From assembly GCF_900187375.1 (NCBI RefSeq), contig NZ_FYEW01000002.1, forward strand, positions 62,001-126,000: a DNA stretch of 64,000 nucleotides, written 5' to 3'. Shown here piece after piece: positions 1-64,000 of the stretch. The notes beneath the pieces were generated by a model. The model did not search any database. It had not been told where the DNA came from and was given only the letters and a program-made list of their open reading frames with translations. This DNA comes from Hymenobacter gelipurpurascens (GTDB lineage Bacteria; Bacteroidota; Bacteroidia; Cytophagales; Hymenobacteraceae). The translations under genes were made by a program, and so were the position numbers. Numbering within the stretch: position 1 is the stretch's first letter; the number at the start of each line of letters is the position of its first letter.

Positions 1-1
1 G

Positions 2-244
2 CGTGCCAAAGCCTACAACCAGCACTTGCACCCTATCATGGAAGAACGCCTGACCCTGATGCAACAAGGCCTGGTGCTGCGCCAGACAATGCTCCATAAC
101 TTTAAATATCGGTTCGATAATCAGCTCATCATGATGGACCGCGACATGAACCAAGCTGATTTTGAGGCCACCGACATCGGCAATGAGCTGCGCGGAAAGC
201 CCCGGCAGCGCGCTCCTATTCAGGGGCGCCTCTCCGACCTCTAG
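2..244 (+). CDS. C-terminal fragment of an unidentified protein (cut by window edge)
   Basis: The frame is open from the first bases of the window to a TAG at 242-244, so the visible 80 residues are the end of a gene that starts outside. The piece is hydrophilic and rich in Met, Gln, Arg and Asp, with no membrane segment or signal peptide. I do not recognise a family. The ending QRAPIQGRLSDL looks like a flexible tail. The stop codon lies within a TAGGCCAC copy of the window-wide short repeat. The next gene starts 118 bases downstream on the same strand. Confidence 0.6.
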   Translation, partial: RAKAYNQHLHPIMEERLTLMQQGLVLRQTMLHNFKYRFDNQLIMMDRDMNQADFEATDIGNELRGKPRQRAPIQGRLSDL

Positions 245-362
245 GCCACCTCATCAGCAATCCTGTCAGGTGCTAGGCCACTGGCAGGATTTATGACGCC
301 ACCCGCGGGGCCGGCAGTGCAGTTTTCAGCAACCCTGGAAGCGCGCCGCCGGCCCTTCGTTT

Positions 363-1202
363 ATGGCTGCACCTGACCCCATTGGCCTATTTGCGCAGAA
401 AACCGATGCCGAGCTGCTCTACCTGGCGCAGCACGGGCAGCGCTACCCGGCTGCCGTGGTACAGGGCGCGGTGCAGGAACTGCAACGGCGCGGCCTCATT
501 CCGGAGGAGCTACCCGAACCAGCAGCTAGGCCAGTAGCTGCGCCGCCTGCTGCTCCAGAACCCACAGGCTGGGCGCTGTTGCGCGAAATCAGCCGGGGAG
601 TTTTCTGGCCTCGGCCCGGCTACTTTATCACGCCTATCCTGCTATGGCTGAATTTACTGGCCTACGCCCTGCTTGGCATGACGGGCTCTGATGTGGTGGC
701 GCCCAAGGCCGCCGACCTATTGCGCTGGGGAGCAAACTTCTCGCCCCTGACTTTGCACGGTGAGCCGTGGCGGTTGGTCACGAGCTGCTTCCTGCACGGC
801 GGGCCGGCCCATTTGCTCCTGAACATGTCGTCGTTAGTGTTTCTGGGGCTGATGACGGAGGGCCTGACGGGCCGCTGGCGGTTGCTGCTGGTGTATCTGC
901 TGAGCGGAGTGGGCGGCAGCCTGCTCAGCTTGTGGTGGCATACGCAGGGCGTGCTTTCGGTGGGCGCTTCGGGTGCGGTTTTCGGGCTCTATGGGCTACT
1001 GCTGGCCACGTTGGCGCTGCACCCCACCTCCTTCGACCGCTCGGCTCGTCGCACGGTGCTGCTCTTCATCTTTTACCTGATGGCCAGCAGTCTGGCCGGT
1101 GGCCTGGAGACCCACGCTACGGATAATGCCGCCCATGTTGGGGGGTTACTTTCTGGTTTGGTGCTAGGGAGTTTGTGGCCGCGTCGGGCGCATCAGGCTT
1201 AA
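363..1202 (+). CDS. Rhomboid family intramembrane serine protease
   Basis: Predicted polytopic membrane protease of 279 residues that would cut transmembrane substrates within the lipid bilayer. The N-terminal 85 residues look cytosolic: a short helical region, then a Pro/Ala-rich linker. Six or so hydrophobic segments follow. The first loop has the rhomboid signature HGGPAHLLLN. The catalytic serine sits in GASGAVFG (Ser203) and the partner histidine in NAAHVGG (His258), so the Ser-His dyad is complete. Length and motif order fit the family well. Substrate is unknown; the neighbours do not indicate a pathway. Confidence 0.9.
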   Translation: MAAPDPIGLFAQKTDAELLYLAQHGQRYPAAVVQGAVQELQRRGLIPEELPEPAARPVAAPPAAPEPTGWALLREISRGVFWPRPGYFITPILLWLNLLAYALLGMTGSDVVAPKAADLLRWGANFSPLTLHGEPWRLVTSCFLHGGPAHLLLNMSSLVFLGLMTEGLTGRWRLLLVYLLSGVGGSLLSLWWHTQGVLSVGASGAVFGLYGLLLATLALHPTSFDRSARRTVLLFIFYLMASSLAGGLETHATDNAAHVGGLLSGLVLGSLWPRRAHQA

Positions 1203-1342
1203 CGCACACTAAGCCTTTTTGCATCCTACAGGTTTATTTCTATATTCGTCAACACTATATTATTATCTGACAGATACTTACAGTCGGTTGTCACTGACCG
1301 TATAAGTAACTGCCTTGTTCCGTCCCTTACCTCAAGCTCGTT

Positions 1343-2305
1343 ATGAAACAACTGTTACATAGAATAGCCACGGCCGTGGCTGCCGTGCTTTTTGCTGGCT
1401 CCGCCCTTGCCCAAACGCCCGCCGCCGTACCGAATGGCACCTTCGAAACATGGGCAACCCGAAGCGGCTCCGAGGCACCTCAAGGGTGGATCAGGACCGA
1501 CGAAATCCTGCTGTTTTCGCCCTTGGCACCCCTGGCCCCACTCCTGGTCCCGACAGGAACTACTACTAAAGCTACCGTTGCGCACGGGGGTAGCTTTGCG
1601 GCACAAATTCAGAATGTGACCAAAACTACACCGCTGGGCAGTGGCGTGCTGCCCGGGGTGTTGTTGCTGGGCCCCCGCGTGAACCCCAATGGCAACGGCA
1701 ATATAGGCGGCGGTGTGCCCTATACCAGTCGGCCTACGCGCCTGCAGTTCTGGTATAAGCTCACCGGCGACAATGCGCTAAAAGACTCTGCGGCGGTAGC
1801 GGTTGGGCTGCTCAAAACCCAAGGCGGCTCCACCGACATTGTGGCCTTCGATGCCGTGTTGCTGACTCCGGCTCCCAACTATACCCTGCTGGATATCCCG
1901 CTGACCTACATCAAAAGCTTTGCTCCCGATACGCTGGAAATGTTCTTTACCTCTGGTCTTGCGGAAACCATTACGGCTGGTACCACGCTCACGGTTGATG
2001 ACGTTGTGCTGGTAGGCACCGTAACGGCTACCCGCAACCCGGCCACCGAGGCCGCCCTCCAAATTTACCCCAACCCCAGCACCACCGGCGAGTTCTCCCT
2101 GGCCTCTCTCGGCAGCCCAGCCCTTTCCACCGCTCCGTACACCGTAGCCGATGTTACGGGCCGCATCGTTGTTCGCCAGGCCGCCGCAGCCGCCAGCGAA
2201 GCCCGCGGCCGCCTCGTAAACCTCCGCGGGCAGCGGGCAGGCGTGTACCTGCTACAGCTTCATACGCCCGAAGGTCCCCTAACCCGTAAGCTCGTAATTG
2301 AGTAG
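1343..2305 (+). CDS. Secreted protein with type IX secretion (T9SS type A) sorting domain
   Basis: 320 residues. An N-terminal signal peptide runs to about residue 23 (cleavage after SALA). A beta-rich central region starts with NGTFETW and resembles the jelly-roll module found in PCMD/choice-of-anchor proteins; this assignment is tentative. The last 80 residues form a typical Por secretion tail: IYPNPS, then VTGRIV, then an ending of the G-VYLLQL...KLVIE type. Such proteins cross the inner membrane by Sec and the outer membrane by T9SS, and end up on the surface or in the medium. A strong terminator hairpin follows at 2327. The stop codon is inside a TAGGCCAC repeat copy. Confidence 0.85.
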   Translation: MKQLLHRIATAVAAVLFAGSALAQTPAAVPNGTFETWATRSGSEAPQGWIRTDEILLFSPLAPLAPLLVPTGTTTKATVAHGGSFAAQIQNVTKTTPLGSGVLPGVLLLGPRVNPNGNGNIGGGVPYTSRPTRLQFWYKLTGDNALKDSAAVAVGLLKTQGGSTDIVAFDAVLLTPAPNYTLLDIPLTYIKSFAPDTLEMFFTSGLAETITAGTTLTVDDVVLVGTVTATRNPATEAALQIYPNPSTTGEFSLASLGSPALSTAPYTVADVTGRIVVRQAAAAASEARGRLVNLRGQRAGVYLLQLHTPEGPLTRKLVIE

Positions 2306-2326
2306 GCCACGCTGGCCCACGAGTAG

Positions 2327-2365
2327 AAGTCCGGCCGCTGCCTTGCGTAGTGGCCGGACTTTTTT
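2327..2365 (+). terminator. Rho-independent terminator after the T9SS protein
   Basis: A 10-bp perfect stem (AAGTCCGGCC pairing with GGCCGGACTT) is followed by a run of T. It lies 22 bases after the stop of the T9SS gene and reads in its direction. Confidence 0.85.
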
Positions 2366-2517
2366 ACACATTTGGCAATCGAAAAGCCAGCTTTCGGGGT
2401 TATAGAGCCAGAAGAGCCTGCCAGGCATACCGCTTTGCCGACAGAATGCAATGAGATCCTGGCGGCGGCCCTATTTACCACTCCTAGGCCTATCTGGTAG
2501 TTAATCATCTGACTTTC

Positions 2518-3651
2518 GTGACCGAAACCCAAGACCCTTCCAACTCAATACCGGCCGCCGGCCCTTCCCGGTGGCGGCGGGCCGCGGCGGCAGTAGGCTG
2601 GGCGGCCCGGGCCCCGCTTACGGGGGTAGGATTTCTGTATCGGGCCGGGCAGGAGAATCTGCACTTTACGCTGCCCGTGCTCAATGGCGCTTTCGGCGAC
2701 CAGCTAGCCGCCCGCCACGACCCGCGGGCCATTCAGATGAGCTTCCGCCGCCACGAGGCCGATGTACCGGTAGCCGACCTGCGCCTGAGTTCCAACGCAG
2801 CCGGTAACCCCCAGAAAACGGTGGTGTTCCTGCATGGCCTCATGGGTGACGAAATTATTTGGCAAGCCGGCTCACCCGACGGCCTACGCTACGGCCCCAG
2901 TCTGCAGCAGGAGTTGGGCGTGTGTTGCTTGTATGTGCGCTACAACTCCGGCCTGCATATTTCTGAAAACGGCCGGCTGCTCCATCAGCTTCTATCCGAG
3001 CTGGTGCACACCTTCCCAGAGGCCGTGGGCGAGCTGGTGCTGGTAGGCCACAGTATGGGCGGGCTCATCATCCGAAGTGCCGGCTACTATGCCGACCAGG
3101 AGCTTAAAAACCGTCAGCCAGAACACGAGCAAACATCTAGTTGGCTAGGCCACCTGCGCAACGTGCTGCTGCTGGGCGTGCCTAACGATGGCTCTTTTCT
3201 GGAGCAGAACAGCTACTTCACCTCCCTGATTCTGCGCAAAATCAACATCTGGCCCACGCGCTTTGTCAGTGGCCTGATTGACAAGCGCAGCAATGGCATC
3301 AAGGATCTGCGCTTTGCGCGGCTGATAGAGGAAGACTGGCAAAACCCGAACGCCGACGACCTGTTTCCGCCGCGCACAGTGGTTCCGCTGCTGCCCGGCG
3401 TGCACTACCATGTGCTGGCGGGCTCCCTGCTGAAATCAGATACGTCTGTGCTGCACGATTATTTTGGCGACGGGTTGGTAGGTGCCCACAGCGCCCAGGG
3501 CCGCATCTTCCGCGACCCGGCAGCGCCTGCCGACCTGCGCATCAGCACCCAGGTATTCCCGAAGCTGCACCACGGCTCATTGCTCAGCCACCCCGAGGTG
3601 TATGCTTATCTGCGGGATGTAGTAGCCCAGGAGAACCAACGTGCTGAGTAG
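2518..3651 (+). CDS. Alpha/beta-hydrolase, lipase/esterase (PGAP1-like)
   Basis: 377 residues starting at GTG. The fold is shown by VVFLHGLMGDE (oxyanion-hole region, about residue 102) and the nucleophile elbow LVLVGHSMGG with Ser179. A later DGLVGAHS may supply the acid and LHHGSLLSHP the histidine. The family includes triacylglycerol lipases and PGAP1-type esterases that act on lipid or acyl esters. There is no clear signal peptide, although residues 20-45 are Ala-rich and hydrophobic. The substrate cannot be told from the sequence. It is followed after about 70 bases by a ferredoxin reductase on the same strand. Confidence 0.8.
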   Translation: MTETQDPSNSIPAAGPSRWRRAAAAVGWAARAPLTGVGFLYRAGQENLHFTLPVLNGAFGDQLAARHDPRAIQMSFRRHEADVPVADLRLSSNAAGNPQKTVVFLHGLMGDEIIWQAGSPDGLRYGPSLQQELGVCCLYVRYNSGLHISENGRLLHQLLSELVHTFPEAVGELVLVGHSMGGLIIRSAGYYADQELKNRQPEHEQTSSWLGHLRNVLLLGVPNDGSFLEQNSYFTSLILRKINIWPTRFVSGLIDKRSNGIKDLRFARLIEEDWQNPNADDLFPPRTVVPLLPGVHYHVLAGSLLKSDTSVLHDYFGDGLVGAHSAQGRIFRDPAAPADLRISTQVFPKLHHGSLLSHPEVYAYLRDVVAQENQRAE

Positions 3652-3721
3652 CCAGAGAACCAGCCGCAGCCTCTAGGCCACTACTTTGCGCTTTTCGGAA
3701 GAATACCCAAACAGCCGCTTC

Positions 3722-4747
3722 GTGACCATCCCGCTTCGCATTACCCATATTCAGGAAGAAGCTCCGGAAGCCAAAACGTTCTGGCTGACGCCTGCGCAGC
3801 CAGTTCCGTACCAGGCGGGGCAATACCTCACGCTGCTGCATCCGCACCACCCGGAGTTGCGCCGCTCCTATTCGCTTTCTTCGGCGCCCGAGGTGGATGT
3901 TGAGCTGGGCATCACGGTACGGCGCGTAGCCAACGGGCAGTTTTCCAGGTGGCTGATAGATGAAGCCAAGCCCGACGACGAGCTCCTTACTTTGGGAGCG
4001 GGTGGTCTGTTTACGCTGCCTGCGGCTAATGCGGTGGCCTACGAGCAGGTATTGCTGTTTGCAGCGGGTAGCGGCATTGCGCCGCTATATTCTCTTCTGA
4101 AATCTATTCTGCACACCCGGCCCGGAGTGCGGGTATTGCTGGTGTACAGCAACCACACTCTCACCGATGCTATTTTTTTTCAGGAGCTACGCGCGTTGGC
4201 TACCCGTTTCCCGGAGCGGCTCCGCATCGAGTTCCTGTTCAGCAACCACCCCAACCTGGCCCGCGCCCGCCTCTACAAAGACTTGCTGGTGAGCCTGGTG
4301 CGCGAGCATGCCACCACCACGCCAGCCCGAATGCTGGCCTACGTGTGCGGCCCCCTGAACTACATGCGGATGTGTAACTACGGCCTCCATGCCGTAGGCC
4401 TATCGGCGGGCAATATCAGGCGCGAGAACTTTGTATTGCCTCCGCCTACTCAAGCCCAGCTCCCACCCGATACGGCTACCCACCATGTGCAGCTTGAAAT
4501 CGGGGGCCGGCACTTCACGTTTCCGGTGCCGTATCCCGAAACCATTCTGCGGGCCGCACGGGCCCATGGCCTCACGCTGCCGTTCAGCTGCGAAGCAGGC
4601 GTTTGTGGCAATTGCGTGGCGCGCTGCACGTCTGGCAAGGTCTGGCTTTCCTACAATGAGGTCCTTACCGAACGCGACCTGGCCCAGGGCCTGACCCTCA
4701 CCTGCGTAGGCCACCCCGTAGGCGGCGACGTGCACCTGCGGGTGTAG
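3722..4747 (+). CDS. Ferredoxin-type NAD(P)H oxidoreductase (FAD + plant-type 2Fe-2S)
   Basis: Electron-transfer flavoprotein related to PaaE/phenylacetyl-CoA epoxidase reductase and other class IA reductases. FAD binding is shown by RRSYSLSS and NAD(P) binding by LLFAAGSGIAPLYS. The C-terminal ferredoxin domain has CEAGVCGNC with a fourth cysteine in LTLTCVGHP, so it should carry a 2Fe-2S cluster. I chose the GTG at 3722 (341 residues, beginning VTIPLRITHIQEE). A TTG at 3686 in the same frame would add 12 residues, but it lies within CTACTTTGCG, which itself resembles a Bacteroidota -7 promoter element. The oxygenase partner is not encoded nearby. Confidence 0.85.
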   Translation: MTIPLRITHIQEEAPEAKTFWLTPAQPVPYQAGQYLTLLHPHHPELRRSYSLSSAPEVDVELGITVRRVANGQFSRWLIDEAKPDDELLTLGAGGLFTLPAANAVAYEQVLLFAAGSGIAPLYSLLKSILHTRPGVRVLLVYSNHTLTDAIFFQELRALATRFPERLRIEFLFSNHPNLARARLYKDLLVSLVREHATTTPARMLAYVCGPLNYMRMCNYGLHAVGLSAGNIRRENFVLPPPTQAQLPPDTATHHVQLEIGGRHFTFPVPYPETILRAARAHGLTLPFSCEAGVCGNCVARCTSGKVWLSYNEVLTERDLAQGLTLTCVGHPVGGDVHLRV

Positions 4748-4845
4748 AGCTAAGTCTGCCCTCTCTATACCGAGAACGTCATGCTTGATCTGACGTCCGC
4801 TTGTCGAAGCAAGACCGTCTTTTTCTGTTCCATACTTTCCAGCCA

Positions 4846-4888
4846 CTAAAAAGCCCCTGCAGCTTCTGAAGTCGCAGGGGCTTTTTAG
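4846..4888. terminator. Bidirectional terminator between convergent genes
   Basis: A perfect stem CTAAAAAGCCCCTGC / GCAGGGGCTTTTTAG with a 13-base loop lies between the oxidoreductase (+) and the alpha-glucosidase (-). The A-run and T-run on either side let it work in both directions. Confidence 0.85.
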
Positions 4889-4897
4889 AGCTTCGTT

Positions 4898-4943
4898 ATA
4901 ATTCGCTAGCCTATCACCAGATAATTCGCTAGCCTATCACCAG
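4898..4943. repeat. 23-bp perfect tandem duplication over the 3' end of the GH31 gene
   Basis: ATAATTCGCTAGCCTATCACCAG occurs twice, end to end, at 4898-4920 and 4921-4943 (written here as one 23-base unit, key part TCGCTAGCCTATCACC). The second copy holds the last codons and stop of the alpha-glucosidase on the minus strand; the first is a non-coding copy just past the stop. Confidence 0.9.
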
Positions 4944-7361
4944 CTCCGTGAAACCGGCGCTTACCACTACGCTCGGTAGCGCTAGGCCAGTTTCAGTAGT
5001 CGTTTCCTTTGCTGCCGCTGCCGCACCGTCTAGGCTAATCATGGTTGGCGCGAAGGGCAGGCCGTGCAGCACTACGCGGTAGCTCGTGAATGAGGGCTGG
5101 AAGTCGCCTTCGGTGGTCTGCTGTAGCACCAGCCCCGTTTCGGTGCCTTTTACGGTGAAGCGGCGCGTGGTGCTTTGGCCGTTCTGGTAGCCGTAGCCTT
5201 CGCCGCCATCGTCGTAGAGCACACTGGTTTCCGTGCCGTTCTTATGGTACACGTGTAGGGTCACTTCTTCCACCACTTTCTCGCCTACGTACTGCATCAC
5301 GGGGTACATGGGCAGCACGGCGCCGGCCTTGATGAACAGCGGTATACGCGTCAGGTCAGCAGCAGCCCATACTTCGGCACCGCCGGTTTTGGCTTCGTCG
5401 GTCCAGTAGTAGAACCAGTCGCCGCGGGGCAGGTACATCCAGCGGCCGTCGGCGCCGGGCGTGGTGATGGGGCACACCAGCAGATGGTCGCCGAGGGCAA
5501 ACTCGGCCATGCGCAGGTAGGTATCGGTATCGGCCTGGTCGAGGAACGCCAGGGGGCGTAATATGGGCGTGCCCTGCTTCACGTGCTGCCAGAACGTGGT
5601 GTACATATAGGGCAGGAGGCGGTAGCGCAGCTCAATGAAGCCCTTGGCCAGCTCAGCGTACTGCTCCCCGAAGCTCCAGGGCTCCTGGTCGCCGTGGTCG
5701 CCGGAGCTATGCGTGCGGAAGAACGGATGGAAGGCTCCCAGCGCCACCCAGCGCACGTACAGCTCGCCATCGGGCGTATCAATGAAGCCCCCGATATCCG
5801 ATCCAATGAAGCTGAAGCCCGAGATGCTCAGGCGCTGACACTGAATGTTGGCTAGCCACAGGTGTTCCCAGGAGGCCACGTTGTCGCCGGTCCAGCCGGA
5901 GGAGTAGCGCTGCCCGCCCGAGTACGTGCTGCGCGTGATGGTGAAGGGCCGGTTGGGGTAGCTGAACTGCTTCACGCCAGCCGCCGTGGCACGGGCCATC
6001 TGCATGCCGTAGATGTTGTGGGCCTTCTTATGCGAGGCCTGGTGGCCGTCGTAGCTGAAGCGCACGTCATCGGGGAAAGTACCTTTCTCGAACACGGCCG
6101 GCTCGTTCATGTCGTTCCACACGCCCCGCACGCCATCTTCCTGAATCAGGCCCTTGAATAGGCCGGCCCACCACTCGCGCACGTCGGGGCGGGTGTAGTC
6201 GGGGAAGTTGCAGAGGCCGGGCCACACGGAGCCTTTCATCAGCGGCCCATCGGCGCGGCGGCAGAAGTAGTCGTTCTGCAGGCCCTCGCGGTACACGCTG
6301 TAGTTGGGGTCAATCTTGATGCCGGGGTCGATGATGACGATGGTTTTGAAGCCATCTCCGGCCAGCTCCCGCACCATGCGCTTAGGGTCGGGAAAGTGAG
6401 TAGGGTTCCAGGTAAAGCACCGGTACCCCTCCATATAATCGATGTCGAGGTAGAGCGCGTCGCACGGAATCTGCCGGTCGCGGAAGCCCTTGCCGATGCC
6501 TTTGAACAAGCTTTCGGGGAAGTAGCTCCACTTGCACTGGTGGTAGCCCAGGGCCCACAGCGGCGGCAGCTCGGGCGGGCAGGTGAGGCGGGTATACTCC
6601 TCCGTTACTTCCATGAGCGAGGGGCCATAGATGAAGTAGTAGTTCATCTCGCCGCCCTGAGCCCAGAAACTGGCCACGTCGGCCCGCTCGGCGGCAAAGT
6701 CGAAGGAGGCCTTGAAGGTGTTGTCGAAGAAAATGCCGTGCCCGATTTTCTGGTGCAGGGCCAGGAAAAACGGAATATTCTTGTAGAGCGGGTCGGAGCC
6801 TTTTACGTAGCCGTAGGTATCGGTACCCCAGTTCGTGAACTGCTTGCCGCGCAGGTTCATGTTGTCGGGCTTGTCGCCGAGGCCGTAGTAGTGGGCGCCG
6901 CTTTGCACCAGCTTGCTCATCTTCACGATGTCGTTGCCGGTTTCGTACTCATATTCCCAGTGGAAGCCTTTCTCGTCTTCGCTCAGCACAGAGCCGGAGC
7001 GGTCGAGCACGCGGCTGGCCAGGTTGGTCTTGGAAATGGTGCAGATCAGGCGGTCGGTGGTGATGCGGTAATGGTCAGGCTTCTCCCGGAATTCCAGAAA
7101 CTCGGGCTCCTGCCGGGGGGGCACTCCATCCGGAAAAGCGTAGCTGAAATCGGGGGCAAACCCATTATCGGTGGCAAACCGGAAGCGCAGCACTTTATCG
7201 GTAATGACCTGAAGCTGGAGCTGGACGCCGTTATCGCAGAGAAAGAGAAAATCAGCTCCAGATTGCTGACAGGAAACGACTTGCCCAGGATAAAACTCCT
7301 GCCTGGCCCGAGCGGCCAGATCGTTTACCATGTAATTATTCTCCTGAAAATTGTCGGCCAT
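4929..7361 (-). CDS. Glycoside hydrolase family 31 alpha-glucosidase
   Basis: Releases glucose from non-reducing ends of alpha-glucans or related oligosaccharides. The N-terminal beta-sandwich carries LRFRFATDNGF, then comes the catalytic barrel with the GH31 signature GVWNDMNEP (nucleophile Asp417), RSTYSGGQRY, IGSDIGGF and FRTHSSGDHGDQEPW. The C-terminal sandwich domains include LYDDGGEGYGY. The start MADNFQENNYMVND gives 810 residues and no signal peptide, so it is probably cytosolic. The frame extends 29 codons further upstream, but that stretch covers a hairpin-plus-T-run and looks like a leader, not coding sequence. It is divergent from the glycosyltransferase-like gene and belongs with the branching enzyme nearby in alpha-glucan metabolism. 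Confidence 0.92.
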   Translation of the reverse strand: MADNFQENNYMVNDLAARARQEFYPGQVVSCQQSGADFLFLCDNGVQLQLQVITDKVLRFRFATDNGFAPDFSYAFPDGVPPRQEPEFLEFREKPDHYRITTDRLICTISKTNLASRVLDRSGSVLSEDEKGFHWEYEYETGNDIVKMSKLVQSGAHYYGLGDKPDNMNLRGKQFTNWGTDTYGYVKGSDPLYKNIPFFLALHQKIGHGIFFDNTFKASFDFAAERADVASFWAQGGEMNYYFIYGPSLMEVTEEYTRLTCPPELPPLWALGYHQCKWSYFPESLFKGIGKGFRDRQIPCDALYLDIDYMEGYRCFTWNPTHFPDPKRMVRELAGDGFKTIVIIDPGIKIDPNYSVYREGLQNDYFCRRADGPLMKGSVWPGLCNFPDYTRPDVREWWAGLFKGLIQEDGVRGVWNDMNEPAVFEKGTFPDDVRFSYDGHQASHKKAHNIYGMQMARATAAGVKQFSYPNRPFTITRSTYSGGQRYSSGWTGDNVASWEHLWLANIQCQRLSISGFSFIGSDIGGFIDTPDGELYVRWVALGAFHPFFRTHSSGDHGDQEPWSFGEQYAELAKGFIELRYRLLPYMYTTFWQHVKQGTPILRPLAFLDQADTDTYLRMAEFALGDHLLVCPITTPGADGRWMYLPRGDWFYYWTDEAKTGGAEVWAAADLTRIPLFIKAGAVLPMYPVMQYVGEKVVEEVTLHVYHKNGTETSVLYDDGGEGYGYQNGQSTTRRFTVKGTETGLVLQQTTEGDFQPSFTSYRVVLHGLPFAPTMISLDGAAAAAKETTTETGLALPSVVVSAGFTELVIG

Positions 7362-7388
7362 TGGTGATGATTCGAGAGGTAAGCAAGC

Positions 7389-7413
7389 AAAAAACCTCTG
7401 GGCAAGCCAGAGG
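7389..7413 (-). promoter_or_regulatory. Terminator-like hairpin in the 5' leader of the alpha-glucosidase gene
   Basis: Read on the minus strand, a CCTCTGG stem and its complement enclose a 5-base loop and are followed at once by TTTTTT. It sits 28 bases before the chosen start codon, downstream of a TACCTTGC promoter-like box near 7430. The layout is that of an attenuator. No gene ends here on the minus strand, so it cannot be an ordinary 3' terminator. Confidence 0.45.
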
Positions 7414-7567
7414 CGTCGGTTTAATTCTGCAAGGTAAAAACGATTCATGCGACTTCCGGTGGCCTACAGTCGAGTTTTTAGGAAAAAGCCATTCCGGGGC
7501 GTGGCGGGCGGCTTTTTTCTCTACCTTGCCGTACCAGGCTAGTGCCCGCCTTCCGTTATCCCATACT

Positions 7568-8605
7568 ATGACTCCTGCTGCATCCCACGTATTGCTTCTT
7601 GGCTGGGACGACACCCCCCGCACGGGCGAGCAATCGGCTCCGGCCGTATTTCCATTGGTACAGGCTTTAGCCCCGCAGATTCCTCTGGCCATTGTGCTCC
7701 CACGACGCCCCGCGGCCCTGGTTACCACGCCCAACACCCATCTCACGGTGCTCTCGGAGCTGACCCCTGCCGACCTGCTGGCTACTGCGCAACGCCCCGA
7801 TACTGGCCCGGCCGCGTGGCAGGCGCCGGCCGCTCCTTACGTGGGTAGCTCTAGCAGCCCCTTGGAGCGAGGTCTGGCCATTCCGGCTGAGCCTTACGTA
7901 GGCCGCTCCCCACAGGCTCCGGCCCCTGATACTGGTGCCGCAATGGTTACAACTGGCCTAGCGGCCTCCGCTGCCGAAGCTTCCCAACGCTCCGCTGCTG
8001 CATCAGCAACTACTACCCAACCGGAAGGTGGCCTACTAGACCACGACGACTTTGAAGACAATGGCGCCGAACCCAAAGCCGCCGAAGCGTACGACCTCTC
8101 GCAGCCCCAGGATGATATGGTGCAGGATGCTGTACCTAAGCCCGCCCCTACTCCACTGCCATCGGCGCCCCTCCCCGACGGCCTTGCCGCGCTTCAGCTT
8201 ACGCCCGAGCCCGATGCCGACCTGAATTACCAGGTGATTCAATACGCCCGATTTGCCACGCGGCAGTCGTTTCTGGAGAACTTTTCCGTGATTTACGCCA
8301 CCGACTGGCCTACGTGGCTGGCGGCCATGGAAATCAGGCAGCAAACGGGCCGGCCACTGGTGCTGCACGTGCACAGCCTGGCCCAAGACCGCAACACGGC
8401 CGCCGACCGGGGCTGGATTCAGGAGCTCGAACGCCTGACCATGCGCCGCGCCGACCTGGTGCTGGCCGCTTCCGACGATATTGCCCAACGCCTGCGCGAA
8501 ACGTACCCCTTGCTGGTGAAACACCTGCAGGTGGTTCATCCCGACGATACGAACACACTTACCAACACGCTACGCCAGCTCGAAACTACCTGGGCAGGCC
8601 GCTAG
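7568..8605 (+). CDS. GT4/glycogen-synthase-like protein lacking the C-terminal catalytic half
   Basis: 345 residues. The first 50 (HVLLLGWDDTP, then VQALAPQIPLAIVLP) and the last 130 resemble the N-terminal Rossmann domain of GT-B glycosyltransferases of the GT4/GT5 type: VIYATDWPTWLAAMEIRQQ, PLVLHVHSLAQDR, and the helix ELERLTMRRADLVLAASDDI. Between them is about 120 residues of Ala/Pro/Thr-rich low-complexity sequence. The protein stops where the C-terminal, sugar-nucleotide-binding Rossmann domain should begin, and the next frame (8620) is an unrelated gene. As a lone acceptor-side domain it is unlikely to be a working transferase. The position between alpha-glucosidase and branching enzyme suggests a role in glycogen metabolism, perhaps as a partner or regulator. 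I chose ATG 7568; the open frame upstream is the leader of the divergent gene. Confidence 0.65.
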   Translation: MTPAASHVLLLGWDDTPRTGEQSAPAVFPLVQALAPQIPLAIVLPRRPAALVTTPNTHLTVLSELTPADLLATAQRPDTGPAAWQAPAAPYVGSSSSPLERGLAIPAEPYVGRSPQAPAPDTGAAMVTTGLAASAAEASQRSAAASATTTQPEGGLLDHDDFEDNGAEPKAAEAYDLSQPQDDMVQDAVPKPAPTPLPSAPLPDGLAALQLTPEPDADLNYQVIQYARFATRQSFLENFSVIYATDWPTWLAAMEIRQQTGRPLVLHVHSLAQDRNTAADRGWIQELERLTMRRADLVLAASDDIAQRLRETYPLLVKHLQVVHPDDTNTLTNTLRQLETTWAGR

Positions 8606-8619
8606 CTTTTCTTTTACCC

Positions 8620-9090
8620 ATGAGTACGACTGCCCCCCAACACGAATTCGACGCCGATCTGGAAATGGATGCCTCCGACAATGGAGTGTTCCTGGTAGTG
8701 CCTTTTAACGTGCAGGAGCTGTACGGCACCACCGCCGCCCTGCCCGTACGCGGCACCATTGATGGCTTCCCGATTCGGCAGAGCCTGCTGCCCCTAGGCA
8801 ACGGGGAGCACATGCTGGCCGTGCGCAAGGAAGTCCGGAATGCCATCGGCAAAAGCTGGAGCAGCACCGTGCATGTAGTGCTGGAGCGCGACACCGAAGA
8901 ACGCGCCATAGAAATGCCCGCCGAACTCACCGACGCTCTCGAATACGCTGGCCTACAAGCCAAATTCGACGAGCTGCCCTACGGCCGCCGGAAGGAACTA
9001 GCCACCTGGGTAGGCCGCGCCAAGAAAGGCGACACCCGAGACGAACGCGCTCAGGAGGCAGTGCAGCGCATCAAGACCGGCGCTAAATAG
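8620..9090 (+). CDS. DUF1905 / YdeI-OmpD-associated family protein
   Basis: 156 residues. The first half is DUF1905-like, with a beta-barrel pattern (FLVVPFNVQELYGT, VRGTIDGFPIRQSL). The C-terminal helical OmdA/YdeI part ends FDELPYGRRKELATWVGRA followed by TRDERAQEAVQRI. Family members have been linked to bacteriocin or peptide resistance in a few species, but the biochemical role is unclear. It follows the glycosyltransferase-like gene after 14 bases and probably shares its transcript. A second, frameshifted family member lies at 25598-26172. Confidence 0.8.
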   Translation: MSTTAPQHEFDADLEMDASDNGVFLVVPFNVQELYGTTAALPVRGTIDGFPIRQSLLPLGNGEHMLAVRKEVRNAIGKSWSSTVHVVLERDTEERAIEMPAELTDALEYAGLQAKFDELPYGRRKELATWVGRAKKGDTRDERAQEAVQRIKTGAK

Positions 9091-9135
9091 TGGCCTAGGC
9101 CAGTAAGGAACGGCAGGCCCATTACCCCTAAAAAA

Positions 9136-9232
9136 GAACGTCATCCTGAGCTTGCCGAAGGATCTCTACCGGAGCTAATTAGAGAAGTTAGCACTGCAGT
9201 AGAGATCCTTCGGCAAGCTCAGGATGACGTTC
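9136..9232. repeat. Palindromic repeat element (CATCCTGAG family)
   Basis: Inverted repeat with arms of about 33 bases: GAACGTCATCCTGAGCTTGC at the left and its exact complement at the right, each continuing into GAAGGATCTCTAC or its complement. It fills the gap between two convergent genes (9090 and 9290). Related elements occur at 22680, 25404, 27250 and 41076. It holds no open reading frame. Confidence 0.9.
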
Positions 9233-9289
9233 ATTGGTTATCGGGATGCCGTTCTTCTGTTTTGGCTACTAGGCCACTTTCAACCTCCC

Positions 9290-11344
9290 TTACATGCGTG
9301 CCAGCACCAGCGCGGTGCGGCTCGTGATGTACAGGCTCAGCTTGTGTACGCCGTCTTCTTCGAAGGTCTCGTACGTGACGCTGTTATCAATGCGCTGGAA
9401 GCCACCAAACTGGGCATCGTCGGAGTTGAGCAGGATGCGGTAGCGGCCCGCCGTGGGCACATGGAAGCGGTAGTCGGGCACACTACGGTCTACATGGAAG
9501 CTGAAGACGAAGACCAGGTTGTTGCGCTCGAAAATGAGCACCTGGTTATTGGAGTCGATGTTGAGCTCCTGCACGGTGCCGGCTGCGTTGAGCAGGCGCG
9601 TGGCCTTGGCCATGGCTATCATGGCCTGGTCGAAGCGCAGCAGGAACTGGTACTTTAGGTCAGGGTTGTCGGCCAGGCTCCACTGGCGACGCGCGAAATG
9701 GTAGCTCCACTCGTTTCCCTGGCGCGGAAAATCCACCCACTCAGGGTGCCCGAACTCGTTGCCGATAAAGTTCAGATACGCCTCGCCACCCAGGCTGAGC
9801 GTGGCTAGTCGGATGAGCTTGTGCAGGGCAATACCGCGGGCCGCAATGGCGTCGGGGTCGTCCTTGTGCATGTGCTCATAGATGGCCTTATCAAGCAGCC
9901 AGTGGGCCAGCGTTTTGTCGCCGACCAGGGCTTGGTCGTGGCTCTCGGCGTAGGCCACGGTTTTCTCGCCGCGGCGGCGGTTGGTGAGCACGTGCCATAG
10001 CTCATGCAGGTTCCAGTCTTCGTCGCGGGAGTGCTTGAGCAGCTTGATCCAGTAATCGGGAATGCCCATGCCCAAGCGGTAATCAAATCCGACGCCGCCC
10101 TCCTCGCTAGGCCTACAGAGGCCCGGCATACCGCTCATATCCTCGGCAATGAGGATGGCGCTGCGCTTGAGCTCCCGCACTAAAGAGGCGGCCAGCTGCA
10201 GGTACAGTACGGCATCCTCATCCACTTCTGGCCCAAAGTATTGGTCGTAGCTCCCGAAGGCTACCCCCTCGCCGTGGTGGTGGTAGAGCATGCTTGTGAT
10301 ACCATCGAAGCGGAAGCCATCAAAGTGGAATTCTTCGAGCCAGTAGCGCAAGTTGCTGAGTAGAAACTGCTGCACTTCGGGCTTGCTGTAGTCGAAGAGC
10401 TTGGAGTCCCAGCCGGGGTGGTTGCCGCGGGCGCCTTCGTGGAAATACTGCCCACCGGAGCCGTCGAAATTGGCGAGGCCCTCAGCTTCATTCTTCACGG
10501 CGTGCGAGTGCACCACATCCAGCAGTACCGCAATACCGCGCTTGTGGGCTTCATTGATGAGGTGTTTCAGCTCCTCGGGCGTACCGAAACGGGAGGACAC
10601 GGCAAAGAAATTGGCCACATGATACCCAAAGGAGCCATAATACGGATGCTCCATGATGGCCATGAGCTGCAGGCAGTTGTAGCCATCGGCCTGAATGCGC
10701 GGCAGGATTTGTTCGGCAAACTCCAGGTAGGTGCCGGTGCGCCCTTCCTCGGTAGCCATGCCAATGTGGGCTTCATAAATGAACGGCTCCCGCACGAAAT
10801 TCGGAATCCGGAATTTCTGATCGGTCCACTCAAACGGAGTTTCGGGGCGCCAAACTTGGCCGGCGTAGTCGTGGGTTTCGGCGTTTTGTACGGCGCGGCG
10901 CAGGGTGGCCGGCAGCCGGTCTTTGCCGCCCTGCACCGTCCGGACGTGCACTTTGAACAGGGAGTGGTGCGTGAGCCGGTCGCGGTATTCTTTGTCGGCC
11001 AGGAATACTTCCCAAACGCCATCAGTACCGCGCTGTAGCGGAGTGGCCTGCCGGTCCCAGCCGTTGAAATCTCCAATCAGGAACAGAGCCTCGGCGGCCG
11101 GCGCCCACTCCCGAAACCAATAACCTTTGCGGCGGGCATCGTAGTTGAGACCCAGCCGCTGGTGAGCCAGGGCAAACTTGCTCAGAGAGCCGTACTGCTG
11201 CTGTATTTCAGCAATTCGCTGCTTCAGGCGGGCCTGGCGGGCACGCAGCACAGGCTCGTAGGGCGTGAGCCAGGGATCTTGCTGCACCAGGGGCAACAGG
11301 TCCGATATTTCCTCAACGGCGGTTGTAGCGGTATCGTCGTTCAT
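9290..11344 (-). CDS. glgB: 1,4-alpha-glucan branching enzyme (GH13, CBM48)
   Basis: Makes alpha-1,6 branches in glycogen by cutting and transferring alpha-1,4 chains. 684 residues. The N-terminal helical region is followed by a CBM48 module (GYWFREWAPAAEALFLIGDF). The GH13 barrel has MEHPYYGSFGYHV, DVVHSHAVKNE, FDGFRFDGITSM (nucleophile Asp347), LIAEDMSG (acid/base Glu) and YAESHDQALVGDK. The C-terminal all-beta domain ends near LYITSRTALVLARM. The motif details resemble the eukaryote-like (GBE1) branch of the family more than E. coli GlgB. A -7 box lies about 27 bases upstream. Works with the neighbouring GH31 enzyme on alpha-glucans. Confidence 0.93.
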   Translation of the reverse strand: MNDDTATTAVEEISDLLPLVQQDPWLTPYEPVLRARQARLKQRIAEIQQQYGSLSKFALAHQRLGLNYDARRKGYWFREWAPAAEALFLIGDFNGWDRQATPLQRGTDGVWEVFLADKEYRDRLTHHSLFKVHVRTVQGGKDRLPATLRRAVQNAETHDYAGQVWRPETPFEWTDQKFRIPNFVREPFIYEAHIGMATEEGRTGTYLEFAEQILPRIQADGYNCLQLMAIMEHPYYGSFGYHVANFFAVSSRFGTPEELKHLINEAHKRGIAVLLDVVHSHAVKNEAEGLANFDGSGGQYFHEGARGNHPGWDSKLFDYSKPEVQQFLLSNLRYWLEEFHFDGFRFDGITSMLYHHHGEGVAFGSYDQYFGPEVDEDAVLYLQLAASLVRELKRSAILIAEDMSGMPGLCRPSEEGGVGFDYRLGMGIPDYWIKLLKHSRDEDWNLHELWHVLTNRRRGEKTVAYAESHDQALVGDKTLAHWLLDKAIYEHMHKDDPDAIAARGIALHKLIRLATLSLGGEAYLNFIGNEFGHPEWVDFPRQGNEWSYHFARRQWSLADNPDLKYQFLLRFDQAMIAMAKATRLLNAAGTVQELNIDSNNQVLIFERNNLVFVFSFHVDRSVPDYRFHVPTAGRYRILLNSDDAQFGGFQRIDNSVTYETFEEDGVHKLSLYITSRTALVLARM

Positions 11345-11370
11345 AGCGAAAGGCGCAGGTAGGTACGGTT

Positions 11371-11378
11371 CAAAGCTA
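11371..11378 (-). promoter_or_regulatory. -7 promoter element for the branching enzyme
   Basis: CAAAGCTA on the plus strand is TAGCTTTG on the minus strand, a full match to the Bacteroidota TAnnTTTG box, 27 bases before the branching-enzyme start. No convincing -33 TTG at 19-20 bases. Confidence 0.5.
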
Positions 11379-11400
11379 CGCGGATTGGGGAATTTAGGTC

Positions 11401-11492
11401 GAAAAATGGTGATGAAGTGATAAGGTAATGAGGTGATGAGGTAAATAGCACGTCGTCACCTCTTCGCTTCCTTACCTCGTCACCTCACCTTC
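11401..11492. repeat. Imperfect inverted repeat, GTGATGAGGTGA family
   Basis: The left half is built of GTGATGAAG/GGTGATGAGG units, the right half of their complements (CCTTACCTCGTCACCTCACC). It lies between the divergent branching enzyme and gamma-glutamyltransferase genes. Similar sequence brackets the element at 18381 and forms the arms at 50999. Confidence 0.55.
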
Positions 11493-11508
11493 TGCGTACC
11501 TTGCTGCC

Positions 11509-13242
11509 ATGAAACGCATTTTCTACCCCTTGGCGCTAGTAGTCGTTGCCGCCTGTACCACCCCTCAAACCACCACTACTCCTGCTACTCCAGCCCCCTT
11601 GGCCGTGCCCATTGCGGCCGCCGAGCCAGTAGTAACGGGGAAGGCCATGGTAGTTTCGGCGCACCCGGAGGCCTCCCGGATTGGGGTAGAGATTCTGCGC
11701 AAAGGCGGCAATGCTTACGATGCAGCGGTAGCGGTGCAGTTTGCGCTGGCGGTTGCTCTGCCGGTAGCCGGCAATATTGGCGGCGGCGGTTTCCTGCTTT
11801 ACCGCGGAGCCGATGGGCAGGAAGGCGCGCTTGACTTCCGGGAAACAGCCCCGGCGGCCGCTACCCGCGATATGTACCTCGATAAGCAAGGCAACGTAGT
11901 GCCCGACTTGAGCACGCTAGGCCACCTCGCGGCCGGGGTGCCCGGTACGGTGGCCGGCATGGTGGAGCTGCACAAGAAACTGGGTAAGCTCTCGTGGGCG
12001 CAGGTGGTACAGCCGGCCGTAGACCTGGCCGCTAAAGGCTTTAAGCTGACGGAGAAAGAAGCCGCCGGCCTCAACCGACAGCGTGAAATTTTCCAGAAGT
12101 ATAACCCCACCGCTCCTGCTTATGTGCGCGCCCAGGGCGAGTGGCAGAACGGCGACAACATCCAGTACTACGATTTGGCCCGCACCTTGGAGCGCATCCG
12201 CGACCAGGGCCGCGCAGGCTTCTATGAGGGCGAAACGGCTAACCTGCTGGTAGCGGAAATGCAGCGCGGCAAAGGCCTTATCACGAAGCAGGACCTACTG
12301 GCCTACCAGCCTAAGTGGCGCACGCCTCTGCACGGCGAGTACCGCGGCTACCAGGTGCTCACGTTTCCGCCGCCCAGCTCCGGCGGCGTAGCGCTGCTGC
12401 AGATGCTGCAAATGCTGGAACCCTACAACCTGGGCAAAGCCGGCTGGCACTCGCCTCAGGCTACGCACTGGATTACGGAGGCCGAGCGCCGCGTATACGC
12501 CGACCGCGCCACCTACCTCGGCGACCCGGATTTTGGCAAAGTACCCGTGGCGCAGCTGCTCGATAAAAGCTACAATAAGCAGCGCATGGCTACCACCCTA
12601 CCCCACCGCGCCACGCCCAGCGCCCAGGTAACGGCCGGCCCTGGCCTACCGGCCTACGAATCGGACCAGACCACGCACTACAACATTGTAGACGCGCAGG
12701 GCAACGCCGTGAGCTGCACCACTACGCTTAATGGCGCTTATGGCAGCAAAGTGGTGGTAAAAGGCGCGGGCTTCCTGCTTAATAATGAGATGGACGACTT
12801 CAGCAGCAAGGCCGGCACGCCCAACGCCTATGGCCTAGTGGGCGGCACTGCCAACGCCATTCAGCCGGGCAAGCGCATGCTCTCCTCCATGACGCCGGCC
12901 ATCCTCACCAAAGACAACAAGCTGGCGCTGGTAGTGGGCACGCCGGGCGGCAGCACCATCATCACCAGCGTGATGCAAGCCATCCTCAACACCCTCGATT
13001 ATGGCATGAATGCCCAACAAGCCGTGGCCGCGCCGCGCCTGCACCACCAGTGGCTTCCCGACCAGATTGATGTAGAAGATGAGGCGCTGCTGCTAGTGGC
13101 CCAGGATTCGTTGCGGGCACGGGGCTACACCCTCAAGCCGCGGAGTGCCTGGGGCCGGGTGGAGGTAATTCGGGTGCTGCCCAACGGCAAGCTGGAGGGC
13201 GGCGCCGACCCGCGTGGCGACGACTCAGCGCAAGGGTATTAG
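11509..13242 (+). CDS. ggt: Gamma-glutamyltransferase, lipoprotein form
   Basis: Cleaves the gamma-glutamyl bond of glutathione and related peptides and transfers or hydrolyses the glutamyl group. 577 residues, with a lipoprotein signal (lipobox VVAAC near residue 16), so it is probably anchored in the periplasm or outer membrane. The large-subunit part has NIGGGGFLLYR and the conserved DFRETAP. Self-cleavage should occur before Thr388 in DQTTHYNIVD, giving the small subunit with NEMDDFSSK and VGTPGGSTIITSV, which bind the glutamyl carboxylate. The stop is within a TAGGCCAC copy, followed by a very long palindromic terminator. Confidence 0.93.
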   Translation: MKRIFYPLALVVVAACTTPQTTTTPATPAPLAVPIAAAEPVVTGKAMVVSAHPEASRIGVEILRKGGNAYDAAVAVQFALAVALPVAGNIGGGGFLLYRGADGQEGALDFRETAPAAATRDMYLDKQGNVVPDLSTLGHLAAGVPGTVAGMVELHKKLGKLSWAQVVQPAVDLAAKGFKLTEKEAAGLNRQREIFQKYNPTAPAYVRAQGEWQNGDNIQYYDLARTLERIRDQGRAGFYEGETANLLVAEMQRGKGLITKQDLLAYQPKWRTPLHGEYRGYQVLTFPPPSSGGVALLQMLQMLEPYNLGKAGWHSPQATHWITEAERRVYADRATYLGDPDFGKVPVAQLLDKSYNKQRMATTLPHRATPSAQVTAGPGLPAYESDQTTHYNIVDAQGNAVSCTTTLNGAYGSKVVVKGAGFLLNNEMDDFSSKAGTPNAYGLVGGTANAIQPGKRMLSSMTPAILTKDNKLALVVGTPGGSTIITSVMQAILNTLDYGMNAQQAVAAPRLHHQWLPDQIDVEDEALLLVAQDSLRARGYTLKPRSAWGRVEVIRVLPNGKLEGGADPRGDDSAQGY

Positions 13243-13253
13243 GCCACTATTCT

Positions 13254-13321
13254 GTTTTCCTATAATGCCAACGCCCGCCGACTACATGTGTAGCCGGCGG
13301 GCGTTGGCATTATAGGAAAAC
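13254..13321. terminator. 68-bp near-perfect palindrome between convergent genes
   Basis: Arms of 31 bases (left begins GTTTTCCTATAATGCCAACG) pair with a single mismatch around a 6-base centre near ACATGT. It lies between gamma-glutamyltransferase (+) and a small gene (-) and should end transcription from both sides. The stem is far longer than an ordinary intrinsic terminator. Confidence 0.8.
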
Positions 13322-13388
13322 GGCTGATTTTACCGCTTAAGCCACCCAGTTAGGCTTCAGATTTCAGGAAACCCTTCGCTCGGAAAAC

Positions 13389-13772
13389 CTATAAAGTAGC
13401 GGCAGCCGCGGCGAGCGACTGGCCTAGCTCCAGAACTTTTTCTCGGGCGGTAGTATCAGCGGAGGCAGCGGCCTGGGTGGTTAGCTCCGAGAGGTTTTGC
13501 AGGCACTGCTTCACTTGCACGCCGTTCGGGTTGCCGTGGTCGAGGGCATTGTAGAGATTCTGGAGTTCGGCAATCAGGGGCGAGTATTGGTCGCCCTGGG
13601 CGGTTTGCAGCAGGTTCATCCAGCGGTAGAGGTTGTCGCCGGCAGCGGGCAGCAGGTTTGGCAGATGCGTTGATTGCAGGGCGTGCAGCGTGGCTTCCAG
13701 ATGTTGCTGGCTGCCCGCCAATATGGAACCGGGCGGCTGGTTCTGCCCAGGAGTGGTGGGGGCGATATTCAT
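13389..13772 (-). CDS. Small helical protein of unknown function (paralogue of 13893-14234)
   Basis: 127 residues from MNIAPTTPGQ. No signal peptide or membrane segment. After a Pro/Gln-rich start it appears all-helical and rich in Leu, Gln and Ala. It aligns by eye with the next upstream protein: both have an aromatic-Trp pair (YRWMNLL / DNWIDAL), then an EL.NL element, LQ.L, and an ending LGQ.L..AA..L. I know of no named family. The frame is open 31 codons further upstream, but that part is Cys/Pro-rich and overlaps a terminator on the same strand, so I reject it. Confidence 0.65.
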   Translation of the reverse strand: MNIAPTTPGQNQPPGSILAGSQQHLEATLHALQSTHLPNLLPAAGDNLYRWMNLLQTAQGDQYSPLIAELQNLYNALDHGNPNGVQVKQCLQNLSELTTQAAASADTTAREKVLELGQSLAAAAATL

Positions 13773-13839
13773 ACAGAGAAAGAAAAGAAACGGACGAAAA
13801 GGGCATCTGCAACGTGCAGAAACACTGCCGCTGCCTGGC

Positions 13840-13870
13840 AAAAAACAGCCTTGCCCGGGAGGCAAGGCTG
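13840..13870 (-). terminator. Terminator between the two paralogous small genes
   Basis: On the minus strand the stem CAGCCTTGCC and its complement are separated by 5 bases and followed by TTTTTT. It ends the transcript of the upstream paralogue (13893-14234), so the pair is probably transcribed separately. Confidence 0.8.
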
Positions 13871-13892
13871 ACCAGAGAAGTGCCCTGGTGGC

Positions 13893-14234
13893 TTACGACA
13901 TTTTCAGATTTCCGGCGGCCGTGATGAGCACCTGGCCCAGGTGGCGCAAATGGTCACCTACGCCGTCGTGCATGTCGCGGGCCATGCGGGAGGTTTCCTG
14001 GCCCAGGTGCTGGAGCGAGTTAGCAATAGCGGGACGGTCGTCGCTTTGCACGTAGCCGCGCAGGTTGCGCAGCTCACCCTGTAGGCCAGTCAGCGCTGAG
14101 CCACCGAGGCCATCGAGGGCATCAATCCAGTTATCGATGGCCGAGAGGCCCGTTTCGGCGGGGTGCGCACCGGGGTGCTCTAACGCGTGATAGATGCCTT
14201 GGATGGTTTCTTCGATGTGGGCGGCGTGGTCCAT
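13893..14234 (-). CDS. Small helical protein of unknown function (paralogue of 13389-13772)
   Basis: 113 residues from MDHAAHIEETIQGIYHALEH. Soluble and all-helical by composition, with acidic and His-rich stretches (MARDMHDGVGDHLRHLGQ). The C-terminal two thirds match the neighbouring small protein in pattern, which points to a tandem duplication. It could form a helical bundle or bind a partner, but nothing in the sequence shows an activity. I chose the ATG at 14234; 35 extra upstream codons are open but Pro/Ala-rich and unlike the paralogue. A minus-strand terminator follows it. Confidence 0.65.
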   Translation of the reverse strand: MDHAAHIEETIQGIYHALEHPGAHPAETGLSAIDNWIDALDGLGGSALTGLQGELRNLRGYVQSDDRPAIANSLQHLGQETSRMARDMHDGVGDHLRHLGQVLITAAGNLKMS

Positions 14235-14372
14235 AGCAGAAAGGGAGTTGAGAGTGGAGACTACTGAGAAGCTGTACGCCGGGGCTGGCGCGGGCGTTGC
14301 GCCCCGGCGCATCTGAGCTAGGCCTAGCATCCATTTCAAACTCCGAAATCCTTTGTCCGTCTGCTGTTTACC

Positions 14373-14930
14373 TCACTGTTTATCCGCTACCACATCGAAG
14401 CGCAGCAGGAACTCGTTACGGATGGCGTAGTTGCCCAGGTTCTGAAAGAAGCTACTGGAGTTGTAGTTCACCCCAAACTGGGTGCGGTCGAGGGTGGCGG
14501 TGCCCTGGATGCGCAACTGGCCGTTGGGCAGGCGCGTGATAGTGAGCGGAAACCGGACTGGCCTAGTGGTGACTTTGAGCGTGAACTGACCCAAGGCCTG
14601 CCCGTTCTTGCTTTCGATGAGTACAAATACCGCTGTGGGGTAGTGCTCTACGTCGAAAAAATCGGGGCCGCGCAGGTGCTCGGCCAGCTGGGCCTGCTCC
14701 TGGGCAATGGTGCGCATATCTATCTCGAAACGGCCGTTGCGCAGGCGGTTGCCATCATACCCAAACGTGCCCTGGCGGAGCTGTACGGTACCGGTTGGGG
14801 CATACGTACCTACTTCGGCGTACCCGGTCCAGGCCAGGCGGCTGGCCTCTGGGTTTACTTGATAGGTAGTGGCGGCGGGCTGGAAGGCGCATATGCCTAG
14901 CAGGACGAAAAACAGGCAGAGCGTTTTCAT
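14373..14930 (-). CDS. YceI family periplasmic lipid-binding-like protein
   Basis: 185 residues with a signal peptide (MKTLCLFFVLLGICAF, cleavage near residue 19). The mature part has the YceI lipocalin-like pattern: SRLAWTGYAEVGTYAPTG, FEIDMRTI, HLRGPDFFDVEHYPTAVF and ATLDRTQFGVNY. YceI proteins bind polyisoprenoid or similar lipids in the periplasm, and some are stress-induced; the ligand here is not known. It is followed on the same strand by other genes but with separate gaps, so an operon is uncertain. Confidence 0.88.
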   Translation of the reverse strand: MKTLCLFFVLLGICAFQPAATTYQVNPEASRLAWTGYAEVGTYAPTGTVQLRQGTFGYDGNRLRNGRFEIDMRTIAQEQAQLAEHLRGPDFFDVEHYPTAVFVLIESKNGQALGQFTLKVTTRPVRFPLTITRLPNGQLRIQGTATLDRTQFGVNYNSSSFFQNLGNYAIRNEFLLRFDVVADKQ

Positions 14931-14969
14931 GGATGTAGTTTCAGGAAGTAAAAAGGGAAGGAGACTGGC

Positions 14970-15488
14970 CTAGCGCACAGTGGCTTCGGTTTCAATCAGG
15001 CCCATGCCTTTGTAGAGCTTGCCGGTTTTGTCTTTGGCCAGAATATACCAGAGCGCGTCGCCGCCATAGAGGCGCTGGGCGTTGTCGGCGTAGCGGTAGT
15101 TTTTGGCGAAAGTGTAGGTGCGGCCTGGCTGCAAACGGCCACCGGGGCACTGAAACAGCTCGGCAAACTCAGCGGGCGTTTCGCGCATGTTGGCTTGCCA
15201 ACCGGCGGCGCTGTACCAGATGAAGCTGCCGCACTCCACCACCTCCAGCTCGCCCACCTCGGAGCGAATCATGGTGCTGTGTTTCCAGACGTAGCCGCCG
15301 GGCTGCGCAGGGTTCGGCTCCGGGTAATTGGGGTTGGGCGTGTGCCAGAGCGTGAGCCCCACGGGTACCTGCCGGAGCTTATCGGGCAGCACCCGGGTGT
15401 GGTCAGACCAGGCAGCAGGCGGCGTAGTTTGGGCCCTTAGGCCAGTTACAGGGGCTGCCAAAAGCGCAGCCAGTAAAAGCAGTTTCAT
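14970..15488 (-). CDS. Secreted hypothetical protein
   Basis: 172 residues with a clear signal peptide (MKLLLLAALLAAPVTGLRAQ). The mature domain is rich in Trp, Tyr and Pro (LWHTPNPNYPEPNP, GYVWKHSTMIRSEVGELEV, CGSFIWYSAAGW) and has two cysteines that could pair. It ends with GDALWYILAKD...GMGLIETEA, suggesting a beta-rich fold. I do not recognise the family. An ATG two codons upstream (15494) is equally possible. It lies 39 bases upstream of the YceI gene on the same strand, so both may be transcribed together. The stop lies in a TAGGCCA copy. Confidence 0.7.
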   Translation of the reverse strand: MKLLLLAALLAAPVTGLRAQTTPPAAWSDHTRVLPDKLRQVPVGLTLWHTPNPNYPEPNPAQPGGYVWKHSTMIRSEVGELEVVECGSFIWYSAAGWQANMRETPAEFAELFQCPGGRLQPGRTYTFAKNYRYADNAQRLYGGDALWYILAKDKTGKLYKGMGLIETEATVR

Positions 15489-15613
15489 GGTCATTCGTTG
15501 GGGTGAAAGAATGACCCAAAGGTGCCAGCCTGCTCCTACCGAAACGCCCCATTTCCAGCATCGGGACGCCCCACATCATGTTTTGGGCTTAGTTATTTGT
15601 ACGAAGGGGTGCT

Positions 15614-16849
15614 CTACCCTACCGGATAATCGCGCGGAGCATAGCCCGTAAACTGCTTGAAGATGCGGTTGAAGGTGGTTTTGGAGTTGAAGCCACTGTC
15701 CAGCGCAATGCCCAGCAGTGTCAGGCGCTGGGCATCGGGCGTGCGCAGGCGGCGCTTCACCTCGGCCACGCGGTAGCTGTTCACGAGGTCGTTGAAGGAC
15801 TGCCCGAACCCGTTGTTCACGGTGAAGGATATCAGGCGCGGTGCAAGGCCCGTGTGGGCCGAAAGCTCGGCCAGCGTGAGCGTGGGATTCAGGTACAGCT
15901 TCTCCGCTTCCAGCGCCTGCCGGATACGAGCCACCACAGCTTCATCGACGGCCGCTTTTGGGGCCAAGCCAGCTAGTGCTTCGTCAGTTTCTGGCAATGT
16001 CACTGGCCTAGCGGCATTTGCTTCGGGCGCTGGCAGCTCTCCGCTTGCTCCTTCTGCTGCTCCTTGAGCAATGGGCGCTGGCGCGTCTGCGGTCAGCTCA
16101 GAGTCCGCCGGCTCAGGCTCGGGCTCAAACCGCACGGCCTGCATATCGGCCTGGCGCAGGCCTACTACACCAATCAGGAACACCAACAGGCCTAGCAGCT
16201 CAGTGGAGTAATCATATTGATAATACAAATTGAAAAACTCGCGCAGCACCACTTCCAGCACCCATTGCAGGCTCACAATTCCGACCAACACCAGCAACGT
16301 GCGCAGCCATTGCAGCCGCAGCTGGGAGGTTTCGGAGAAGTTTTCGGGGAGCCAGCGGCGGTACTGGCCTAGCAGGCGCTGGCTTAGCACCACATATACC
16401 ACCAAAGAAACCCACGTCCCGATGAACTCGACACGGTACGTGTAGGGCCGGTGCACGTGCTGCCAGAACCAATTGCGCGTATCGTAGGGCTGCAGCCGCA
16501 GCCACCCGTAGAGAAGCCCCTGTAGCAGCACCGGCACAAAATGCCACAGATGGCGCGGGCGCAGCCGAAACGCGTGGTTGGTCAGGCTCCGGACGTAGAA
16601 ATACAGCAGCGGCCCGAAGGCAAACGAGTAATAAATGGGCGCAAAATACCAGCCGGGGTTCTGCTTATAGATGGTCGAGACGCGGAAAAACCCATCGAGC
16701 AACCACAGCGCAATACTGAGCATGAGCAGCGCCAAAAACCGGTCCGGCAACTGGTTGTGGCGCGCAAACCAGAGCAGGCCCGCCGCAAACACTGCCTGCG
16801 CAATCACGGCAAACAGCACAACTACCAGGGGCGTAAGCGGAATCTGCAT
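15614..16849 (-). CDS. 7TM membrane-anchored AraC-type transcriptional regulator
   Basis: 411 residues. About seven hydrophobic segments fill residues 1-210, beginning MQIPLTPLVVVLFAVIAQ. A Pro/Ala/Glu-rich linker follows to about residue 290. The C-terminal domain is an AraC-type double helix-turn-helix (LTLAELSAHTGLAPRLISF, then LTLLGIALDSGFNSKTTFNR and FKQFTGYAPRDY). This architecture is common in Bacteroidota: the membrane part senses a signal and the tail binds DNA. It is divergent from the membrane protein at 16976, which is a plausible target. Confidence 0.88.
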   Translation of the reverse strand: MQIPLTPLVVVLFAVIAQAVFAAGLLWFARHNQLPDRFLALLMLSIALWLLDGFFRVSTIYKQNPGWYFAPIYYSFAFGPLLYFYVRSLTNHAFRLRPRHLWHFVPVLLQGLLYGWLRLQPYDTRNWFWQHVHRPYTYRVEFIGTWVSLVVYVVLSQRLLGQYRRWLPENFSETSQLRLQWLRTLLVLVGIVSLQWVLEVVLREFFNLYYQYDYSTELLGLLVFLIGVVGLRQADMQAVRFEPEPEPADSELTADAPAPIAQGAAEGASGELPAPEANAARPVTLPETDEALAGLAPKAAVDEAVVARIRQALEAEKLYLNPTLTLAELSAHTGLAPRLISFTVNNGFGQSFNDLVNSYRVAEVKRRLRTPDAQRLTLLGIALDSGFNSKTTFNRIFKQFTGYAPRDYPVG

Positions 16850-16915
16850 GTAGCTCTCTATCTGGGAGGTAAGGTGACACGGAATCGTTGGGCACCCCGC
16901 CCCGGGGCCGACTAC

Positions 16916-16923
16916 TATCTTTG
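16916..16923 (+). promoter_or_regulatory. -7 promoter element for the gene at 16976
   Basis: TATCTTTG is a full match to TAnnTTTG, 52 bases before the start. A TTG at 16888-16890 is 25 bases away, longer than the usual 19-20, so the -33 box is doubtful. Confidence 0.45.
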
Positions 16924-16975
16924 TCTGGCTGCCAGCAAAATAGCAGATTATCTACTGGCCTGACCACAAGCCCGC

Positions 16976-17437
16976 ATGAAGCAGAAAATCCGGGAATGGT
17001 TGCGCCGCTACTTGCCCGCCGAAGTGCTGTCGGTGGTGGCCACGCTGGTGGGCGCGGCCGTGGCGCTGCGGGTCACGCACAGCCCCTTGAGCGCCGCCCT
17101 GGCCGGTACGTGGGCCGGCAATGTGGCCTACTTCGGCTACCTGCTGGCGCAGGATGTACGACTGGCCTACCAGCTCCGGCAGGCCCGCGGCCTGGCCTAC
17201 ACCAGGCGCACCTTTGGGCAGAATGTGCGGGCGCTGGCCGTAGAGTTCGGCCTGGCTGAAGTGGCCGACAGCTTCCTGATTCGGCCGGCCCTGATGTTTT
17301 ATCTGCCGCGCTGGCTAGGCCACTTCGCCGGAGGTATTTTGCTGGCCAAGCTGCTGGCCGATGTGTCGTTTTACATCCCGGCTATTGTGAGCTACGAGCT
17401 TAGCAAGAAGCGTCTGCGTAAGTTTGATGAGCCGTAA
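16976..17437 (+). CDS. Small integral membrane protein of unknown function
   Basis: 153 residues with about four hydrophobic segments (EVLSVVATLVGAAVALRV, ALAGTWAGNVAYFGYLLAQ, a segment around LIRPALMFYLPRWLGHF, and a last one ending FYIPAIVSYEL). The tail is Lys/Arg-rich (SKKRLRKFDEP), so the C terminus is probably cytosolic. The overall pattern is somewhat like GtrA/DPMS-type flippase-like proteins, but the match is too weak to name. It follows the divergent 7TM regulator and precedes a cupin-AraC regulator by 36 bases, with which it may be co-transcribed. Confidence 0.7.
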   Translation: MKQKIREWLRRYLPAEVLSVVATLVGAAVALRVTHSPLSAALAGTWAGNVAYFGYLLAQDVRLAYQLRQARGLAYTRRTFGQNVRALAVEFGLAEVADSFLIRPALMFYLPRWLGHFAGGILLAKLLADVSFYIPAIVSYELSKKRLRKFDEP

Positions 17438-17473
17438 CGTGGCCGCTGCGGTGGCCTAGCTTTTCTCTTTCAG

Positions 17474-18337
17474 ATGAAACCACCTGGCCTGCCCGTTTTT
17501 ACCCTGGAGTCGTTTCCGCAGAACCGGCCGCACCGCCCATGGTATCTGGAGCGGCTGGAGCGGCACGTGGCTAAATTTCCCGGCATCAGCCAGCCCCACG
17601 CCCACGATTTTTACCTGCTGCTCTACGTCACGCAGGGCCGCGGCACCCACACCATTGATTTGGTGGCCTACGAGCTGCGGCCGGGCAGTCTGTTTTTTAT
17701 GGTGCCGGGGCAGGTGCACCACTGGCAGCTTTCCGAGGATGCGCAGGGCTACGTGGCGTTTTTCGAGGCCGACTTCTACCTGTTTCGCTACCCCGGACCG
17801 CGCCTATACCAGTACCCGTTCTTTACCGCCGCCCATTCGCCGGTGCTGCAGCTTGGCCCCGAGGACACCGCCATTCGGCCTCTTATGGAGCGCATGTGGG
17901 CTGAGGATACCACGCCGGCACCACAGCAGGACGAGGTGTTTCGCTCCTACCTACACATCTGCCTGGAGCTGGCCGCCCGCCACTACACCGCGCCAGCTGC
18001 CGCCGCGCCCGACGAGCCACGACATGCCCAGCAGCTCCTGCGCGAGTTCGGCCTGCTGCTCAACCAGCACTTCCGTACCCACCGCAGCGTGCAGCATTAC
18101 GCCGATTTACTGCACGTATCCCCGAACCACCTGAACGCCCTGTGCCGCCGCCAACTGGGTAAAACGGCCAGCGCCCTCATTCAGGAGCGCGTGCTGGTAG
18201 AAGCCCGCCGCCTGCTCCGCCACACCGATGCCACCATAGGCCAGGTGGCCGATGCCTTGGGCTTCGAGGATGCCTCCTACTTCGGGCGCTACTTCCGCAA
18301 GCACACCGGCCAGACGCCTGGAGAAGTAAAAGGATGA
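17474..18337 (+). CDS. AraC family transcriptional regulator (cupin sensor domain)
   Basis: 287 residues. The N-terminal cupin-like domain has SQPHAHDFYLLLYVTQGRG and LRPGSLFFMVPGQVHHWQL, the usual arm-type ligand-binding fold. The C-terminal double helix-turn-helix has HYADLLHVSPNHLNALCRRQ and ATIGQVADALGFEDASYFGR, ending FRKHTGQTPGEVKG. It is a soluble one-component regulator. It sits directly after the small membrane protein, and the inducer and targets are not evident. Confidence 0.9.
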   Translation: MKPPGLPVFTLESFPQNRPHRPWYLERLERHVAKFPGISQPHAHDFYLLLYVTQGRGTHTIDLVAYELRPGSLFFMVPGQVHHWQLSEDAQGYVAFFEADFYLFRYPGPRLYQYPFFTAAHSPVLQLGPEDTAIRPLMERMWAEDTTPAPQQDEVFRSYLHICLELAARHYTAPAAAAPDEPRHAQQLLREFGLLLNQHFRTHRSVQHYADLLHVSPNHLNALCRRQLGKTASALIQERVLVEARRLLRHTDATIGQVADALGFEDASYFGRYFRKHTGQTPGEVKG

Positions 18338-18611
18338 TGAGGTTAGAAGGTGATGGGGCGAGGCGGATATGAGGTGAAAGCCGTTGTGTCATTGCGAGGA
18401 CGAAGGACGAAGCAATCTCTCCTTGTCGCTGGCAGTACTTCTGCCGAAACTGAAAGGACCTTGCCACTCCGGTGGAGGCACCGTTTTTTTCAGGCATCAA
18501 TAGTTTGTGCAATGATGAAGGAAAGATTGCTTCGTCCTTCGTCCTCGCAATGACACAACGGCCAGGCCTAGGCCACCTCCCATCACCTCGATCCTTCATC
18601 ACCTCATCACT
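18329..18611. repeat. Nested inverted repeats filling a 380-base gene-free gap
   Basis: The inner element has 38-base perfect arms at 18381-18418 (starting CCGTTGTGTCATTGCGAGGA) and 18524-18562. It is bracketed by an outer, less perfect inverted repeat: GATGAGGTTAGAAGGTGATG at the left near 18335 and its near complement (CCCATCACCTCGATCCTTCA...) at 18580-18611. The 105-base centre holds no gene. The remainder of the gap up to 18719 holds only the promoter of the DUF983 gene. Confidence 0.85.
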
Positions 18612-18683
18612 GATTCAACTGTGAGAATTGATTTGTACCAAACAAACCCGCAAACGTATCTGCCCTTGCCGGTTTGCGCGTAG

Positions 18684-18691
18684 TAGTTTTG
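18684..18691 (+). promoter_or_regulatory. -7 promoter element for the DUF983 gene
   Basis: TAGTTTTG matches TAnnTTTG, 28 bases before the start. A TTG at 18666-18668 is 15 bases upstream, shorter than the usual spacing. Confidence 0.45.
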
Positions 18692-18719
18692 TATAAACGC
18701 TTTTCAGGCGCCTGAACTC

Positions 18720-19136
18720 ATGCAAAAAACCGATTCTACCGCTTTGGCCATGTTGGAGCAGAAGTGCCCCCGCTGCCATCAAGGGCCTTTATTCTGTACC
18801 AGCGCTTTCAACCTGACCAAGTTTGCCGATATGCCCGAGGCCTGCCCCGTGTGCGGACAGCGCTACGAGCCGGAGCCTGGGTTCTACTGGGGCGCCATGT
18901 ACATCACGTTTGCCTTCTCCACGGGTATTATGCTGGTGGTAGGCTTTCTGGTGTATCACCTGCTCAATGACCCCGATACGTGGGTGTACATAACTGCCGT
19001 AGCCTTCTTTACGGTGGTGCTGGCGCCCCTAAGCCTGCGCTATTCCCGCACGCTCATGCTCTACTGGTTCGGCGGCGTAAACTACGAGCCCGAACGCGCC
19101 AACCGTACCGGCCATCGGTCTACCACTTCATCGTAG
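18720..19136 (+). CDS. DUF983 zinc-ribbon membrane protein
   Basis: 138 residues. The N terminus has a four-cysteine zinc ribbon (KCPRCHQGPLF, then ACPVCGQRYEPEPGFYWGAM), followed by two transmembrane segments (FAFSTGIMLVVGFLVYHLL and VYITAVAFFTVVLAPLSL). This is the standard DUF983 layout, often encoded near cytochrome oxidase genes in other phyla; no such genes lie here. Molecular function unknown. A strong terminator follows. Confidence 0.88.
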   Translation: MQKTDSTALAMLEQKCPRCHQGPLFCTSAFNLTKFADMPEACPVCGQRYEPEPGFYWGAMYITFAFSTGIMLVVGFLVYHLLNDPDTWVYITAVAFFTVVLAPLSLRYSRTLMLYWFGGVNYEPERANRTGHRSTTSS

Positions 19137-19156
19137 GCCACTCACGCATTGCCTCT

Positions 19157-19210
19157 AAAAAACGCGCGACCTGTACTGGCTCTGAGCTGGTGCAGGTCGC
19201 GCGTTTTTAT
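19157..19210 (+). terminator. Terminator after DUF983
   Basis: Stem AAAAACGCGCGACCTG(C/T)A pairs with its complement around a loop near GGCTCTGAGC, ending in TTTTTA. Confidence 0.85.
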
Positions 19211-19288
19211 GGCAAGGAGTGGCCTAGCAGCCCGCCCTGAAGGCAGGCTGCCAACCGGCCAACGGTCCAAAAGCAGTAAGTTGCAGGC

Positions 19289-20725
19289 ATGTCAAGTGTT
19301 TCTCTCCGACTGCTCTGTTTTGGCCTGCTGACGCTGCTGGCGGCCTGCTCTCCCGCCGACGTCAATGCCCCCTGCGACGTGCCGATGCCCAAGCCCTACA
19401 CCATCCGCCACCCCGCCTGGGCCGATTCGGCCAGCATCTACGAAGTCAATATCCGCCAGTACACGCCTGAGGGTACGTTTCGGGCCTTTGAGGCCCACCT
19501 GCCGCGCCTGCAGAAAATGGGCGTGGGCATTTTGTGGCTGATGCCGGTGCAGCCCATCGGGGAGCTGAACCGCAAAGGCACGCTGGGCAGCCAGTATTCC
19601 ATCCGGGATTACCGGGCCGTAAACCCTGAGTTTGGCAACTTGGAAGACCTGCGCCACCTCATCAACGAGGCCCACAAGCGCGGCATGCACGTCATTCTCG
19701 ACTGGGTAGCCAACCACACCAGCTGGGATAGTAAGCTCTCTAAGGAGCACCCCGAGTGGTTTACCAAAAACAAGAAGGGCCAGTTTCAGCCGCCCGTTTC
19801 GGATTGGCAGGACGTCATCGACCTCGACTACAGCAAGCCCGAGCTGCGCCAGTACATGCAGGAAAGTATGGCCTACTGGGTGCGCGAGGCCGGTTTCGAT
19901 GGCTTTCGGTGCGATGTAGCGGGCCTCGTGCCCACCGAGTTCTGGAACGACACGCGCCAGAAGCTCGACAAGATCAAGCCGGTGTTTATGCTGGCCGAAT
20001 GGGACGAGCTGTTTCCACCTACTTTCCTGAAGCGCGAAGACTTCAACCCCGACACCAAGCTGCTGGAAAAGGCCTTCGACATGACCTATGGCCTGCGTCT
20101 ACACGCCCTCCTGGATAGCGTGGCCAACAATAAAAAGCCCGCCTCTGCCCTCGATGCCTATTTTGCTGCCGAGTGCCGCCGCTACCCGGCCCAGGTGTAC
20201 CTGATGTATTTCACCACCTCCCACGACATCAACAGTTGGGATGGCTCGGAGTATGAGCGCGTAGGCACCAACGCCCGGCCGCTGGCCGTGCTAGCCGCCC
20301 TGTTGCCGGGCATGCCTATGGTGTACTCGGGCCAGGAAGCAGCCCTGAAAAAACGCCTGCGGTTCTTCGATAAGGACACCATTGATTGGCAGGATTATCC
20401 GCTGCAGGATTTCTACACCCGCCTGCTCCAGCTCAAGAAACGCCACCCCGCCCTACGCAACGGCGACGCCTGCAGCGAGTTTGAGCGCCTGCCCGCCAGC
20501 TCCGACCCGCAGGTGTACGCTTTCGTGCGCCGTAAGGGAGAAACCGGCGTGGTGGTGGCTGCCAACCTCAGCCGCCTGCCCCACGAAATCACGATGCGCA
20601 CCCTCGGGCCCGGTGTATACCGGGAGCTGTTCAGCGAGCAGGTAATGAAGCTGGGCTCGGGCTCCAAAGTGCTGCTGCCCGCCCACAGCTACCGCGTGTA
20701 TGAGCGCCTGCCGGATCTGGATTAG
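19289..20725 (+). CDS. Alpha-amylase family glycoside hydrolase (GH13), lipoprotein
   Basis: 478 residues with a lipoprotein signal (LLTLLAACSP), so it is probably anchored in the cell envelope. The GH13 barrel begins ASIYEVNIRQYTPEGTFRAF. Catalytic residues: Asp209 in GFRCDVAGL, Glu237 in LAEWDELF, and the transition-state Asp in TTSHDINSWDG. The C-terminal beta domain ends SYRVYERLPDL. It probably acts on maltodextrins or starch fragments, but the exact bond specificity cannot be read. A close paralogue without signal lies at 21295; the two share very long identical stretches such as KDTIDWQDYPLQDFYTRLLQ. Confidence 0.9.
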   Translation: MSSVSLRLLCFGLLTLLAACSPADVNAPCDVPMPKPYTIRHPAWADSASIYEVNIRQYTPEGTFRAFEAHLPRLQKMGVGILWLMPVQPIGELNRKGTLGSQYSIRDYRAVNPEFGNLEDLRHLINEAHKRGMHVILDWVANHTSWDSKLSKEHPEWFTKNKKGQFQPPVSDWQDVIDLDYSKPELRQYMQESMAYWVREAGFDGFRCDVAGLVPTEFWNDTRQKLDKIKPVFMLAEWDELFPPTFLKREDFNPDTKLLEKAFDMTYGLRLHALLDSVANNKKPASALDAYFAAECRRYPAQVYLMYFTTSHDINSWDGSEYERVGTNARPLAVLAALLPGMPMVYSGQEAALKKRLRFFDKDTIDWQDYPLQDFYTRLLQLKKRHPALRNGDACSEFERLPASSDPQVYAFVRRKGETGVVVAANLSRLPHEITMRTLGPGVYRELFSEQVMKLGSGSKVLLPAHSYRVYERLPDLD

Positions 20726-20740
20726 CCTTACTACTTCCCC

Positions 20741-21220
20741 ATGACTGAACTGCTCACCGCTCAGTACGACTTAGTTCGGGATGCCCGCAGCGTGCTACTG
20801 GCCTACTGCGCTATCCTTGCTCCCGCCGATTTCACGGCTCCCCTTCCGGCCTTCAACCACAGCAGCATCCGTGATTTATTGGTCCACGGCGCCGCTACTT
20901 ACCAGCACTGGCTCGTGAACGTGGCGCTAGGCCAGTCCCACCCCTACCCCGAGGAAGCCACATTTCCGGACGTAGCGGCCGTAGGCCAGTTGTACGCACA
21001 AACAGATGAATTCGTGGCCGAGCATTTGCAGCGCTTCCGGGGCCAATGGCAGACGGCAATGCCGTTGCGGGTGCCGCGTCGCTCTGAGCCGGTGCAGCTC
21101 ACGCCGCTGGCCCTTTTCACGCACGTCATCACCCACGAGTTTCACCACAAAGGCCAGATCCTGAGCATGAGCCGGCAACTCGGTTACACGCCCGTAGATA
21201 CTGATGTAGTGCGCACCTGA
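20741..21220 (+). CDS. DinB family protein (putative metal-dependent helical bundle)
   Basis: 159 residues. DinB/YfiT four-helix-bundle pattern with the three expected histidines: one in LLVHGAATYQHWL, two in ITHEFHHKGQILSM. Members bind a divalent metal and some are thiol transferases; the substrate is unknown. It starts 15 bases after the lipoprotein amylase and precedes the second amylase by 74 bases, so it sits between the two copies. Confidence 0.85.
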   Translation: MTELLTAQYDLVRDARSVLLAYCAILAPADFTAPLPAFNHSSIRDLLVHGAATYQHWLVNVALGQSHPYPEEATFPDVAAVGQLYAQTDEFVAEHLQRFRGQWQTAMPLRVPRRSEPVQLTPLALFTHVITHEFHHKGQILSMSRQLGYTPVDTDVVRT

Positions 21221-21294
21221 CCTGGCCTAGCGGCAGCCTGCCCCGGCCGTTTTGCGTAGGCACACCTATTTCTTTCGCCACTCTGCTTTCTGCC

Positions 21295-22641
21295 GTGACC
21301 TATTCCGAAGTACACCCCAACGCGCATCTGTTTCAGGTTCAGCACCCCGCCTGGGCCGCTCACGCCAGCATTTACGAGGTAAATATCCGCCAATACACGC
21401 CAGAGGGCACCTTTCGGGCCTTTGAGGCCCACTTGCCGCGGCTGGCCGCCATGGGCATTACCATTGTCTGGCTGATGCCGGTTCACCCCATTGGGCAAGT
21501 GAACCGCAAGGGCACACTAGGCAGCCAGTACGCCGTGCAGGATTATTACGGCGTGAACCCCGAGTTTGGGACGCTTGATGATCTGCGCCACCTCGTGCAA
21601 ACGGCCCACGCGCTAGGCCTCTATGTGCTCCTCGATTGGGTGGCCAACCACACCAGTTGGGACAACCCATTGGCTGAGCAGCACCCTGAGTGGTTCACCA
21701 AAGACGCCCTAGGCAATTTCGTGCCGCCCGTCGCCGATTGGCAGGACGTCATCGACCTCGATTACAGCCACCCTGAGCTGCGCCGCTACATGACCGACGC
21801 CCTGCTCTACTGGGTGCGCGAGGCCGACATTGACGGCTACCGCTGCGATGTGGCCGGCCTCGTCCCGACTGATTTTTGGGATGAGGCCCGTCAGGAGCTG
21901 GATCAGCTGAAGCCCGTATTTATGCTGGCCGAGTGGGACGAGCTGTACCCCTCCGGCGGCCTTACCTGGGAGGAGTTCGATAGCAATACTCAACTGCTGG
22001 AGCGGGCGTTTGACATGACGTTCGGCCTGCGCCTGCACTACCTCCTCGACCACATCGCCGAAGACAAGCAGCCCCTCCACGACATTGATGTGTACCTAGC
22101 CGCCGAGCGCGCCAAATACCCGCCCGGCGTGTACCTGATGCACTTCACCAGCAACCACGATGTAAACAGCTGGGACGGCACCGAGTATGAGCGCCTGGGC
22201 CCCAACGTGCTGCCCTTCGCCGTGCTCACCTGCCTGCTCCCCGGCATGCCGCTGGTGTACTCAGGCCAGGAAGCCGCCCTCAACAAGCGCCTCGCCTTCT
22301 TTGATAAGGACACTATTGATTGGCAGGACTATCCGCTTCAGGATTTCTATACGCGCTTGCTTCAGCTCAAGAAACGCCACCCTGCCCTGCACAACGGCCA
22401 GCTGGAAAGTCGCTTCGAGCGCCTGCCCTCAGCACCGGATGTTTATGCATTCGTCCGCCATCATGGCACGGCGGCTGTTTTGATAGCCATCAATAGCAGC
22501 TCGGAGCCACAGACGCTGGAGCTGCCGCAAGAAGCAGCCGGTACATACCTAGATGTTTTCAGTGACACGCAGTTAATGTTCGTAACGAATGACAACCTCA
22601 CCATTCGGGCCCACGGCTGGCGGGTGCTGGAGAAACTGTGA
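21295..22641 (+). CDS. Alpha-amylase family glycoside hydrolase (GH13), cytosolic paralogue
   Basis: 448 residues from a GTG start (VTYSEVHPNAHLFQV). No signal peptide. It parallels the upstream amylase along its whole length: ASIYEVNIRQYTPEGTFRAF, GYRCDVAGLVP (nucleophile Asp), LAEWDELYP (Glu) and FTSNHDVNSWDG (Asp). All catalytic residues are kept, so it should be active. The difference in signal peptide suggests one enzyme works in the envelope and one inside on imported oligosaccharides. An ATG-like alternative start was not seen close by. Confidence 0.9.
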   Translation: MTYSEVHPNAHLFQVQHPAWAAHASIYEVNIRQYTPEGTFRAFEAHLPRLAAMGITIVWLMPVHPIGQVNRKGTLGSQYAVQDYYGVNPEFGTLDDLRHLVQTAHALGLYVLLDWVANHTSWDNPLAEQHPEWFTKDALGNFVPPVADWQDVIDLDYSHPELRRYMTDALLYWVREADIDGYRCDVAGLVPTDFWDEARQELDQLKPVFMLAEWDELYPSGGLTWEEFDSNTQLLERAFDMTFGLRLHYLLDHIAEDKQPLHDIDVYLAAERAKYPPGVYLMHFTSNHDVNSWDGTEYERLGPNVLPFAVLTCLLPGMPLVYSGQEAALNKRLAFFDKDTIDWQDYPLQDFYTRLLQLKKRHPALHNGQLESRFERLPSAPDVYAFVRHHGTAAVLIAINSSSEPQTLELPQEAAGTYLDVFSDTQLMFVTNDNLTIRAHGWRVLEKL

Positions 22642-22679
22642 TCTGTAAAGTCCCTAACAGCACGTCCCTACACTCGCTC

Positions 22680-22774
22680 GTCATCCTGACGAAGGAAGGA
22701 TCTTATCACGCTGAAACGACTGGCCTAGCGCCTCGTGCGGACGTGAAAAGACTCTTCCTTCGTCAGGATGATGT
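22680..22774. repeat. Palindromic repeat element (CATCCTGAC family) with TGGCCTAG loop
   Basis: Left arm GTCATCCTGACGAAGGAAGG and right arm CCTTCGTCAGGATGA pair over about 24 bases with small imperfections. The loop carries GACTGGCCTAGCGCCTC, which recurs almost unchanged in the element at 25404. It lies between convergent genes. Confidence 0.85.
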
Positions 22775-22829
22775 GCTTTTGGTCAGGATAACGCGTGGGT
22801 AAAAGCGTGCTATAGGTGGCTATAAGCCC

Positions 22830-24410
22830 TTACTTTTTGCCCGCGCCGTACAGCACGTGCCCGTTGCGTAGGCCAGTATGCTTGCCCTCCTGCACCGTGA
22901 GGCGGCCGTTGACGAGCACGTATTTCATGCCCGTAGAATACTGGTGGGGCTGCGTGAACGTGGAGCGGTCCTGGACGGTGGCGGGGTCGAAGACCACGAT
23001 GTCGGCGGCGTAGCCGGGGCGCAACAGTCCGCGGTCCGGGAAGCCCATGGTTTGGGCGGGCAGGCTGGTCATGCGCCGGATGGCGTCTTCGAGGGTGAGC
23101 ACGTGCAAATCACGCACGTAGTGGCCTAGCACCCGGGCATTGGAGCCGTAGCCCCTCGGGTGCGGCATGCCCTGCTGCCACACCCTAATGCTGGCATCAG
23201 AAGCCACCATATTCTGCGGGTAACGCATAATCTGCTGCACATCGGGCTCACTCATGCCGTGGAAAACCATGCCGGCATCGTGCTGCAGCACCAGCTCCAG
23301 AATGGTGGACACCTCGGCGCGGGCTTTGTGAGGGCGCTTACGGCGGTTAATTTCCTCGATGCTGAGGCCCTGATAGCTGGTATCGGGCGGGAAGCTGGCT
23401 ACCACGGCATAGCTGAAGTGCTTGAGGCCGCGCCGCTTCAGGCGCCGGAGCATATCGGCCTCCACGGCGGCGCGCACTTGCGGGCGCTGCAACCGCACGC
23501 GTAGGGAGTCGCGGCCGTCGGCCTGCACATCGTCGGGGAGCAGGGTGCTGAGCGAGGTAGAGCTGGCCGTGTACGGATACTGGTCGATGGTGACCTGCTG
23601 GCCGCCCTGGCGGGCTTGCTCGATGAGGCCGAGCAGCTTATCGGCCTGGCCCCAGTTCTGCTGGCCGCCCAGTTTCAGGTGCGATATTTCCAGCGGCAGC
23701 CCCGCCTCGCGGGCCACCTGCAGCGCCTCCCGAATGGCAAAGGTCACACTGTCGCTTTCGTTGCGCATGTGGGTGGCGTAGAGGCCGTGATGCTGCCCTG
23801 CCACGCGGGCCAGGCGCACCATTTCCGGCGTGCGGGAATACGTTCCCGGCACGTAAATCAGCCCCGACGACAGACCTACGGCGCCCTCCTGCATAGCCTG
23901 CGCCACCAGGGCTTCCATCTGTTGCAGCTCGGCCTCGGTTGGAGCCCGCTTGGCGCGGCCCATCACGGCCTTGCGCACCGTGCCGTGCCCCACAAAAGAG
24001 GCCGTATTCACGGAGAGGCGTAGGCTATCGAGCTGCTGAAAGTACCGGCCCAGATTAAGGCGCGAGGAACCGCAGTTGCCGGTTACCACCGTCGTTACGC
24101 CATCATACAGGAAATTATCGGCAGTGGGCTGCTGCACCTCGTCGTCTTCGATATGGGTGTGCACATCAATAAAGCCCGGCGCCACGGCCAGGCCTTTGGC
24201 ATCCAGCACCGTTTCGGCCGGATAGTCGGCGGGCAGGTGGCCTATAGCCACAATCTGCCCGGCCCGAATGGCCACGTCGCCGGTGGTCCAGGCGTTGCCG
24301 GTGCCATCATAGAGCCGCCCGTTCCGAATGAGCACATCGGCGCGCGGCGGCGTCTGAGCTAGGCCTAGACGCGCGAGTAGCAACAGGTAAATCAGTATGG
24401 AAAGGCGCAT
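22830..24410 (-). CDS. N-acyl-D-amino-acid deacylase / D-aminoacylase family amidohydrolase, secreted
   Basis: 526 residues with a signal peptide (cleavage near GLAQ, residue 19). The metal-dependent amidohydrolase fold is shown by VLIRNGRLYDGTG, APGFIDVHTHIEDD (metal-binding His-x-His), THMRNESDS, LEISHLKLGG and ASDASIRVW. It ends with the usual ADIVVFDP and VLVNGRLTVQEGK. Family members remove acyl groups from D-amino acids; D-glutamate or dihydroorotase-like activity is also possible. The periplasmic location suggests salvage of cell-wall or environmental compounds. The class D beta-lactamase lies just upstream on the same strand. Confidence 0.87.
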   Translation of the reverse strand: MRLSILIYLLLLARLGLAQTPPRADVLIRNGRLYDGTGNAWTTGDVAIRAGQIVAIGHLPADYPAETVLDAKGLAVAPGFIDVHTHIEDDEVQQPTADNFLYDGVTTVVTGNCGSSRLNLGRYFQQLDSLRLSVNTASFVGHGTVRKAVMGRAKRAPTEAELQQMEALVAQAMQEGAVGLSSGLIYVPGTYSRTPEMVRLARVAGQHHGLYATHMRNESDSVTFAIREALQVAREAGLPLEISHLKLGGQQNWGQADKLLGLIEQARQGGQQVTIDQYPYTASSTSLSTLLPDDVQADGRDSLRVRLQRPQVRAAVEADMLRRLKRRGLKHFSYAVVASFPPDTSYQGLSIEEINRRKRPHKARAEVSTILELVLQHDAGMVFHGMSEPDVQQIMRYPQNMVASDASIRVWQQGMPHPRGYGSNARVLGHYVRDLHVLTLEDAIRRMTSLPAQTMGFPDRGLLRPGYAADIVVFDPATVQDRSTFTQPHQYSTGMKYVLVNGRLTVQEGKHTGLRNGHVLYGAGKK

Positions 24411-24462
24411 GGTATGATGGTAGAGCGTAGCGTAAGCTATAGCCTGAGCTTTTGATTTGATG

Positions 24463-25281
24463 CTACAGCCACTTCAGCTCCCGCAGCACCGCCTCGGTCA
24501 GGGCGCGGCGGGCACTAATGAACTGGTCGTTGGCGGGCTGCCCTGTCGGGGGCTCGATGTTCAGGGCGAAGTAAATGGTGCGACCATCGGCGCGATCAAG
24601 CCAGCCCACGAACCAGCCGTTATCGGGGTTGGTGGCGGAGCGGAAACGCCAGCCAGTTTTGCCATAGAGGGTATACTCCGGCGTTTTCTTCAGTTGCAGA
24701 ATCCGCTTTACGGCCCGCTGATGCCGGAGTGCCACGGGCAGCTTTTCGGCGTGCAGGCGGCGCAGAAACGCTACCTGCTCAAACTGCGTGATGCGCGAAT
24801 TGCCATCGAGCCAAAACGTGTCCACGTTCTGGGGCGCAACGTCCATGCGACCGTAGGCCAGTTTTGGGAGCCACTGCTGGTACGGCTGCACCCCTACCTG
24901 GCGGGCCAGCTGCTGGTAACAAGGTACGCACGACACGCGCAGGGCCTGGGCATAGGTCATGTCCTGATTCCACTGCGGAAAGTCGCGCTTTACGCCGTCC
25001 CACTTGCAAATGGTGGCCGTATCGGGCAGGGCACCGGTTTGCAGGCCAATGAGCGTGTTGGGAATTTTGAAGGTAGAAGCAGGCAAAAACCCCTGGCGGC
25101 AACGCGCCTGGTTGTAGGCCACATAGCGGCCGGTGGCCTCCTCGTACAGCAAGATGGAGCCTGTCACGCCGTATTGGTCGAAGTGCGCCTGGAAGTTTCG
25201 CTCCGTAACGGTGGGCGCAGAGGTGGCTCCCAACAGCAGAACGCTCCCCAGGCTCAGGAGCAAAAGGTAGATTCGTAGCAT
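24463..25281 (-). CDS. Class D (OXA-like) beta-lactamase
   Basis: 272 residues with a signal peptide (MLRIYLLLLSLGSVLLLGA). The serine beta-lactamase motifs of class D are present: PASTFK (Ser69, Lys72), SCV (Ser117-Val119) and YGKTGW (Lys208-Gly210). FWLDGN and GWFVGW fit too. The third motif, usually YGN, reads YGR (Tyr143-Arg145). It should hydrolyse penicillin-type beta-lactams in the periplasm through acylation of Ser69, with Lys72 as general base when carboxylated. The start at 25281 gives a normal class D length; 25 upstream codons are open but not signal-like. No mobile element adjoins it, so it is probably an intrinsic chromosomal gene. Confidence 0.85.
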   Translation of the reverse strand: MLRIYLLLLSLGSVLLLGATSAPTVTERNFQAHFDQYGVTGSILLYEEATGRYVAYNQARCRQGFLPASTFKIPNTLIGLQTGALPDTATICKWDGVKRDFPQWNQDMTYAQALRVSCVPCYQQLARQVGVQPYQQWLPKLAYGRMDVAPQNVDTFWLDGNSRITQFEQVAFLRRLHAEKLPVALRHQRAVKRILQLKKTPEYTLYGKTGWRFRSATNPDNGWFVGWLDRADGRTIYFALNIEPPTGQPANDQFISARRALTEAVLRELKWL

Positions 25282-25347
25282 GGCAGTGAAGGTAAGGCCC
25301 CCGCTGAAATAGCAAACCTGGCCTAGATGGGCTTGTACAATAAGTAA

Positions 25348-25579
25348 GACCGTCATGTTGAGTACAGTTGGAGCATCTCAAATCGGTCTAGAGCACTCCT
25401 GCATGTCATCCTGAGCGGCGACGCAGGATCTTACCGTGCAAGAACGACTGGCCTAGCGCCTCATGCTGACGTGGTAATATCCTTCGTCGCCGCTTGATGC
25501 GCGGAATGCTCAGGATGACGTGCTTTTTGGTGAGCAACATCAGCACACGAGATGCTTCGACAAGCTCAGCATGACGGCC
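25348..25579. repeat. Two palindromic elements nested one inside the other
   Basis: Outer arms: GACCGTCATGTTGAG...GGAGCATCTC (25348-25379) and GAGATGCTTCGACAAGCTCA...GACGG (25550-25579), the family seen at 27250 and 41076. Inner element 25404-25520: arms GTCATCCTGAGCGGCGACGC and GCTCAGGATGAC, the family seen at 9136 and 22680, with loop GACTGGCCTAGCGCCTCATG. This fills the 316-base gap between the beta-lactamase and the YdeI gene; nothing else is visible there. Confidence 0.85.
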
Positions 25580-25597
25580 TTTTCTATTTACCCTGGC

Positions 25598-26172
25598 CTA
25601 TGCGCGGCGGTTCTGGGCGGCGTTTGCTACGATGCGCTCAATGCGTTGCTGGCGGGTTTCGGGGCGCTTCGCGGCGGCCAGGTTCTGGAGCAGCTGCTTG
25701 CGGGCGCTGGGTGGGAAGGCCTGGAAATACTGTCGCGCGGTATCGTTGGCAGCTAGTGCTGCTTCCAGATCAGAGGGAATTATCAGCGCTTCTACTTCAT
25801 CCAGCGCTTCCCAGCTACCGTTCTGCTGCGCGGTGGCAATTCGGGTTTCGCCGGCGGGCATCAACAGGCCTGCTTCCCGTAATCTCAGAATGCGCTCCTT
25901 GTTCACTGCCGACCACACACTTTTTGGCTTGCGCGGGCTGAAGAGCAGCCGAAAGCAGGAAGCGTCTACTTGCGGGGGTGCGAGTCGATCCAGCCGAAGC
26001 AGAGCGCTTCCTCTACCGCGTCGGCGTAGGTCATCAGGCGCTTGCCGCTTTCCTTTTTGTAGAGCGTGAGCCACACGCCGGCGGGCTGGGCATGATGGGT
26101 TTCCAGCCAGGCGCGCCACGTGGCTCGGTCGGGCACATCTACTATTTCCAGGGTATCAAGCTTGCTAGCCAT
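25598..26172 (-). pseudogene. YdeI/OmpD-associated family gene with a single-base frameshift
   Basis: Two overlapping frames together make one family-length protein of about 190 residues. The first (from 26172) reads MASKLDTLEIVDVPDRATWR... to EEALCFGWIDSHPRK and then meets a stop. The second continues with VDASCFRLLFSPRKPKSVWS, NKERILRLREAGLL and ends RKQLLQNLAAAKRPETRQQR...RRA, exactly what normally follows. The switch falls at a run of five G on the plus strand near 25972-25976, so one base is missing or extra there. It may be a real inactivation or a homopolymer sequencing error. An intact DUF1905-type relative is at 8620. Confidence 0.85.
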
Positions 26173-26256
26173 GCGCTAAAAATACACGGAAGCCCCATAA
26201 CCTCAGAGGCCCGATTGGGGTTTATGCTGACTATATCTTCAACCCGCTTTCTCGTT

Positions 26257-27204
26257 ATGCAACATCGTGAACTGGGCCGCTCCGGCCTGCAACTTGCTCC
26301 CCTCGTACTCGGTGGCAACGTATTCGGCTGGACCGCCGATGAAGCCACTTCCTTCCGCATCCTCGACGCCTTTGTGGCCGGCGGCGGCAATGCCATTGAT
26401 ACGGCCGATGGCTACTCCGTGTGGGTGCCGGGCCACGTGGGCGGCGAGTCGGAAACCATCATTGGCAAGTGGCTGCAGCAGCGCGGCCGCCGCGACGATG
26501 TCATCATTGCCACCAAAGTAGGCTGGGAGGTGAATCCCGAAAATAAAGGCCTTAAGAAAGACTACATTCTGCGGGCCGTGGAAGGCTCCCTCAGGCGCCT
26601 GCAAACGGATTACATTGACCTATATCAGTCGCATAAAGACGACCCCGCCACGCCCGTAGAGGAAACCCTGGAGGCCTACGCCCAGCTCGTGAAGGAAGGC
26701 AAAGTGCGCGTCATTGGTGCCTCCAACTTCTCGGCAGCCCGCCTGCGAGAGTCGTTGGAAGCCAGCGAGAAGCATGGGTTGCCGCGCTACGAGAGCCTGC
26801 AGCCACTCTACAACCTCTACGACCGCGCCGAGTTTGAGCAGGAGCTGCTACCCCTCATGCAGGAGCAGAACATCGGCGTGATTCCGTACTACGGCCTGGC
26901 GGCGGGCTTCCTGACGGGTAAATACCGCACCGAGGAAGACCTCAAGAAAAGTGCCCGTGGTGGCGGTGTAGGCCAGAAATATCTCAACGACAAAGGCCTC
27001 CGGATTCTGAAAGGGCTTGATGCTGTGGCCACCCGCCAGCAAGCTACCCCCGCGCAGGTAGCCCTGGCCTGGATCATGGCCCAGCCCGGCCTCACGGCTC
27101 CCATTGCCAGCGCTACCAGCCCCGAGCAAGTAACGGAGCTGCTGAAAGCCACCGAACTGCACCTGAGCGCCGAAGACCTTTCAGAGCTAGGCCAGGCCAG
27201 CTAG
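26257..27204 (+). CDS. Aldo/keto reductase
   Basis: 315 residues, NADPH-dependent reduction of carbonyl compounds. Opens MQHRELGRSGLQLAPLVLGG. The catalytic tetrad region is visible as NAIDTADGYS (Asp, Tyr), ATKVGW (Lys) and LYQSHKDD (His). The cofactor part has VRVIGASNFS and ends with ALAWIMAQPGLTAPIASATS. The insertion YSVWVPGHVGGESETIIG is typical of the AKR11/13-like group. The frame is open well upstream of 26257, but that part is the complement of the YdeI gene. Single-gene transcript by position. Confidence 0.92.
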   Translation: MQHRELGRSGLQLAPLVLGGNVFGWTADEATSFRILDAFVAGGGNAIDTADGYSVWVPGHVGGESETIIGKWLQQRGRRDDVIIATKVGWEVNPENKGLKKDYILRAVEGSLRRLQTDYIDLYQSHKDDPATPVEETLEAYAQLVKEGKVRVIGASNFSAARLRESLEASEKHGLPRYESLQPLYNLYDRAEFEQELLPLMQEQNIGVIPYYGLAAGFLTGKYRTEEDLKKSARGGGVGQKYLNDKGLRILKGLDAVATRQQATPAQVALAWIMAQPGLTAPIASATSPEQVTELLKATELHLSAEDLSELGQAS

Positions 27205-27249
27205 TAATCTGCATCCATCAACCAAGCGAATATCTAGTTTACAGATAGT

Positions 27250-27355
27250 AAGACCGTCATGCTGAGCGAAGTCGAAGCATCTCTCCCGCTGGCTAACCAA
27301 CTGGCCTAGAGCAGCGGTAGAGATGCTTTGGCTGCGCTCAACAGGACGGTCTTTT
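27250..27355. repeat. Palindromic repeat element (CATGCTGAG family) with TGGCCTAG loop
   Basis: Arms AAGACCGTCATGCTGAGCGA... and its near complement ending GACGGTCTTTT pair over about 35 bases. The loop reads CCAACTGGCCTAGAGCAG and is nearly the same as that in the element at 41076. Confidence 0.88.
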
Positions 27356-27457
27356 AAGTATTGTCAACCTATTCATACACCCTTGAAGTAAGCGCGGCTG
27401 TTTGCACTGTCGAGTTAGGATTGTAGCTTGCCAGCTTTATTTTATTGCCATCCCTGC

Positions 27458-27940
27458 ATGAACATTCGCATTGCTACCCACCAGGATCTGAACGAGCTGT
27501 ACGGCCTGTGGTGCGAGCTAATGAATGAGCACCAGGCATTTAACCCGGTTTTTGGCTACAACACGGCTTCGGAGTTTCAGCTGAAGCGCGTGCTGCGCGG
27601 CCGTCTGGCCGAAAATAACACCCGGGTCTTTGTGGTACAGGGCCGCTATGGGCTGCTGGGCATGCTGATAGCCACCTACCAAATCGGGAACCACGGCATG
27701 CACTACTTCCGGCGCGGCTACATTGCCGAAACTGTGGTACAGCAGGCTCACCGCCGCCATGGCCTTGGGCGCGGCCTGTTCAATGCCGCTAAAACCTGGC
27801 TTACGGCCCAGGGAGCCGACCACCTGGAGCTGCAGGTGGCCGTAGCCAACCCGGCAGGGCTGCACTTCTGGGAGTCGTTGGGGTTTGCGCCTACTACCTA
27901 CCATATGGTGCATTTGCTGCCCAAAAACCCTGAGGAATAA
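27458..27940 (+). CDS. GNAT family N-acetyltransferase
   Basis: 160 residues from MNIRIATHQDLNELYGLW. The acetyl-CoA pyrophosphate loop is the segment QQAHRRHGLGRGLFNAAKTW (Q/R-x-x-G-x-G type), followed by LELQVAVANPAGLHFWESLGF, the conserved beta-5 to alpha-4 region. Acetylates a small-molecule or protein amine that cannot be identified. Ten upstream codons are also open, but the chosen ATG starts the canonical fold. Confidence 0.9.
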   Translation: MNIRIATHQDLNELYGLWCELMNEHQAFNPVFGYNTASEFQLKRVLRGRLAENNTRVFVVQGRYGLLGMLIATYQIGNHGMHYFRRGYIAETVVQQAHRRHGLGRGLFNAAKTWLTAQGADHLELQVAVANPAGLHFWESLGFAPTTYHMVHLLPKNPEE

Positions 27941-28037
27941 GACGGCAGGTGGCCTACAGAAGCCGGCAGAGCTAACCGCGAGCCCAACAGTTGCGTTAGG
28001 CCAATAGCTCCTCTTTTGGTCTTCCGTTATTGCTGCT

Positions 28038-28754
28038 ATGCTGTTTGCCGCTGATATTACCCCCTTCGATTGGAACCGCATCTTGTTTTCGGATGATGCG
28101 CCCCCGCTGTTTCTGCTGGAAGTAGCCTTGCGCTGCGTGGCCACCTACCTGCTCATGCTGGGAGCCTTGCGCGTAACGGGCCGGCGCGGGGTGCGGCAGC
28201 TCTCTATTTTCGAGCTGAGTATTATCCTGGGCCTCGGCTCCGCGGCCGGCGACGCCATGCTCTACCACGATACGCCCCTACTTTACGCGGCCGTGGTCTT
28301 CGCCGTCGTGACGGCGCTTTACCTGCTCTTCAACTGGCTCACCGAAAAATTTCCGGGCTTCAGTGACTGGCTCGAAGGCAAGCCCGTGCTGCTGGTGGCA
28401 GATGGCCAGATTCAGCTCAAGAATTTCCGTAGCCAGAATCTCACCCAAAAAGAGCTGTTCGGCGAGCTGCGTCAGCTGCAGGTAGAGCACCTGGGCCAGG
28501 TGCGCCGGGCCTATATTGAGGCCACCGGCAACATGAGTATCTACTTTTTTGAGGAACAGGAGCCCGTACGGCCGGGCCTGCCCATCTGGCCCGAGCGGGT
28601 GGCCGAAACCCATCGCCGCGCAGAAGAAGCGGGCCGCCATGCGTGCGCCTGCTGCGGCCATGTGCAGGAATTACCACGAGGCGGCACAGCCAAGTGCCCC
28701 GTATGCCAAGAAGAGGAATGGGTGCCCGCCTGTGAGGCCAAACGAGTGGCCTAG
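28038..28754 (+). CDS. DUF421 (YetF-like) membrane protein with C-terminal zinc-ribbon-like tail
   Basis: 238 residues. Three hydrophobic segments in the first 100 residues, with the DUF421 signature RQLSIFELSIILGLGSAAGD, then a cytosolic domain with GKPVLLVADGQIQLKNFRSQ and LTQKELFGELRQ. Related YetF proteins are of unknown role. Unusually, the last 40 residues add a cysteine cluster (HACACCGHVQELP, then AKCPVCQEEEW) that could hold zinc. The stop lies in TAGGCCAC. Only 13 bases separate it from the convergent serine hydrolase. Confidence 0.82.
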   Translation: MLFAADITPFDWNRILFSDDAPPLFLLEVALRCVATYLLMLGALRVTGRRGVRQLSIFELSIILGLGSAAGDAMLYHDTPLLYAAVVFAVVTALYLLFNWLTEKFPGFSDWLEGKPVLLVADGQIQLKNFRSQNLTQKELFGELRQLQVEHLGQVRRAYIEATGNMSIYFFEEQEPVRPGLPIWPERVAETHRRAEEAGRHACACCGHVQELPRGGTAKCPVCQEEEWVPACEAKRVA

Positions 28755-28767
28755 GCCACTTAGTAGG

Positions 28768-29958
28768 TCAGTTTTTCTTCGATGCATAAGGCTCGTACCC
28801 CTCCCATTGCCAGGGGGTAGCGGTGTCGCCGAGGAGCTTTTCCAGAAGCTCTTTAAAAATCAGGTCGGCGTTAGAGCTATTACTCATCAGCAGCAGGCCC
28901 TTTTTCTGGTCGCCGAAGATGACGCTGTGGTTTTCCCAGCCATCATCATGCCCTTCCTTGAAGTAGGCATGGCCGTATTTCGGGGCTTCAAATGTCCCCC
29001 AACCCAAGCCGTAGGCCAGTTGCTTGGCGCGGTTGCTGTCGGGGGCGGCCATGGTGGCCAGCGGCCCGAACTGGGCTTTGTACGGAATGCGTACCTGGGC
29101 GCGGGTCATTTCCTGTTTAGCGGCGGGCGTCAGGCCCCGGCCCTGCATTACGGCAGCCAGAAAGGTGGCGTAGTCGGCGGGTGTGGTGTTTAGGGAGCCA
29201 GCTGCGCCTGGTTTAGTGCGTTTCCGGATGCCCAGCATCTGCTCCTGCTCATCGTAGCCGAGGGCGTAGTTTCCCTCAAACGCTGGCTGCCACACGTAGC
29301 TGGTGCGGCTCATTTGCAAGGGCTTGAATATGCGCTCGTCGCTTAGTTCTGTCAGGCTTTTGTTCATAACGGTTTCTACTACCAGTTGCAGTAGCTGCAG
29401 ACCTTCGCCGGAATACCAATACTGGGCACCGGGCGCGAACTTGAACCGCAGCTTTTTATCGGGTTCTATCCAGCGCCAGTTGGGGAGGCCCGTGGTGTGG
29501 GTGAGGGCCATGCGGGCCGTGAGCAGACGCCACCGGTCGTCGCCGACCAGGTCGTGGTAGGCCTCATATTCGGGAATGGGCTTGCTTAGATAGTGATAAA
29601 GCGGTTTATCGAGGTCGAGGCGCTTTTCCTGTACGAGCTGCATCACCAGGTATCCAAACACCGCCTTGCTGAAGGAGGCGCCGTACATAACGGTGGCAGG
29701 CTCCAGCGGGGCGCGGGTTTCGAGGTTGCGGTAGCCGTAGGTACGCAGATATTGCACCTTGTTGTTCTGCAGCAACGCCAGCGCCAGCCCCGGAATGTGG
29801 GCCGTATCCATCAGCTGCTGCACCAGTCGGTCTATTTCGGGGCTGCGTAGCTTGCGGCCATCCAGCGTCTGAAACGTAACCGTTTTTTGCGTTTGCCCCC
29901 AAGCGGCAGACTGGCCTAGCGACAGGACCAGCAGGAAAATGGCGTAGGTTGTTTTCAT
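28768..29958 (-). CDS. Serine hydrolase, class C beta-lactamase / penicillin-binding-protein fold
   Basis: 396 residues with a signal peptide (MKTTYAIFLLVLSLGQSAAW). SxxK motif ASFSK (Ser95, Lys98), a Tyr-x-Asn equivalent in QYWYSGEGL, and a third motif HDDGWENHS in place of KTG. This fits the large PF00144 family of esterases, D-peptidases and beta-lactamases; the altered third motif argues against a classical AmpC. Periplasmic. The start at 29958 was chosen for the signal peptide; 14 further codons are open upstream. Confidence 0.87.
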   Translation of the reverse strand: MKTTYAIFLLVLSLGQSAAWGQTQKTVTFQTLDGRKLRSPEIDRLVQQLMDTAHIPGLALALLQNNKVQYLRTYGYRNLETRAPLEPATVMYGASFSKAVFGYLVMQLVQEKRLDLDKPLYHYLSKPIPEYEAYHDLVGDDRWRLLTARMALTHTTGLPNWRWIEPDKKLRFKFAPGAQYWYSGEGLQLLQLVVETVMNKSLTELSDERIFKPLQMSRTSYVWQPAFEGNYALGYDEQEQMLGIRKRTKPGAAGSLNTTPADYATFLAAVMQGRGLTPAAKQEMTRAQVRIPYKAQFGPLATMAAPDSNRAKQLAYGLGWGTFEAPKYGHAYFKEGHDDGWENHSVIFGDQKKGLLLMSNSSNADLIFKELLEKLLGDTATPWQWEGYEPYASKKN

Positions 29959-30112
29959 CCGCAAGCCGTTAGATGACCGATTGTCCAGCTCAGGAGGCAC
30001 TTCTCATCAGTGGCTGGCGCTCTGGCAGATAGTACTGTACAGCAATATACTCCCTCAACTACCTATTCTGATTCTCAGCCGCCTCACCATTCTTCGTACC
30101 AACTACACACTC

Positions 30113-30502
30113 ATGCTTGCTCTGCTCAGCGTCCACCATATTGCCGTCATCTGCTCCGATTACGCCGTTTCGAAACAGTTTTACACACAAGTGCTAGGGC
30201 TGGAAGCTATCCGGGAAGTATACCGGGAGGAGCGCGACTCCTACAAGCTCGACCTGGCGCTCAATGGGCAGTACCTGGTCGAGCTGTTTTCCTTCCCCGA
30301 AACGCCCGCCCGCCTCTCCCGCCCCGAAGCCACCGGCCTCCGCCACCTTGCCTTCGCCGTCTCTGACCTTGACGCTACCGTGCGGGGCCTGGAAGCGCAG
30401 CAAGTGGCCTACGAGCCCATTCGGGTAGATGAGTTTACCAGCCGCCGCTTCACGTTCATACAGGACCCCGACGGCCTGCCGATTGAGTTTTACGAGGTCT
30501 AG
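30113..30502 (+). CDS. VOC (glyoxalase-like) superfamily protein
   Basis: 129 residues, one pair of VOC beta-alpha-beta modules. The first starts VHHIAVICSDYAVSKQFYTQ, the second GLRHLAFAVSDLDATVRGLE, ending FIQDPDGLPIEFYEV. Metal ligands expected for the family are His9, a Glu in LVELFSF, His in LRHLAF and Glu in IEFYE. Resembles the GloA2/YaeR group. Its substrate is unknown. The stop overlaps TAGGCCAC and the convergent next gene ends 10 bases away. Confidence 0.88.
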   Translation: MLALLSVHHIAVICSDYAVSKQFYTQVLGLEAIREVYREERDSYKLDLALNGQYLVELFSFPETPARLSRPEATGLRHLAFAVSDLDATVRGLEAQQVAYEPIRVDEFTSRRFTFIQDPDGLPIEFYEV

Positions 30503-30511
30503 GCCACTTCC

Positions 30512-31222
30512 TTACTTAAGACGGTATACTAGCCCAGCCCGGAGCACCTGCGTGTATAGCTCGTTTGTGCCGCCTAGGTAGTGCTGGCGGTAGTTGGTCA
30601 GGCCGTGCGCGTAGCTTAACGCGAGGCCTACGCGGTGATAATAAGCCGTTAGGTTGAGGCGGGCCCGCACATCGGCCTTGGTATTCACATTGCGGGCTCT
30701 ATCAACCGTAATTTCCGCTTGGTCATTGTTGTAAGTAGCCCGGCCTTTCTCGTGCACTTTCTGCAAAAAGCCTACTTCCGGTCCGCCAGTCAGGTCAAGA
30801 CCCAGACCTGACACAGCAAACCGGTGTCCGAAAAACACATGCGTAGTGATAAATTGGTGGTTCAGATTTGTGTGGCCCTCCGCTTTCGGGTCGGCGCTTG
30901 ACTCGCTGAACACATACTGGATGTTTACGCGGCTGCGCAGCATTTCATACCCCGCCTGTGCCCCCCATAGGCTGCCGCCTTTCGTCAGGCGCTGCACCTG
31001 CCCTGCTAGGCCATACGAAAAGCCCAGCCGCTTGCCGTAGGCATTCAGTGTGCTTGGTTTATAGCCCACGATATCCGGAATATCGATGCTGGTGGTGGCC
31101 GCGGCAGAAGCTCCACGGTAGGCCATTCCCCCCGAAACCAGATGCGCGGAATACTCGGTTTTTTGCGCCGTAGCGGCATGCACGGCCAGAAAGCTACCGG
31201 CAAGGAGTAGAACGTATTTCAT
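30512..31222 (-). CDS. Secreted outer-membrane-type protein of unknown function
   Basis: 236 residues with a signal peptide (MKYVLLLAGSFLAVHAATA). The mature protein has alternating strands rich in Gly, Tyr and Arg (AYGKRLGFSYGLAGQVQRL, AYYHRVGLALSYAHGL) and ends VLRAGLVYRLK, like a small outer-membrane beta-barrel. There is no family name I can give. Monocistronic by position, between two oppositely oriented neighbours. Confidence 0.7.
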   Translation of the reverse strand: MKYVLLLAGSFLAVHAATAQKTEYSAHLVSGGMAYRGASAAATTSIDIPDIVGYKPSTLNAYGKRLGFSYGLAGQVQRLTKGGSLWGAQAGYEMLRSRVNIQYVFSESSADPKAEGHTNLNHQFITTHVFFGHRFAVSGLGLDLTGGPEVGFLQKVHEKGRATYNNDQAEITVDRARNVNTKADVRARLNLTAYYHRVGLALSYAHGLTNYRQHYLGGTNELYTQVLRAGLVYRLK

Positions 31223-31391
31223 CTGGTTCAGGAAAAGAGTTTCGGGAGGATAACGGAACAGGCCTAGGCCACTTTAGCTGCCTGCTGAAAGCAGGAGTAG
31301 CGCTGCGGCCAATTGGTTGCAGGGCCGAACAACCGTTTTTTGCTGAGTTTATTCCGTACAAAACGGCTTTCCGTTCTACCTTGCCCTCATC

Positions 31392-33293
31392 ATGCCCGAA
31401 CAGCACCAGCCGCTTCCTTACCTCATTATAGATTTCGATAGCACCTTCACGCAGGTAGAAGGCCTCGATGAGTTGGCCGATATTGCCCTGCTAGGCCACC
31501 CCGACCGCGAAAAGGTAGTCGGCGCCATCCGGGCCCTCACCGACCGCGGCATGAGCGGCGAGCTGAATTTCTCGGAGTCGTTGAAGCAGCGGCTGGCCTT
31601 GCTGCCGGCCCGGCGCGAGCACTTGCCCCTGCTGGTGGAGCAGCTGAAAGGCAAGGTTTCGGAGAGCATTGTGCGCAACCGGGGCTTCTTCGAGCAGTTT
31701 CCGGGGCGCGTGTACATTGTGAGCAGCGGCTTTCGGGAGTTTATTGAGCCCGTGGTGGCCGATTTCGGCATTGCGCCCGACCATGTGCTGGCCAACACCT
31801 TCACGTTCGCTGAGGATGGCCGCATTACCGGCTTCGACCCCGAAAACGTGCTGAGCCGCGACGGCGGCAAAATTGAACAGCTCCGCCGCCTCGACCTCGA
31901 TGGCGACGTGTATGTACTCGGCGACGGCTACACCGACTACCAGATCCGGGAAGCCGGCTTGGCGAACCGCTTCTACGCCTTCACCGAAAACGTGACCCGC
32001 GACGCCGTAGTGGCCCGCGCCGATGAAGTACTGCCTTCCTTCGACGAATTTCTCTACCAGAACAAGCTTCCGATGACGCTCTCCTATCCGAAAAACCGCA
32101 TCAAAGTCCTGCTCCTCGAAAACCCCGATCCACGCGCCGCCGAGCTGTTCCGCCAGGAAGGCTACCAGGTGGATACTGTGCCCGGCGGCCTCGACGAAGA
32201 CGAGCTGGTGCAGCAGATCGAGGGCGTGAGCATTCTGGGCATCCGGAGCAAAACCCAGGTAACGGCCCGCGTGCTGGAAGCTGCCAACCGCCTCATCGGC
32301 ATCGGCGCGTTCTGCATCGGCACCAACCAGATTGACCTCACGGGCTGCATGCAGAAAGGTGTGGCCGTGTTCAATGCTCCCTTCTCCAACACGCGCTCAG
32401 TCGTAGAGCTGGCCCTCGGCGAAATCATTATGCTGGCCCGCCGCATTCCGGAGAAAAGCCCCAAAATGCATGAAGGTGAGTGGGATAAATCGGCGAAGGG
32501 TTCCTTTGAAATCCGGGGCAAGAAGCTGGGTATCATCGGCTACGGCAACATCGGCTCCCAGCTTTCGGTGGTGGCGGAGGCCGTGGGCATGCAGGTGCTG
32601 TATTATGATGTGGCCGAAAAGCTCCAGCTCGGCAATGCCGTGAAGGCCCGCACCCTGCAGGAGCTGTTGCAGCAGTCGGATATCGTGACCCTGCACGTAG
32701 ATGGCCGCCAGGAAAACACCAACCTCATTGGGGCGGCCGAACTGGCCATGATGAAGCCTGGTGCCCTGCTGCTCAACAACAGCCGCGGCCATGTGGTAGA
32801 TGTGCCGGCCCTGGCCGCCGTGCTTCGCTCCGGCCACTTGGGCGGGGCCGCCGTCGATGTATTTCCGTACGAGCCCAAAACCAACCACGAAAGCTTTGAG
32901 AGTGAGCTGCGGGGCCTTCCGAACGTGCTGCTGACGCCCCATGTAGGCGGTAGCACCGCCGAGGCCCAGCGCAACATTGCGGAGTTTGTGCCGGAGCGCA
33001 TCATGCAGTACGTGAATACCGGAAATACGCAGCAGAGCGTCAATTTCCCCAATATTCAGCTGCCCGTGCAGCAGGCGCACCGCCTCATTCACATTCACCA
33101 CAATGTGCCCGGCGTACTGGCCCGCATCAACAACGTGCTGGCCGAGCACCACGTCAACATCCTGGGCCAGTACCTGAAAACCAACGAGCACATCGGCTAC
33201 GTGATTACGGATATTGATAAGCAGTATGAGCAGGAAGTAATCGGGGAGCTGCGCAAGGTAGAGCACACCATCAAGTTCCGGGTGCTGTACTAA
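31392..33293 (+). CDS. serA: Fused HAD phosphoserine phosphatase-like / D-3-phosphoglycerate dehydrogenase
   Basis: 633 residues, two enzyme modules of serine biosynthesis in one chain. Residues 1-225 are a HAD-IB hydrolase: LIIDFDSTFTQ (nucleophile Asp14, acid Asp16), IVSSGFREFIEPV and the metal-binding GDGYTDYQI. Residues 235-545 form the D-2-hydroxyacid dehydrogenase: GIRSKTQVT, NAPFSNTRSVVELALGE, NAD-binding GIIGYGNIGS, NNSRGHVVD and LLTPHVGGST (catalytic His). The end (560-633) is an ACT-like regulatory domain (HNVPGVLARINNVL), which usually binds serine. The first and last steps would thus be joined, with SerC encoded elsewhere. TACCTTGC just upstream of the start resembles a -7 box. 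Confidence 0.88.
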   Translation: MPEQHQPLPYLIIDFDSTFTQVEGLDELADIALLGHPDREKVVGAIRALTDRGMSGELNFSESLKQRLALLPARREHLPLLVEQLKGKVSESIVRNRGFFEQFPGRVYIVSSGFREFIEPVVADFGIAPDHVLANTFTFAEDGRITGFDPENVLSRDGGKIEQLRRLDLDGDVYVLGDGYTDYQIREAGLANRFYAFTENVTRDAVVARADEVLPSFDEFLYQNKLPMTLSYPKNRIKVLLLENPDPRAAELFRQEGYQVDTVPGGLDEDELVQQIEGVSILGIRSKTQVTARVLEAANRLIGIGAFCIGTNQIDLTGCMQKGVAVFNAPFSNTRSVVELALGEIIMLARRIPEKSPKMHEGEWDKSAKGSFEIRGKKLGIIGYGNIGSQLSVVAEAVGMQVLYYDVAEKLQLGNAVKARTLQELLQQSDIVTLHVDGRQENTNLIGAAELAMMKPGALLLNNSRGHVVDVPALAAVLRSGHLGGAAVDVFPYEPKTNHESFESELRGLPNVLLTPHVGGSTAEAQRNIAEFVPERIMQYVNTGNTQQSVNFPNIQLPVQQAHRLIHIHHNVPGVLARINNVLAEHHVNILGQYLKTNEHIGYVITDIDKQYEQEVIGELRKVEHTIKFRVLY

Positions 33294-33304
33294 GCTTCGG
33301 CCAC

Positions 33305-34801
33305 ATGGAGCTTTTTACAGCGTCTTCCCTAGCTACCAACCAAAGCGCGTTGCCTTCTAGGCCACTTCTGGGGCGTACCGACTGGTATTGGATGGCCGGG
33401 GTCTTTGGGCTGTACATGCTGTATCTGCCCTTCTCGGGCTACACAGAGCAGTATTATGATGCCCTGACGTATTGGGGCCTGCCTTCGCGCTTCATCACCC
33501 CCGACCGGCACTTCTCGCTGCTCCATTACAGCGCCAATACGCGCGGCTACTCCTGGCCGCTCCTGCTGGCGCCCTGGCGCACGGCCTGGAAAGTGCTGGG
33601 CGGCGACCCAATGTGGTATATCCGGACGCTGGGGAGCATGGTAGCGGCGCTGTGCTACGGGTGGCTGGGCCCTCGGCTTTGGCAAACACTGCGCAACACG
33701 TCACAGGAGCCCGGCCCTGTGGCGCGCCTAGCCTTTGTGCTCACCGGCTTCGTGTTCTGGCGCGACCATTTCAACTTCGCCCTCAGCGACTTTCCCACCC
33801 TAGTGTTTGTCGGCACGGCCCTAATTCTGGCAGGCCGTGGGTTACTTGTGCGGCCTGCGGAGTTGCGCTGGTGGGGAGAATTGGTGCGTTGGTTGATAGT
33901 CGGTGCCTTCCTGGGACTGGCCTACAACGCGCGGGGCATCTATTTGCTCAGCCTCTACCCCATGCTGCTGGCTGCTGCCTGGCCTACAACCTCCGGAATC
34001 ACTGGCCTACGCAGCAGCACTAGTAGGCTGGCGGCACTCCTGCTTGGGCTGGGCCTGATTCTGTTGCCGCAGTATCTGATGATACGGCGGTTTGTACCCG
34101 AAGGCAGCCCCTGGCACCTGAGCGGCGTGCAGCAGCAGGATGAGTTGGTGAAGCGCCATTTGAGCCTGGGCCTGGGCAACTTTAAGTACGAAGCCACTAT
34201 CGGTAATGACTACCCCGAGGTGCGCGTGTGGTTTCAGGACCCGCTAGGCCAGTATTTGATGCAGCGCCACGGTATCACCTCGGCGGGCATGGAACCAGCC
34301 ACCTACGCGAAGCTAGTGCGCCAATACCCGCTGGAATTCTGCACGCTGCTGACTCAGCGCCTGTTCAATGGCCTCGATTTGCAGCAGCCTACTCCTTATC
34401 TGCGTCAAGTTTACCCGGCTACCTGGCCCCTGGCCTGGGCCAACTACACCGTACTTGGGCTAGGCCTCCTGGTGCTAGGAAGGCTATTCTGGCAGGCTCG
34501 GCGCCTGCCGCTGCGGCGGCTTTTGCTGGTAGCAGCCCTATTGCTTCCCGTTATTGGGGCCTTGCCGGTAGCAGTAGAAACCCGGTTTATGCTGCCGCTG
34601 CACTTTGGATTATGTATGGCGGCTACCCTGGGTTTCCCGGCAGCCTGGCACCCGGCCCAGTTGCGGCGCAGTGTGCGCCCCGCACAGGGTCTGCTGCTAG
34701 CGGCGCTGTATCTGGGCTGGCTGCTGCTGGCCTTCACGTTCTCTGCCTATTCTCAAATTCATCTGCAGCTGGGTGGGCGCTTGCTAGGCGGCAGCAGCTA
34801 G
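33305..34801 (+). CDS. Polytopic membrane protein, possible GT-C glycosyltransferase
   Basis: 498 residues with about ten hydrophobic segments. The first loop after TM1 has YYDALTYWGLP and later HFSLLHYSANTRGYSWP, similar in position to the acidic catalytic loop of GT-C transferases that use polyprenyl-phosphate sugars. A conserved DHFNFALSDFPTLVFV follows TM4. No family is certain. It begins 11 bases after serA and probably is on the same transcript, although no functional link is obvious. It ends 27 bases from the convergent dacB gene. Confidence 0.7.
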   Translation: MELFTASSLATNQSALPSRPLLGRTDWYWMAGVFGLYMLYLPFSGYTEQYYDALTYWGLPSRFITPDRHFSLLHYSANTRGYSWPLLLAPWRTAWKVLGGDPMWYIRTLGSMVAALCYGWLGPRLWQTLRNTSQEPGPVARLAFVLTGFVFWRDHFNFALSDFPTLVFVGTALILAGRGLLVRPAELRWWGELVRWLIVGAFLGLAYNARGIYLLSLYPMLLAAAWPTTSGITGLRSSTSRLAALLLGLGLILLPQYLMIRRFVPEGSPWHLSGVQQQDELVKRHLSLGLGNFKYEATIGNDYPEVRVWFQDPLGQYLMQRHGITSAGMEPATYAKLVRQYPLEFCTLLTQRLFNGLDLQQPTPYLRQVYPATWPLAWANYTVLGLGLLVLGRLFWQARRLPLRRLLLVAALLLPVIGALPVAVETRFMLPLHFGLCMAATLGFPAAWHPAQLRRSVRPAQGLLLAALYLGWLLLAFTFSAYSQIHLQLGGRLLGGSS

Positions 34802-34828
34802 GCGGTTTCTGCGCCGCAGTAAGGTGGC

Positions 34829-36181
34829 CTACATCCGCTCCCGTACCTGCGTCAGGACGCGCTCCATTTCCTTGCGGACGGTGCTGGTTTCGGCCACGTG
34901 GTTGTTGTTCATGAAGCTGAACGCCAGCAGCCTTCCCGACTTGGTGCGCAGGTAGCCACAGAGATTGTGGTTGTTGGTGAGCGTACCGGTTTTGCCCCAG
35001 AGCCAGGGGCCGCGCGGGTCGCGGTATACACGCTTGAGCGTGCCCTGCCGGCCACCAGCCGCTAGCCAATCCAGCAGGCGCGGCTCCGGCACTTCTGCGT
35101 GCAGGTTAAGCAGCAAGGCTACCAGCGTACGGGGCGTAACCAGGTTCAGGCGCGAGAGGCCCGAGCCATCTACCCAGTGCGGGGCATCGGGCAGGTTGCG
35201 CAGGTAGTTGGCCTGCATACTCCGAATGACGCGGTTAGGGCTCAGCGAGTCGGGGCTTAGGCTGGAGGCACACATCAAAAGCAGCTGCTCCGCCAAGAAA
35301 TTGTCGCTTACGCGCAGCATGCGGCGGTACAAGGAATCGACGGGTAGACCGCGCAGGGTGCGTACGGAGTCCTGGGCACGCAAATGCAGCGCGGCCGGCA
35401 CCACCGGCCGGCGCAACGTATCCTGCAACAGTTGCAGCAACAGAGGGGTGCTGGACCGGAAAGGAGTTTCGTCTATCCAGTTTTTAGGACTGGGAAACAC
35501 GAAAAAGCGGTTTTCCAGCTCCATGCGCCGGACATGGTCTTCGGCAGTATTAGGATATTGAATGGGGGCGGCCTCCGTCAGGGAGCGAAAAAAGCTTGGA
35601 TACACGCGCGGAAGCGGCTGCCCGGCTTTGGCGTAGAAGCGTACGGTGTGCCCATAAATCGGAAACGGGCCACGCTCCGGCTGAAAGTAATAGTTGTAGT
35701 CGTCCCAGGTCCAGCCGGGGCCGTAGGCCACTGCGCACGGCACCGGCGCATAAAACAGCTTTTCGGGCCGGTTTTGCAGAAACGCGAGGGCACGGCCCGA
35801 GGGTATGTCGCCGTGCAGCATGGTAGGGTCGCCGGTGCCCCAGAACAGCAGGCTGTCGGGGCGCACCACGTAGTGCAGACTAGGCAACGAATCGGGGAGC
35901 ATGTGCAGGCCAGCATAAAGGCTGAACAGCTTCATGGTGCTGGCCGGGGTGAAGTACTTGTCTGAGTTCAGCTCATACACCGGCTCTCCGGAAGCCACGT
36001 CCGTCAGGCACACGCCCACACTATGCTGGCGCAGTATCACCGACTCCCGAATCAGTTGATCGAGCCAAAGTGCCCCCACTTTGGGCGTAGCTGGCGGTGC
36101 TTTTTTCTGGGCAAAAACCGGCGCTGCATTTAGGCACCACAGGCCTAGCAACACGCGGGAAAGAAGACGAAAGAACGACAT
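34829..36181 (-). CDS. dacB: D-alanyl-D-alanine carboxypeptidase/endopeptidase (PBP4/DacB type)
   Basis: Periplasmic enzyme that trims peptidoglycan stem peptides. 450 residues with a signal peptide (MSFFRLLSRVLLGLWCLN, cleavage near VFAQ). All three penicilloyl-serine transferase motifs are present: PASTMK (Ser81, Lys84), SDN in VSDNFLAEQ, and KTG in LWGKTGTLTNN. The long insert between the first and second motifs is typical of peptidase family S13. Thirty-one upstream codons are open but lack a signal. The stop codon is inside TAGGCCACC. Confidence 0.9.
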   Translation of the reverse strand: MSFFRLLSRVLLGLWCLNAAPVFAQKKAPPATPKVGALWLDQLIRESVILRQHSVGVCLTDVASGEPVYELNSDKYFTPASTMKLFSLYAGLHMLPDSLPSLHYVVRPDSLLFWGTGDPTMLHGDIPSGRALAFLQNRPEKLFYAPVPCAVAYGPGWTWDDYNYYFQPERGPFPIYGHTVRFYAKAGQPLPRVYPSFFRSLTEAAPIQYPNTAEDHVRRMELENRFFVFPSPKNWIDETPFRSSTPLLLQLLQDTLRRPVVPAALHLRAQDSVRTLRGLPVDSLYRRMLRVSDNFLAEQLLLMCASSLSPDSLSPNRVIRSMQANYLRNLPDAPHWVDGSGLSRLNLVTPRTLVALLLNLHAEVPEPRLLDWLAAGGRQGTLKRVYRDPRGPWLWGKTGTLTNNHNLCGYLRTKSGRLLAFSFMNNNHVAETSTVRKEMERVLTQVRERM

Positions 36182-36381
36182 GAGCGGCAAGCAACAGGCA
36201 AAAACTCCCGCAACTTGGGCAAAAGCTCGGCGGTTTTCAACTGTTGCGGCTGCCGCTAGGCCTATTAAGCGCAAAGCGGTGCTTTTCTGGGAAAGAAAAT
36301 GGGTTCATGATTCTGTGCTAGGGCAACCTCTTGGCTTACAGGGAGTACTTTCTTCTACGCTATCATCTGACGTTGCTTCTT

Positions 36382-37824
36382 ATGTCTATTACCAACGAAC
36401 TACTCAATACCGTACTGCGGCAGGCGGGCCGGGAGGTTTCGCGCAAGGAATTCCTGACGCTGGCCGGCCGAGGCCTGGCCGTGGGCGTAGCCACCAGCAC
36501 GCTGGCCAGTTGCCAGACCGATAGTGGGCCTACCACCGCGGCCACGGCTCCTACTCCTACCACCGGCACCCCCGCCTCCCAAGTAACATCCGCCACTATG
36601 TACACTAGCCCCGACGGACAGAAAATACCTTCCTCCGAAGCCGTATCGCCCCCCGCCAAAGTACCCACTGACCTCAACAAGCCCATTGAACTGGAAGAGT
36701 GGAAGTCCGACGTTGACCCTCAGTCGCCGCCCACTCCTACGCCCCTGCCGCCCGACAAGCGCGTGGGCTACGCCTTGGTAGGCCTAGGCCACCTGACGTT
36801 GGAAGAATTACTGCCGGCTTTTGGCCAAAGCAAAAAGTCGAAGCCGGTGGCGCTGGTCAGTGGCTCGCCGGAGAAACTCAAGAAGGTGGCGCAGCAGTAC
36901 GGCATCAAGCCCGAAAGCTGCTACAGCTACGAAAACTACGACCAGCTCAAGGACAACCCGGAGGTGCAGGTGATTTACATTGTGCTGCCCAACTCCATGC
37001 ACGCCGAGTACACCATCCGGGGCGCGCAGGCGGGCAAACACATTCTCTGTGAGAAGCCCATGGCTAACTCCGCCGCCGAGTGCGAAGCCATGATTGCGGC
37101 CTGTAAAAAAGCGGGCAAAAAGCTCATGGTGGCCTACCGCATCCAATACGAGCCCTACAACCGCGAAGTCCGCCAGATGATCCGCGACAACAAATTCGGC
37201 AAGACGAAATACATCCAGGCGCAGAATAGCCAAAGCTCGGCCAACCCCGACCACTGGCGTCATAAGAAGGCCCTGGCCGGCGGCGGCGCCCTCCCCGATA
37301 TTGGGTTGTATTGCCTGAATACGGCCCGTTTCCTGCTGGGCACCGAGCCAACGGAAGTATCGGCGTATATGCACAGCACGCCCGGCAATCCGCTGTTCAA
37401 GGAGGTAGAGGAAATGATGTCGTGGCAGATGCGCTTTCCCGATGGAATCGTGGTCGATAACATCACGCACTACAACACCCACGACTCGCGCTTTTACCGC
37501 GTGAACTCGGAGCGCGGCTGGATTCACCTCAACAATGCCTACGCCTACAAAGGTCAGGCGCTGCAAACTTCCCACGCCGAAGGCCCGGCCAAACTGGAGA
37601 ATCACATCACGCTGGGCGCCAAAAACCAGTTTGCCACCGAAATGGACCACTTCTCGGAATGCGTACTGGAAGACAAGGCGCCGCACACGCCCGGCGAAGA
37701 AGGCCTTCAGGACCAGCGCATTATGGAAGCCATCTACCAATCGGCCCGCGAAGGCCGCCCCGTGAAGCTACCTGCCGTAAAAGGCACCGACGTATTCCGC
37801 GGCCCCGAGCCCAAACAGGCCTAG
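36382..37824 (+). CDS. Gfo/Idh/MocA family oxidoreductase with export signal
   Basis: 480 residues. The N terminus reads SRKEFLTLAGRGLAVGVATS then LASC, like a Tat-type motif (RK instead of RR) followed by a lipobox, so the enzyme may be exported and lipid-anchored. After a Thr/Pro-rich linker the Rossmann domain has VGYALVGLGHLTLEELLPAF and the conserved HILCEKPMANSAAECEAM. The C-terminal substrate domain has GGGALPDIGLYCLN. NAD(P)-dependent oxidation or epimerisation of a sugar or its derivative is expected; glucose-fructose oxidoreductase is the nearest type. Divergent from dacB. Confidence 0.88.
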   Translation: MSITNELLNTVLRQAGREVSRKEFLTLAGRGLAVGVATSTLASCQTDSGPTTAATAPTPTTGTPASQVTSATMYTSPDGQKIPSSEAVSPPAKVPTDLNKPIELEEWKSDVDPQSPPTPTPLPPDKRVGYALVGLGHLTLEELLPAFGQSKKSKPVALVSGSPEKLKKVAQQYGIKPESCYSYENYDQLKDNPEVQVIYIVLPNSMHAEYTIRGAQAGKHILCEKPMANSAAECEAMIAACKKAGKKLMVAYRIQYEPYNREVRQMIRDNKFGKTKYIQAQNSQSSANPDHWRHKKALAGGGALPDIGLYCLNTARFLLGTEPTEVSAYMHSTPGNPLFKEVEEMMSWQMRFPDGIVVDNITHYNTHDSRFYRVNSERGWIHLNNAYAYKGQALQTSHAEGPAKLENHITLGAKNQFATEMDHFSECVLEDKAPHTPGEEGLQDQRIMEAIYQSAREGRPVKLPAVKGTDVFRGPEPKQA

Positions 37825-37838
37825 ATACCAGTTTCGGC

Positions 37839-37907
37839 AAAACGAGCGGTGGCGGTACGGCCAGTAGAAGTTCAACTCCTACTGGCCGTACCGCCACCGC
37901 TCGTTTT
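37839..37907. terminator. 69-bp perfect palindrome after the oxidoreductase
   Basis: Perfect 29-base arms (left begins AAAACGAGCGGTGGCGGTAC) around an 11-base loop, with A- and T-runs at the ends. Functions as a terminator by position, but the stem is exceptionally long. Here the downstream gene is co-directional. Confidence 0.8.
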
Positions 37908-38287
37908 GTTGGTTCTCTTCTTCGCGAGATTCAGAAAAATCACCCATGATAGCATATCCCAGACGCCCACGCCGTATTTCGCGGCTGTTAGCGGCATGGG
38001 TTGTGATTGGGAAACGCACAACTAGGCACCCCAGCTATGCCTATGAAGCTTCTCGCTGCTGGGAGCATTCAGGTTCCGGCACCCATTTCTCTGCCGGCTT
38101 GCGCTTCTCACAAACTAATTCTTTGCAGAACAAGCCAGCATATTGCTGACTGTCAGCTGCTACCGAATATTAAGTTTGTGTGATTTACTTCACTAACACA
38201 TAGTTTTATCACGTTATTGCCTGCGCGTTAAGCCCTTTTAGAGTGGCCTAGCCATGTCTTTTTTTCACCACTTATCGATGCAGAACT
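37908..38287. other. Gene-free region upstream of the chloroperoxidase-like gene
   Basis: 380 bases without a convincing gene. A 67-codon frame at 37946-38149 has an Arg/Ser-rich, patternless translation and I do not accept it. The stretch 38100-38280 is AT-richer and contains the -7 box at 38171. Confidence 0.5.
38171..38178 (+). promoter_or_regulatory. -7 promoter element for the alpha/beta-hydrolase
   Basis: TAAGTTTG, full TAnnTTTG match, in an AT-rich stretch about 110 bases before the start codon. The nearest upstream TTG (38143) is 25 bases away. Confidence 0.4.
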
Positions 38288-39109
38288 ATGTCTACAATCA
38301 CGGTAAAGGATGGCACTGAAATTTACTACAAAGACTGGGGCACGGGCCAGCCGCTGGTCTTCCATCATGGGTGGCCGTTGTCGAGCGACGACTGGGATGC
38401 GCAACTAATGTTTTTCCTGACCAAAGGCTACCGGGTAATTGCAGCCGACCGCCGTGGGCACGGCCGCTCCACGCAAAGTGCCACTGGTCATGATATGGAT
38501 ACCTACGTGGGCGATATACTTGAGTTAGCCGACCACCTTGATCTGAAAGATGCCGTGCACATTGGCCACTCAACGGGTGGGGGCGTGGCTATTCGCTATG
38601 CCGCGCGTGCTGCTCAGGGCCGCGTGGCGAAGGTCGTCCTCATCAGTGCCGTAACGCCCTTGATGCTACAAACCCCCGCCAACCCAGATGGTGTGCCGAT
38701 GGCAGTATTCGATGAAATCCGCGAGGGCACGGCCACCAACCGCGCGCAATACTTTCAGGATTTTACCATTCCCTTCTATGGCTACAATCGCGAAGGTGCC
38801 CAGATAAAGCAGGGCATCCGCGACAATTGGTGGCGGCAGGGCATGAGCGGCGGAGTCAATGCCCATTATTTTGGCATCGCCGCCTTCTCGGAAACCGATT
38901 TCACCAATGACCTGCAGCAAGTGGATGTCCCAGTGCTGGTGCTGCATGGCGAGGACGACCAGATTGTACCCTTTCCCATCAGCGGCGCCAAGTCAATCAA
39001 GCTACTCAAACACGGCAAGCTGATTTCCTACCCCGGTTTTCCGCACGGCATGCCCGCCACCGAGGCAGCCACTATTAACGCTGACCTGCTGTCCTTTATT
39101 CAGGCGTAG
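38288..39109 (+). CDS. Alpha/beta-hydrolase, cofactor-free chloroperoxidase/esterase-like
   Basis: 273 residues. The family pattern is clear: GTEIYYKDWGTGQPLVFHHG, then DRRGHGRSTQ, nucleophile elbow HIGHSTGGG (Ser95), acid in LHGEDDQIVP and histidine in YPGFPHGMP. These enzymes are usually esterases that can also make peracids and so halogenate in vitro. Cytosolic, no signal peptide. Followed by a terminator and flanked by AT-richer DNA. Confidence 0.92.
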   Translation: MSTITVKDGTEIYYKDWGTGQPLVFHHGWPLSSDDWDAQLMFFLTKGYRVIAADRRGHGRSTQSATGHDMDTYVGDILELADHLDLKDAVHIGHSTGGGVAIRYAARAAQGRVAKVVLISAVTPLMLQTPANPDGVPMAVFDEIREGTATNRAQYFQDFTIPFYGYNREGAQIKQGIRDNWWRQGMSGGVNAHYFGIAAFSETDFTNDLQQVDVPVLVLHGEDDQIVPFPISGAKSIKLLKHGKLISYPGFPHGMPATEAATINADLLSFIQA

Positions 39110-39131
39110 TTCCTGGCCTACTCTCTCTACC

Positions 39132-39176
39132 AGAAATAGTCAGGCTGCTCTAAAACAGAGCGGCCTGACTATTTCT
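39132..39176 (+). terminator. Terminator after the alpha/beta-hydrolase
   Basis: Stem AGAAATAGTCAGGC-GCTCT with its complement, one mismatch and a 5-base loop. About 20 bases after the stop. Confidence 0.75.
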
Positions 39177-39314
39177 ATAAGCGCCTGTTCTACACAAGTC
39201 TAACACGAGCATAAGCCACCTTTCATTTCTCTGTACCTGAGACTCTTACGAAGTATAAACCAGCCGCATTACCGTGAACCTGAACGATTATTTCACACCA
39301 CAATAATCTGATAG

Positions 39315-41045
<1,731 letters not shown>

Positions 41046-41075
41046 ATAGGCCTAGAGAAGTAAATCACCACCACA

Positions 41076-41173
41076 AACGTCATGCTGAGCGGAGTCGAAG
41101 CATCTCTACCTCTGGCTAACCAACTGGCCTAGAGAAGCGGTAGAGATGCTTCGACTCCGCTCAGCATGACGTT
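41076..41173. repeat. Palindromic repeat element (CATGCTGAG family) with TGGCCTAG loop
   Basis: Arms of about 35 bases, nearly perfect: AACGTCATGCTGAGCGGAGT at the left and its complement ending AGCATGACGTT. Loop CCAACTGGCCTAGAGAAGC. Lies 30 bases after pyrG. Confidence 0.9.
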
Positions 41174-41199
41174 CTTTTAGGCGTGCTGCTACTTTTTTT

Positions 41200-41442
41200 A
41201 TGGTGTACACTTTACCTGATTTCACGCTTTTATCGACTGGCACCGACGGAGGGCATTACTACCTATATACCCTAATCACCCATCAAGGTCAACTTAGAAA
41301 GCTGGTCGTGTTTTTTGCCACAAAAGAAGACGAACAAAAAATACAAAAAGCTACTTCAGTTACTGTAGAGGGCAATTTGCAAGATGAAGGGCCACAGCAC
41401 TCCTTGCATTTAAATGATGCGAAGCTATTGGCTTGGAAGTGA
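41200..41442 (+). CDS. Small orphan protein
   Basis: 80 residues (MVYTLPDFTLLSTGTDGGHY...). No signal or membrane segment. The pattern of alternating hydrophobics with charged turns (LYTLITHQGQLRKLVVFFAT, ATSVTVEGNLQDEGP, SLHLNDAKLLAW) suggests a small beta-barrel such as an OB-like fold, but this is only a guess. Codon use is AT-richer than in its neighbours, consistent with a gene acquired or poorly expressed. It starts 27 bases after a repeat element. The next 270 bases up to yidC hold nothing recognisable. Confidence 0.5.
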   Translation: MVYTLPDFTLLSTGTDGGHYYLYTLITHQGQLRKLVVFFATKEDEQKIQKATSVTVEGNLQDEGPQHSLHLNDAKLLAWK

Positions 41443-41711
41443 GGTATACCTACTCCTTCTTTTGTGCCCATTTGTCAGGAAAATGGCACGCTCAATTTCC
41501 TTTCGAAATTATCTGTTCAGGACTTGGACACTCCATTTTGGGTTCACTCATTGTGGATTTGTTTCACCATTCCATCTGACAAAAACGCCGACTCAACAAA
41601 TATTCGCCTGACAAGTCCGACCTTTGCGGGAGTGTCGCCGGATTTTTGACGGGGGCGCGGGGCTACCGCTGGTGGTGGCTTCGATTTTTTTCTCTGTAGG
41701 TACCCTTACTA

Positions 41712-43607
41712 ATGGACAGAAATTCAGCAATCGGCCTGTTTTTGATTTCGGCCTTGCTCATCATCTACCTCTACGTTGTGCCCCGGCCCAAGCCAGGCGA
41801 GGAGACGAAAAAGCCCACGACCACCACAGCCGCCGCTCAAACCGCTGCCACGGCACCCGTTGCCGCCGCCCCGCTAGATTCTGCAGCTGCCGCCCGCACG
41901 TTGGGCGCTTTCGGCGCGGCTGGCGTAGGCTCGGCCCAAACCACGGAGCTGAAAAACGACAATATCACCATCACCTTCTCCTCGAAAGGCGGCCGCGTGG
42001 AGGCTGTTCGGCTGAACCAGTACAAGACTTTCTTCGGCAAGCCCCTGGATTTGCTGGACGCCCAGAGTGCCCAGATCGATACGCGCTTCCGCACCACGGA
42101 TGGCCGCCAGGTAAAGCTCTCCGATCTTTACTTCCGGTCTGAGCCCCAGGGCAACAACGCCGTGCGCTTTGTGGCAGATGTAGCCGGTGGCCAGATTGAG
42201 CAGGTCTATACACTGCCTGCCAACAGCTTCGAGCTTAGCTACAACCTGCGCTTCAACAATCTGGCTAGCGTAGTAACGCAGGAGCCGCTCACGTTCACCT
42301 TCGTCGACCATGTACGGCAGACGGAGCAGGACATGAAGCAGAACCGCAACCACACCACCATCAACCGCTACCTCGTTTCCGGCGACCATACGGCTCTGGC
42401 CGAGGCATCGGAGAAGCCTGAGGAAATCAAAGTAACCGAGCCGCTGAAGTGGGTAGCGCACAAGCACGACTTCTTCGTGGCTGGCATCGTGGCCGATAAC
42501 CAGTTCCAGTCGGGCCAGCTTGATGCTACGGTAAACCTGGAGGACTCCACATTCATCAAAACCCTAAGCAGCACGCTGACCATTCCGGCCGCCGATGTGC
42601 AGCAGGGCAAAGCAAACTTCCGCTTCTACTTCGGCCCCAACTCCTTCAACACGTTGAAGGAAGTAACACCCGGCTTCGACCGCAACGTGTACCTAGGCTG
42701 GGGTATTTTCCGCTGGGTAAACCAGTTTGTGGTGCTGCCCGTGTTCCATGTGCTAGAGAAATTCATCAGCTCCTACGGTATCATCATCGCCCTGCTGGTA
42801 GTCCTGATCAAGCTCGTGACCTGGCCCCTGACCTACAAATCGTATGAGTCGCAGGCCAAAATGAAGGTCCTGAAGCCGGAGATTGATGCCATCAAGGAGA
42901 AGTTTCCGGAGGATCAGATGAAGCAGCAGCAGGAAACCATGAAGCTCTACAACATCATGGGCGTCTCGCCGATGGGTGGCTGTATTCCGCAGCTGCTGAC
43001 CATACCGATTCTGTTCGCGATGTTCCAGTTCTTCCCCAACGCCATTGAGCTGCGTCAGCAGCCATTCCTGTGGGCCCACGACCTGAGCACCTACGACGAC
43101 CTGATTAAGCTGCCCTTCGCGCTGCCGTTCCTGGGTAGCCATATCAGCCTCTTTACGCTGCTGATGACGCTCTCGACGCTGGCCATGACCTACCAGAGCA
43201 ACCAGAACAACCCAGCTGCCATGCAGGGTCCGATGAAGTTCTACAGCTACCTGATGCCGCTGGTATTCTTCTTCGTGCTAAACAGCTTCTCATCTGGCCT
43301 GACCTGGTATTACCTGATTTCCAACTTGGTAACCCTGGCCCAGCAGGCCATTACGCGCCGCTTCGTGGATGACACGAAAGTGCGCGCCAAGCTGGAAGCT
43401 AACAAGGTGAAGAACAAGGACAAGAAGCCCGGTGGCTTCTCGGCCCGCCTCCAGGATGCCATGAAGGCCGCTCAGGAAAAGGAAACCCAAACCCGCAAAG
43501 GCGGCCGCCCCGCCCTCGATGCGGATACTGACGGCTCGGATGCGGATTCTGACACGGGCGCTTCGGATGTATCGCCGAAGAAACCGCGCAAGACCCGCCG
43601 TTCGTAA
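41712..43607 (+). CDS. yidC: Membrane protein insertase YidC
   Basis: Inserts and folds inner-membrane proteins, alone or with SecYEG. 631 residues. TM1 (AIGLFLISALLIIYLYVVP) is followed by an Ala/Thr-rich linker and a large periplasmic beta-domain (to about residue 330). The conserved insertase core has VLIKLVTWPLTYKSYESQAK (the hydrophilic-groove Arg is replaced by Lys-rich context as in many homologues), MGVSPMGGCIPQLLTIPILF and LMPLVFFFVLNSFSSGLTWYY. The tail is basic (KKPRKTRRS), suitable for ribosome contact. Complete. Confidence 0.96.
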   Translation: MDRNSAIGLFLISALLIIYLYVVPRPKPGEETKKPTTTTAAAQTAATAPVAAAPLDSAAAARTLGAFGAAGVGSAQTTELKNDNITITFSSKGGRVEAVRLNQYKTFFGKPLDLLDAQSAQIDTRFRTTDGRQVKLSDLYFRSEPQGNNAVRFVADVAGGQIEQVYTLPANSFELSYNLRFNNLASVVTQEPLTFTFVDHVRQTEQDMKQNRNHTTINRYLVSGDHTALAEASEKPEEIKVTEPLKWVAHKHDFFVAGIVADNQFQSGQLDATVNLEDSTFIKTLSSTLTIPAADVQQGKANFRFYFGPNSFNTLKEVTPGFDRNVYLGWGIFRWVNQFVVLPVFHVLEKFISSYGIIIALLVVLIKLVTWPLTYKSYESQAKMKVLKPEIDAIKEKFPEDQMKQQQETMKLYNIMGVSPMGGCIPQLLTIPILFAMFQFFPNAIELRQQPFLWAHDLSTYDDLIKLPFALPFLGSHISLFTLLMTLSTLAMTYQSNQNNPAAMQGPMKFYSYLMPLVFFFVLNSFSSGLTWYYLISNLVTLAQQAITRRFVDDTKVRAKLEANKVKNKDKKPGGFSARLQDAMKAAQEKETQTRKGGRPALDADTDGSDADSDTGASDVSPKKPRKTRRS

Positions 43608-43620
43608 TTCTGGATAGCGC

Positions 43621-43660
43621 AAAAAAGCCCTTTCTGCTACTGTAGAAAGGGCTTTTTCTT
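43621..43660 (+). terminator. Terminator after yidC
   Basis: Stem AAAAAAGCCCTTTCTNC and complement GAAAGGGCTTTTT around a short loop, 14 bases after the yidC stop. Confidence 0.88.
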
Positions 43661-43871
43661 TGGTGGCCATTTTCCTGCCGCCTTTTGCTTAGCTGTATCC
43701 TAATGACGTGGCCAAGTAGTGGCCTAGAAGCTCACAGGAGTTCGTGATTCTTCTCTGCCTGCCACTGCTAGGCCACTCCGGCATGCGGTAGGCCACTTGG
43801 CTACTCAGCCAGATTGGTTTCCGGCGTGGTTTTTGGCTTTCTTGGCTTGCACTTCCATTCCCTCCTTTCCT

Positions 43872-44390
43872 ATGCGCCTGTTCTTTGCCCCTCTCCTGTT
43901 GGCCGTCTTGCTGAGTGCCTGCGCCGTGGAAGCCCAACAGCCTACCAAGTCACATGCAACCAAGCAAAAAGCAAAGCCGATGAAGCCGAAAACTGCTGCC
44001 AAAGCTTCCGTTGCTGCTGAGCCGGTTATCGTGTTTCGCCGGACGCCCTGCTACGGCACCTGCCCGCATTATGAGGCCACTATTTACCCTGATGGTCGCG
44101 TGCAATACGAAGGCCTGCAGTATGCCCCGGTAGAAGGCAAGCGGGAGTTCAAGCTCCCGATGGCGGTGGTAAACCAGATCAAGCAGGACGCGGATCAAAT
44201 CGGCTTTTTTCAGATGAAAGAGCACTACCCCACGCGGTTTACCGATATGCCTTCCACCTTCCTCACCATCCGGAGGACCGATGGCACAATGAAGCTAGTG
44301 CAGGCCGAGGACAGCATACCGCCGTCCTTACAAAAGCTCTTCGACTACATTCACGCAGAAGTAGTAAAAGGCCTAGGCGTAACTAAATAG
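43872..44390 (+). CDS. DUF6438-containing lipoprotein
   Basis: 172 residues with a lipoprotein signal (MRLFFAPLLLAVLLSACAV, Cys17). A Lys/Ala-rich linker leads to the DUF6438 core: FRRTPCYGTCPHYEATIYPD with its cysteine pair, then VQYEGL, FFQMKEHYPTRFTDMPSTFL. Function unknown; the two cysteines may be redox-active or pair with each other. The frame is open 25 codons upstream, but the lipobox fixes the start. Convergent with an ABC substrate-binding gene across a perfect palindrome. Confidence 0.82.
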   Translation: MRLFFAPLLLAVLLSACAVEAQQPTKSHATKQKAKPMKPKTAAKASVAAEPVIVFRRTPCYGTCPHYEATIYPDGRVQYEGLQYAPVEGKREFKLPMAVVNQIKQDADQIGFFQMKEHYPTRFTDMPSTFLTIRRTDGTMKLVQAEDSIPPSLQKLFDYIHAEVVKGLGVTK

Positions 44391-44414
44391 TGGCCTAGGA
44401 GTTGATAAAAACAG

Positions 44415-44452
44415 AAAAGGGTGGCCTAGACTGCAGTCTAGGCCACCCTTTT
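44415..44452. terminator. 38-bp perfect palindrome containing two TGGCCTAG words
   Basis: AAAAGGGTGGCCTAGACTGC at the left pairs perfectly with its complement at the right, so the whole 38 bases are self-complementary with TGGCCTAG / CTAGGCCA as the inner stem. Flanking A- and T-runs make it a two-way terminator between convergent genes. Confidence 0.85.
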
Positions 44453-44471
44453 GCTTGCTATCCGATGATGG

Positions 44472-46145
44472 CTAGTTCTTGCGCACCCGCTCCAGCACCA
44501 GTTGGTTCATAGGATTAGGCGTGAGGCCCTGCACGTTGTTCTGGGTCAGGCGCACTACTTCGTCATAATACAGCGCAATGACGGGTGCTTCTTCTACAAT
44601 GATGCGGTCCATCTGGCGGTAGAGATCGTAGCGCTTTTCGGTGTTCTGCTCCAGCTTGGCCTGCTCGTAGAGGCGGTCGTAGGCCAGGTTCTTGAAGTGG
44701 GTTTTGTTGGGGCCGGCCGGCGAGAAGTTCTTGCTATAGAACAGAGCCAGATAGTTTTCGGCATCGGGGTAGTCGCCGAGCCAGCTTTTGGTGAAGAATG
44801 CACTACTGCCGTTATCCACCATTTCCTGGTGGGCGGCGGCCTGATTCACGTCGATATCCACCTGCACACCTACATCGGCCCAGTTTTTCTGCAGGTACTC
44901 GCACACCTCCTTACGTTCCGCTACCGTGGCTAGGCGCAGGTGCAGCGGGTGGCGTTGGTCATAGCCGGCCTGTTTCAGCAGTTGCCGCGCCTTGGCCGGC
45001 TGATACGTGTAGCCAGGCACCAGCTTCTGGCTATACGATGGCAGGGAAGCCGGCACAAAGCCTGAAAGGCCTGGCACGCCTACATTATTGAGGAAGTAGG
45101 CCAGTAACTCGGGCTTATTGAGGGCATAGTTCAGCGCCTGGCGCACGCGCTTATCCTGGAGGGCTTTGCCGGCCTCGGCGTTGTCGCCGCGCAGGCGGGC
45201 GGGGTCCTGCTGCAGGCCTAAGTACTCCGTGTTGAGGTAGGGCACTTTCTGCAGTCGGAACTTGCCCAGGAAGTCTTCGCGCACGGTACCATCGGGGTAC
45301 ATAATCAGGTCGCGCGAGCCGGCCCGAATGCCACTGAGGAAATCCAGCTTGCCTTGCATGAAAGTCAGGAACTCCGTTTTGCGGTCCTGAATGAAGCTGA
45401 TCTGTACAGCATCGAGGTAAGGTAAAGGCTTGCCTTGCGCATCCTTACGCCAGTAGTTGGGGTTGCGGTGGTAGATGATGGCGTTGCCTTCATCCCACTC
45501 CTTGAAGATAAAAGGCCCCGTACCCACCGGATGCTCCCGGAAATCTTTCCCGTATTTCTGCACTGCCTCGCGCGGCACCACATACGCATACGGCATCGTC
45601 AGGATACCCAAAAACGGAATAAACGGCTCCTTCAGATACACCCGCAGTGTGCTGTCGTTGACGGCCACAAAGCACGTATCGGCCGGCTCCCCTTTGGCGT
45701 CTTCCAGCACCTTGCCCCGGAAGATCCAGCCGCCAGGGCTCGCCGTAGGCCCATCCAGCAGGCGCTTGAAACTATACACGAAGTCCTGCGCTACTACTGC
45801 CCGGCCTTTGCCGCCCGGAAACACCTCAGCATCATGAAAATGCACCCTCGGGCGCAGCGTGAAGGTGTAGGTTTTGCCGTCGGGCGAGATGCTGTACCGC
45901 CGCGCAATGGCGGGGCCGGGCTTCAGGCTGTCGTCCAGCTCTACCAGCCCATTGTAGAGCTGCGTGGCGGCCCAGATATTGGCCTGCTTGTTCGTGAAGG
46001 CAGGATCCAGGGAAGTAAGCGCCTCAGGCTGATTGTAGCGGAACACACGCCGGGCATCGGTGGCCGGGCCGGTATCGGAGCAGGCTGTGAGCAGCGGCAA
46101 CAGAGCAAAAGCAGAACCAACAGCGCGGCGCGAAAACGGAAACAT
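44472..46145 (-). CDS. ABC transporter substrate-binding lipoprotein (peptide-binding, OppA/DppA type)
   Basis: 557 residues with a lipoprotein signal (FALLPLLTACSD, Cys near residue 22). SBP_bac_5 pattern: RYNQPEALTSLDPAFTNKQA, YSISPDGKTYTFTLRPRVHF, HPVGTGPFIFKEWDEG and QALNYALNKPELLAYFL. Binds oligopeptides or similar ligands in the periplasm and feeds an ABC permease. No permease or ATPase gene lies next to it, so it is a stand-alone binding protein here. Its promoter abuts that of the divergent gene. Confidence 0.88.
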   Translation of the reverse strand: MFPFSRRAVGSAFALLPLLTACSDTGPATDARRVFRYNQPEALTSLDPAFTNKQANIWAATQLYNGLVELDDSLKPGPAIARRYSISPDGKTYTFTLRPRVHFHDAEVFPGGKGRAVVAQDFVYSFKRLLDGPTASPGGWIFRGKVLEDAKGEPADTCFVAVNDSTLRVYLKEPFIPFLGILTMPYAYVVPREAVQKYGKDFREHPVGTGPFIFKEWDEGNAIIYHRNPNYWRKDAQGKPLPYLDAVQISFIQDRKTEFLTFMQGKLDFLSGIRAGSRDLIMYPDGTVREDFLGKFRLQKVPYLNTEYLGLQQDPARLRGDNAEAGKALQDKRVRQALNYALNKPELLAYFLNNVGVPGLSGFVPASLPSYSQKLVPGYTYQPAKARQLLKQAGYDQRHPLHLRLATVAERKEVCEYLQKNWADVGVQVDIDVNQAAAHQEMVDNGSSAFFTKSWLGDYPDAENYLALFYSKNFSPAGPNKTHFKNLAYDRLYEQAKLEQNTEKRYDLYRQMDRIIVEEAPVIALYYDEVVRLTQNNVQGLTPNPMNQLVLERVRKN

Positions 46146-46163
46146 GGGAACGGCGAAACAGTG

Positions 46164-46171
46164 TATATTTG
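46164..46171 (+). promoter_or_regulatory. -7 element for the metal-dependent hydrolase gene
   Basis: TATATTTG, full TAnnTTTG match on the plus strand, directly abutting the opposite box at 46172. No -33 TTG at 19-20 bases. Confidence 0.5.
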
Positions 46172-46179
46172 CAAAGGTA
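46172..46179 (-). promoter_or_regulatory. -7 element for the substrate-binding protein gene
   Basis: CAAAGGTA on the plus strand reads TACCTTTG on the minus strand, 27 bases before the minus-strand start codon. Together with 46164-46171 it forms TATATTTGCAAAGGTA, two -7 boxes back to back. Confidence 0.5.
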
Positions 46180-46231
46180 TCCCACAACCCGGGTTTCCGG
46201 CGCTTGCGCCGTACCGCAGCCTTCCCCCTCT

Positions 46232-46912
46232 ATGCACCTGACCTACTACGGCCATTCCTGCTTTCTTCTTGAAGCTGATGGCAGCAAAGTCCTTTTTGAT
46301 CCGTTCATTCGTCCGAACCCCTTGGCTAAAGACGTAGATTTGGATAAAATTGAGGCCGATTACATTCTGCTCAGCCACGGCCACGGCGACCATGTGGCCG
46401 ACGTAGCAGAAATTGGCCAGCGTACCGGTGCCGAGCTGGTAGGCATGGTAGAAACGGTGGGTTGGTTTGGTGCTAAAGGCCTCAAAGCCAACTACGGCAT
46501 GAACCTGGGCGGTACCCTTACGCTGCCCTTCGGGAAAGTGAAGATGGTGGCCGCCGCGCACTCCAGCTCCATGCCCGATGGCTCCTATGGTGGCCTAGCG
46601 GCCGGTTTTGTGGTAGAAACGGAAGGTAAAACCTTCTACTTCGCCGGCGACACCGCCCTGACCTACGACATGAAGCTGATTGGTGAGCGGTATAAGCTGG
46701 ATTTCGCCATTCTGCCCATCGGCGACCATTACACCATGGGCATTGATGATGCGCTGGTAGCCGCCGACTGGACGGGTGCCACCAAAGTCATCGGCATGCA
46801 CTTCGATACCTTCCCGCCCCTCGTCATCAACCACGAAGAGGCAAAAGCCAAAGCCACGCATGCCGGTAAAGAGCTGGTTCTGCTCAGCATCGGCGAAACG
46901 ATTACATTTTAA
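46232..46912 (+). CDS. UPF0173-type metal-dependent hydrolase (metallo-beta-lactamase fold)
   Basis: 226 residues from MHLTYYGHSCFLLEADG. The metal site is LLSHGHGDHVADV (HxHxDH), with further ligands in VAAAHSSSM, YFAGDTALT and IGMHFDTFP. Family members are cytosolic hydrolases of uncertain substrate; RNase or lactonase activity has been proposed for relatives. The frame is open 21 codons further upstream but across both promoters, so the chosen ATG is preferred. Followed by parA. Confidence 0.92.
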   Translation: MHLTYYGHSCFLLEADGSKVLFDPFIRPNPLAKDVDLDKIEADYILLSHGHGDHVADVAEIGQRTGAELVGMVETVGWFGAKGLKANYGMNLGGTLTLPFGKVKMVAAAHSSSMPDGSYGGLAAGFVVETEGKTFYFAGDTALTYDMKLIGERYKLDFAILPIGDHYTMGIDDALVAADWTGATKVIGMHFDTFPPLVINHEEAKAKATHAGKELVLLSIGETITF

Positions 46913-46916
46913 GTTA

Positions 46917-46977
46917 CCAGTTGTCAGTTGTCGGTGTAATTCATAACCGCAACTGGCAACCGACAACTGTCAACTGA
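46917..46977. repeat. Inverted repeat CCAGTTGTCAGTTGTCGG upstream of parA
   Basis: CCAGTTGTCAGTTGTCGGT at 46917-46935 pairs, with one mismatch, with ACCGACAACTGTCAACT at 46960-46977. It ends close to the parA start (46983), so it is either a terminator without a T-run or a regulatory hairpin. Confidence 0.6.
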
Positions 46978-46982
46978 CTACA

Positions 46983-47798
46983 ATGGGAAAAATTATTGCG
47001 GTAGCCAATCAGAAGGGCGGTGTGGGCAAAACCACCTCGGCCATCAACCTGGCCGCCAGTTTGGCTGCCCTGGAATACCGGACACTGCTCGTCGATGCCG
47101 ATCCGCAGGCCAACGCCACTTCCGGCGTGGGCTTCGACCCCAAGGACATCGAGAACAGCATCTATGAGTGCATGGTGGACGGCATCAATGTGCAGGACAT
47201 CATCCTGAACACCAACGTGCTGCCCCACCTCGACCTGATTCCCTCCCACATTGATCTGGTCGGGGCTGAGGTGGAGATGATCAACCTGCCCAACCGGGAG
47301 GAGAAGATGAAGGAGGCCCTACGTCCCCTCGTCGATCAGTACGATTTCATCATCATCGACTGCTCGCCTTCCCTAGGCCTCATTACCGTCAATGCTCTCA
47401 CGGCCGCCAACTCGGTTATCGTGCCGGTGCAGTGCGAGTATTTCGCTTTGGAAGGCCTAGGCAAGCTGCTGAATACCATCAAGATCATCCAGAGCCGCCT
47501 AAACGAGGATCTGGAAATTGAAGGCATTCTCCTCACGATGTACGATGTGCGCCTGCGCCTCTCCAACCAAGTGGTGGAAGAAGTAAAGCTGCACTTCCAG
47601 CAGTTGGTATTCGATACCATCATTCCGCGCAACGTGAAATTGTCGGAGTCGCCGAGTTTCGGTATTCCGGTCATTCTGCACGACGCCGAAAGCAAGGGCA
47701 GCATCAGCTACCTGAACCTGGCCCGCGAGATTGTGGAGAAGAACATCGTCTCGGCCGACCCCGAGCAAGAGCAGGCTACCGAAGATACAGCGGCGTAA
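46983..47798 (+). CDS. parA: Chromosome-partitioning ATPase ParA/Soj
   Basis: 271 residues. Deviant Walker [10 protein letters not shown] near residue 12, Walker A' [12 protein letters not shown], and Walker [21 protein letters not shown]-bound dimers coat the nucleoid and, with ParB on parS, move the replication origin. The normal order parA-parB is kept. Next to it are a hairpin terminator and half-parS-like sequences before parB. Confidence 0.96.
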
Positions 47799-47855
47799 AC
47801 TTCGATTTAGGAAGTGAATATCCACTTAACACAGTGCTTTCTCTAAAAGAAAGAA

Positions 47856-47893
47856 GCTGGCTAGCAACCTAAGTTGCTAGCCAGTTTTGTTTT
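47856..47893 (+). terminator. Hairpin after parA
   Basis: Stem CTGGCTAGCAAC with its complement GTTGCTAGCCAG and a 4-base loop, followed by TTTTGTTTT. It separates parA from parB, so parB probably has its own promoter. Confidence 0.8.
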
Positions 47894-47901
47894 GCGGCTA
47901 C

Positions 47902-47927
47902 GTTCCACGTTTTTTCTGGCGTGGAAC
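47902..47927. promoter_or_regulatory. Split parS-like inverted repeat in front of parB
   Basis: GTTCCACG and CGTGGAAC are exact complements separated by 10 bases (T-rich). Each is one half of a parS-like palindrome (canonical TGTTTCACGTGAAACA, with TTCC/GGAA variants known). A contiguous parS was not noticed in the window. Position upstream of the parB promoter suits an operator. Confidence 0.45.
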
Positions 47928-47958
47928 AAAAATATCCCAGTCATCCCGACCGTTTGTG

Positions 47959-47966
47959 TATTTTTG
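47959..47966 (+). promoter_or_regulatory. -7 promoter element for parB
   Basis: TATTTTTG, full TAnnTTTG match, 46 bases before the parB start and downstream of the parS-like half-sites. No TTG at the usual spacing. Confidence 0.5.
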
Positions 47967-48012
47967 AATCTCGCTTTCGTCCGTCACTACTGGGCGAGGG
48001 CTGTTTGCAGGT

Positions 48013-48969
48013 ATGTCAGAGAAGAACGAAGAGAAATCTACGCCGGCAACGGCATCCGTAGCGGCGAAGCGCAAAATAGGTGGCCTAGGCCGGGGCCTCA
48101 ACGCCTTGATTGAAGGCAGCTACGAGAAAAAAGGCGAGCGGCTAGGCCTGGTGCCTCACCCCGTCAACTCGGTTGGGCTGATTGCAGTGGGCCAGATTGA
48201 GGCTAACCCCTACCAGCCCCGTACTCACTTCGACCAGCAGGCCCTCCAGGACTTGGCGGAAAGCATCAAGGTGCAGGGCATTATTCAGCCCGTGACGGTG
48301 CGCCAGATGGGCACCAACGTGTACCAGCTGATTTCCGGTGAACGGCGTCTACAGGCCTCCAAACTGGCCGGCCTGGAAGCCATTCCGGCCTACATCCGCA
48401 AGGCCGATGACCAGCAGATGCTGGAAATGGCCCTGATTGAAAACATCCAGCGCGAAAATCTCAACGCCATTGAAATAGCCCTGAGCTACCAGCGTCTCGT
48501 GAGCGAGTGCAACCTGAAGCAGGAAGAGCTCGGCGACCGGGTGGGCAAGAACCGCTCGACCGTTACGAACTACCTGCGCCTACTCAAGCTCCCGCCCGAT
48601 ATCCAAATAGGCCTACGCGACAGCGTGATCAGCATGGGTCATGCCCGCGCCCTCATCAACATTGAGGATATGGAGCAGCAGCTAGGCCTTTTCCGCCGCA
48701 TTGTGGACGAGGATTTATCAGTGCGCCGCGTAGAGCAGCTGGTACGCAACGGCGGCTCTACGCCGGCGGAAGGCCAGAAGAAAACCTCGCATCCCACTGA
48801 GCCGGTGGTACCGCCCGCGGAGCTACGCCGCACCGAGCGCCATCTGACGGAGCGCTTTGGCAGCCGTGTGATGGTGAAGCCAGGGCCCCAGGGCCGTGGT
48901 GAAATCAAGATTGCCTTTGACTCGGTGGAAGATATGCAGCGGATTCTGCACATTCTGCAACCTGCTTAA
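48013..48969 (+). CDS. parB: Chromosome-partitioning protein ParB
   Basis: 318 residues. After a charged N terminus with GGLGRGLNALI it has the CTPase/ParB box: GQIEANPYQPRTHFDQQALQ and LISGERRLQASKLAG. The GERR motif is complete. The helix-turn-helix for parS follows (QEELGDRVGKNRSTVTNYLR, then SMGHARALI), and the C-terminal dimer domain ends IKIAFDSVEDMQRILHIL. Works with ParA on origin segregation. A TAGGCC word falls in GGLGRG. The next gene begins 11 bases later. Confidence 0.96.
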   Translation: MSEKNEEKSTPATASVAAKRKIGGLGRGLNALIEGSYEKKGERLGLVPHPVNSVGLIAVGQIEANPYQPRTHFDQQALQDLAESIKVQGIIQPVTVRQMGTNVYQLISGERRLQASKLAGLEAIPAYIRKADDQQMLEMALIENIQRENLNAIEIALSYQRLVSECNLKQEELGDRVGKNRSTVTNYLRLLKLPPDIQIGLRDSVISMGHARALINIEDMEQQLGLFRRIVDEDLSVRRVEQLVRNGGSTPAEGQKKTSHPTEPVVPPAELRRTERHLTERFGSRVMVKPGPQGRGEIKIAFDSVEDMQRILHILQPA

Positions 48970-48980
48970 TACTGGCTGCC

Positions 48981-49586
48981 ATGCATGGGCTTCCAAATGC
49001 AGTAGCTTCTTTTCTGCTGTTAGCGGCACTGCTGCTAGCTCAAATGGCCCACGCTCAAACGCCTTCTGCGTCAACTGAGAAACTAGCTTGGTGGCCCGTC
49101 ACTCGCCCGCAGAAGGCAGGCATACTTTCGGCTATACTGCCGGGTGCTGGCCAAGTATACAATGCGCAAGAGTGGAAACTACCTCTCGTATATGGAGCCT
49201 TGGCGGGCTCTGCCTACGCAGAAGTCCATTTTTGGCAGCTCTACCAAGAATATAAAAAGGGCTATGAAGCTAGACAACAGTTTGCACTTGGCAATTCAAC
49301 GGCAATAGATAGAGGGCCTCGTTCGGGTAAAGAGCCGAGCGATGTAGCCCAGCTGTATCGTTTTAAATCTTACCGCACTTCCCGGGATTTGTGGCTAGGG
49401 CTTAATGCCGTGATATATGGGCTTCAGATCCTGGATGCTGTCACGATTGCGCACCTTCATGATTTTGACATTAGCGAGAATTTGTCATTTCAATGGCAAC
49501 CAACTGCGCTGCCAATAGCCTCTTCCGGTTGGGCACCTGGCCTACGAATAGCACTAACTGTTCGCTCTTCTAAGCGCTCATTTTAA
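48981..49586 (+). CDS. DUF5683 domain membrane protein, first copy
   Basis: 201 residues with a signal-like N terminus (residues 8-25, ending MAHAQ). The DUF5683 core is present: VTRPQKAGILSAILPGAGQVY, WKLPLVYGALAGSAYAEV and LWLGLNAVIYGLQILDAVTI, ending with DFDISENLSFQW. Usually one copy lies between parB and dapB in this phylum; here there are two. This one has AT-richer codon use than the second and carries a less regular N-terminal domain. Probable inner-membrane or periplasmic protein, no known activity. Confidence 0.85.
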   Translation: MHGLPNAVASFLLLAALLLAQMAHAQTPSASTEKLAWWPVTRPQKAGILSAILPGAGQVYNAQEWKLPLVYGALAGSAYAEVHFWQLYQEYKKGYEARQQFALGNSTAIDRGPRSGKEPSDVAQLYRFKSYRTSRDLWLGLNAVIYGLQILDAVTIAHLHDFDISENLSFQWQPTALPIASSGWAPGLRIALTVRSSKRSF

Positions 49587-49598
49587 CCCTTGCCTCGC

Positions 49599-50261
49599 AT
49601 GCACCTCAAAGCTAAGTCCCCAGTGCTGCTCGTTTGGCTGGTTACATTCATGCTGATTCTTAACAGCCTGACGGCCCACGCCCAAACCGTAACTGCTGGC
49701 CCCGACTCGGCGCGGGTAGCTACCAAAACCGCCGCCGTCAACGACTCGCTGCGTCGTACTGAAAAGCTGCTGGGCTGGCGCGTAACACGCCCCCAGAAAG
49801 CTGCGTTGCTAGCGCTGGTATTGCCGGGCTCAGGCCAGATCTACAACCATCAGTATTGGAAGCTGCCGCTAGTATATGGTGGCCTAGGAGGTGTTGGCTA
49901 CGGGCTGTTCTTTTACCAGTCGCGCTACAAAGAGTATGTAAAAGGCAAGAACGATTTTGTGGATGCTCAGAATGCTGGCTCTCCCATCACTGTTGATCAG
50001 CTCTCCGGGTCTGAGGTCAAGAAGGAGCGCTCTATCGCGAATGTGCAGCGGGGCATCATTTTTTATCGACGAAACCGCGATACATTCATTGCTTACACAG
50101 CACTGGTATATGGCGTCACGATTCTGGATGCGTTGGTCGCGGCTCACCTGCGCGACTTCGATATCAGCGAAGACCTGAGCATGCGCATGGATCCGGTGCT
50201 GCTACCTTCTTCCCTGCGGCAGCCTGCTACTGGCCTAGCCGTCACTTTCACTTTGAAATAA
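49599..50261 (+). CDS. DUF5683 domain membrane protein, second copy
   Basis: 220 residues from MHLKAKSPVLLVWLVTFMLI, a clear signal peptide or anchor. Core VTRPQKAALLALVLPGSGQI, WKLPLVYGGLGGVGYGLFFY and YTALVYGVTILDALVAAHLR, then DFDISEDLSMR as in the first copy. It starts 13 bases after the first copy and ends 18 bases before dapB, so the genes form one operon. A TTG three codons upstream (49590) is the only other start. It is probably the original family member, judging by codon use like its neighbours. Confidence 0.87.
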   Translation: MHLKAKSPVLLVWLVTFMLILNSLTAHAQTVTAGPDSARVATKTAAVNDSLRRTEKLLGWRVTRPQKAALLALVLPGSGQIYNHQYWKLPLVYGGLGGVGYGLFFYQSRYKEYVKGKNDFVDAQNAGSPITVDQLSGSEVKKERSIANVQRGIIFYRRNRDTFIAYTALVYGVTILDALVAAHLRDFDISEDLSMRMDPVLLPSSLRQPATGLAVTFTLK

Positions 50262-50278
50262 CCCCACCCTTTTCTTAC

Positions 50279-50998
50279 ATGAAGCTTCTCCTGATTGGCT
50301 ACGGCAAAATGGGCCGAGCCATCGAGGCGCAGGCTGTGGCTCGCGGCCACCAGATTGCCGGCATCGTAGATCCCGCTCGCCCCGATGTACATATCACCGA
50401 CTTCACGCCTGCTACTGTTGATGCGGCTATTGAGTTTACCCACCCCGATGCGGCTTTCCAGAACGTGCAGGCTTGCTTGCGCCAGGGCATTCCGCTGGTG
50501 TGTGGCTCTACCGGCTGGCTCCATCACTTCCCGGAAGCACAGGCCTTGAGCAAAGAAACGGGCACGCCGCTGTTTTATGCGTCTAACTACAGCGTAGGTG
50601 TTAACCTGTTTTTCCACTTCAATGAGTACATCGCGGCCAAAATGCACCAGTTTGGTGGCTACGATGTGCAAGTGCGCGAAATCCATCATACCCAGAAGGT
50701 AGACCAGCCCAGCGGAACTGCCCTGACAGCGGCCGAAGGCATTCTGCGTCACTTCCCCAACAAAACCACCTGGCGCAACGAAGCGACGCCAGAACCGAAA
50801 GAGTTGGCCATCATCTCGGAGCGTGAAGGCGCAGTGGTAGGCACCCACATCGTGACGTACACCTCCCCCGCCGATAGCATTGAGCTGAAGCACGAAGCGC
50901 ACTCCCGCGACGGGTTTGTGCAGGGTGCCTTACTGGCGGCCGAGTGGCTCCCGGGCCGCCAAGGCGTGTTCGGCATGAAGGATTTGCTAGGCCTGTAG
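50279..50998 (+). CDS. dapB: 4-hydroxy-tetrahydrodipicolinate reductase
   Basis: Reduces HTPA to tetrahydrodipicolinate in lysine and diaminopimelate synthesis. 239 residues, MKLLLIGYGKMGRAIE as the NAD(P) site, a short Rossmann domain (FTHPDAAF, GSTGW), and the substrate site EIHHTQKVDQPSGTALT. It ends HSRDGFVQGALLAAEWLPGR. Length is short but normal for Bacteroidota. It lies in the parB-DUF5683-dapB-lepB order typical for the phylum. Confidence 0.95.
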   Translation: MKLLLIGYGKMGRAIEAQAVARGHQIAGIVDPARPDVHITDFTPATVDAAIEFTHPDAAFQNVQACLRQGIPLVCGSTGWLHHFPEAQALSKETGTPLFYASNYSVGVNLFFHFNEYIAAKMHQFGGYDVQVREIHHTQKVDQPSGTALTAAEGILRHFPNKTTWRNEATPEPKELAIISEREGAVVGTHIVTYTSPADSIELKHEAHSRDGFVQGALLAAEWLPGRQGVFGMKDLLGL

Positions 50999-51117
50999 GT
51001 GAAGTGGTGAGTTGGTGAAATAGGGAGTTTGCTGTTATAGTGGCCTAGATCGCGCTACTTGCGCAATGCGTGCCACCAAAACAGCAAACTCCCTATTTCA
51101 CCAGCTCACCACTTCAC
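50999..51117. repeat. Long inverted repeat between dapB and lepB
   Basis: Arms of about 38 bases: left GTGAAGTGGTGAGTTGGTGA... and right ending ...CAGCTCACCACTTCAC. The centre has AGTGGCCTAGATCGCGC. It begins right at the dapB stop codon. The outer GTGAAGTGGTGAG sequence resembles the elements at 11401 and 18329. Confidence 0.85.
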
Positions 51118-51213
51118 CGCCCCCACTGTTTCATTGCATTATTTCGCATCTTCCGGCGTTGAAGCTGGAAGCAGTCGGTAAGTACCGATTGTCCATTTTC
51201 TGGCCCTACCACT

Positions 51214-52443
51214 ATGGCTGTACAATCCTGGGAGAAATACCTCGAAAAGAATAAACCGGCTCCGGCTTCCACTTCGACGACGACCTCGAAGCCGAAGAAG
51301 CACAAAGGGCCGATCCGGGAATGGGGCGACGCTATCCTGTTTGCCGTGGTAGCTGCCACGCTTATCCGTTGGGCTACGTTTGAGGCCTACACCATCCCGA
51401 CGCCTTCCATGGAGCACTCACTGCTGGTAGGCGACTACCTGTTCGTGAGCAAGCTGCACTACGGCCCGCGCACGCCCCAGACGCCACTGCAGGTACCGCT
51501 CACGCACCAGACTATCTGGGGAACCAGCATCAAGAGCTATTCTGAGGCCATACAGCTACAGAGCCACCGCTTGCCGGGCTTCTCTTCGGTGAAGAACAAC
51601 GACGTGGTAGTGTTCAACGTGCCCACCGAGGCCGAACACCCCGCTGACCTGCGCACGAACTATATCAAGCGCTGCATCGGTATCCCTGGCGACGTGCTCA
51701 CGATTGTGAACGGCCAAGTATCGATAAATGGCAAGCCCGCCAAGAACTACCCCGAAATGCAGAGCAGCTATTTCCTGCAGGTACCTCAGGCCAACGATGA
51801 TCTGATGGACGCCTTCAAGAAATATGGCGTTGTTAACTACGATAACACCGAGACGGGGGAGCCGTTGAGCTACGGTGATGATCCTACGTATGGGCCTGGC
51901 TACCAAGTAAGCATGACGCCTGCCGCGGTAGCTTTCTTCAAGCAGCAGCCGTATGTGAAGGGCATTATTGACCTGAAAACGCCGGCTGGTCAGCCGGAGC
52001 CCGGCCAGCAGGTGTTCCCCAATAACCCTGATGCCCCCTACAGTCAGCCACTAGCCAACCCGCCCTTCCCCACCTGGAACAAGGACAACTACGGCCCCCT
52101 GCAAATCCCGAAGAAAGGCCAGACGGTACAACTCACGGCGCAAAACACGCCGCTGTACCAGAAAATTCTGCTGCGCTATGAGCACAACGACGGCATGACC
52201 TTGGACGCCGCCAGTGGTATGATCACGCAGAATGGAAAGCCTGTTACGAGCTATACCTTCAAGCAGGACTATTACTTCATGATGGGCGACAACCGCCACA
52301 ACTCACTCGACTCCCGCTTCTGGGGCTTTGTTCCCGAAGACCACATCGTGGGCAAAGCAGTGCTTATCTGGCTGTCGGTTGACCCACACGCTTCCTTCTT
52401 CAAAAAGATCCGCTGGAACCGCCTCTTCAATCTGGTTGATTAG
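51214..52443 (+). CDS. lepB: Signal peptidase I
   Basis: 409 residues. Membrane anchor AILFAVVAATLIRWATFEAY, then box B TIPTPSMEHSLLVGDYLFVS with catalytic Ser65, and TNYIKRCIGIPGDVL with Lys152. The C-terminal GDNRHNSLDSRFWGFVPEDH box is complete. The long insert between the Lys region and the last box (residues 165-360, ALTXDY-like segments) is usual in Bacteroidota. It cleaves signal peptides from exported proteins. Separated from dapB by a long inverted repeat and followed by a perfect terminator palindrome. Confidence 0.96.
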   Translation: MAVQSWEKYLEKNKPAPASTSTTTSKPKKHKGPIREWGDAILFAVVAATLIRWATFEAYTIPTPSMEHSLLVGDYLFVSKLHYGPRTPQTPLQVPLTHQTIWGTSIKSYSEAIQLQSHRLPGFSSVKNNDVVVFNVPTEAEHPADLRTNYIKRCIGIPGDVLTIVNGQVSINGKPAKNYPEMQSSYFLQVPQANDDLMDAFKKYGVVNYDNTETGEPLSYGDDPTYGPGYQVSMTPAAVAFFKQQPYVKGIIDLKTPAGQPEPGQQVFPNNPDAPYSQPLANPPFPTWNKDNYGPLQIPKKGQTVQLTAQNTPLYQKILLRYEHNDGMTLDAASGMITQNGKPVTSYTFKQDYYFMMGDNRHNSLDSRFWGFVPEDHIVGKAVLIWLSVDPHASFFKKIRWNRLFNLVD

Positions 52444-52465
52444 GTTTCTACTTCGGAAGGATAGC

Positions 52466-52513
52466 ACTCAACGCAAAAGAGCTTGCCCTAAGGCAAGCTC
52501 TTTTGCGTTGAGT
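52466..52513. terminator. 48-bp perfect palindrome between lepB and ung
   Basis: Perfect 22-base arms beginning ACTCAACGCAAAAGAGCTTG with a CTAA loop. Located between convergent genes, with T-runs inside the arms. Confidence 0.85.
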
Positions 52514-52533
52514 GTAGGCGTTGATCAGTTAGT

Positions 52534-53199
52534 TTACCACCTAATGGGCGCTAGGCCGTTCTTCTCCAAATAGGCGTTCGTTTGGCTGAAAGGTTTTGAG
52601 CCGAAGAAGCCCCGGTCGGCGGCATAGGGTGAGGGGTGCGCGGCTTTTAGTACTAGGTGCTTTTTGGTGTCAATTATTTCGCCCTTTTTCTGGGCGTAGG
52701 CTCCCCAGAGAATGAACACCACGTGTTCTTTTTCCTCGGATATTTTCTGGATTACGGCATCCGTAAATTGCTCCCAGCCTTTCTTCTGGTGGCTCGCCGG
52801 CTCACCGGCTCGCACGGTAAGGGTGGCATTCAGCAAGAGCACGCCTTGCTCGGCCCAGCGGTCGAGGTTGCCGTTGGGGGCGGGCGGCGTTTCGGGCAGG
52901 TCGCTTTGCAGCTCTTTGAAAATATTCTGCAGCGAAGGAGGCGTCCGGACACCTTCCGCTACGGAGAAGCTCAGTCCGTGCGCCTGCCCTTTTCCGTGAT
53001 AGGGGTCTTGACCTATAATCACTACTTTCACTTTATCGAACGGGCAGGCGTCGAAGGCGTGAAAAATATTCGGGCCCGGCGGATACACGGTTGCCGTAGC
53101 GTACTCGCCTTTCACAAAGGCAATCAGGTGTTGAAAATACGGTTTTTCGAACTCCGCGTGGAGTGCGTTGCGCCAGCTTTCTTCTATCTTTACAGACAT
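52534..53199 (-). CDS. ung: Uracil-DNA glycosylase (family 1)
   Basis: Removes uracil from DNA in base-excision repair. 221 residues. The water-activating loop is VIIGQDPYHGKGQAHGLSF (Asp65), uracil recognition is in LLNATLTVRAG, and the minor-groove loop is AHPSPYAADRGFFGS. All family 1 motifs are intact. It is convergent with lepB and divergent from apaG. Confidence 0.96.
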   Translation of the reverse strand: MSVKIEESWRNALHAEFEKPYFQHLIAFVKGEYATATVYPPGPNIFHAFDACPFDKVKVVIIGQDPYHGKGQAHGLSFSVAEGVRTPPSLQNIFKELQSDLPETPPAPNGNLDRWAEQGVLLLNATLTVRAGEPASHQKKGWEQFTDAVIQKISEEKEHVVFILWGAYAQKKGEIIDTKKHLVLKAAHPSPYAADRGFFGSKPFSQTNAYLEKNGLAPIRW

Positions 53200-53311
53200 A
53201 CAGGAGTGGATTATTTTTCAGTTGGCTAAGCCTTTTGGTGTCGCGGCTGCGTAGATAAATCAAATTCCCCACACGGCTGTTAGCTTTCTCCCACCCCGGA
53301 CTTCAGGAGCC

Positions 53312-53698
53312 ATGAATACGACCACAACACAGGGTGTCACCGTCAGCGTAACCACCAACTACCTGCCCGACTATTCGAGCCCAGGTCAGGAACATTACGT
53401 CTTTGCCTATAAAATTGATATCCGCAACGACAGCGAGTTTACCGTGAAACTGCTGCGCCGCCACTGGTACATCTACGACGCCAACGGCGTGGTGCGTGAG
53501 GTGGAGGGCGAAGGCGTGGTAGGCCAGCAACCCGTGCTGGAGCCCGGCGAGTCGCATCAGTATGTATCCGGCTGCAACCTGAAGTCGGGTTTGGGCAAGA
53601 TGCGCGGCTCGTATCAGATGGAGCGCCTCATGGATGGCCATGAGTTTGCCGTTGATATTCCGGAGTTTACCCTCGTGGTGCCTTACCGCCTGAACTAG
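53312..53698 (+). CDS. apaG: ApaG domain protein
   Basis: 128 residues, one immunoglobulin-like beta-sandwich. Typical DUF525/ApaG motifs: GQEHYVFAYKIDIRNDSEFT, LLRRHWYIYDANG, VEGEGVVGQQPVLEPGESHQ, and GKMRGSYQM near the end. Named for a link with cobalt/magnesium homeostasis, but the function is not settled. Complete length. The following hairpin terminates it. Confidence 0.94.
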   Translation: MNTTTTQGVTVSVTTNYLPDYSSPGQEHYVFAYKIDIRNDSEFTVKLLRRHWYIYDANGVVREVEGEGVVGQQPVLEPGESHQYVSGCNLKSGLGKMRGSYQMERLMDGHEFAVDIPEFTLVVPYRLN

Positions 53699-53723
53699 CT
53701 TCTCGCACGCCTGAGGCATCTCC

Positions 53724-53776
53724 AAACAAAGCCTTTCTCTCGTCACCGAATGTTGTTGGCAGGAGAAAGGCCTTTT
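53724..53776 (+). terminator. Terminator after apaG
   Basis: AAAGCCTTTCTC pairs with GAGAAAGGCCTTTT with one bulge, loop of about 25 bases, then TTTTCTTT. Confidence 0.7.
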
Positions 53777-53836
53777 CTTTGATAAATAGCCTACCTGATT
53801 CCGTAGGAAAGGCCGCCACGATCCTGAAAAGGCGTG

Positions 53837-53844
53837 TAGCTTTG
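53837..53844 (+). promoter_or_regulatory. -7 promoter element for the methyltransferase at 53877
   Basis: TAGCTTTG is a full TAnnTTTG match, 32 bases before the TTG start chosen for the gene. Confidence 0.45.
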
Positions 53845-53876
53845 CCTCTTTACTACTCACGCGGGGGTCGGGCCAG

Positions 53877-54743
53877 TTGGCCAACAGGCCTACGACTCTA
53901 CTTTCTGCGCTCTTGCTTTTTCAAGTTCTTAGCTACCTCCGGTTTCTGCTCCGTTCCGGCAACACGCACGGGCTGCATTCGCCTTTTGTGTTTGGGCTGT
54001 ATGCGCATGTGGTGGGGCATACGGGCCATTTTGCGGCCTTTGAGGCCATTGAAACCCGGCGCCAGGAGCTTCTCAGCAGTCAGAAAGCTATCCAGGTGCG
54101 TGATTTTGGAGCCGGCTCCCACACGGGCGCAGGCCGCACGCGCCGCCTCCGCGGTATTGCCCGTACGGCCGCCAAGCCTCGCGTGCTGGCCCAGCTGCTT
54201 TTCCGGCTAGTCAATCACTTTCAGCCTCGCACGGTACTGGAGTTGGGCACTTCCCTGGGCCTTACCACTGCTTACCTGGCCTCCGCCGATTCCCGGGCGC
54301 ATGTCCTCACATTTGAGGGTTGCCCACAGACGGCTGAGGTTGCGAGGGAGACATTTAGTGGCTTAGGCCTACACAACGTTGAGCTTGTGGAGGGCAACCT
54401 TGATGAAACCCTTGCTCCTGCACTCGCCGCTCTCGCTAGGCCAGTTGATTTCGCCTTTTTTGATGGCAACCACCGCTACGAGCCCACTATGCGCTACTTC
54501 GAGCTCATGAACCAGCACCGCACCGAAGACAGTGTCTTCGTGCTGGATGACATTCATTGGTCAGAGGAAATGACGCGGGCCTGGGAAGCCATCAAGCAGC
54601 ACCCGGAGGTTACGCTGACCATCGATCTGTTCTTTATTGGGCTGGTATTCTTTCGGCGCAAGCAGCCCAAACAACACTTCATCTTGCGCTTTGATAACAT
54701 GCTAGATAAGCTGGTGGAGAGGACGCGCCGGCTTTCTGCATAA
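53877..54743 (+). CDS. Class I SAM-dependent methyltransferase
   Basis: 288 residues starting at TTG (no ATG or GTG nearby fits). A hydrophobic N-terminal stretch (LLSALLLFQVLSYLRFLL) is followed by THGLHSPFVFGLYAHV, a signature found in many Bacteroidota O-methyltransferase-like proteins. The SAM site is VLELGTSLGLTTAYLA, then VLTFEGCPQTAEVARE and VDFAFFDGNHRYEP. The DFAFFDGNH acidic segment may bind a metal. Substrate unknown; no operon partner. Confidence 0.85.
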   Translation: MANRPTTLLSALLLFQVLSYLRFLLRSGNTHGLHSPFVFGLYAHVVGHTGHFAAFEAIETRRQELLSSQKAIQVRDFGAGSHTGAGRTRRLRGIARTAAKPRVLAQLLFRLVNHFQPRTVLELGTSLGLTTAYLASADSRAHVLTFEGCPQTAEVARETFSGLGLHNVELVEGNLDETLAPALAALARPVDFAFFDGNHRYEPTMRYFELMNQHRTEDSVFVLDDIHWSEEMTRAWEAIKQHPEVTLTIDLFFIGLVFFRRKQPKQHFILRFDNMLDKLVERTRRLSA

Positions 54744-54746
54744 AGT

Positions 54747-54796
54747 AGCGATACAACAAGAGCCCGCCCTGGTCAGGGCGGGCTCTTGTTGTATCG
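54747..54796. terminator. 50-bp perfect palindrome between convergent genes
   Basis: Perfect 24-base arms beginning GCGATACAACAAGAGCCCGC with a 2-base loop (GT). Between the methyltransferase (+) and kdsA (-). Confidence 0.85.
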
Positions 54797-54809
54797 CGGA
54801 AAACGGCGG

Positions 54810-55634
54810 TTACTTTATGGCCTCCCGCACACGCGTGAGCTTAACAAGCAGCTCCTCCAGCCGGTCCAGCGCCAGCATGTTAGCGCCATCTGATAAGGCG
54901 GTGGCAGGCGTCGGGTGCGTTTCGATGAACAGGCCGTCGGCCCCCACGGCAATGGCAGCTTTGGCAATGGTTTCGATGAGGGCGGGCTTGCCACCTGTTA
55001 CGCCGCTGCTCTGGTTGGGCTGCTGCAAGGAGTGCGTAACGTCCATTACTACGGGCACTCCAAACTCTCGCATCACGGGTAGGTTGCGGAAATCGACTAC
55101 CAAATCGGAATAGCCGAAGGAGTTGCCGCGGTCGGTGAGGATAACGTGGTCGTTGCCCGACTGGCGCACTTTATCCACGGCAAACTGCATCGACTCGCCC
55201 GAGAGAAACTGGCCTTTCTTCACATTCACTACTTTCCCCGTTTTGGCGGCGGCAATCAGCAAATCGGTCTGCCGACACAGGAAAGCCGGAATTTGCAGCA
55301 CATCGACGTACTGTGCCGCCAGCGCCGCCTCCTCCGACTCGTGAATGTCCGTGACCGTAGGCACGCCAATCTCACGGCCTACTTTCTCTAGAATACGCAA
55401 CGCCTTTTCGTCGCCGATGCCCGTGTAGGAGTCTAGGCGGGAGCGGTTGGCCTTACGGTAGGAGCCTTTGAAGATGTAGGGAATCTGCAACTTATCGGTC
55501 ATGTGCTGCACCTTTTCGGCGATGCGCAGGGCCATATCTTCCCCCTCAATTACGCAGGGGCCGGCCATCAGGAAAAACTGACCTGAGTTGGTATTGCGGA
55601 AATGCGGTAGGGCGTTGGCGAGAGATTGTAGCAT
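54810..55634 (-). CDS. kdsA: 3-deoxy-8-phosphooctulonate synthase (KDO-8-P synthase)
   Basis: Condenses arabinose-5-phosphate with phosphoenolpyruvate to give KDO-8-P for lipid A core. 274 residues. Characteristic stretches: FFLMAGPCVIEGEDMALRIA, FKGSYRKANRSRLDSYTGIG, VDVLQIPAFLCRQTDLL, VNVKKGQFLSGESM, and VMDVTHSLQQP. FIETHPTPATALSDGANML closes the active site. Indicates a Gram-negative outer membrane with LPS. The nearby -7 box (55724) is a possible promoter. Confidence 0.96.
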   Translation of the reverse strand: MLQSLANALPHFRNTNSGQFFLMAGPCVIEGEDMALRIAEKVQHMTDKLQIPYIFKGSYRKANRSRLDSYTGIGDEKALRILEKVGREIGVPTVTDIHESEEAALAAQYVDVLQIPAFLCRQTDLLIAAAKTGKVVNVKKGQFLSGESMQFAVDKVRQSGNDHVILTDRGNSFGYSDLVVDFRNLPVMREFGVPVVMDVTHSLQQPNQSSGVTGGKPALIETIAKAAIAVGADGLFIETHPTPATALSDGANMLALDRLEELLVKLTRVREAIK

Positions 55635-55723
55635 GAAAGTCAGGGGTTGAGATGAAGCCGTTGCTCCACAGAATACGGAGAGTGTAGTAGCGAAGTGGCC
55701 TAGGCCACTCTTGCCGCTGGGGC

Positions 55724-55731
55724 CAAAGCTA
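55724..55731 (-). promoter_or_regulatory. -7 promoter element for kdsA
   Basis: CAAAGCTA (TAGCTTTG on the minus strand), 90 bases before the kdsA start and just past the stop of the next gene upstream. No clear -33 box. Confidence 0.4.
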
Positions 55732-55743
55732 GAAGGCTTTGGT

Positions 55744-56346
55744 CTATTTCCTTCTCAGACATATAAACAGCTCCCGGCCTTGGCGGGGCGTTATGGAATT
55801 AGTGGCCGGAGCGAAATGCACGAAATCGAAATACGGCGCGAAGTAGGTGCGGTACTCCTCCGCTGAGCCCCCGAATGGTGGCCCCGGCTGACTGAAGGTC
55901 GTATCGAACAACAGGCCTACGAGCGTTCCGCCGGGCCGCAGCAGAAGGGCACACTGCTGGGCGTAGGCCGGGCGAAGGACCGGATCGAGGGCGCAGAAAA
56001 AAGTCTGCTCCACCAATAAATCATACGGAGGCGTGGGTTCCAGCGTAAAAAAATCCTGTTGAAGCAAGTGGTCTACCGGAAAACCGGGAACCCGCGTCTG
56101 CAAATCGTGCAGCGGCTCGGGAGCCACGTCGGCTACCAATACATTCTTCCAGCCTGCATTATACAGATATTCAGCCTCATACGCACGACCAGCGCCCGGA
56201 ATGAGAATACGCCGGTCGTCGGGGTGGCCTAGCTGCACAAAATATTCTCGCAGCGGGGGCGTTACCGAACCCGTATCCCAGCCGGTCTGGCCTATTGCGT
56301 AGCGTTGCTGCCAATATGTGGCATCGAGGTGAGATTCCGGTTGCAT
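55744..56346 (-). CDS. Thiopurine S-methyltransferase-like SAM methyltransferase
   Basis: 200 residues. TPMT family pattern: YWQQRYAIGQTGWDTGSVTP, ILIPGAGRAYEAEYLYNAGW (SAM site), VLVADVAPEPLHDL, and EQTFFCALDPVLRPAYAQQC followed by LLRPGGTLVGLLF. Relatives methylate thiols, thiocyanate or halides; the substrate cannot be read. It lies 109 bases upstream of kdsA and is probably transcribed on its own. Confidence 0.87.
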   Translation of the reverse strand: MQPESHLDATYWQQRYAIGQTGWDTGSVTPPLREYFVQLGHPDDRRILIPGAGRAYEAEYLYNAGWKNVLVADVAPEPLHDLQTRVPGFPVDHLLQQDFFTLEPTPPYDLLVEQTFFCALDPVLRPAYAQQCALLLRPGGTLVGLLFDTTFSQPGPPFGGSAEEYRTYFAPYFDFVHFAPATNSITPRQGRELFICLRRK

Positions 56347-56372
56347 ATGGCGGCAGGATTGTACCTTGGGAC

Positions 56373-56402
56373 TTGACTGGGTGCGGAACTCCGTTATTTT
56401 TG
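56373..56402 (+). promoter_or_regulatory. Complete Bacteroidota promoter for the coiled-coil gene
   Basis: TTG at 56373-56375, a 19-base spacer, then TATTTTTG at 56395-56402. It matches the TTG-N19-TAnnTTTG consensus and is the best-formed protein-gene promoter seen in the window. The start codon is 57 bases further on. Confidence 0.65.
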
Positions 56403-56458
56403 CCCCAAAGGTAATGCCTCCGTCCGGACTACTCGGACTTCACTAAACCCCTCCTTCC

Positions 56459-57409
56459 ATGGAACAAGACCACAACACCGACGAACCGAAGAACAACAAC
56501 AAATGGCTCCTGCTCATTGCGCTGGTGCTGCTCTTGGTCGGCATCAACGGTTTTCTGTTCTACATGAATCGGCAGAAGACGCAGCAAAACGAGCAGCTGC
56601 AGTCGGAAGTACAGGTGAAAGACACCAAGCTGGAAGAGCAGATCAAACAGTATGAAGCCCTCAAGGCCGATTTTGAGCGCCAGAGCCAGGAAGTACAGGG
56701 CATGGGTCTCGCGAATGACTCGCTGCAAGCCAAAATTGCGCAGGTAAACGCCGACCTGCTGCGTCTGCGTTCCTTCAAAGCCGGCAGCTTCAGCATTGCG
56801 GAGCAGCGCCGCTACAAGCAGCGCGCTGCTAACTTCGAAAGCCAGTTGCGGAAAAAAGACGAAGAAATTGCGCAGCTGAAAGCTGACAATGAGGCGCTCT
56901 ACACCGAAACAACCACGCTGAAGGAACGCCAGAACAAACTCACCGACACCATTTCTACGGTAGTTCGCTCCAACCAGGAGCTGTCGGAAAAGGTGACAAT
57001 TGCCTCACGTCTGCAGGCTGAGAACATCCGCGTAGGTGTTATCAACAGCCGCAACAAAGAGAAAGACGACGACGATAACGAGTTCAAAGCCAAGCGCGTA
57101 GAGAAAGTTAAAGTCACGTTCAACCTGGCCCGCAACGACGTATCGCCGAAGGAAACCAAGCAGATCATGATGCGCCTGATTGAGCCCGATGGCGCAGCAC
57201 TCTACAACCTGAGCACTGGCGGTGGCACGTTCACCATTGATGGCTCGGAGGCTTTCTATACGGCCAAGCAAGACATCGTGTACGACAATACCCGCCAGCC
57301 CGTGCAGTTCCTGTACGCCAAAGGCGCCCCCTACAAAGTGGGCCTGCACACCGTAGAGCTCTACGAAGGTGGTGTAATGATCGGTAAGACTACTTTCACG
57401 CTCAAGTAG
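56459..57409 (+). CDS. Membrane-anchored coiled-coil protein of unknown function
   Basis: 316 residues. One N-terminal transmembrane segment (WLLLIALVLLLVGINGFLFY, about residues 15-35) with the acidic tail outside the helix. Residues 36-190 form a long coiled coil (LQSEVQVKDTKLEEQIKQYE, SQLRKKDEEIAQLKADNEAL). The last 120 residues are a beta-rich domain (VKVTFNLARNDVSPKETKQI, MMRLIEPDGAALYNLSTGGG, HTVELYEGGVMIGKTTFTL). It resembles conserved Cytophagales hypotheticals. The layout suits an envelope organiser or scaffold, which I infer only from shape. Confidence 0.75.
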   Translation: MEQDHNTDEPKNNNKWLLLIALVLLLVGINGFLFYMNRQKTQQNEQLQSEVQVKDTKLEEQIKQYEALKADFERQSQEVQGMGLANDSLQAKIAQVNADLLRLRSFKAGSFSIAEQRRYKQRAANFESQLRKKDEEIAQLKADNEALYTETTTLKERQNKLTDTISTVVRSNQELSEKVTIASRLQAENIRVGVINSRNKEKDDDDNEFKAKRVEKVKVTFNLARNDVSPKETKQIMMRLIEPDGAALYNLSTGGGTFTIDGSEAFYTAKQDIVYDNTRQPVQFLYAKGAPYKVGLHTVELYEGGVMIGKTTFTLK

Positions 57410-57430
57410 CCAACTCTATCAATCCTCAGT

Positions 57431-57468
57431 ACTAGAAAAGGCCACCCAAGCGGGTGGCCTTTTCTAGT
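57431..57468. terminator. Perfect palindrome between convergent genes
   Basis: 17-base perfect arms beginning ACTAGAAAAGGCCACCC with an AAGC loop, between the coiled-coil gene and cyanophycin synthetase. T-runs serve both strands. Confidence 0.85.
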
Positions 57469-57496
57469 ATATGCTTACTTAGTAAGTGGCCTAGGC

Positions 57497-60136
57497 CTAT
57501 AAGGCGGTCTTTACCTGTGCTTCGTATTTATCCAGCTGGGCCAAGGTGGCTTTGATATTTTCCGTGAACAGCACAATAACTGAACCCGGCTTTGCATGCG
57601 TCAGCACATACTCATTGGCATCGGGTTCGTTTTCGATGTAGGTGATGCGCAAGTCGGGGGCATCCAGGCGCAGGCCCCGCTCCATGATTTCCTTTAGCTG
57701 CTCGGCCGTTTTGCCGCGTAAGTCACGGTCTTGGCGCAGAATTACTTCATCGAAAATGCTGCCCGCAATCCTGGCGAAACCCAGCGTATCCTCGTCGCGC
57801 CGGTCGCCTAGGCCAGATATTACGCCTACTTTGTGCGTAGCTTCCGTAGCGTTCAGGAACTGGGCAAATTTCCCGATGCCATGCGTATTGTGCGCGTAGT
57901 CCACAATCACCTCGAAGTCGGGGAATTTGTACGTGTTCATACGGCCCGGCATTTTGGCTGCCGATGGGACAAACGTGCGCAATGCTAGCTTGATGTCCTC
58001 CTTATCGAAGCCGTAGCAGTAGCAAGCTAAAGCCGCCGCCAAGGAGTTTTCGATGTTGAAAGTAGCGCGCCCTCCGAACGTAATCGGGAATTCAGCGGCG
58101 CGGTCGATGCGAAGTTTGTAGCTGTTCTTATAAATGGTGATGTACCCCTCTTCGTACACCGCCGCTAGGCCACCGTGCTCAATGTGCTCTTTGATGCGCG
58201 GGTTGTCGTCGGTGATGCTGAACAATGCTACGTTGCATTCCAGCTTCTCCCGCATAGCGTACACCAGGTCATCATCGGCGTTGAGTACAGCCCAGCCTTC
58301 GGGGCGCACGGTGCGCGGCAGCACGCCTTTCACGGCGGCCATTTCCTCTACCGTATAAATATCCCGTAAGCCTAGGTGGTCGGCCGCCACGTTGGTTACC
58401 ACGGCCACATCGCAGGTATGGAAGCCAAGGCCCGAGCGAAGCATGCCGCCTCGTGCCGTTTCCAGCACCGCGAAGTTTACCGTCGGGTCTTTCAACACAA
58501 ACTCGGCGCTTTGCCCGCCGGTGCAGTCGCCGCTCTGCAGCTGCACGCCCTGTATATAAATACCGTTGGTGGTAGTATAGCCTACTTTGTAGCCTTTGGA
58601 GGCCACAATATGGGCCATCAACTGCGTAGTAGTTGTTTTACCGTTGGTGCCGGTTACCGCCATAATAGGAATGCGGGCGGTGCTTCCCTGTGGGAACAGC
58701 ATATCCACCACCGGCGCCGCTACGTTGCGCGGCAAGCCCTGGGTAGGCGCAATGTGCATCCGGAAACCAGGAGCGGCATTTACTTCAATTACGGCCCCGC
58801 GTGTTTCGTTCAGGGGAACAGCAATGTCGTTGGTGAGCAAATCAATGCCACAGATATCAAGGCCAACGATGCCCGACACGCGCTCCGCCAACAACACATT
58901 GTACGGATGCACCAGGTCGGTTACATCGGTGGCAGTGCCGCCGGTGCTGATGTTCGCGGTGCTCTTCAGATACAGCTCCTGTCCTTGCGGCAATACGGAT
59001 TCCAGCGTGAGGTCCTGTGCCTTTAGTATTTCCAGCGTATGCTGGTCGGCCTTGATGCTGGTAAGCACTTTTTCGTGGCCTATTCCCCGTCGTGGGTCCT
59101 TGTTTACTTCCTCAATGAGCTGCTGTATGGTGCTGGAACCATTGCCCACAACGGCGGCTGGTGTGCGCTTGGCGGCGGCAATGAGCTTACCATTCACTAC
59201 CAGCAGCCGGTAATCGTGGCCTTCAATGAACTGCTCCACGATGACCGCGCGGGAATACACTTGCGCCGCTTTCAGACCTTCTACTGCCGCTTCCCAGTTC
59301 ATAATGCGGATAGTAGCACCCTTGCCATGGTTACCGTCCAGGGGCTTCGTCACGATGGGAAAGCCCAGCTCTTCAATGGCGTCGCGTAGACCGTCTTCCG
59401 AATACACGGTGGTGCCGTTTGGCACAGGCACACCCGCATCGTTGAGCATGGCCTTTGTCCGATTTTTATTGCCGGCCACTTCTACTCCTGCATGAGAGGT
59501 GTAGCTGGTGGTAGTAGCCCAGATACGCTTCTGGTTGACGCCATACCCCAGCTGGATGATGCTGCTATTCTTCAGCTGAATGTAGGGGATGTTGCGGGTG
59601 GCAGCCTCTGCCACGATGCTGTACGTGCTAGGGCCAATAAATTCCTCTTCCCTGATTTCGTGCAGCTCATCAATGATAGGCTTCAGGTTCACGGGACGCC
59701 CATGGCAAATATCATCCACAAGCTCCACCGCCACTTCGGCAGCCATACGACCCGCACGTTCCTCCTGATAGGCAAACACCACAAACTCCACCCCTTCCTG
59801 ATGCGCTGGATACGACTTGCCCCAATGTACTTGCATGCCGGCTGTGCGCTGCAGGGCCAGCGCTACGTGCTGAATAACGTGGCCTAGCGGCTCCCCATCA
59901 GTCAGTTGCTCCTGGGTTAGCGGAGGGTTTTTCTGAGCCGCTTTACTGGAGGAGTCAACGGGGGGCAGTTGCGCCAGCTCCGGCAGGAGCTCGGGCAATT
60001 GCTCGGCTAAAGCAGGAATCGCACTCGACCAGTTGTCGGCCAGGTCCTGCATGTCCACCTTCATCACAATAAGCTTGTAATGCTTAACGGACCAGTAGCT
60101 CGGGCCGCGCATCGTGCGGAGGTCAATAATCTTCAT
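57497..60136 (-). CDS. cphA: Cyanophycin synthetase
   Basis: Makes the storage polymer multi-L-arginyl-poly-L-aspartate from Asp, Arg and ATP without a ribosome. 879 residues, normal for CphA1. The N-terminal region begins MKIIDLRTMRGPSYWSVKHY. The ATP-grasp module has VTKPLDGNHGKGATIRI and EVNAAPGFRMH. The C-terminal Mur-ligase-like module has MAVTGTNGKTTTTQLMAHI, GGMLRSGLGFHTCDVAVVTN and VDYAHNTHGI. Both catalytic modules look complete. No cyanophycinase (cphB) gene is in the window. Its stop is inside TAGGCC. An imperfect CAAAAATG upstream might be a -7 box. Confidence 0.96.
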   Translation of the reverse strand: MKIIDLRTMRGPSYWSVKHYKLIVMKVDMQDLADNWSSAIPALAEQLPELLPELAQLPPVDSSSKAAQKNPPLTQEQLTDGEPLGHVIQHVALALQRTAGMQVHWGKSYPAHQEGVEFVVFAYQEERAGRMAAEVAVELVDDICHGRPVNLKPIIDELHEIREEEFIGPSTYSIVAEAATRNIPYIQLKNSSIIQLGYGVNQKRIWATTTSYTSHAGVEVAGNKNRTKAMLNDAGVPVPNGTTVYSEDGLRDAIEELGFPIVTKPLDGNHGKGATIRIMNWEAAVEGLKAAQVYSRAVIVEQFIEGHDYRLLVVNGKLIAAAKRTPAAVVGNGSSTIQQLIEEVNKDPRRGIGHEKVLTSIKADQHTLEILKAQDLTLESVLPQGQELYLKSTANISTGGTATDVTDLVHPYNVLLAERVSGIVGLDICGIDLLTNDIAVPLNETRGAVIEVNAAPGFRMHIAPTQGLPRNVAAPVVDMLFPQGSTARIPIMAVTGTNGKTTTTQLMAHIVASKGYKVGYTTTNGIYIQGVQLQSGDCTGGQSAEFVLKDPTVNFAVLETARGGMLRSGLGFHTCDVAVVTNVAADHLGLRDIYTVEEMAAVKGVLPRTVRPEGWAVLNADDDLVYAMREKLECNVALFSITDDNPRIKEHIEHGGLAAVYEEGYITIYKNSYKLRIDRAAEFPITFGGRATFNIENSLAAALACYCYGFDKEDIKLALRTFVPSAAKMPGRMNTYKFPDFEVIVDYAHNTHGIGKFAQFLNATEATHKVGVISGLGDRRDEDTLGFARIAGSIFDEVILRQDRDLRGKTAEQLKEIMERGLRLDAPDLRITYIENEPDANEYVLTHAKPGSVIVLFTENIKATLAQLDKYEAQVKTAL

Positions 60137-60408
60137 GGATGGTCAGGGAGAAAGAAGTAGTTGCGTGCGCGGTCTTACGCAAAAATGAAATGTAGGGATA
60201 ATACGGCAAGAAAGCCTTTTTCTGTTCTAGGCAAACTCAACCGTGTAGTAGTATCATTCTCAGCCAGAAGGCTTCTCAGAAAATCTTACTCCGCCCGAAA
60301 TCTACCAGGGTTATTCAGCACTACGTGACCCTTCGCGCTGCGCACTAAGTACTTTGGCTTACGGTGGCCTAGCAACTGAGTTCGGACAGGGCTAGGCCAC
60401 TAAAACGC
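60137..60408. other. Gene-free region between cphA and the tRNA-Cys terminator
   Basis: About 270 bases without a plausible gene on either strand. It should contain the cphA promoter. Two TGGCCTAG/CTAGGCCA words lie at 60364-60398. Nothing else stands out. Confidence 0.5.
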
Positions 60409-60441
60409 AAAAACCCCGGTCGGGGCTAATCGACCGGGGCA
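60409..60441 (-). terminator. Terminator of the tRNA-Cys transcript
   Basis: On the minus strand the stem CCCCGGTCG / CGACCGGGG with an 8-base loop is followed by TTTTTG. It lies 35 bases beyond the 3' end of the tRNA. Confidence 0.85.
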
Positions 60442-60475
60442 CTAAGCGTACTCAGAAAACAGGAATTGTAAAGAG

Positions 60476-60546
60476 AGGTGACGAGCGGATTCGAACCGCT
60501 GTAGGAGGTTTTGCAGACCTCTACCTAGCCACTCGGTCACGTCACC
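60476..60546 (-). tRNA. tRNA-Cys (anticodon GCA)
   Basis: 71 bases on the minus strand. Acceptor stem GGTGACG with CGTCACC; discriminator U, as expected for cysteine. The anticodon arm is GAGGT-CTGCAAA-ACCTC, giving GCA. The T arm has GGTTCGAATCC. The 3' CCA is not encoded. It has its own promoter (60563-60594) and terminator (60409), so it is a single-gene unit. Confidence 0.96.
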
Positions 60547-60562
60547 AGTGGTTTTGAGGATG

Positions 60563-60594
60563 CAAACATACGCCTTAATCTGGCTTTTGCCAAA
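60563..60594 (-). promoter_or_regulatory. Complete Bacteroidota promoter for tRNA-Cys
   Basis: On the minus strand, TTTG at 60594-60591, 20 bases, then TATGTTTG at 60570-60563, ending 16 bases before the 5' end of the tRNA. It fits TTTG-N19/20-TAnnTTTG. Confidence 0.65.
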
Positions 60595-60793
60595 GTACAG
60601 GCCAGTTTTTCGCTTAGCCAAGCGGTAAGTCGTTGGGCATGTGCAAGAAATTTTACGTACCCTTGCCTCCTACTGGCCTTGCGGTGCCGAGGCTCATCGG
60701 CTGTACCAGTACGAGACTGGCCTAGCAATACAGATAGAAGCGCCCGACAGACCATCTAATTGCCGTCTGGTTTCGGGACCGTTTCTGAAGCAC

Positions 60794-60827
60794 AAAAAAA
60801 GGCCCCGGATTTCTCCGGGGCCTTTCT
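60794..60827 (-). terminator. Terminator after rpsA
   Basis: On the minus strand GGCCCCGGA pairs with TCCGGGGCC around a short loop and is followed by TTTTTTT. The rest of 60595-60793 has no gene. Confidence 0.9.
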
Positions 60828-60847
60828 TACTAAAGAGCAAGGGAAGC

Positions 60848-62944
60848 TTACGCTTTCTCGTCTTCTTTCTTGTCAGCAGCTTCGTCGCTTGACAGGGCGT
60901 TCTTCACGCTGTCAACTACGCCGCCAGCAACTTCCTTGGCTTTGTCAAGGATTTCGGAGTGCGAAGCAGCTTCTACTGCGTCGCCTACTACTTCCTTCGC
61001 CTTGTCCAGAGCGGCCGAAGCAGCACCAGTTACAGCAGCCAGGATACCACCTTCAGCGGGAGCTTCTTCTGTGGCCGGAGCCTCAGCAGCAGGAGCCGCT
61101 TTAGGAGCCAGCTTCTGCTCGCCAGCCTGACGCTCGCTGCCCATCATCTTGTCGCGCAGAGCGGACAGAGCATCCAGGTCACCGAGGGTCGACTTTTCAG
61201 CCGTTGCGGGCTTCTTCAGGTCGCTGATTTTGCCTTCGCCTTGTGCCGGAGCAGCAGCGCCGCCAGCAGGCTTCTTCTTCGTGAACTTCGAGTTGCGGGA
61301 ATCTTCTTCCTGCGCCTGGTTGAACACGGCAGTGTGCGAAAGCACGATGCGACGGTCATCCTTCGAGAATTCAACTACGCGGAAGTCCAGCGATTCGCCG
61401 TTCTCAGCCTGCGAGCCATCTTCCTTGGCCAACGACTTAGGATATGCGAAGCCTTCGATGCCGTAAGGCAACTCGAGCACTGCACCGCGGTCGGTTTTCT
61501 CGGTGATGGTAGCTTTGTGCACCGAGCCAGGAGTGAATACCGTCTGGAACGTATCCCAGGGGTTTTCTTCCAGCTGCTTGTGGCCCAGGGCCAGACGACG
61601 GTTGTTTACGTCCAGTTCCAGAACTACTACGTCCAGACGGTCGCCTACCTTCACAACTTCTGAAGGGTGCTTGATCTTCTTGGTCCACGACAGGTCCGAA
61701 ACGTGCACGAGGCCGTCAACACCTTCTTCCAGCTCTACGAACAGGCCGAAGTTGGTCAGGTTACGCACCAGACCGTTGTGCTTGGTGCCTACTGCGTACT
61801 TCGTACCGAAGTCGCCGCGAGTCCATGGATCTTCGCTCAGTTGCTTGATACCCAGGCTCATCTTGCGGTCTTCGCGGTCGAGGGTCAGGATCTGAGCCTC
61901 TACTACGTCGCCCTGCTTGATGAAGTCCTGCGGGTTACGCAGGTGCTGGCTCCAAGACATTTCCGAAACGTGGATCAGGCCTTCTACGCCGGGGATGATT
62001 TCCATGAATGCGCCATAGTCGGCAACATTCACGATGCGGCCTTTCACCTTCGAGCCTACGCCCATATCGGCGGGCAGCGAATCCCATGGGTGAGGAGTCA
62101 GTTGCTTCAGACCGAGGCTGATACGCTTCTTGGCTTCGTCGAAGTCCAGAACTACGATGTTCAGCTTCTGGTCGAGCTGCAGTACTTCGCTTGGGTGAGC
62201 GATGCGGCCCCACGAGATGTCCGTGATGTGCAGCAGACCGTCTACGCCACCAAGGTCGATGAACACACCAAAGTTGGTCATGTTCTTGATAACGCCCTCG
62301 AGGATCTGGCCTTTTTCCAGGTTGTTGAGGATGGCTTCACGCTGCTTCTCGAGGTCTTTCTCGATCAGGACTTTGTGCGAAACTACCACGTTGTCGAAAG
62401 CGGCGTTGATTTTCACCACTTTCACTTCCATGCGACGACCAACATAGATGTCGAAGTCACGGATAGGCTTCACATCAATCTGCGAGCCGGGCAGGAAGGC
62501 TTCAACGCCGTCCAGATCCATGATCAAACCACCTTTGGTGCGGCGCTTTACTACACCTTCCAGAACGGTATCGTTCTCCAGAGCGTCGTAAATCGACTTC
62601 CAGGCCTGCTTGATCTTCGCCTTCTTGCGCGAAAGGATCAGCTGACCGTTGGCATCTTCTTGGTCTTCGATGAATACCTCTACCTGGTCACCGATTTTGA
62701 GGTCGGTCAGGTCGCGGAATTCCGTGATAGACACCAGACCATCGGATTTGAAGCCGATGTTCAGGATTACATCGCGGTCGGTGATACCTACCACGGTACC
62801 TTTTACTACTTCTTCTTCCTGTACCGTCGTGAGGGTCTCACCGTACATCTGCTCCATTTCGGCGCGCTGCTCAGCGGTATAGTTACCACCGAAGCTGCTG
62901 GCTCCAACGTTGTCCCAGTCGAAGTTGTCTACTAATTCTGCCAT
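60848..62944 (-). CDS. rpsA: 30S ribosomal protein S1
   Basis: Binds mRNA on the small ribosomal subunit, important for initiation where Shine-Dalgarno pairing is weak, as in Bacteroidota. 698 residues from MAELVDNFDWDNVG. Six S1 (OB-fold) repeats are visible, including KGTVVGITDRDVILNIGFKS, EGVIKNMTNFGVFIDLGGVD, and KGRIVNVADYGAFMEIIPGV. The last 110 residues are not part of an S1 fold: a Lys/Pro/Ala linker, then two copies of an amphipathic helix of the type ALDKAKEVVGDAVEAA and an acidic end. The frame runs 32 codons further upstream, but over the promoter and leader. Strong terminator follows. Confidence 0.95.
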   Translation of the reverse strand: MAELVDNFDWDNVGASSFGGNYTAEQRAEMEQMYGETLTTVQEEEVVKGTVVGITDRDVILNIGFKSDGLVSITEFRDLTDLKIGDQVEVFIEDQEDANGQLILSRKKAKIKQAWKSIYDALENDTVLEGVVKRRTKGGLIMDLDGVEAFLPGSQIDVKPIRDFDIYVGRRMEVKVVKINAAFDNVVVSHKVLIEKDLEKQREAILNNLEKGQILEGVIKNMTNFGVFIDLGGVDGLLHITDISWGRIAHPSEVLQLDQKLNIVVLDFDEAKKRISLGLKQLTPHPWDSLPADMGVGSKVKGRIVNVADYGAFMEIIPGVEGLIHVSEMSWSQHLRNPQDFIKQGDVVEAQILTLDREDRKMSLGIKQLSEDPWTRGDFGTKYAVGTKHNGLVRNLTNFGLFVELEEGVDGLVHVSDLSWTKKIKHPSEVVKVGDRLDVVVLELDVNNRRLALGHKQLEENPWDTFQTVFTPGSVHKATITEKTDRGAVLELPYGIEGFAYPKSLAKEDGSQAENGESLDFRVVEFSKDDRRIVLSHTAVFNQAQEEDSRNSKFTKKKPAGGAAAPAQGEGKISDLKKPATAEKSTLGDLDALSALRDKMMGSERQAGEQKLAPKAAPAAEAPATEEAPAEGGILAAVTGAASAALDKAKEVVGDAVEAASHSEILDKAKEVAGGVVDSVKNALSSDEAADKKEDEKA

Positions 62945-63027
62945 TAGTTTGCGTATAGCCCTGCTGTACACGTCCGGCTCAGGGCCAACTCCGGAACGCG
63001 TTTTTACTTGATACACAGTGCCAAAGC

Positions 63028-63050
63028 ACCGGCCCGCCACCCTGGCGGGG
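63028..63050 (-). promoter_or_regulatory. Hairpin in the rpsA leader
   Basis: CCCGCCA and TGGCGGG enclose a 3-base loop just downstream of the predicted rpsA transcription start, giving a stable GC-rich stem at the very 5' end of a leader of about 105 bases. Confidence 0.45.
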
Positions 63051-63053
63051 GCG

Positions 63054-63061
63054 CAAAGATA
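63054..63061 (-). promoter_or_regulatory. -7 promoter element for rpsA
   Basis: TATCTTTG on the minus strand, full TAnnTTTG match, 110 bases before the rpsA start codon. The -33 side shows no clear TTG. Confidence 0.5.
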
Positions 63062-63117
63062 CGGAAGTTAGAGGAGAGTTAGAAATCCTCTATACTACAT
63101 GATAGACCTAGCTTCAA

Positions 63118-63471
63118 TCAGTCTGAAATCAGAACAACATCCTTGAAATACAATTCGATGTATTTCAGCTTACAACTATCTCCTGCAACCAGATTTGACC
63201 CATTATTTGGTACAGTTACCGAAAACCGTTTCCCATGAATAGTATATAACAAGTGAATATTCCGGCTATTTGAACCAGTCACATACCCTGTGACTTCATG
63301 CCCATTCTCCTTTATGTAGTTGCGCCATTTGTGGCGACCAACTTCTAGGCCAGTAAAGAATAGCAACATACTGCATAGTGTGAGAATGTGTTTCTTATTG
63401 CTTCTTAGATTCACTAACCACCTATTTCGATTAGAGCCTGATATTCTTGGTCTTTTATTCATTCGCAACAC
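63118..63471 (-). CDS. Orphan protein with one membrane segment
   Basis: 117 residues. Basic N terminus (MLRMNKRPRISGSNRNRW), one hydrophobic segment (HILTLCSMLLFFTGLEV), then a beta-rich C-terminal part (HEVTGYVTGSNSRNIHLLYT, KRFSVTVPNNGSNLVAGDSC). The second half resembles DUF3592-type sequences in pattern (a Tyr-containing strand, a turn, then a DSCKLKY strand), but I cannot assign it. Codon use is AT-rich compared with the rest of the window. An ATG three codons later (63462) is also possible. Confidence 0.55.
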   Translation of the reverse strand: MLRMNKRPRISGSNRNRWLVNLRSNKKHILTLCSMLLFFTGLEVGRHKWRNYIKENGHEVTGYVTGSNSRNIHLLYTIHGKRFSVTVPNNGSNLVAGDSCKLKYIELYFKDVVLISD

Positions 63472-63590
63472 TATAATTATTTACAGTAAGGAAGAGCAGT
63501 TGATATTTCATGAGTAGCCTTTAATCCATATCTCTTATTATTCGTACTGCCCATTACCCCTACCTTAACCATTGCCAAAACAGCCAGTTC

Positions 63591-64000
63591 ATGACCCGAT
63601 TAGAGATTATCAGAAAGACCAGTGTCGCGTACCAGGAAATCCTGCACAAGATTGAAACAAGGAGAAATACCTGGAAAAACGACACCCGCAACCTGATTCT
63701 GGAGCAGCTAAACGAGGTGCAGCGCGAAGTAACCCTGAACTGGTACGTTGATACCGATAACTATCTGGAGAATCGGGAGGTGATATTCCTTTCCTTTAAC
63801 TCCTCCCCTAGCGGTATAAAGACAGTACTGCACGAAGAGGCTGAACAGGAAACCGACTTCCGACACTATGTTAAGAAGGGGGGTGCGCTACTCTATTCCC
63901 AGCTTTCTGACTCTAGAGTGTATGTGAGCATTCAATACCCTGAGATTGTAGAACTCAAGGATTGCGGCGAACCAAAACACCTGGATAGCTTCGAGCCCGA
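63591..64000 (+). CDS. Unidentified protein, 3' end outside the window
   Basis: The frame opens at ATG 63591 (MTRLEIIRKTSVAYQEILHK) and stays open for 136 codons to the window edge. The visible part is soluble, highly charged and mixed alpha/beta: a helical start followed by NWYVDTDNYLENREVIFLSF and GGALLYSQLSDSRVYVSIQY. No family recognised. AT-richer than most of the window, like its neighbour at 63118. Long open frame and regular codon pattern support a real gene. Confidence 0.55.
   Translation, partial: MTRLEIIRKTSVAYQEILHKIETRRNTWKNDTRNLILEQLNEVQREVTLNWYVDTDNYLENREVIFLSFNSSPSGIKTVLHEEAEQETDFRHYVKKGGALLYSQLSDSRVYVSIQYPEIVELKDCGEPKHLDSFEP

Follow-up and report, generated by a model that had tools for sequence, protein, structure and literature searches.

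From its sequence, RSWGGCCTAS looks like a clade-specific, highly iterated self-recognition signal of a kind that is unexpected for these bacteria; such words are known from few bacterial groups. In the window, i.e. the whole analysed stretch of 64,000 nucleotides (1..64000), listing the positions of the short word gave 64 copies of TGGCCTA and 51 of TAGGCCA, together 115 or 1.8 per kb, in line with the preliminary description of a word recurring about twice per kilobase on both strands. The pair is the number-one 7-mer of the window both by count and by Markov z: the order-5 model, which is the maximal order for a 7-mer, predicts 68.3 copies (z 5.7), and base composition 8.4 per 64 kb. For the first 9.3 kb, where about 20 copies had been seen by eye against one or two expected, we counted 21 against 1.2. 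The density had also been described as even to the end of the window; the word does persist throughout, but not quite at a level rate, with 45, 39 and 27 copies in the first three successive 20-kb blocks. A Markov-corrected count close to expectation had been named as grounds for discarding the enrichment; the excess held both in the window and in a 324-kb sample of the same genome (the window plus 13 stretches, after exclusion of five short contigs and of two stretches in which the word is sparse), in which 541 copies compare with 343 under the order-5 and 81 under the order-3 model.

The full word RSWGGCCTAS is longer than TGGCCTA, and the sequence logo falls to background level outside positions -3 to +10. 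In the 324-kb sample, AGTGGCCTAG and ACTGGCCTAG are enriched about 100-fold over the order-3 model, and AGGCCTA alone is clearly enriched among the 21 one-base neighbours of TGGCCTA. Across the genome (5.06 Mb), ASTGGCCTAS occurs 2012 times in forward and 2016 times in reverse orientation, 4028 in total, compared to 23 occurrences of the reversed pattern used as control; this amounts to about one per kb on both strands, far above chance. The repeat is real, genome-wide and present at the level of DNA, as first described, and its enrichment is confirmed and exceeds what had been reported.

Copies had been noted inside genes, often read as GL or AY, as well as between genes, and we found 362 coding and 149 noncoding ones. 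Those in genes mostly translate as GL, AY or LG, so that a frame bias exists, which could suggest that the word merely follows from codon usage, from composition or from a longer repeat dispersed in the genome. Codon usage had been named beforehand as a control at which the enrichment might fail. It survived: in 100 synonymous-codon shuffles of 267 ORFs, chosen by a simple longest-ORF rule, 71.0 coding copies (sd 7.5) were obtained instead of 362. In the three sense frames, the observed 14, 89 and 136 copies compare with 4.4, 37.7 and 11.2. In noncoding DNA, the 149 copies compare with 20.2 expected (order 3), and the density is higher there (3.58 per kb) than in coding DNA (1.28 per kb), the word being most frequent where coding constrains the sequence least. 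A word-poor control set (AAGTATA in six Pontibacter loci) also reached an observed-to-expected ratio of 2.3 upon codon shuffling, and small excesses therefore mean little, which is a point in favour of a by-product; the excesses given above, the nearly empty logo beyond the word and the predominance of substitutions at alignable sites refute this explanation. A dispersed element of the REP/MITE type was likewise rejected, as there is neither a longer unit nor a general insertion footprint: the logo is at background outside -3 to +10, and sites differ mostly by substitutions and in few cases by indels.

Conservation was assessed at alignable sites only (17-18 of 29 in one region compared; yidC, at 41712..43607 on the + strand, served to place the genome and to fetch orthologous loci), with 7-mers of the same composition in the same alignments as controls. 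In six within-clade comparisons, which are not independent of each other, the word was retained at the same site in 13/15, 15/17, 24/45, 15/16, 19/21 and 19/23 cases, compared to 29-40% for the matched 7-mers. Both sister species keep the word at 44680..44686 (-; coding, LAY), 49538..49544 (+), 49880..49886 (+) and 50231..50237 (+), directly 3' of the stop codon of ORF 43797-44390 (44391..44397, +) and, despite differing flanks, between ORFs at 41125..41131 (+). Some copies reach further: the word at 37130..37136 (+; coding, VAY) is shared unchanged by HSC-4F20 (L055) and the two sister species, the coding word at 40901..40907 (+) in both and in H. glacieicola (L053), and the one at 53520..53526 (-), kept in both, is also found in H. 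mucosus and H. sediminis. Between ORFs at 51041..51047 (+), H. wooponensis keeps the word and an indel breaks it in H. fodinae. The copy at 36785..36791 (-) is the same in H. wooponensis and H. fodinae, and six word-less relatives show one or two differences in the core. For the coding words at 46591..46597 (+) and 48081..48087 (+), word-less relatives show between two and four base differences, most of which are synonymous at the latter; at the former, the three differences in L052 and L055 are all synonymous (GGC GGT CTG there, GGT GGC CTA in the focal genome). At nine sites, gains comprised transitions and transversions and touched all seven positions, and most alignable sites differed from relatives by substitutions, not insertions, with indels at a few; this suggests that the word arose mainly via point changes. 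For the words of other dialects, four comparisons gave no significant retention, and a fifth gave 0/4; in Pontibacter, conservation reached p<0.05 in 8 of 30 species pairs.

The words are randomly spaced, with a gap CV of 1.03 and no regular interval. Twenty-two inverted pairs of overlapping words were found, among them TGGCCTAGGCCA at 9091..9102, at 28747..28758 (with AG/CT on the flanks) and at 55696..55707. Another inverted pair lies within the 24-base palindrome TGGCCTAGACTGCAGTCTAGGCCA (44422..44445), in place of which both sister species have an indel-bearing sequence, and one more at 60365..60399 comprises 14 bases of each arm region, 21 bases apart. Two stretches with acquired-looking genes, encoding a plasmid Rep3 initiator or glycosyltransferases, carry the word at merely 0.35 and 0.45 per kb.

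Comparison with related genomes, as proposed in the preliminary description, revealed that the word is restricted to a single small clade, beyond which relatives use other words. Counts of ASTGGCCTAS are bimodal: 2302-4028 in 4 of 120 Hymenobacter genomes, which form one clade on the YidC tree, and 17-119 in the other 116. CCTAGG is present in 5585-8806 copies in 6 of the 120 genomes and CCTACCC in 2284-6650 copies in 14 (cut-off 2000; highest count below it 1660), each in more than one separate clade. Altogether, 24 of the 120 genomes exceed the threshold for one of these three words; some of the others have different words, and in many we found none. Further words of other Hymenobacter are ACCTAGGT, CCCTAGGG, CCCTACCC and CCCTAGC, and most Pontibacter loci have their own word, AAGTATAA or AGGTATAG. 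These dialects are mostly 7-9 bases long and highly dissimilar. A central TA is common to most words, whereas GGGGCCCC and GCCCCCCA have no TA; ACCTAGGT and CCCTAGGG are palindromes and the focal RSWGGCCTAS is not. Tree neighbours often carry the same word, yet sister species can differ.

HIP1 of cyanobacteria, DNA uptake words and Chi, the known classes invoked initially, proved to be the right comparisons. A Chi-like site, read by an exonuclease of the RecBCD/AddAB type and promoting recombination, would account for a short over-represented word that is conserved and, like Chi, acts at the level of DNA, and known Chi sites have a density and over-representation of comparable order. We consider it improbable, since the polarity of Chi or KOPS, for which a strand-bias check had been suggested, was not seen: with the GC-skew sign of each stretch as proxy for replication direction, TGGCCTA showed no strand preference in 13 stretches of G000 (203 vs 223, p=0.36) and no preference for the G-rich strand in 24 stretches of G190 (197 vs 234, p=0.083). 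In addition, some sister dialects are palindromes, and most species of the genus have no such word. A KOPS-like guide for FtsK came into consideration through one dialect, GGGTAGG, which resembles KOPS GGGNAGGG (GGGTAGGG fits GGGNAGGG) and which favours the G-rich strand in 20 stretches of G114 (314 vs 210, p=6e-6). KOPS, however, are strongly polarised towards dif; 60% polarity in this dialect is far below that, the focal word has none, and ACCTAGGT and CCCTAGGG are unable to point because they are palindromes, which largely refutes this very improbable explanation.

The HIP1 parallel implies that a solitary methyltransferase, together with biased mismatch repair, makes and keeps the word. 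HIP1 and the alternate HIPs, as described in PMC4390886, are likewise highly iterated and GC-rich at about 1 per kb, with other words in some relatives; the alternates are GC-rich palindromes, comparable to CCCTAGGG and ACCTAGGT, and some genomes have a matching methyltransferase, while in others, according to the same source, HIP1 is abundant and the CGATCG methyltransferase missing. Unlike the HIP octamers, RSWGGCCTAS is non-palindromic, and its gains span more than one mismatch type. The cognate orphan methyltransferase put forward initially is unsupported: G190, a single contig rated 100% complete in which the word occurs 2302 times, gave no hit (E <= 0.001) for any of the four main DNA-methyltransferase families PF00145, PF01555, PF02086 and PF02384. 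PF00145 has no match in G000 either, PF01555 none in G130 and G196, and none of the four families is common to all four word-bearing genomes. Judged by these four families, methylation is an unlikely source of the word, and we hold a HIP1-like origin to be doubtful indeed. Less unlikely, though still not probable, is a role of the word as target of a protein that is particular to the lineage and organises the chromosome or belongs to the nucleoid, with thousands of weakly selected sites and dialects arising through drift in specificity. Random spacing, lack of strand polarity, strong conservation by site and the sharp specificity among one-base neighbours are consistent with such a protein; on the other hand, no candidate was found, weak selection would have to act at thousands of sites individually, and the patchy presence in the genus and the recurrence of the same word across clades would be left unexplained.

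We tentatively favour a DUS-like self-DNA word with dialects, the putative reader of which would be a Bacteroidota system that takes up or recombines DNA without pili. A DNA-processing machine reading the word would favour word-carrying DNA; the most likely one is a Riemerella-like, pilus-independent natural transformation system, in which surface or outer-membrane proteins would pass DNA to ComEC, DprA and RecA. Word-carrying DNA would be taken up or recombined more frequently, and chance copies would therefore spread and persist, as we propose, by molecular drive plus weak selection, a matter still debated for DUS (PMC2397512) and HIP1 (PMC4390886). Changes of the receptor would give rise to new dialects, and its loss would let the word fade. 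Our search yielded no candidate reader, receptor or cognate gene. Counted for uptake were the genus-wide bimodality, the two further words, neighbours sharing words, site conservation, mixed substitution types at gains, noncoding density, inverted pairs, sparse acquired-looking stretches and near-universal ComEC; counted against it were the missing match to a pilus-type ATPase, the tree-discordant dialects, GGGGCCCC/GCCCCCCA without TA and the non-significant conservation in other dialects. A chromosome-binding protein under weak selection predicts much the same pattern. By extension, and slightly more tentatively, Hymenobacteraceae (at least Hymenobacter, Solirubrum and Pontibacter) may possess TA-centred self-DNA words that switch dialect between species, are read by a pilus-independent, Bacteroidota-specific uptake or recombination system and act as barriers of genetic isolation. 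Bacteroidota in which words are conserved by the thousand within a clade, while a pilus-type ATPase shows no sign of being present and one complete genome lacks any match to the four methyltransferase families, would reveal either an uptake machine of a new type that reads words or a new system of DNA binding across the genome. The genus Hymenobacter, in which some genomes bear one of the three words, some bear others and many have none that we found, is a natural experiment for locating the reader and for testing whether words spread by drive or selection.

Many recent DUS come from recombination, as Treangen et al. reportedly argued, whereas the gains observed here resemble point changes. 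Several traits match those of the DUS of Neisseriaceae and the USS of Pasteurellaceae, as far as these are described in PMC2397512, PMC3630211 and PMC2346458: a word of about ten bases, about one per kb, without general orientation bias (PMC2346458), in permissive places (of the core genome in the case of DUS), conserved above its flanks, forming inverted pairs and existing in several dialects. DUS are missing from recently acquired genes (PMC2397512), and our two low-density stretches may reflect a similar sparseness. The inner-membrane DNA channel ComEC is also shared, being present in 119 of 120 Hymenobacter genomes (the exception, G187, is rated 82% complete); it is equally present in genomes without words and therefore does not explain their patchy distribution. 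DUS dialects keep a fixed core (PMC3630211) and those of Neisseriaceae differ from the Hymenobacter ones, which are mostly 7-9 bases long, in several cases palindromic, strongly divergent, recurring in separate clades and not simply tracking the tree. Type IV pili are the route of DNA uptake in Neisseria and Haemophilus, both with self-recognition words (PMC7965970), whereas the PilB/PilT/GspE-type ATPase (PF00437), a component of the known DUS/USS machines, exceeded the cut-off in 3 of all 120 genomes and in none of the 24 that carry any of the three words, with 14 of about 25-44 candidates scored per genome; the single match in G114 lay below it. Closer in kinship, the Bacteroidota member Riemerella anatipestifer is described as transforming via ComEC, DprA, ComF, RecA and four proteins unlike known (pilus) machinery (PMC8459023). 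R. columbina prefers its own DNA, but its published k-mer table contains A/T-rich strings only and establishes no specific word (PMC7965970).

TGGCCTA and TAGGCCA occur 64 and 51 times in the window, respectively, and form the top 7-mer both by count and by excess over an order-5 Markov model, with a total of 115 copies compared to 68 expected under this model and 8.4 expected from base composition alone. The preliminary description had put the first 9.3 kb at about 20 copies, in good agreement with the 21 counted there. A context logo, made from 324 kb of the H. gelipurpurascens genome (G000; the window plus 13 stretches), extended the word to A/G, C/G, T/A, GGCCTA, C/G, i.e. RSWGGCCTAS, and in the same 324 kb AGTGGCCTAG and ACTGGCCTAG were present in 89 and 93 copies compared to 0.8 and 0.9 expected (order 3). 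The only clearly enriched single-base neighbour of TGGCCTA was AGGCCTA (119 copies vs 27.6 with C/G flanks), the remaining 20 ranging from 0.28 to 2.4 of expectation. Since there is nearly no sequence conservation past about ten bases, the word is not part of a longer repeat. Two low-density stretches, L010 (G000:C1:1400001-1420000) and L017 (G000:C4:1-20000), with 0.35 and 0.45 copies per kb, were left out of the logo and codon-shuffle sets, as were the small contigs L018-L022 (L022 being all N). L010 and L017 look acquired because of their plasmid-type (Rep3) initiator and glycosyltransferase genes.

Codon usage, which the preliminary description had left as a possible source of the enrichment, does not explain it: after shuffling of synonymous codons within each gene of 267 ORFs (282 kb, longest-ORF rule without curated genes), 71.0 coding copies (sd 7.5) were expected and 362 observed. 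The excess was found in both orientations and in every permitted frame, with ratios of observed to expected copies (O/E) of 3.2, 2.4 and 12.1 for TGGCCTA and of 5.5 and 36.6 for TAGGCCA, the last value resting on 0.7 expected copies. Noncoding DNA carried 149 copies compared to 20.2 expected, giving a density of 3.58 per kb vs 1.28 per kb in coding DNA. The only Rfam match above the gathering score in the window is a tRNA gene (60476-60546, minus strand). TAGGCC was found at 20 of 60 TAG stop codons in the sampled G000 ORFs and at 0 of 97 in G114, a Hymenobacter genome with another word.

The gaps between copies had a coefficient of variation of 1.03, which is close to random spacing, save for 22 overlapping inverted pairs of the form TGGCCTAGGCCA. 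Regular spacing, as seemed to be present in 13 G000 stretches (dispersion 0.09, lower-tail p 2.5e-5), was rejected, because the evenness weakened when the first three 20-kb blocks of the window were added (dispersion 0.49, p=0.054) and was not seen in G190, another word-rich genome (0.79, p=0.25). There was no preference for the G-rich strand, neither in the 13 G000 stretches (203 vs 223, p=0.36) nor in 24 stretches of G190 (197 vs 234, p=0.083). Chi and KOPS are polar signals, and a signal of this type is thus not supported in either genome. The CCTACCC word of G114 showed a mild 60:40 strand bias.

Among 120 Hymenobacter genomes, ASTGGCCTAS was counted 4028 times in G000, 3506 in G130, 3339 in G196 and 2302 in G190, compared to 17 to 119 copies in the other 116; in another set of 120 genomes sampled across the family, counts were low in all except G000. 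To obtain named orthologous loci (15.5-22 kb), we used the YidC encoded in the window (41712-43607, plus strand) as query, the best loci being nearly all from Hymenobacter; G196 and G130 were assumed to be H. wooponensis and H. fodinae, as their matches coincide with those found for the genomes that contain L050 and L051. A quick YidC tree, which omitted the long-branched L104 and seven of 30 added loci (six regarded as copies of loci already named, the seventh a fragment), groups the four word-rich genomes in a single clade (SH-aLRT 98), and its sister is H. mucosus. The latter (G144, same YidC) has 111 ASTGGCCTAS, among the top counts outside the clade. GGATCC, counted as a control, was present in 0-10 copies in many Hymenobacter genomes (e.g. 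G112, G178, G072, G059) and at 100-325 copies in others; this uneven avoidance resembles a restriction fingerprint.

Of 29 sites at 31.3-53.7 kb of the window, 17-18 could be aligned to each sister species. Between word-bearing species, retention was 13/15, 15/17, 24/45, 15/16, 19/21 and 19/23 in six non-independent comparisons, compared to 29-40% for composition-matched 7-mers (p between 0.0007 and 8e-7). Sites were not kept in relatives without the word (1/10, 1/14 and 2/13); for a word-less control pair the figure was 2/4 vs 32%. Relative to word-less species, coding sites showed scattered, often synonymous substitutions, e.g. GGC GGT CTG vs GGT GGC CTA, and a few intergenic sites showed indels. 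Nine polarised sites had changes at all seven positions (12 transitions, 5 transversions), and amino acids were unchanged in 30 of 39 codon-block comparisons. G190 has lost three shared words, with changes including CTA to CTG, numbers too small to interpret.

Other words were read from the same YidC loci and extra stretches of relatives: ACCTAGGT in H. cavernae, H. crusticola and G184, CCCTAGGG in H. polaris, CCCTAGG[GT] in H. setariae, ACCTAGGGC in Solirubrum, CCCTAGC in BT559a and CA2-7, and CCCTACCC(C) in H. citatus, H. profundi, H. ginkgonis, UV11 and G167. A central TA with variable arms is seen in most words (AAG-TA-TAA, AGG-TA-TAG, GGG-TA-GGG, ACC-TA-GGT, CCC-TA-GGG, GGCC-TA-S). The main words passed the test by codon shuffling, with O/E values of 19.0 for ACCTAGG (H. 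cavernae), 19.7 for CCCTAGG (H. polaris), 7.9 for CCCTAGC, 5.9 and 7.3 for CCTACCC (G114 and UV11) and 3.9 for TGGCCTA in G190. In whole genomes, CCTAGG was present in 5585-8806 copies in six of the 120 Hymenobacter genomes, in 1209-2331 in the focal clade and in no more than 888 in the remaining 110, and CCTACCC in 2284-6650 copies in 14, the next genome having 1660. Based on these and the ASTGGCCTAS counts, 24 of the 120 genomes lie above our cut-offs for one of the three words; the others had different words, or none was found. Words are often common to related species, yet CCTACCC and CCTAGG each reappear in clades apart from one another, and words may differ between close species. Site conservation in other Hymenobacter dialects was significant only for H. 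citatus/H. profundi (25/33 vs 42%); it was not in four further comparisons, and H. setariae/H. polaris gave 0/4.

Two over-represented strings outside the TA-centred pattern may be something other than dialect words. For GGGGCCCC in H. nivis and H. coccineus (L101, L090), the excess of GGGCCCC (O/E 3.4) may be partly compositional, as this doubtful pair of strings gave 3.2 and 3.4 and a word-poor control 2.3. GCCCCCCA in H. roseosalivarius and BT188 (O/E 3.2) is preceded by an A/T-rich run in L087 and L098 (AAAAAGCCCCCCAG in H. roseosalivarius), and with this A-run flank GCCCCCC may be terminator-like rather than a scattered word. CTAG was rejected as a word of H. mucosus and YC55, where no strong word was found: with O/E of 0.71 and 0.85 (L052, L072) vs 0.32 in nine pooled loci of word-less relatives, it is simply not avoided there. 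TCGCGCA/TGCGCGA recurred as a milder top word (z 6-15) in many loci (e.g. L062, L065, L071; G114, G190), also in species without any strong word. About 40 copies of AAGGACCTT and CAGGATGACA in 400 kb of G114 (L172-L191), with similar strings in L060, are probably a longer dispersed element.

In 15 of 21 Pontibacter loci, AAGTATAA or a close form was the top word with z of at least 8, two of these carrying AGGTATAG. Eighteen order-3 simulations of six Pontibacter loci reached z of at most 6.1, a null that is too lenient, as z rises to 8.4 in real loci that lack a strong word (L105). Codon shuffling gave O/E of 6.7 for AAGTATA (seven loci) and 9.6 for AGGTATA, compared to 2.3 in six word-poor Pontibacter loci. 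Of 30 species pairs, 8 showed site conservation at p<0.05, the strongest being 20/35 and 37/41 (both p=0.0003). The focal word is real, lies at the DNA level and is specific to its clade, and the family has several such dialects. Among the papers listed in the literature searches, no title or opening of an abstract described such words in Hymenobacter or Pontibacter.

Methylation is a published model for HIP1 (PMC4390886), and a cognate orphan methyltransferase was a lead of the preliminary description that was not borne out. We searched for four Pfam families, PF00145 in 38 genomes and PF01555, PF02086 and PF02384 in all 120 Hymenobacter genomes. G190, a single contig rated 100% complete, had no match to any of the four, PF00145 was unmatched in G000 too, and PF01555 was unmatched in G130 and G196. 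An orphan methyltransferase was rejected as the cause, as none of the families searched was common to all four clade genomes among the matches listed. A pilus-based uptake machine was likewise rejected, since PilB/PilT/GspE-type ATPases (PF00437) were over the cut-off in three of 120 genomes and in none of the 24 word-bearing ones, a result based on scoring 14 out of some 25-44 initial candidates in each genome. The main rival explanation, a chromosome-binding protein, appears less likely to us than the reading given next. As a tentative reading, possible rather than probable, the word would be a candidate self-DNA word read by a putative pilus-independent uptake or recombination machine. This reading takes into account that ComEC is found in 119 of 120 Hymenobacter genomes and that Riemerella, also of the Bacteroidota, is described to transform with ComEC, DprA, ComF and RecA together with four proteins that do not resemble known machinery (PMC8459023), the Riemerella-type proteins including DUF5689, pfam13620 and DUF1343; R. 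columbina is reported to favour its own DNA (PMC7965970).

DNA uptake sequences (DUS) are described as conserved above their surroundings, situated where the core genome is permissive, missing from genes of recent acquisition and often arranged as inverted pairs (PMC2397512), and their dialects share a core (PMC3630211). The focal word matches this pattern in many respects, and its two low-density, acquired-looking stretches would be in line with the absence of DUS from such genes. However, it differs in that none of the PF00437 candidates scored in word-bearing genomes was over the cut-off, and DUS dialects of Neisseriaceae track the tree more cleanly than the Hymenobacter words. From HIP1, it differs in not being a palindrome and in that G190 had no match to the four methyltransferase families searched. 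We therefore place the word in neither class: it resembles DUS or HIP, yet departs from each in a defining feature.
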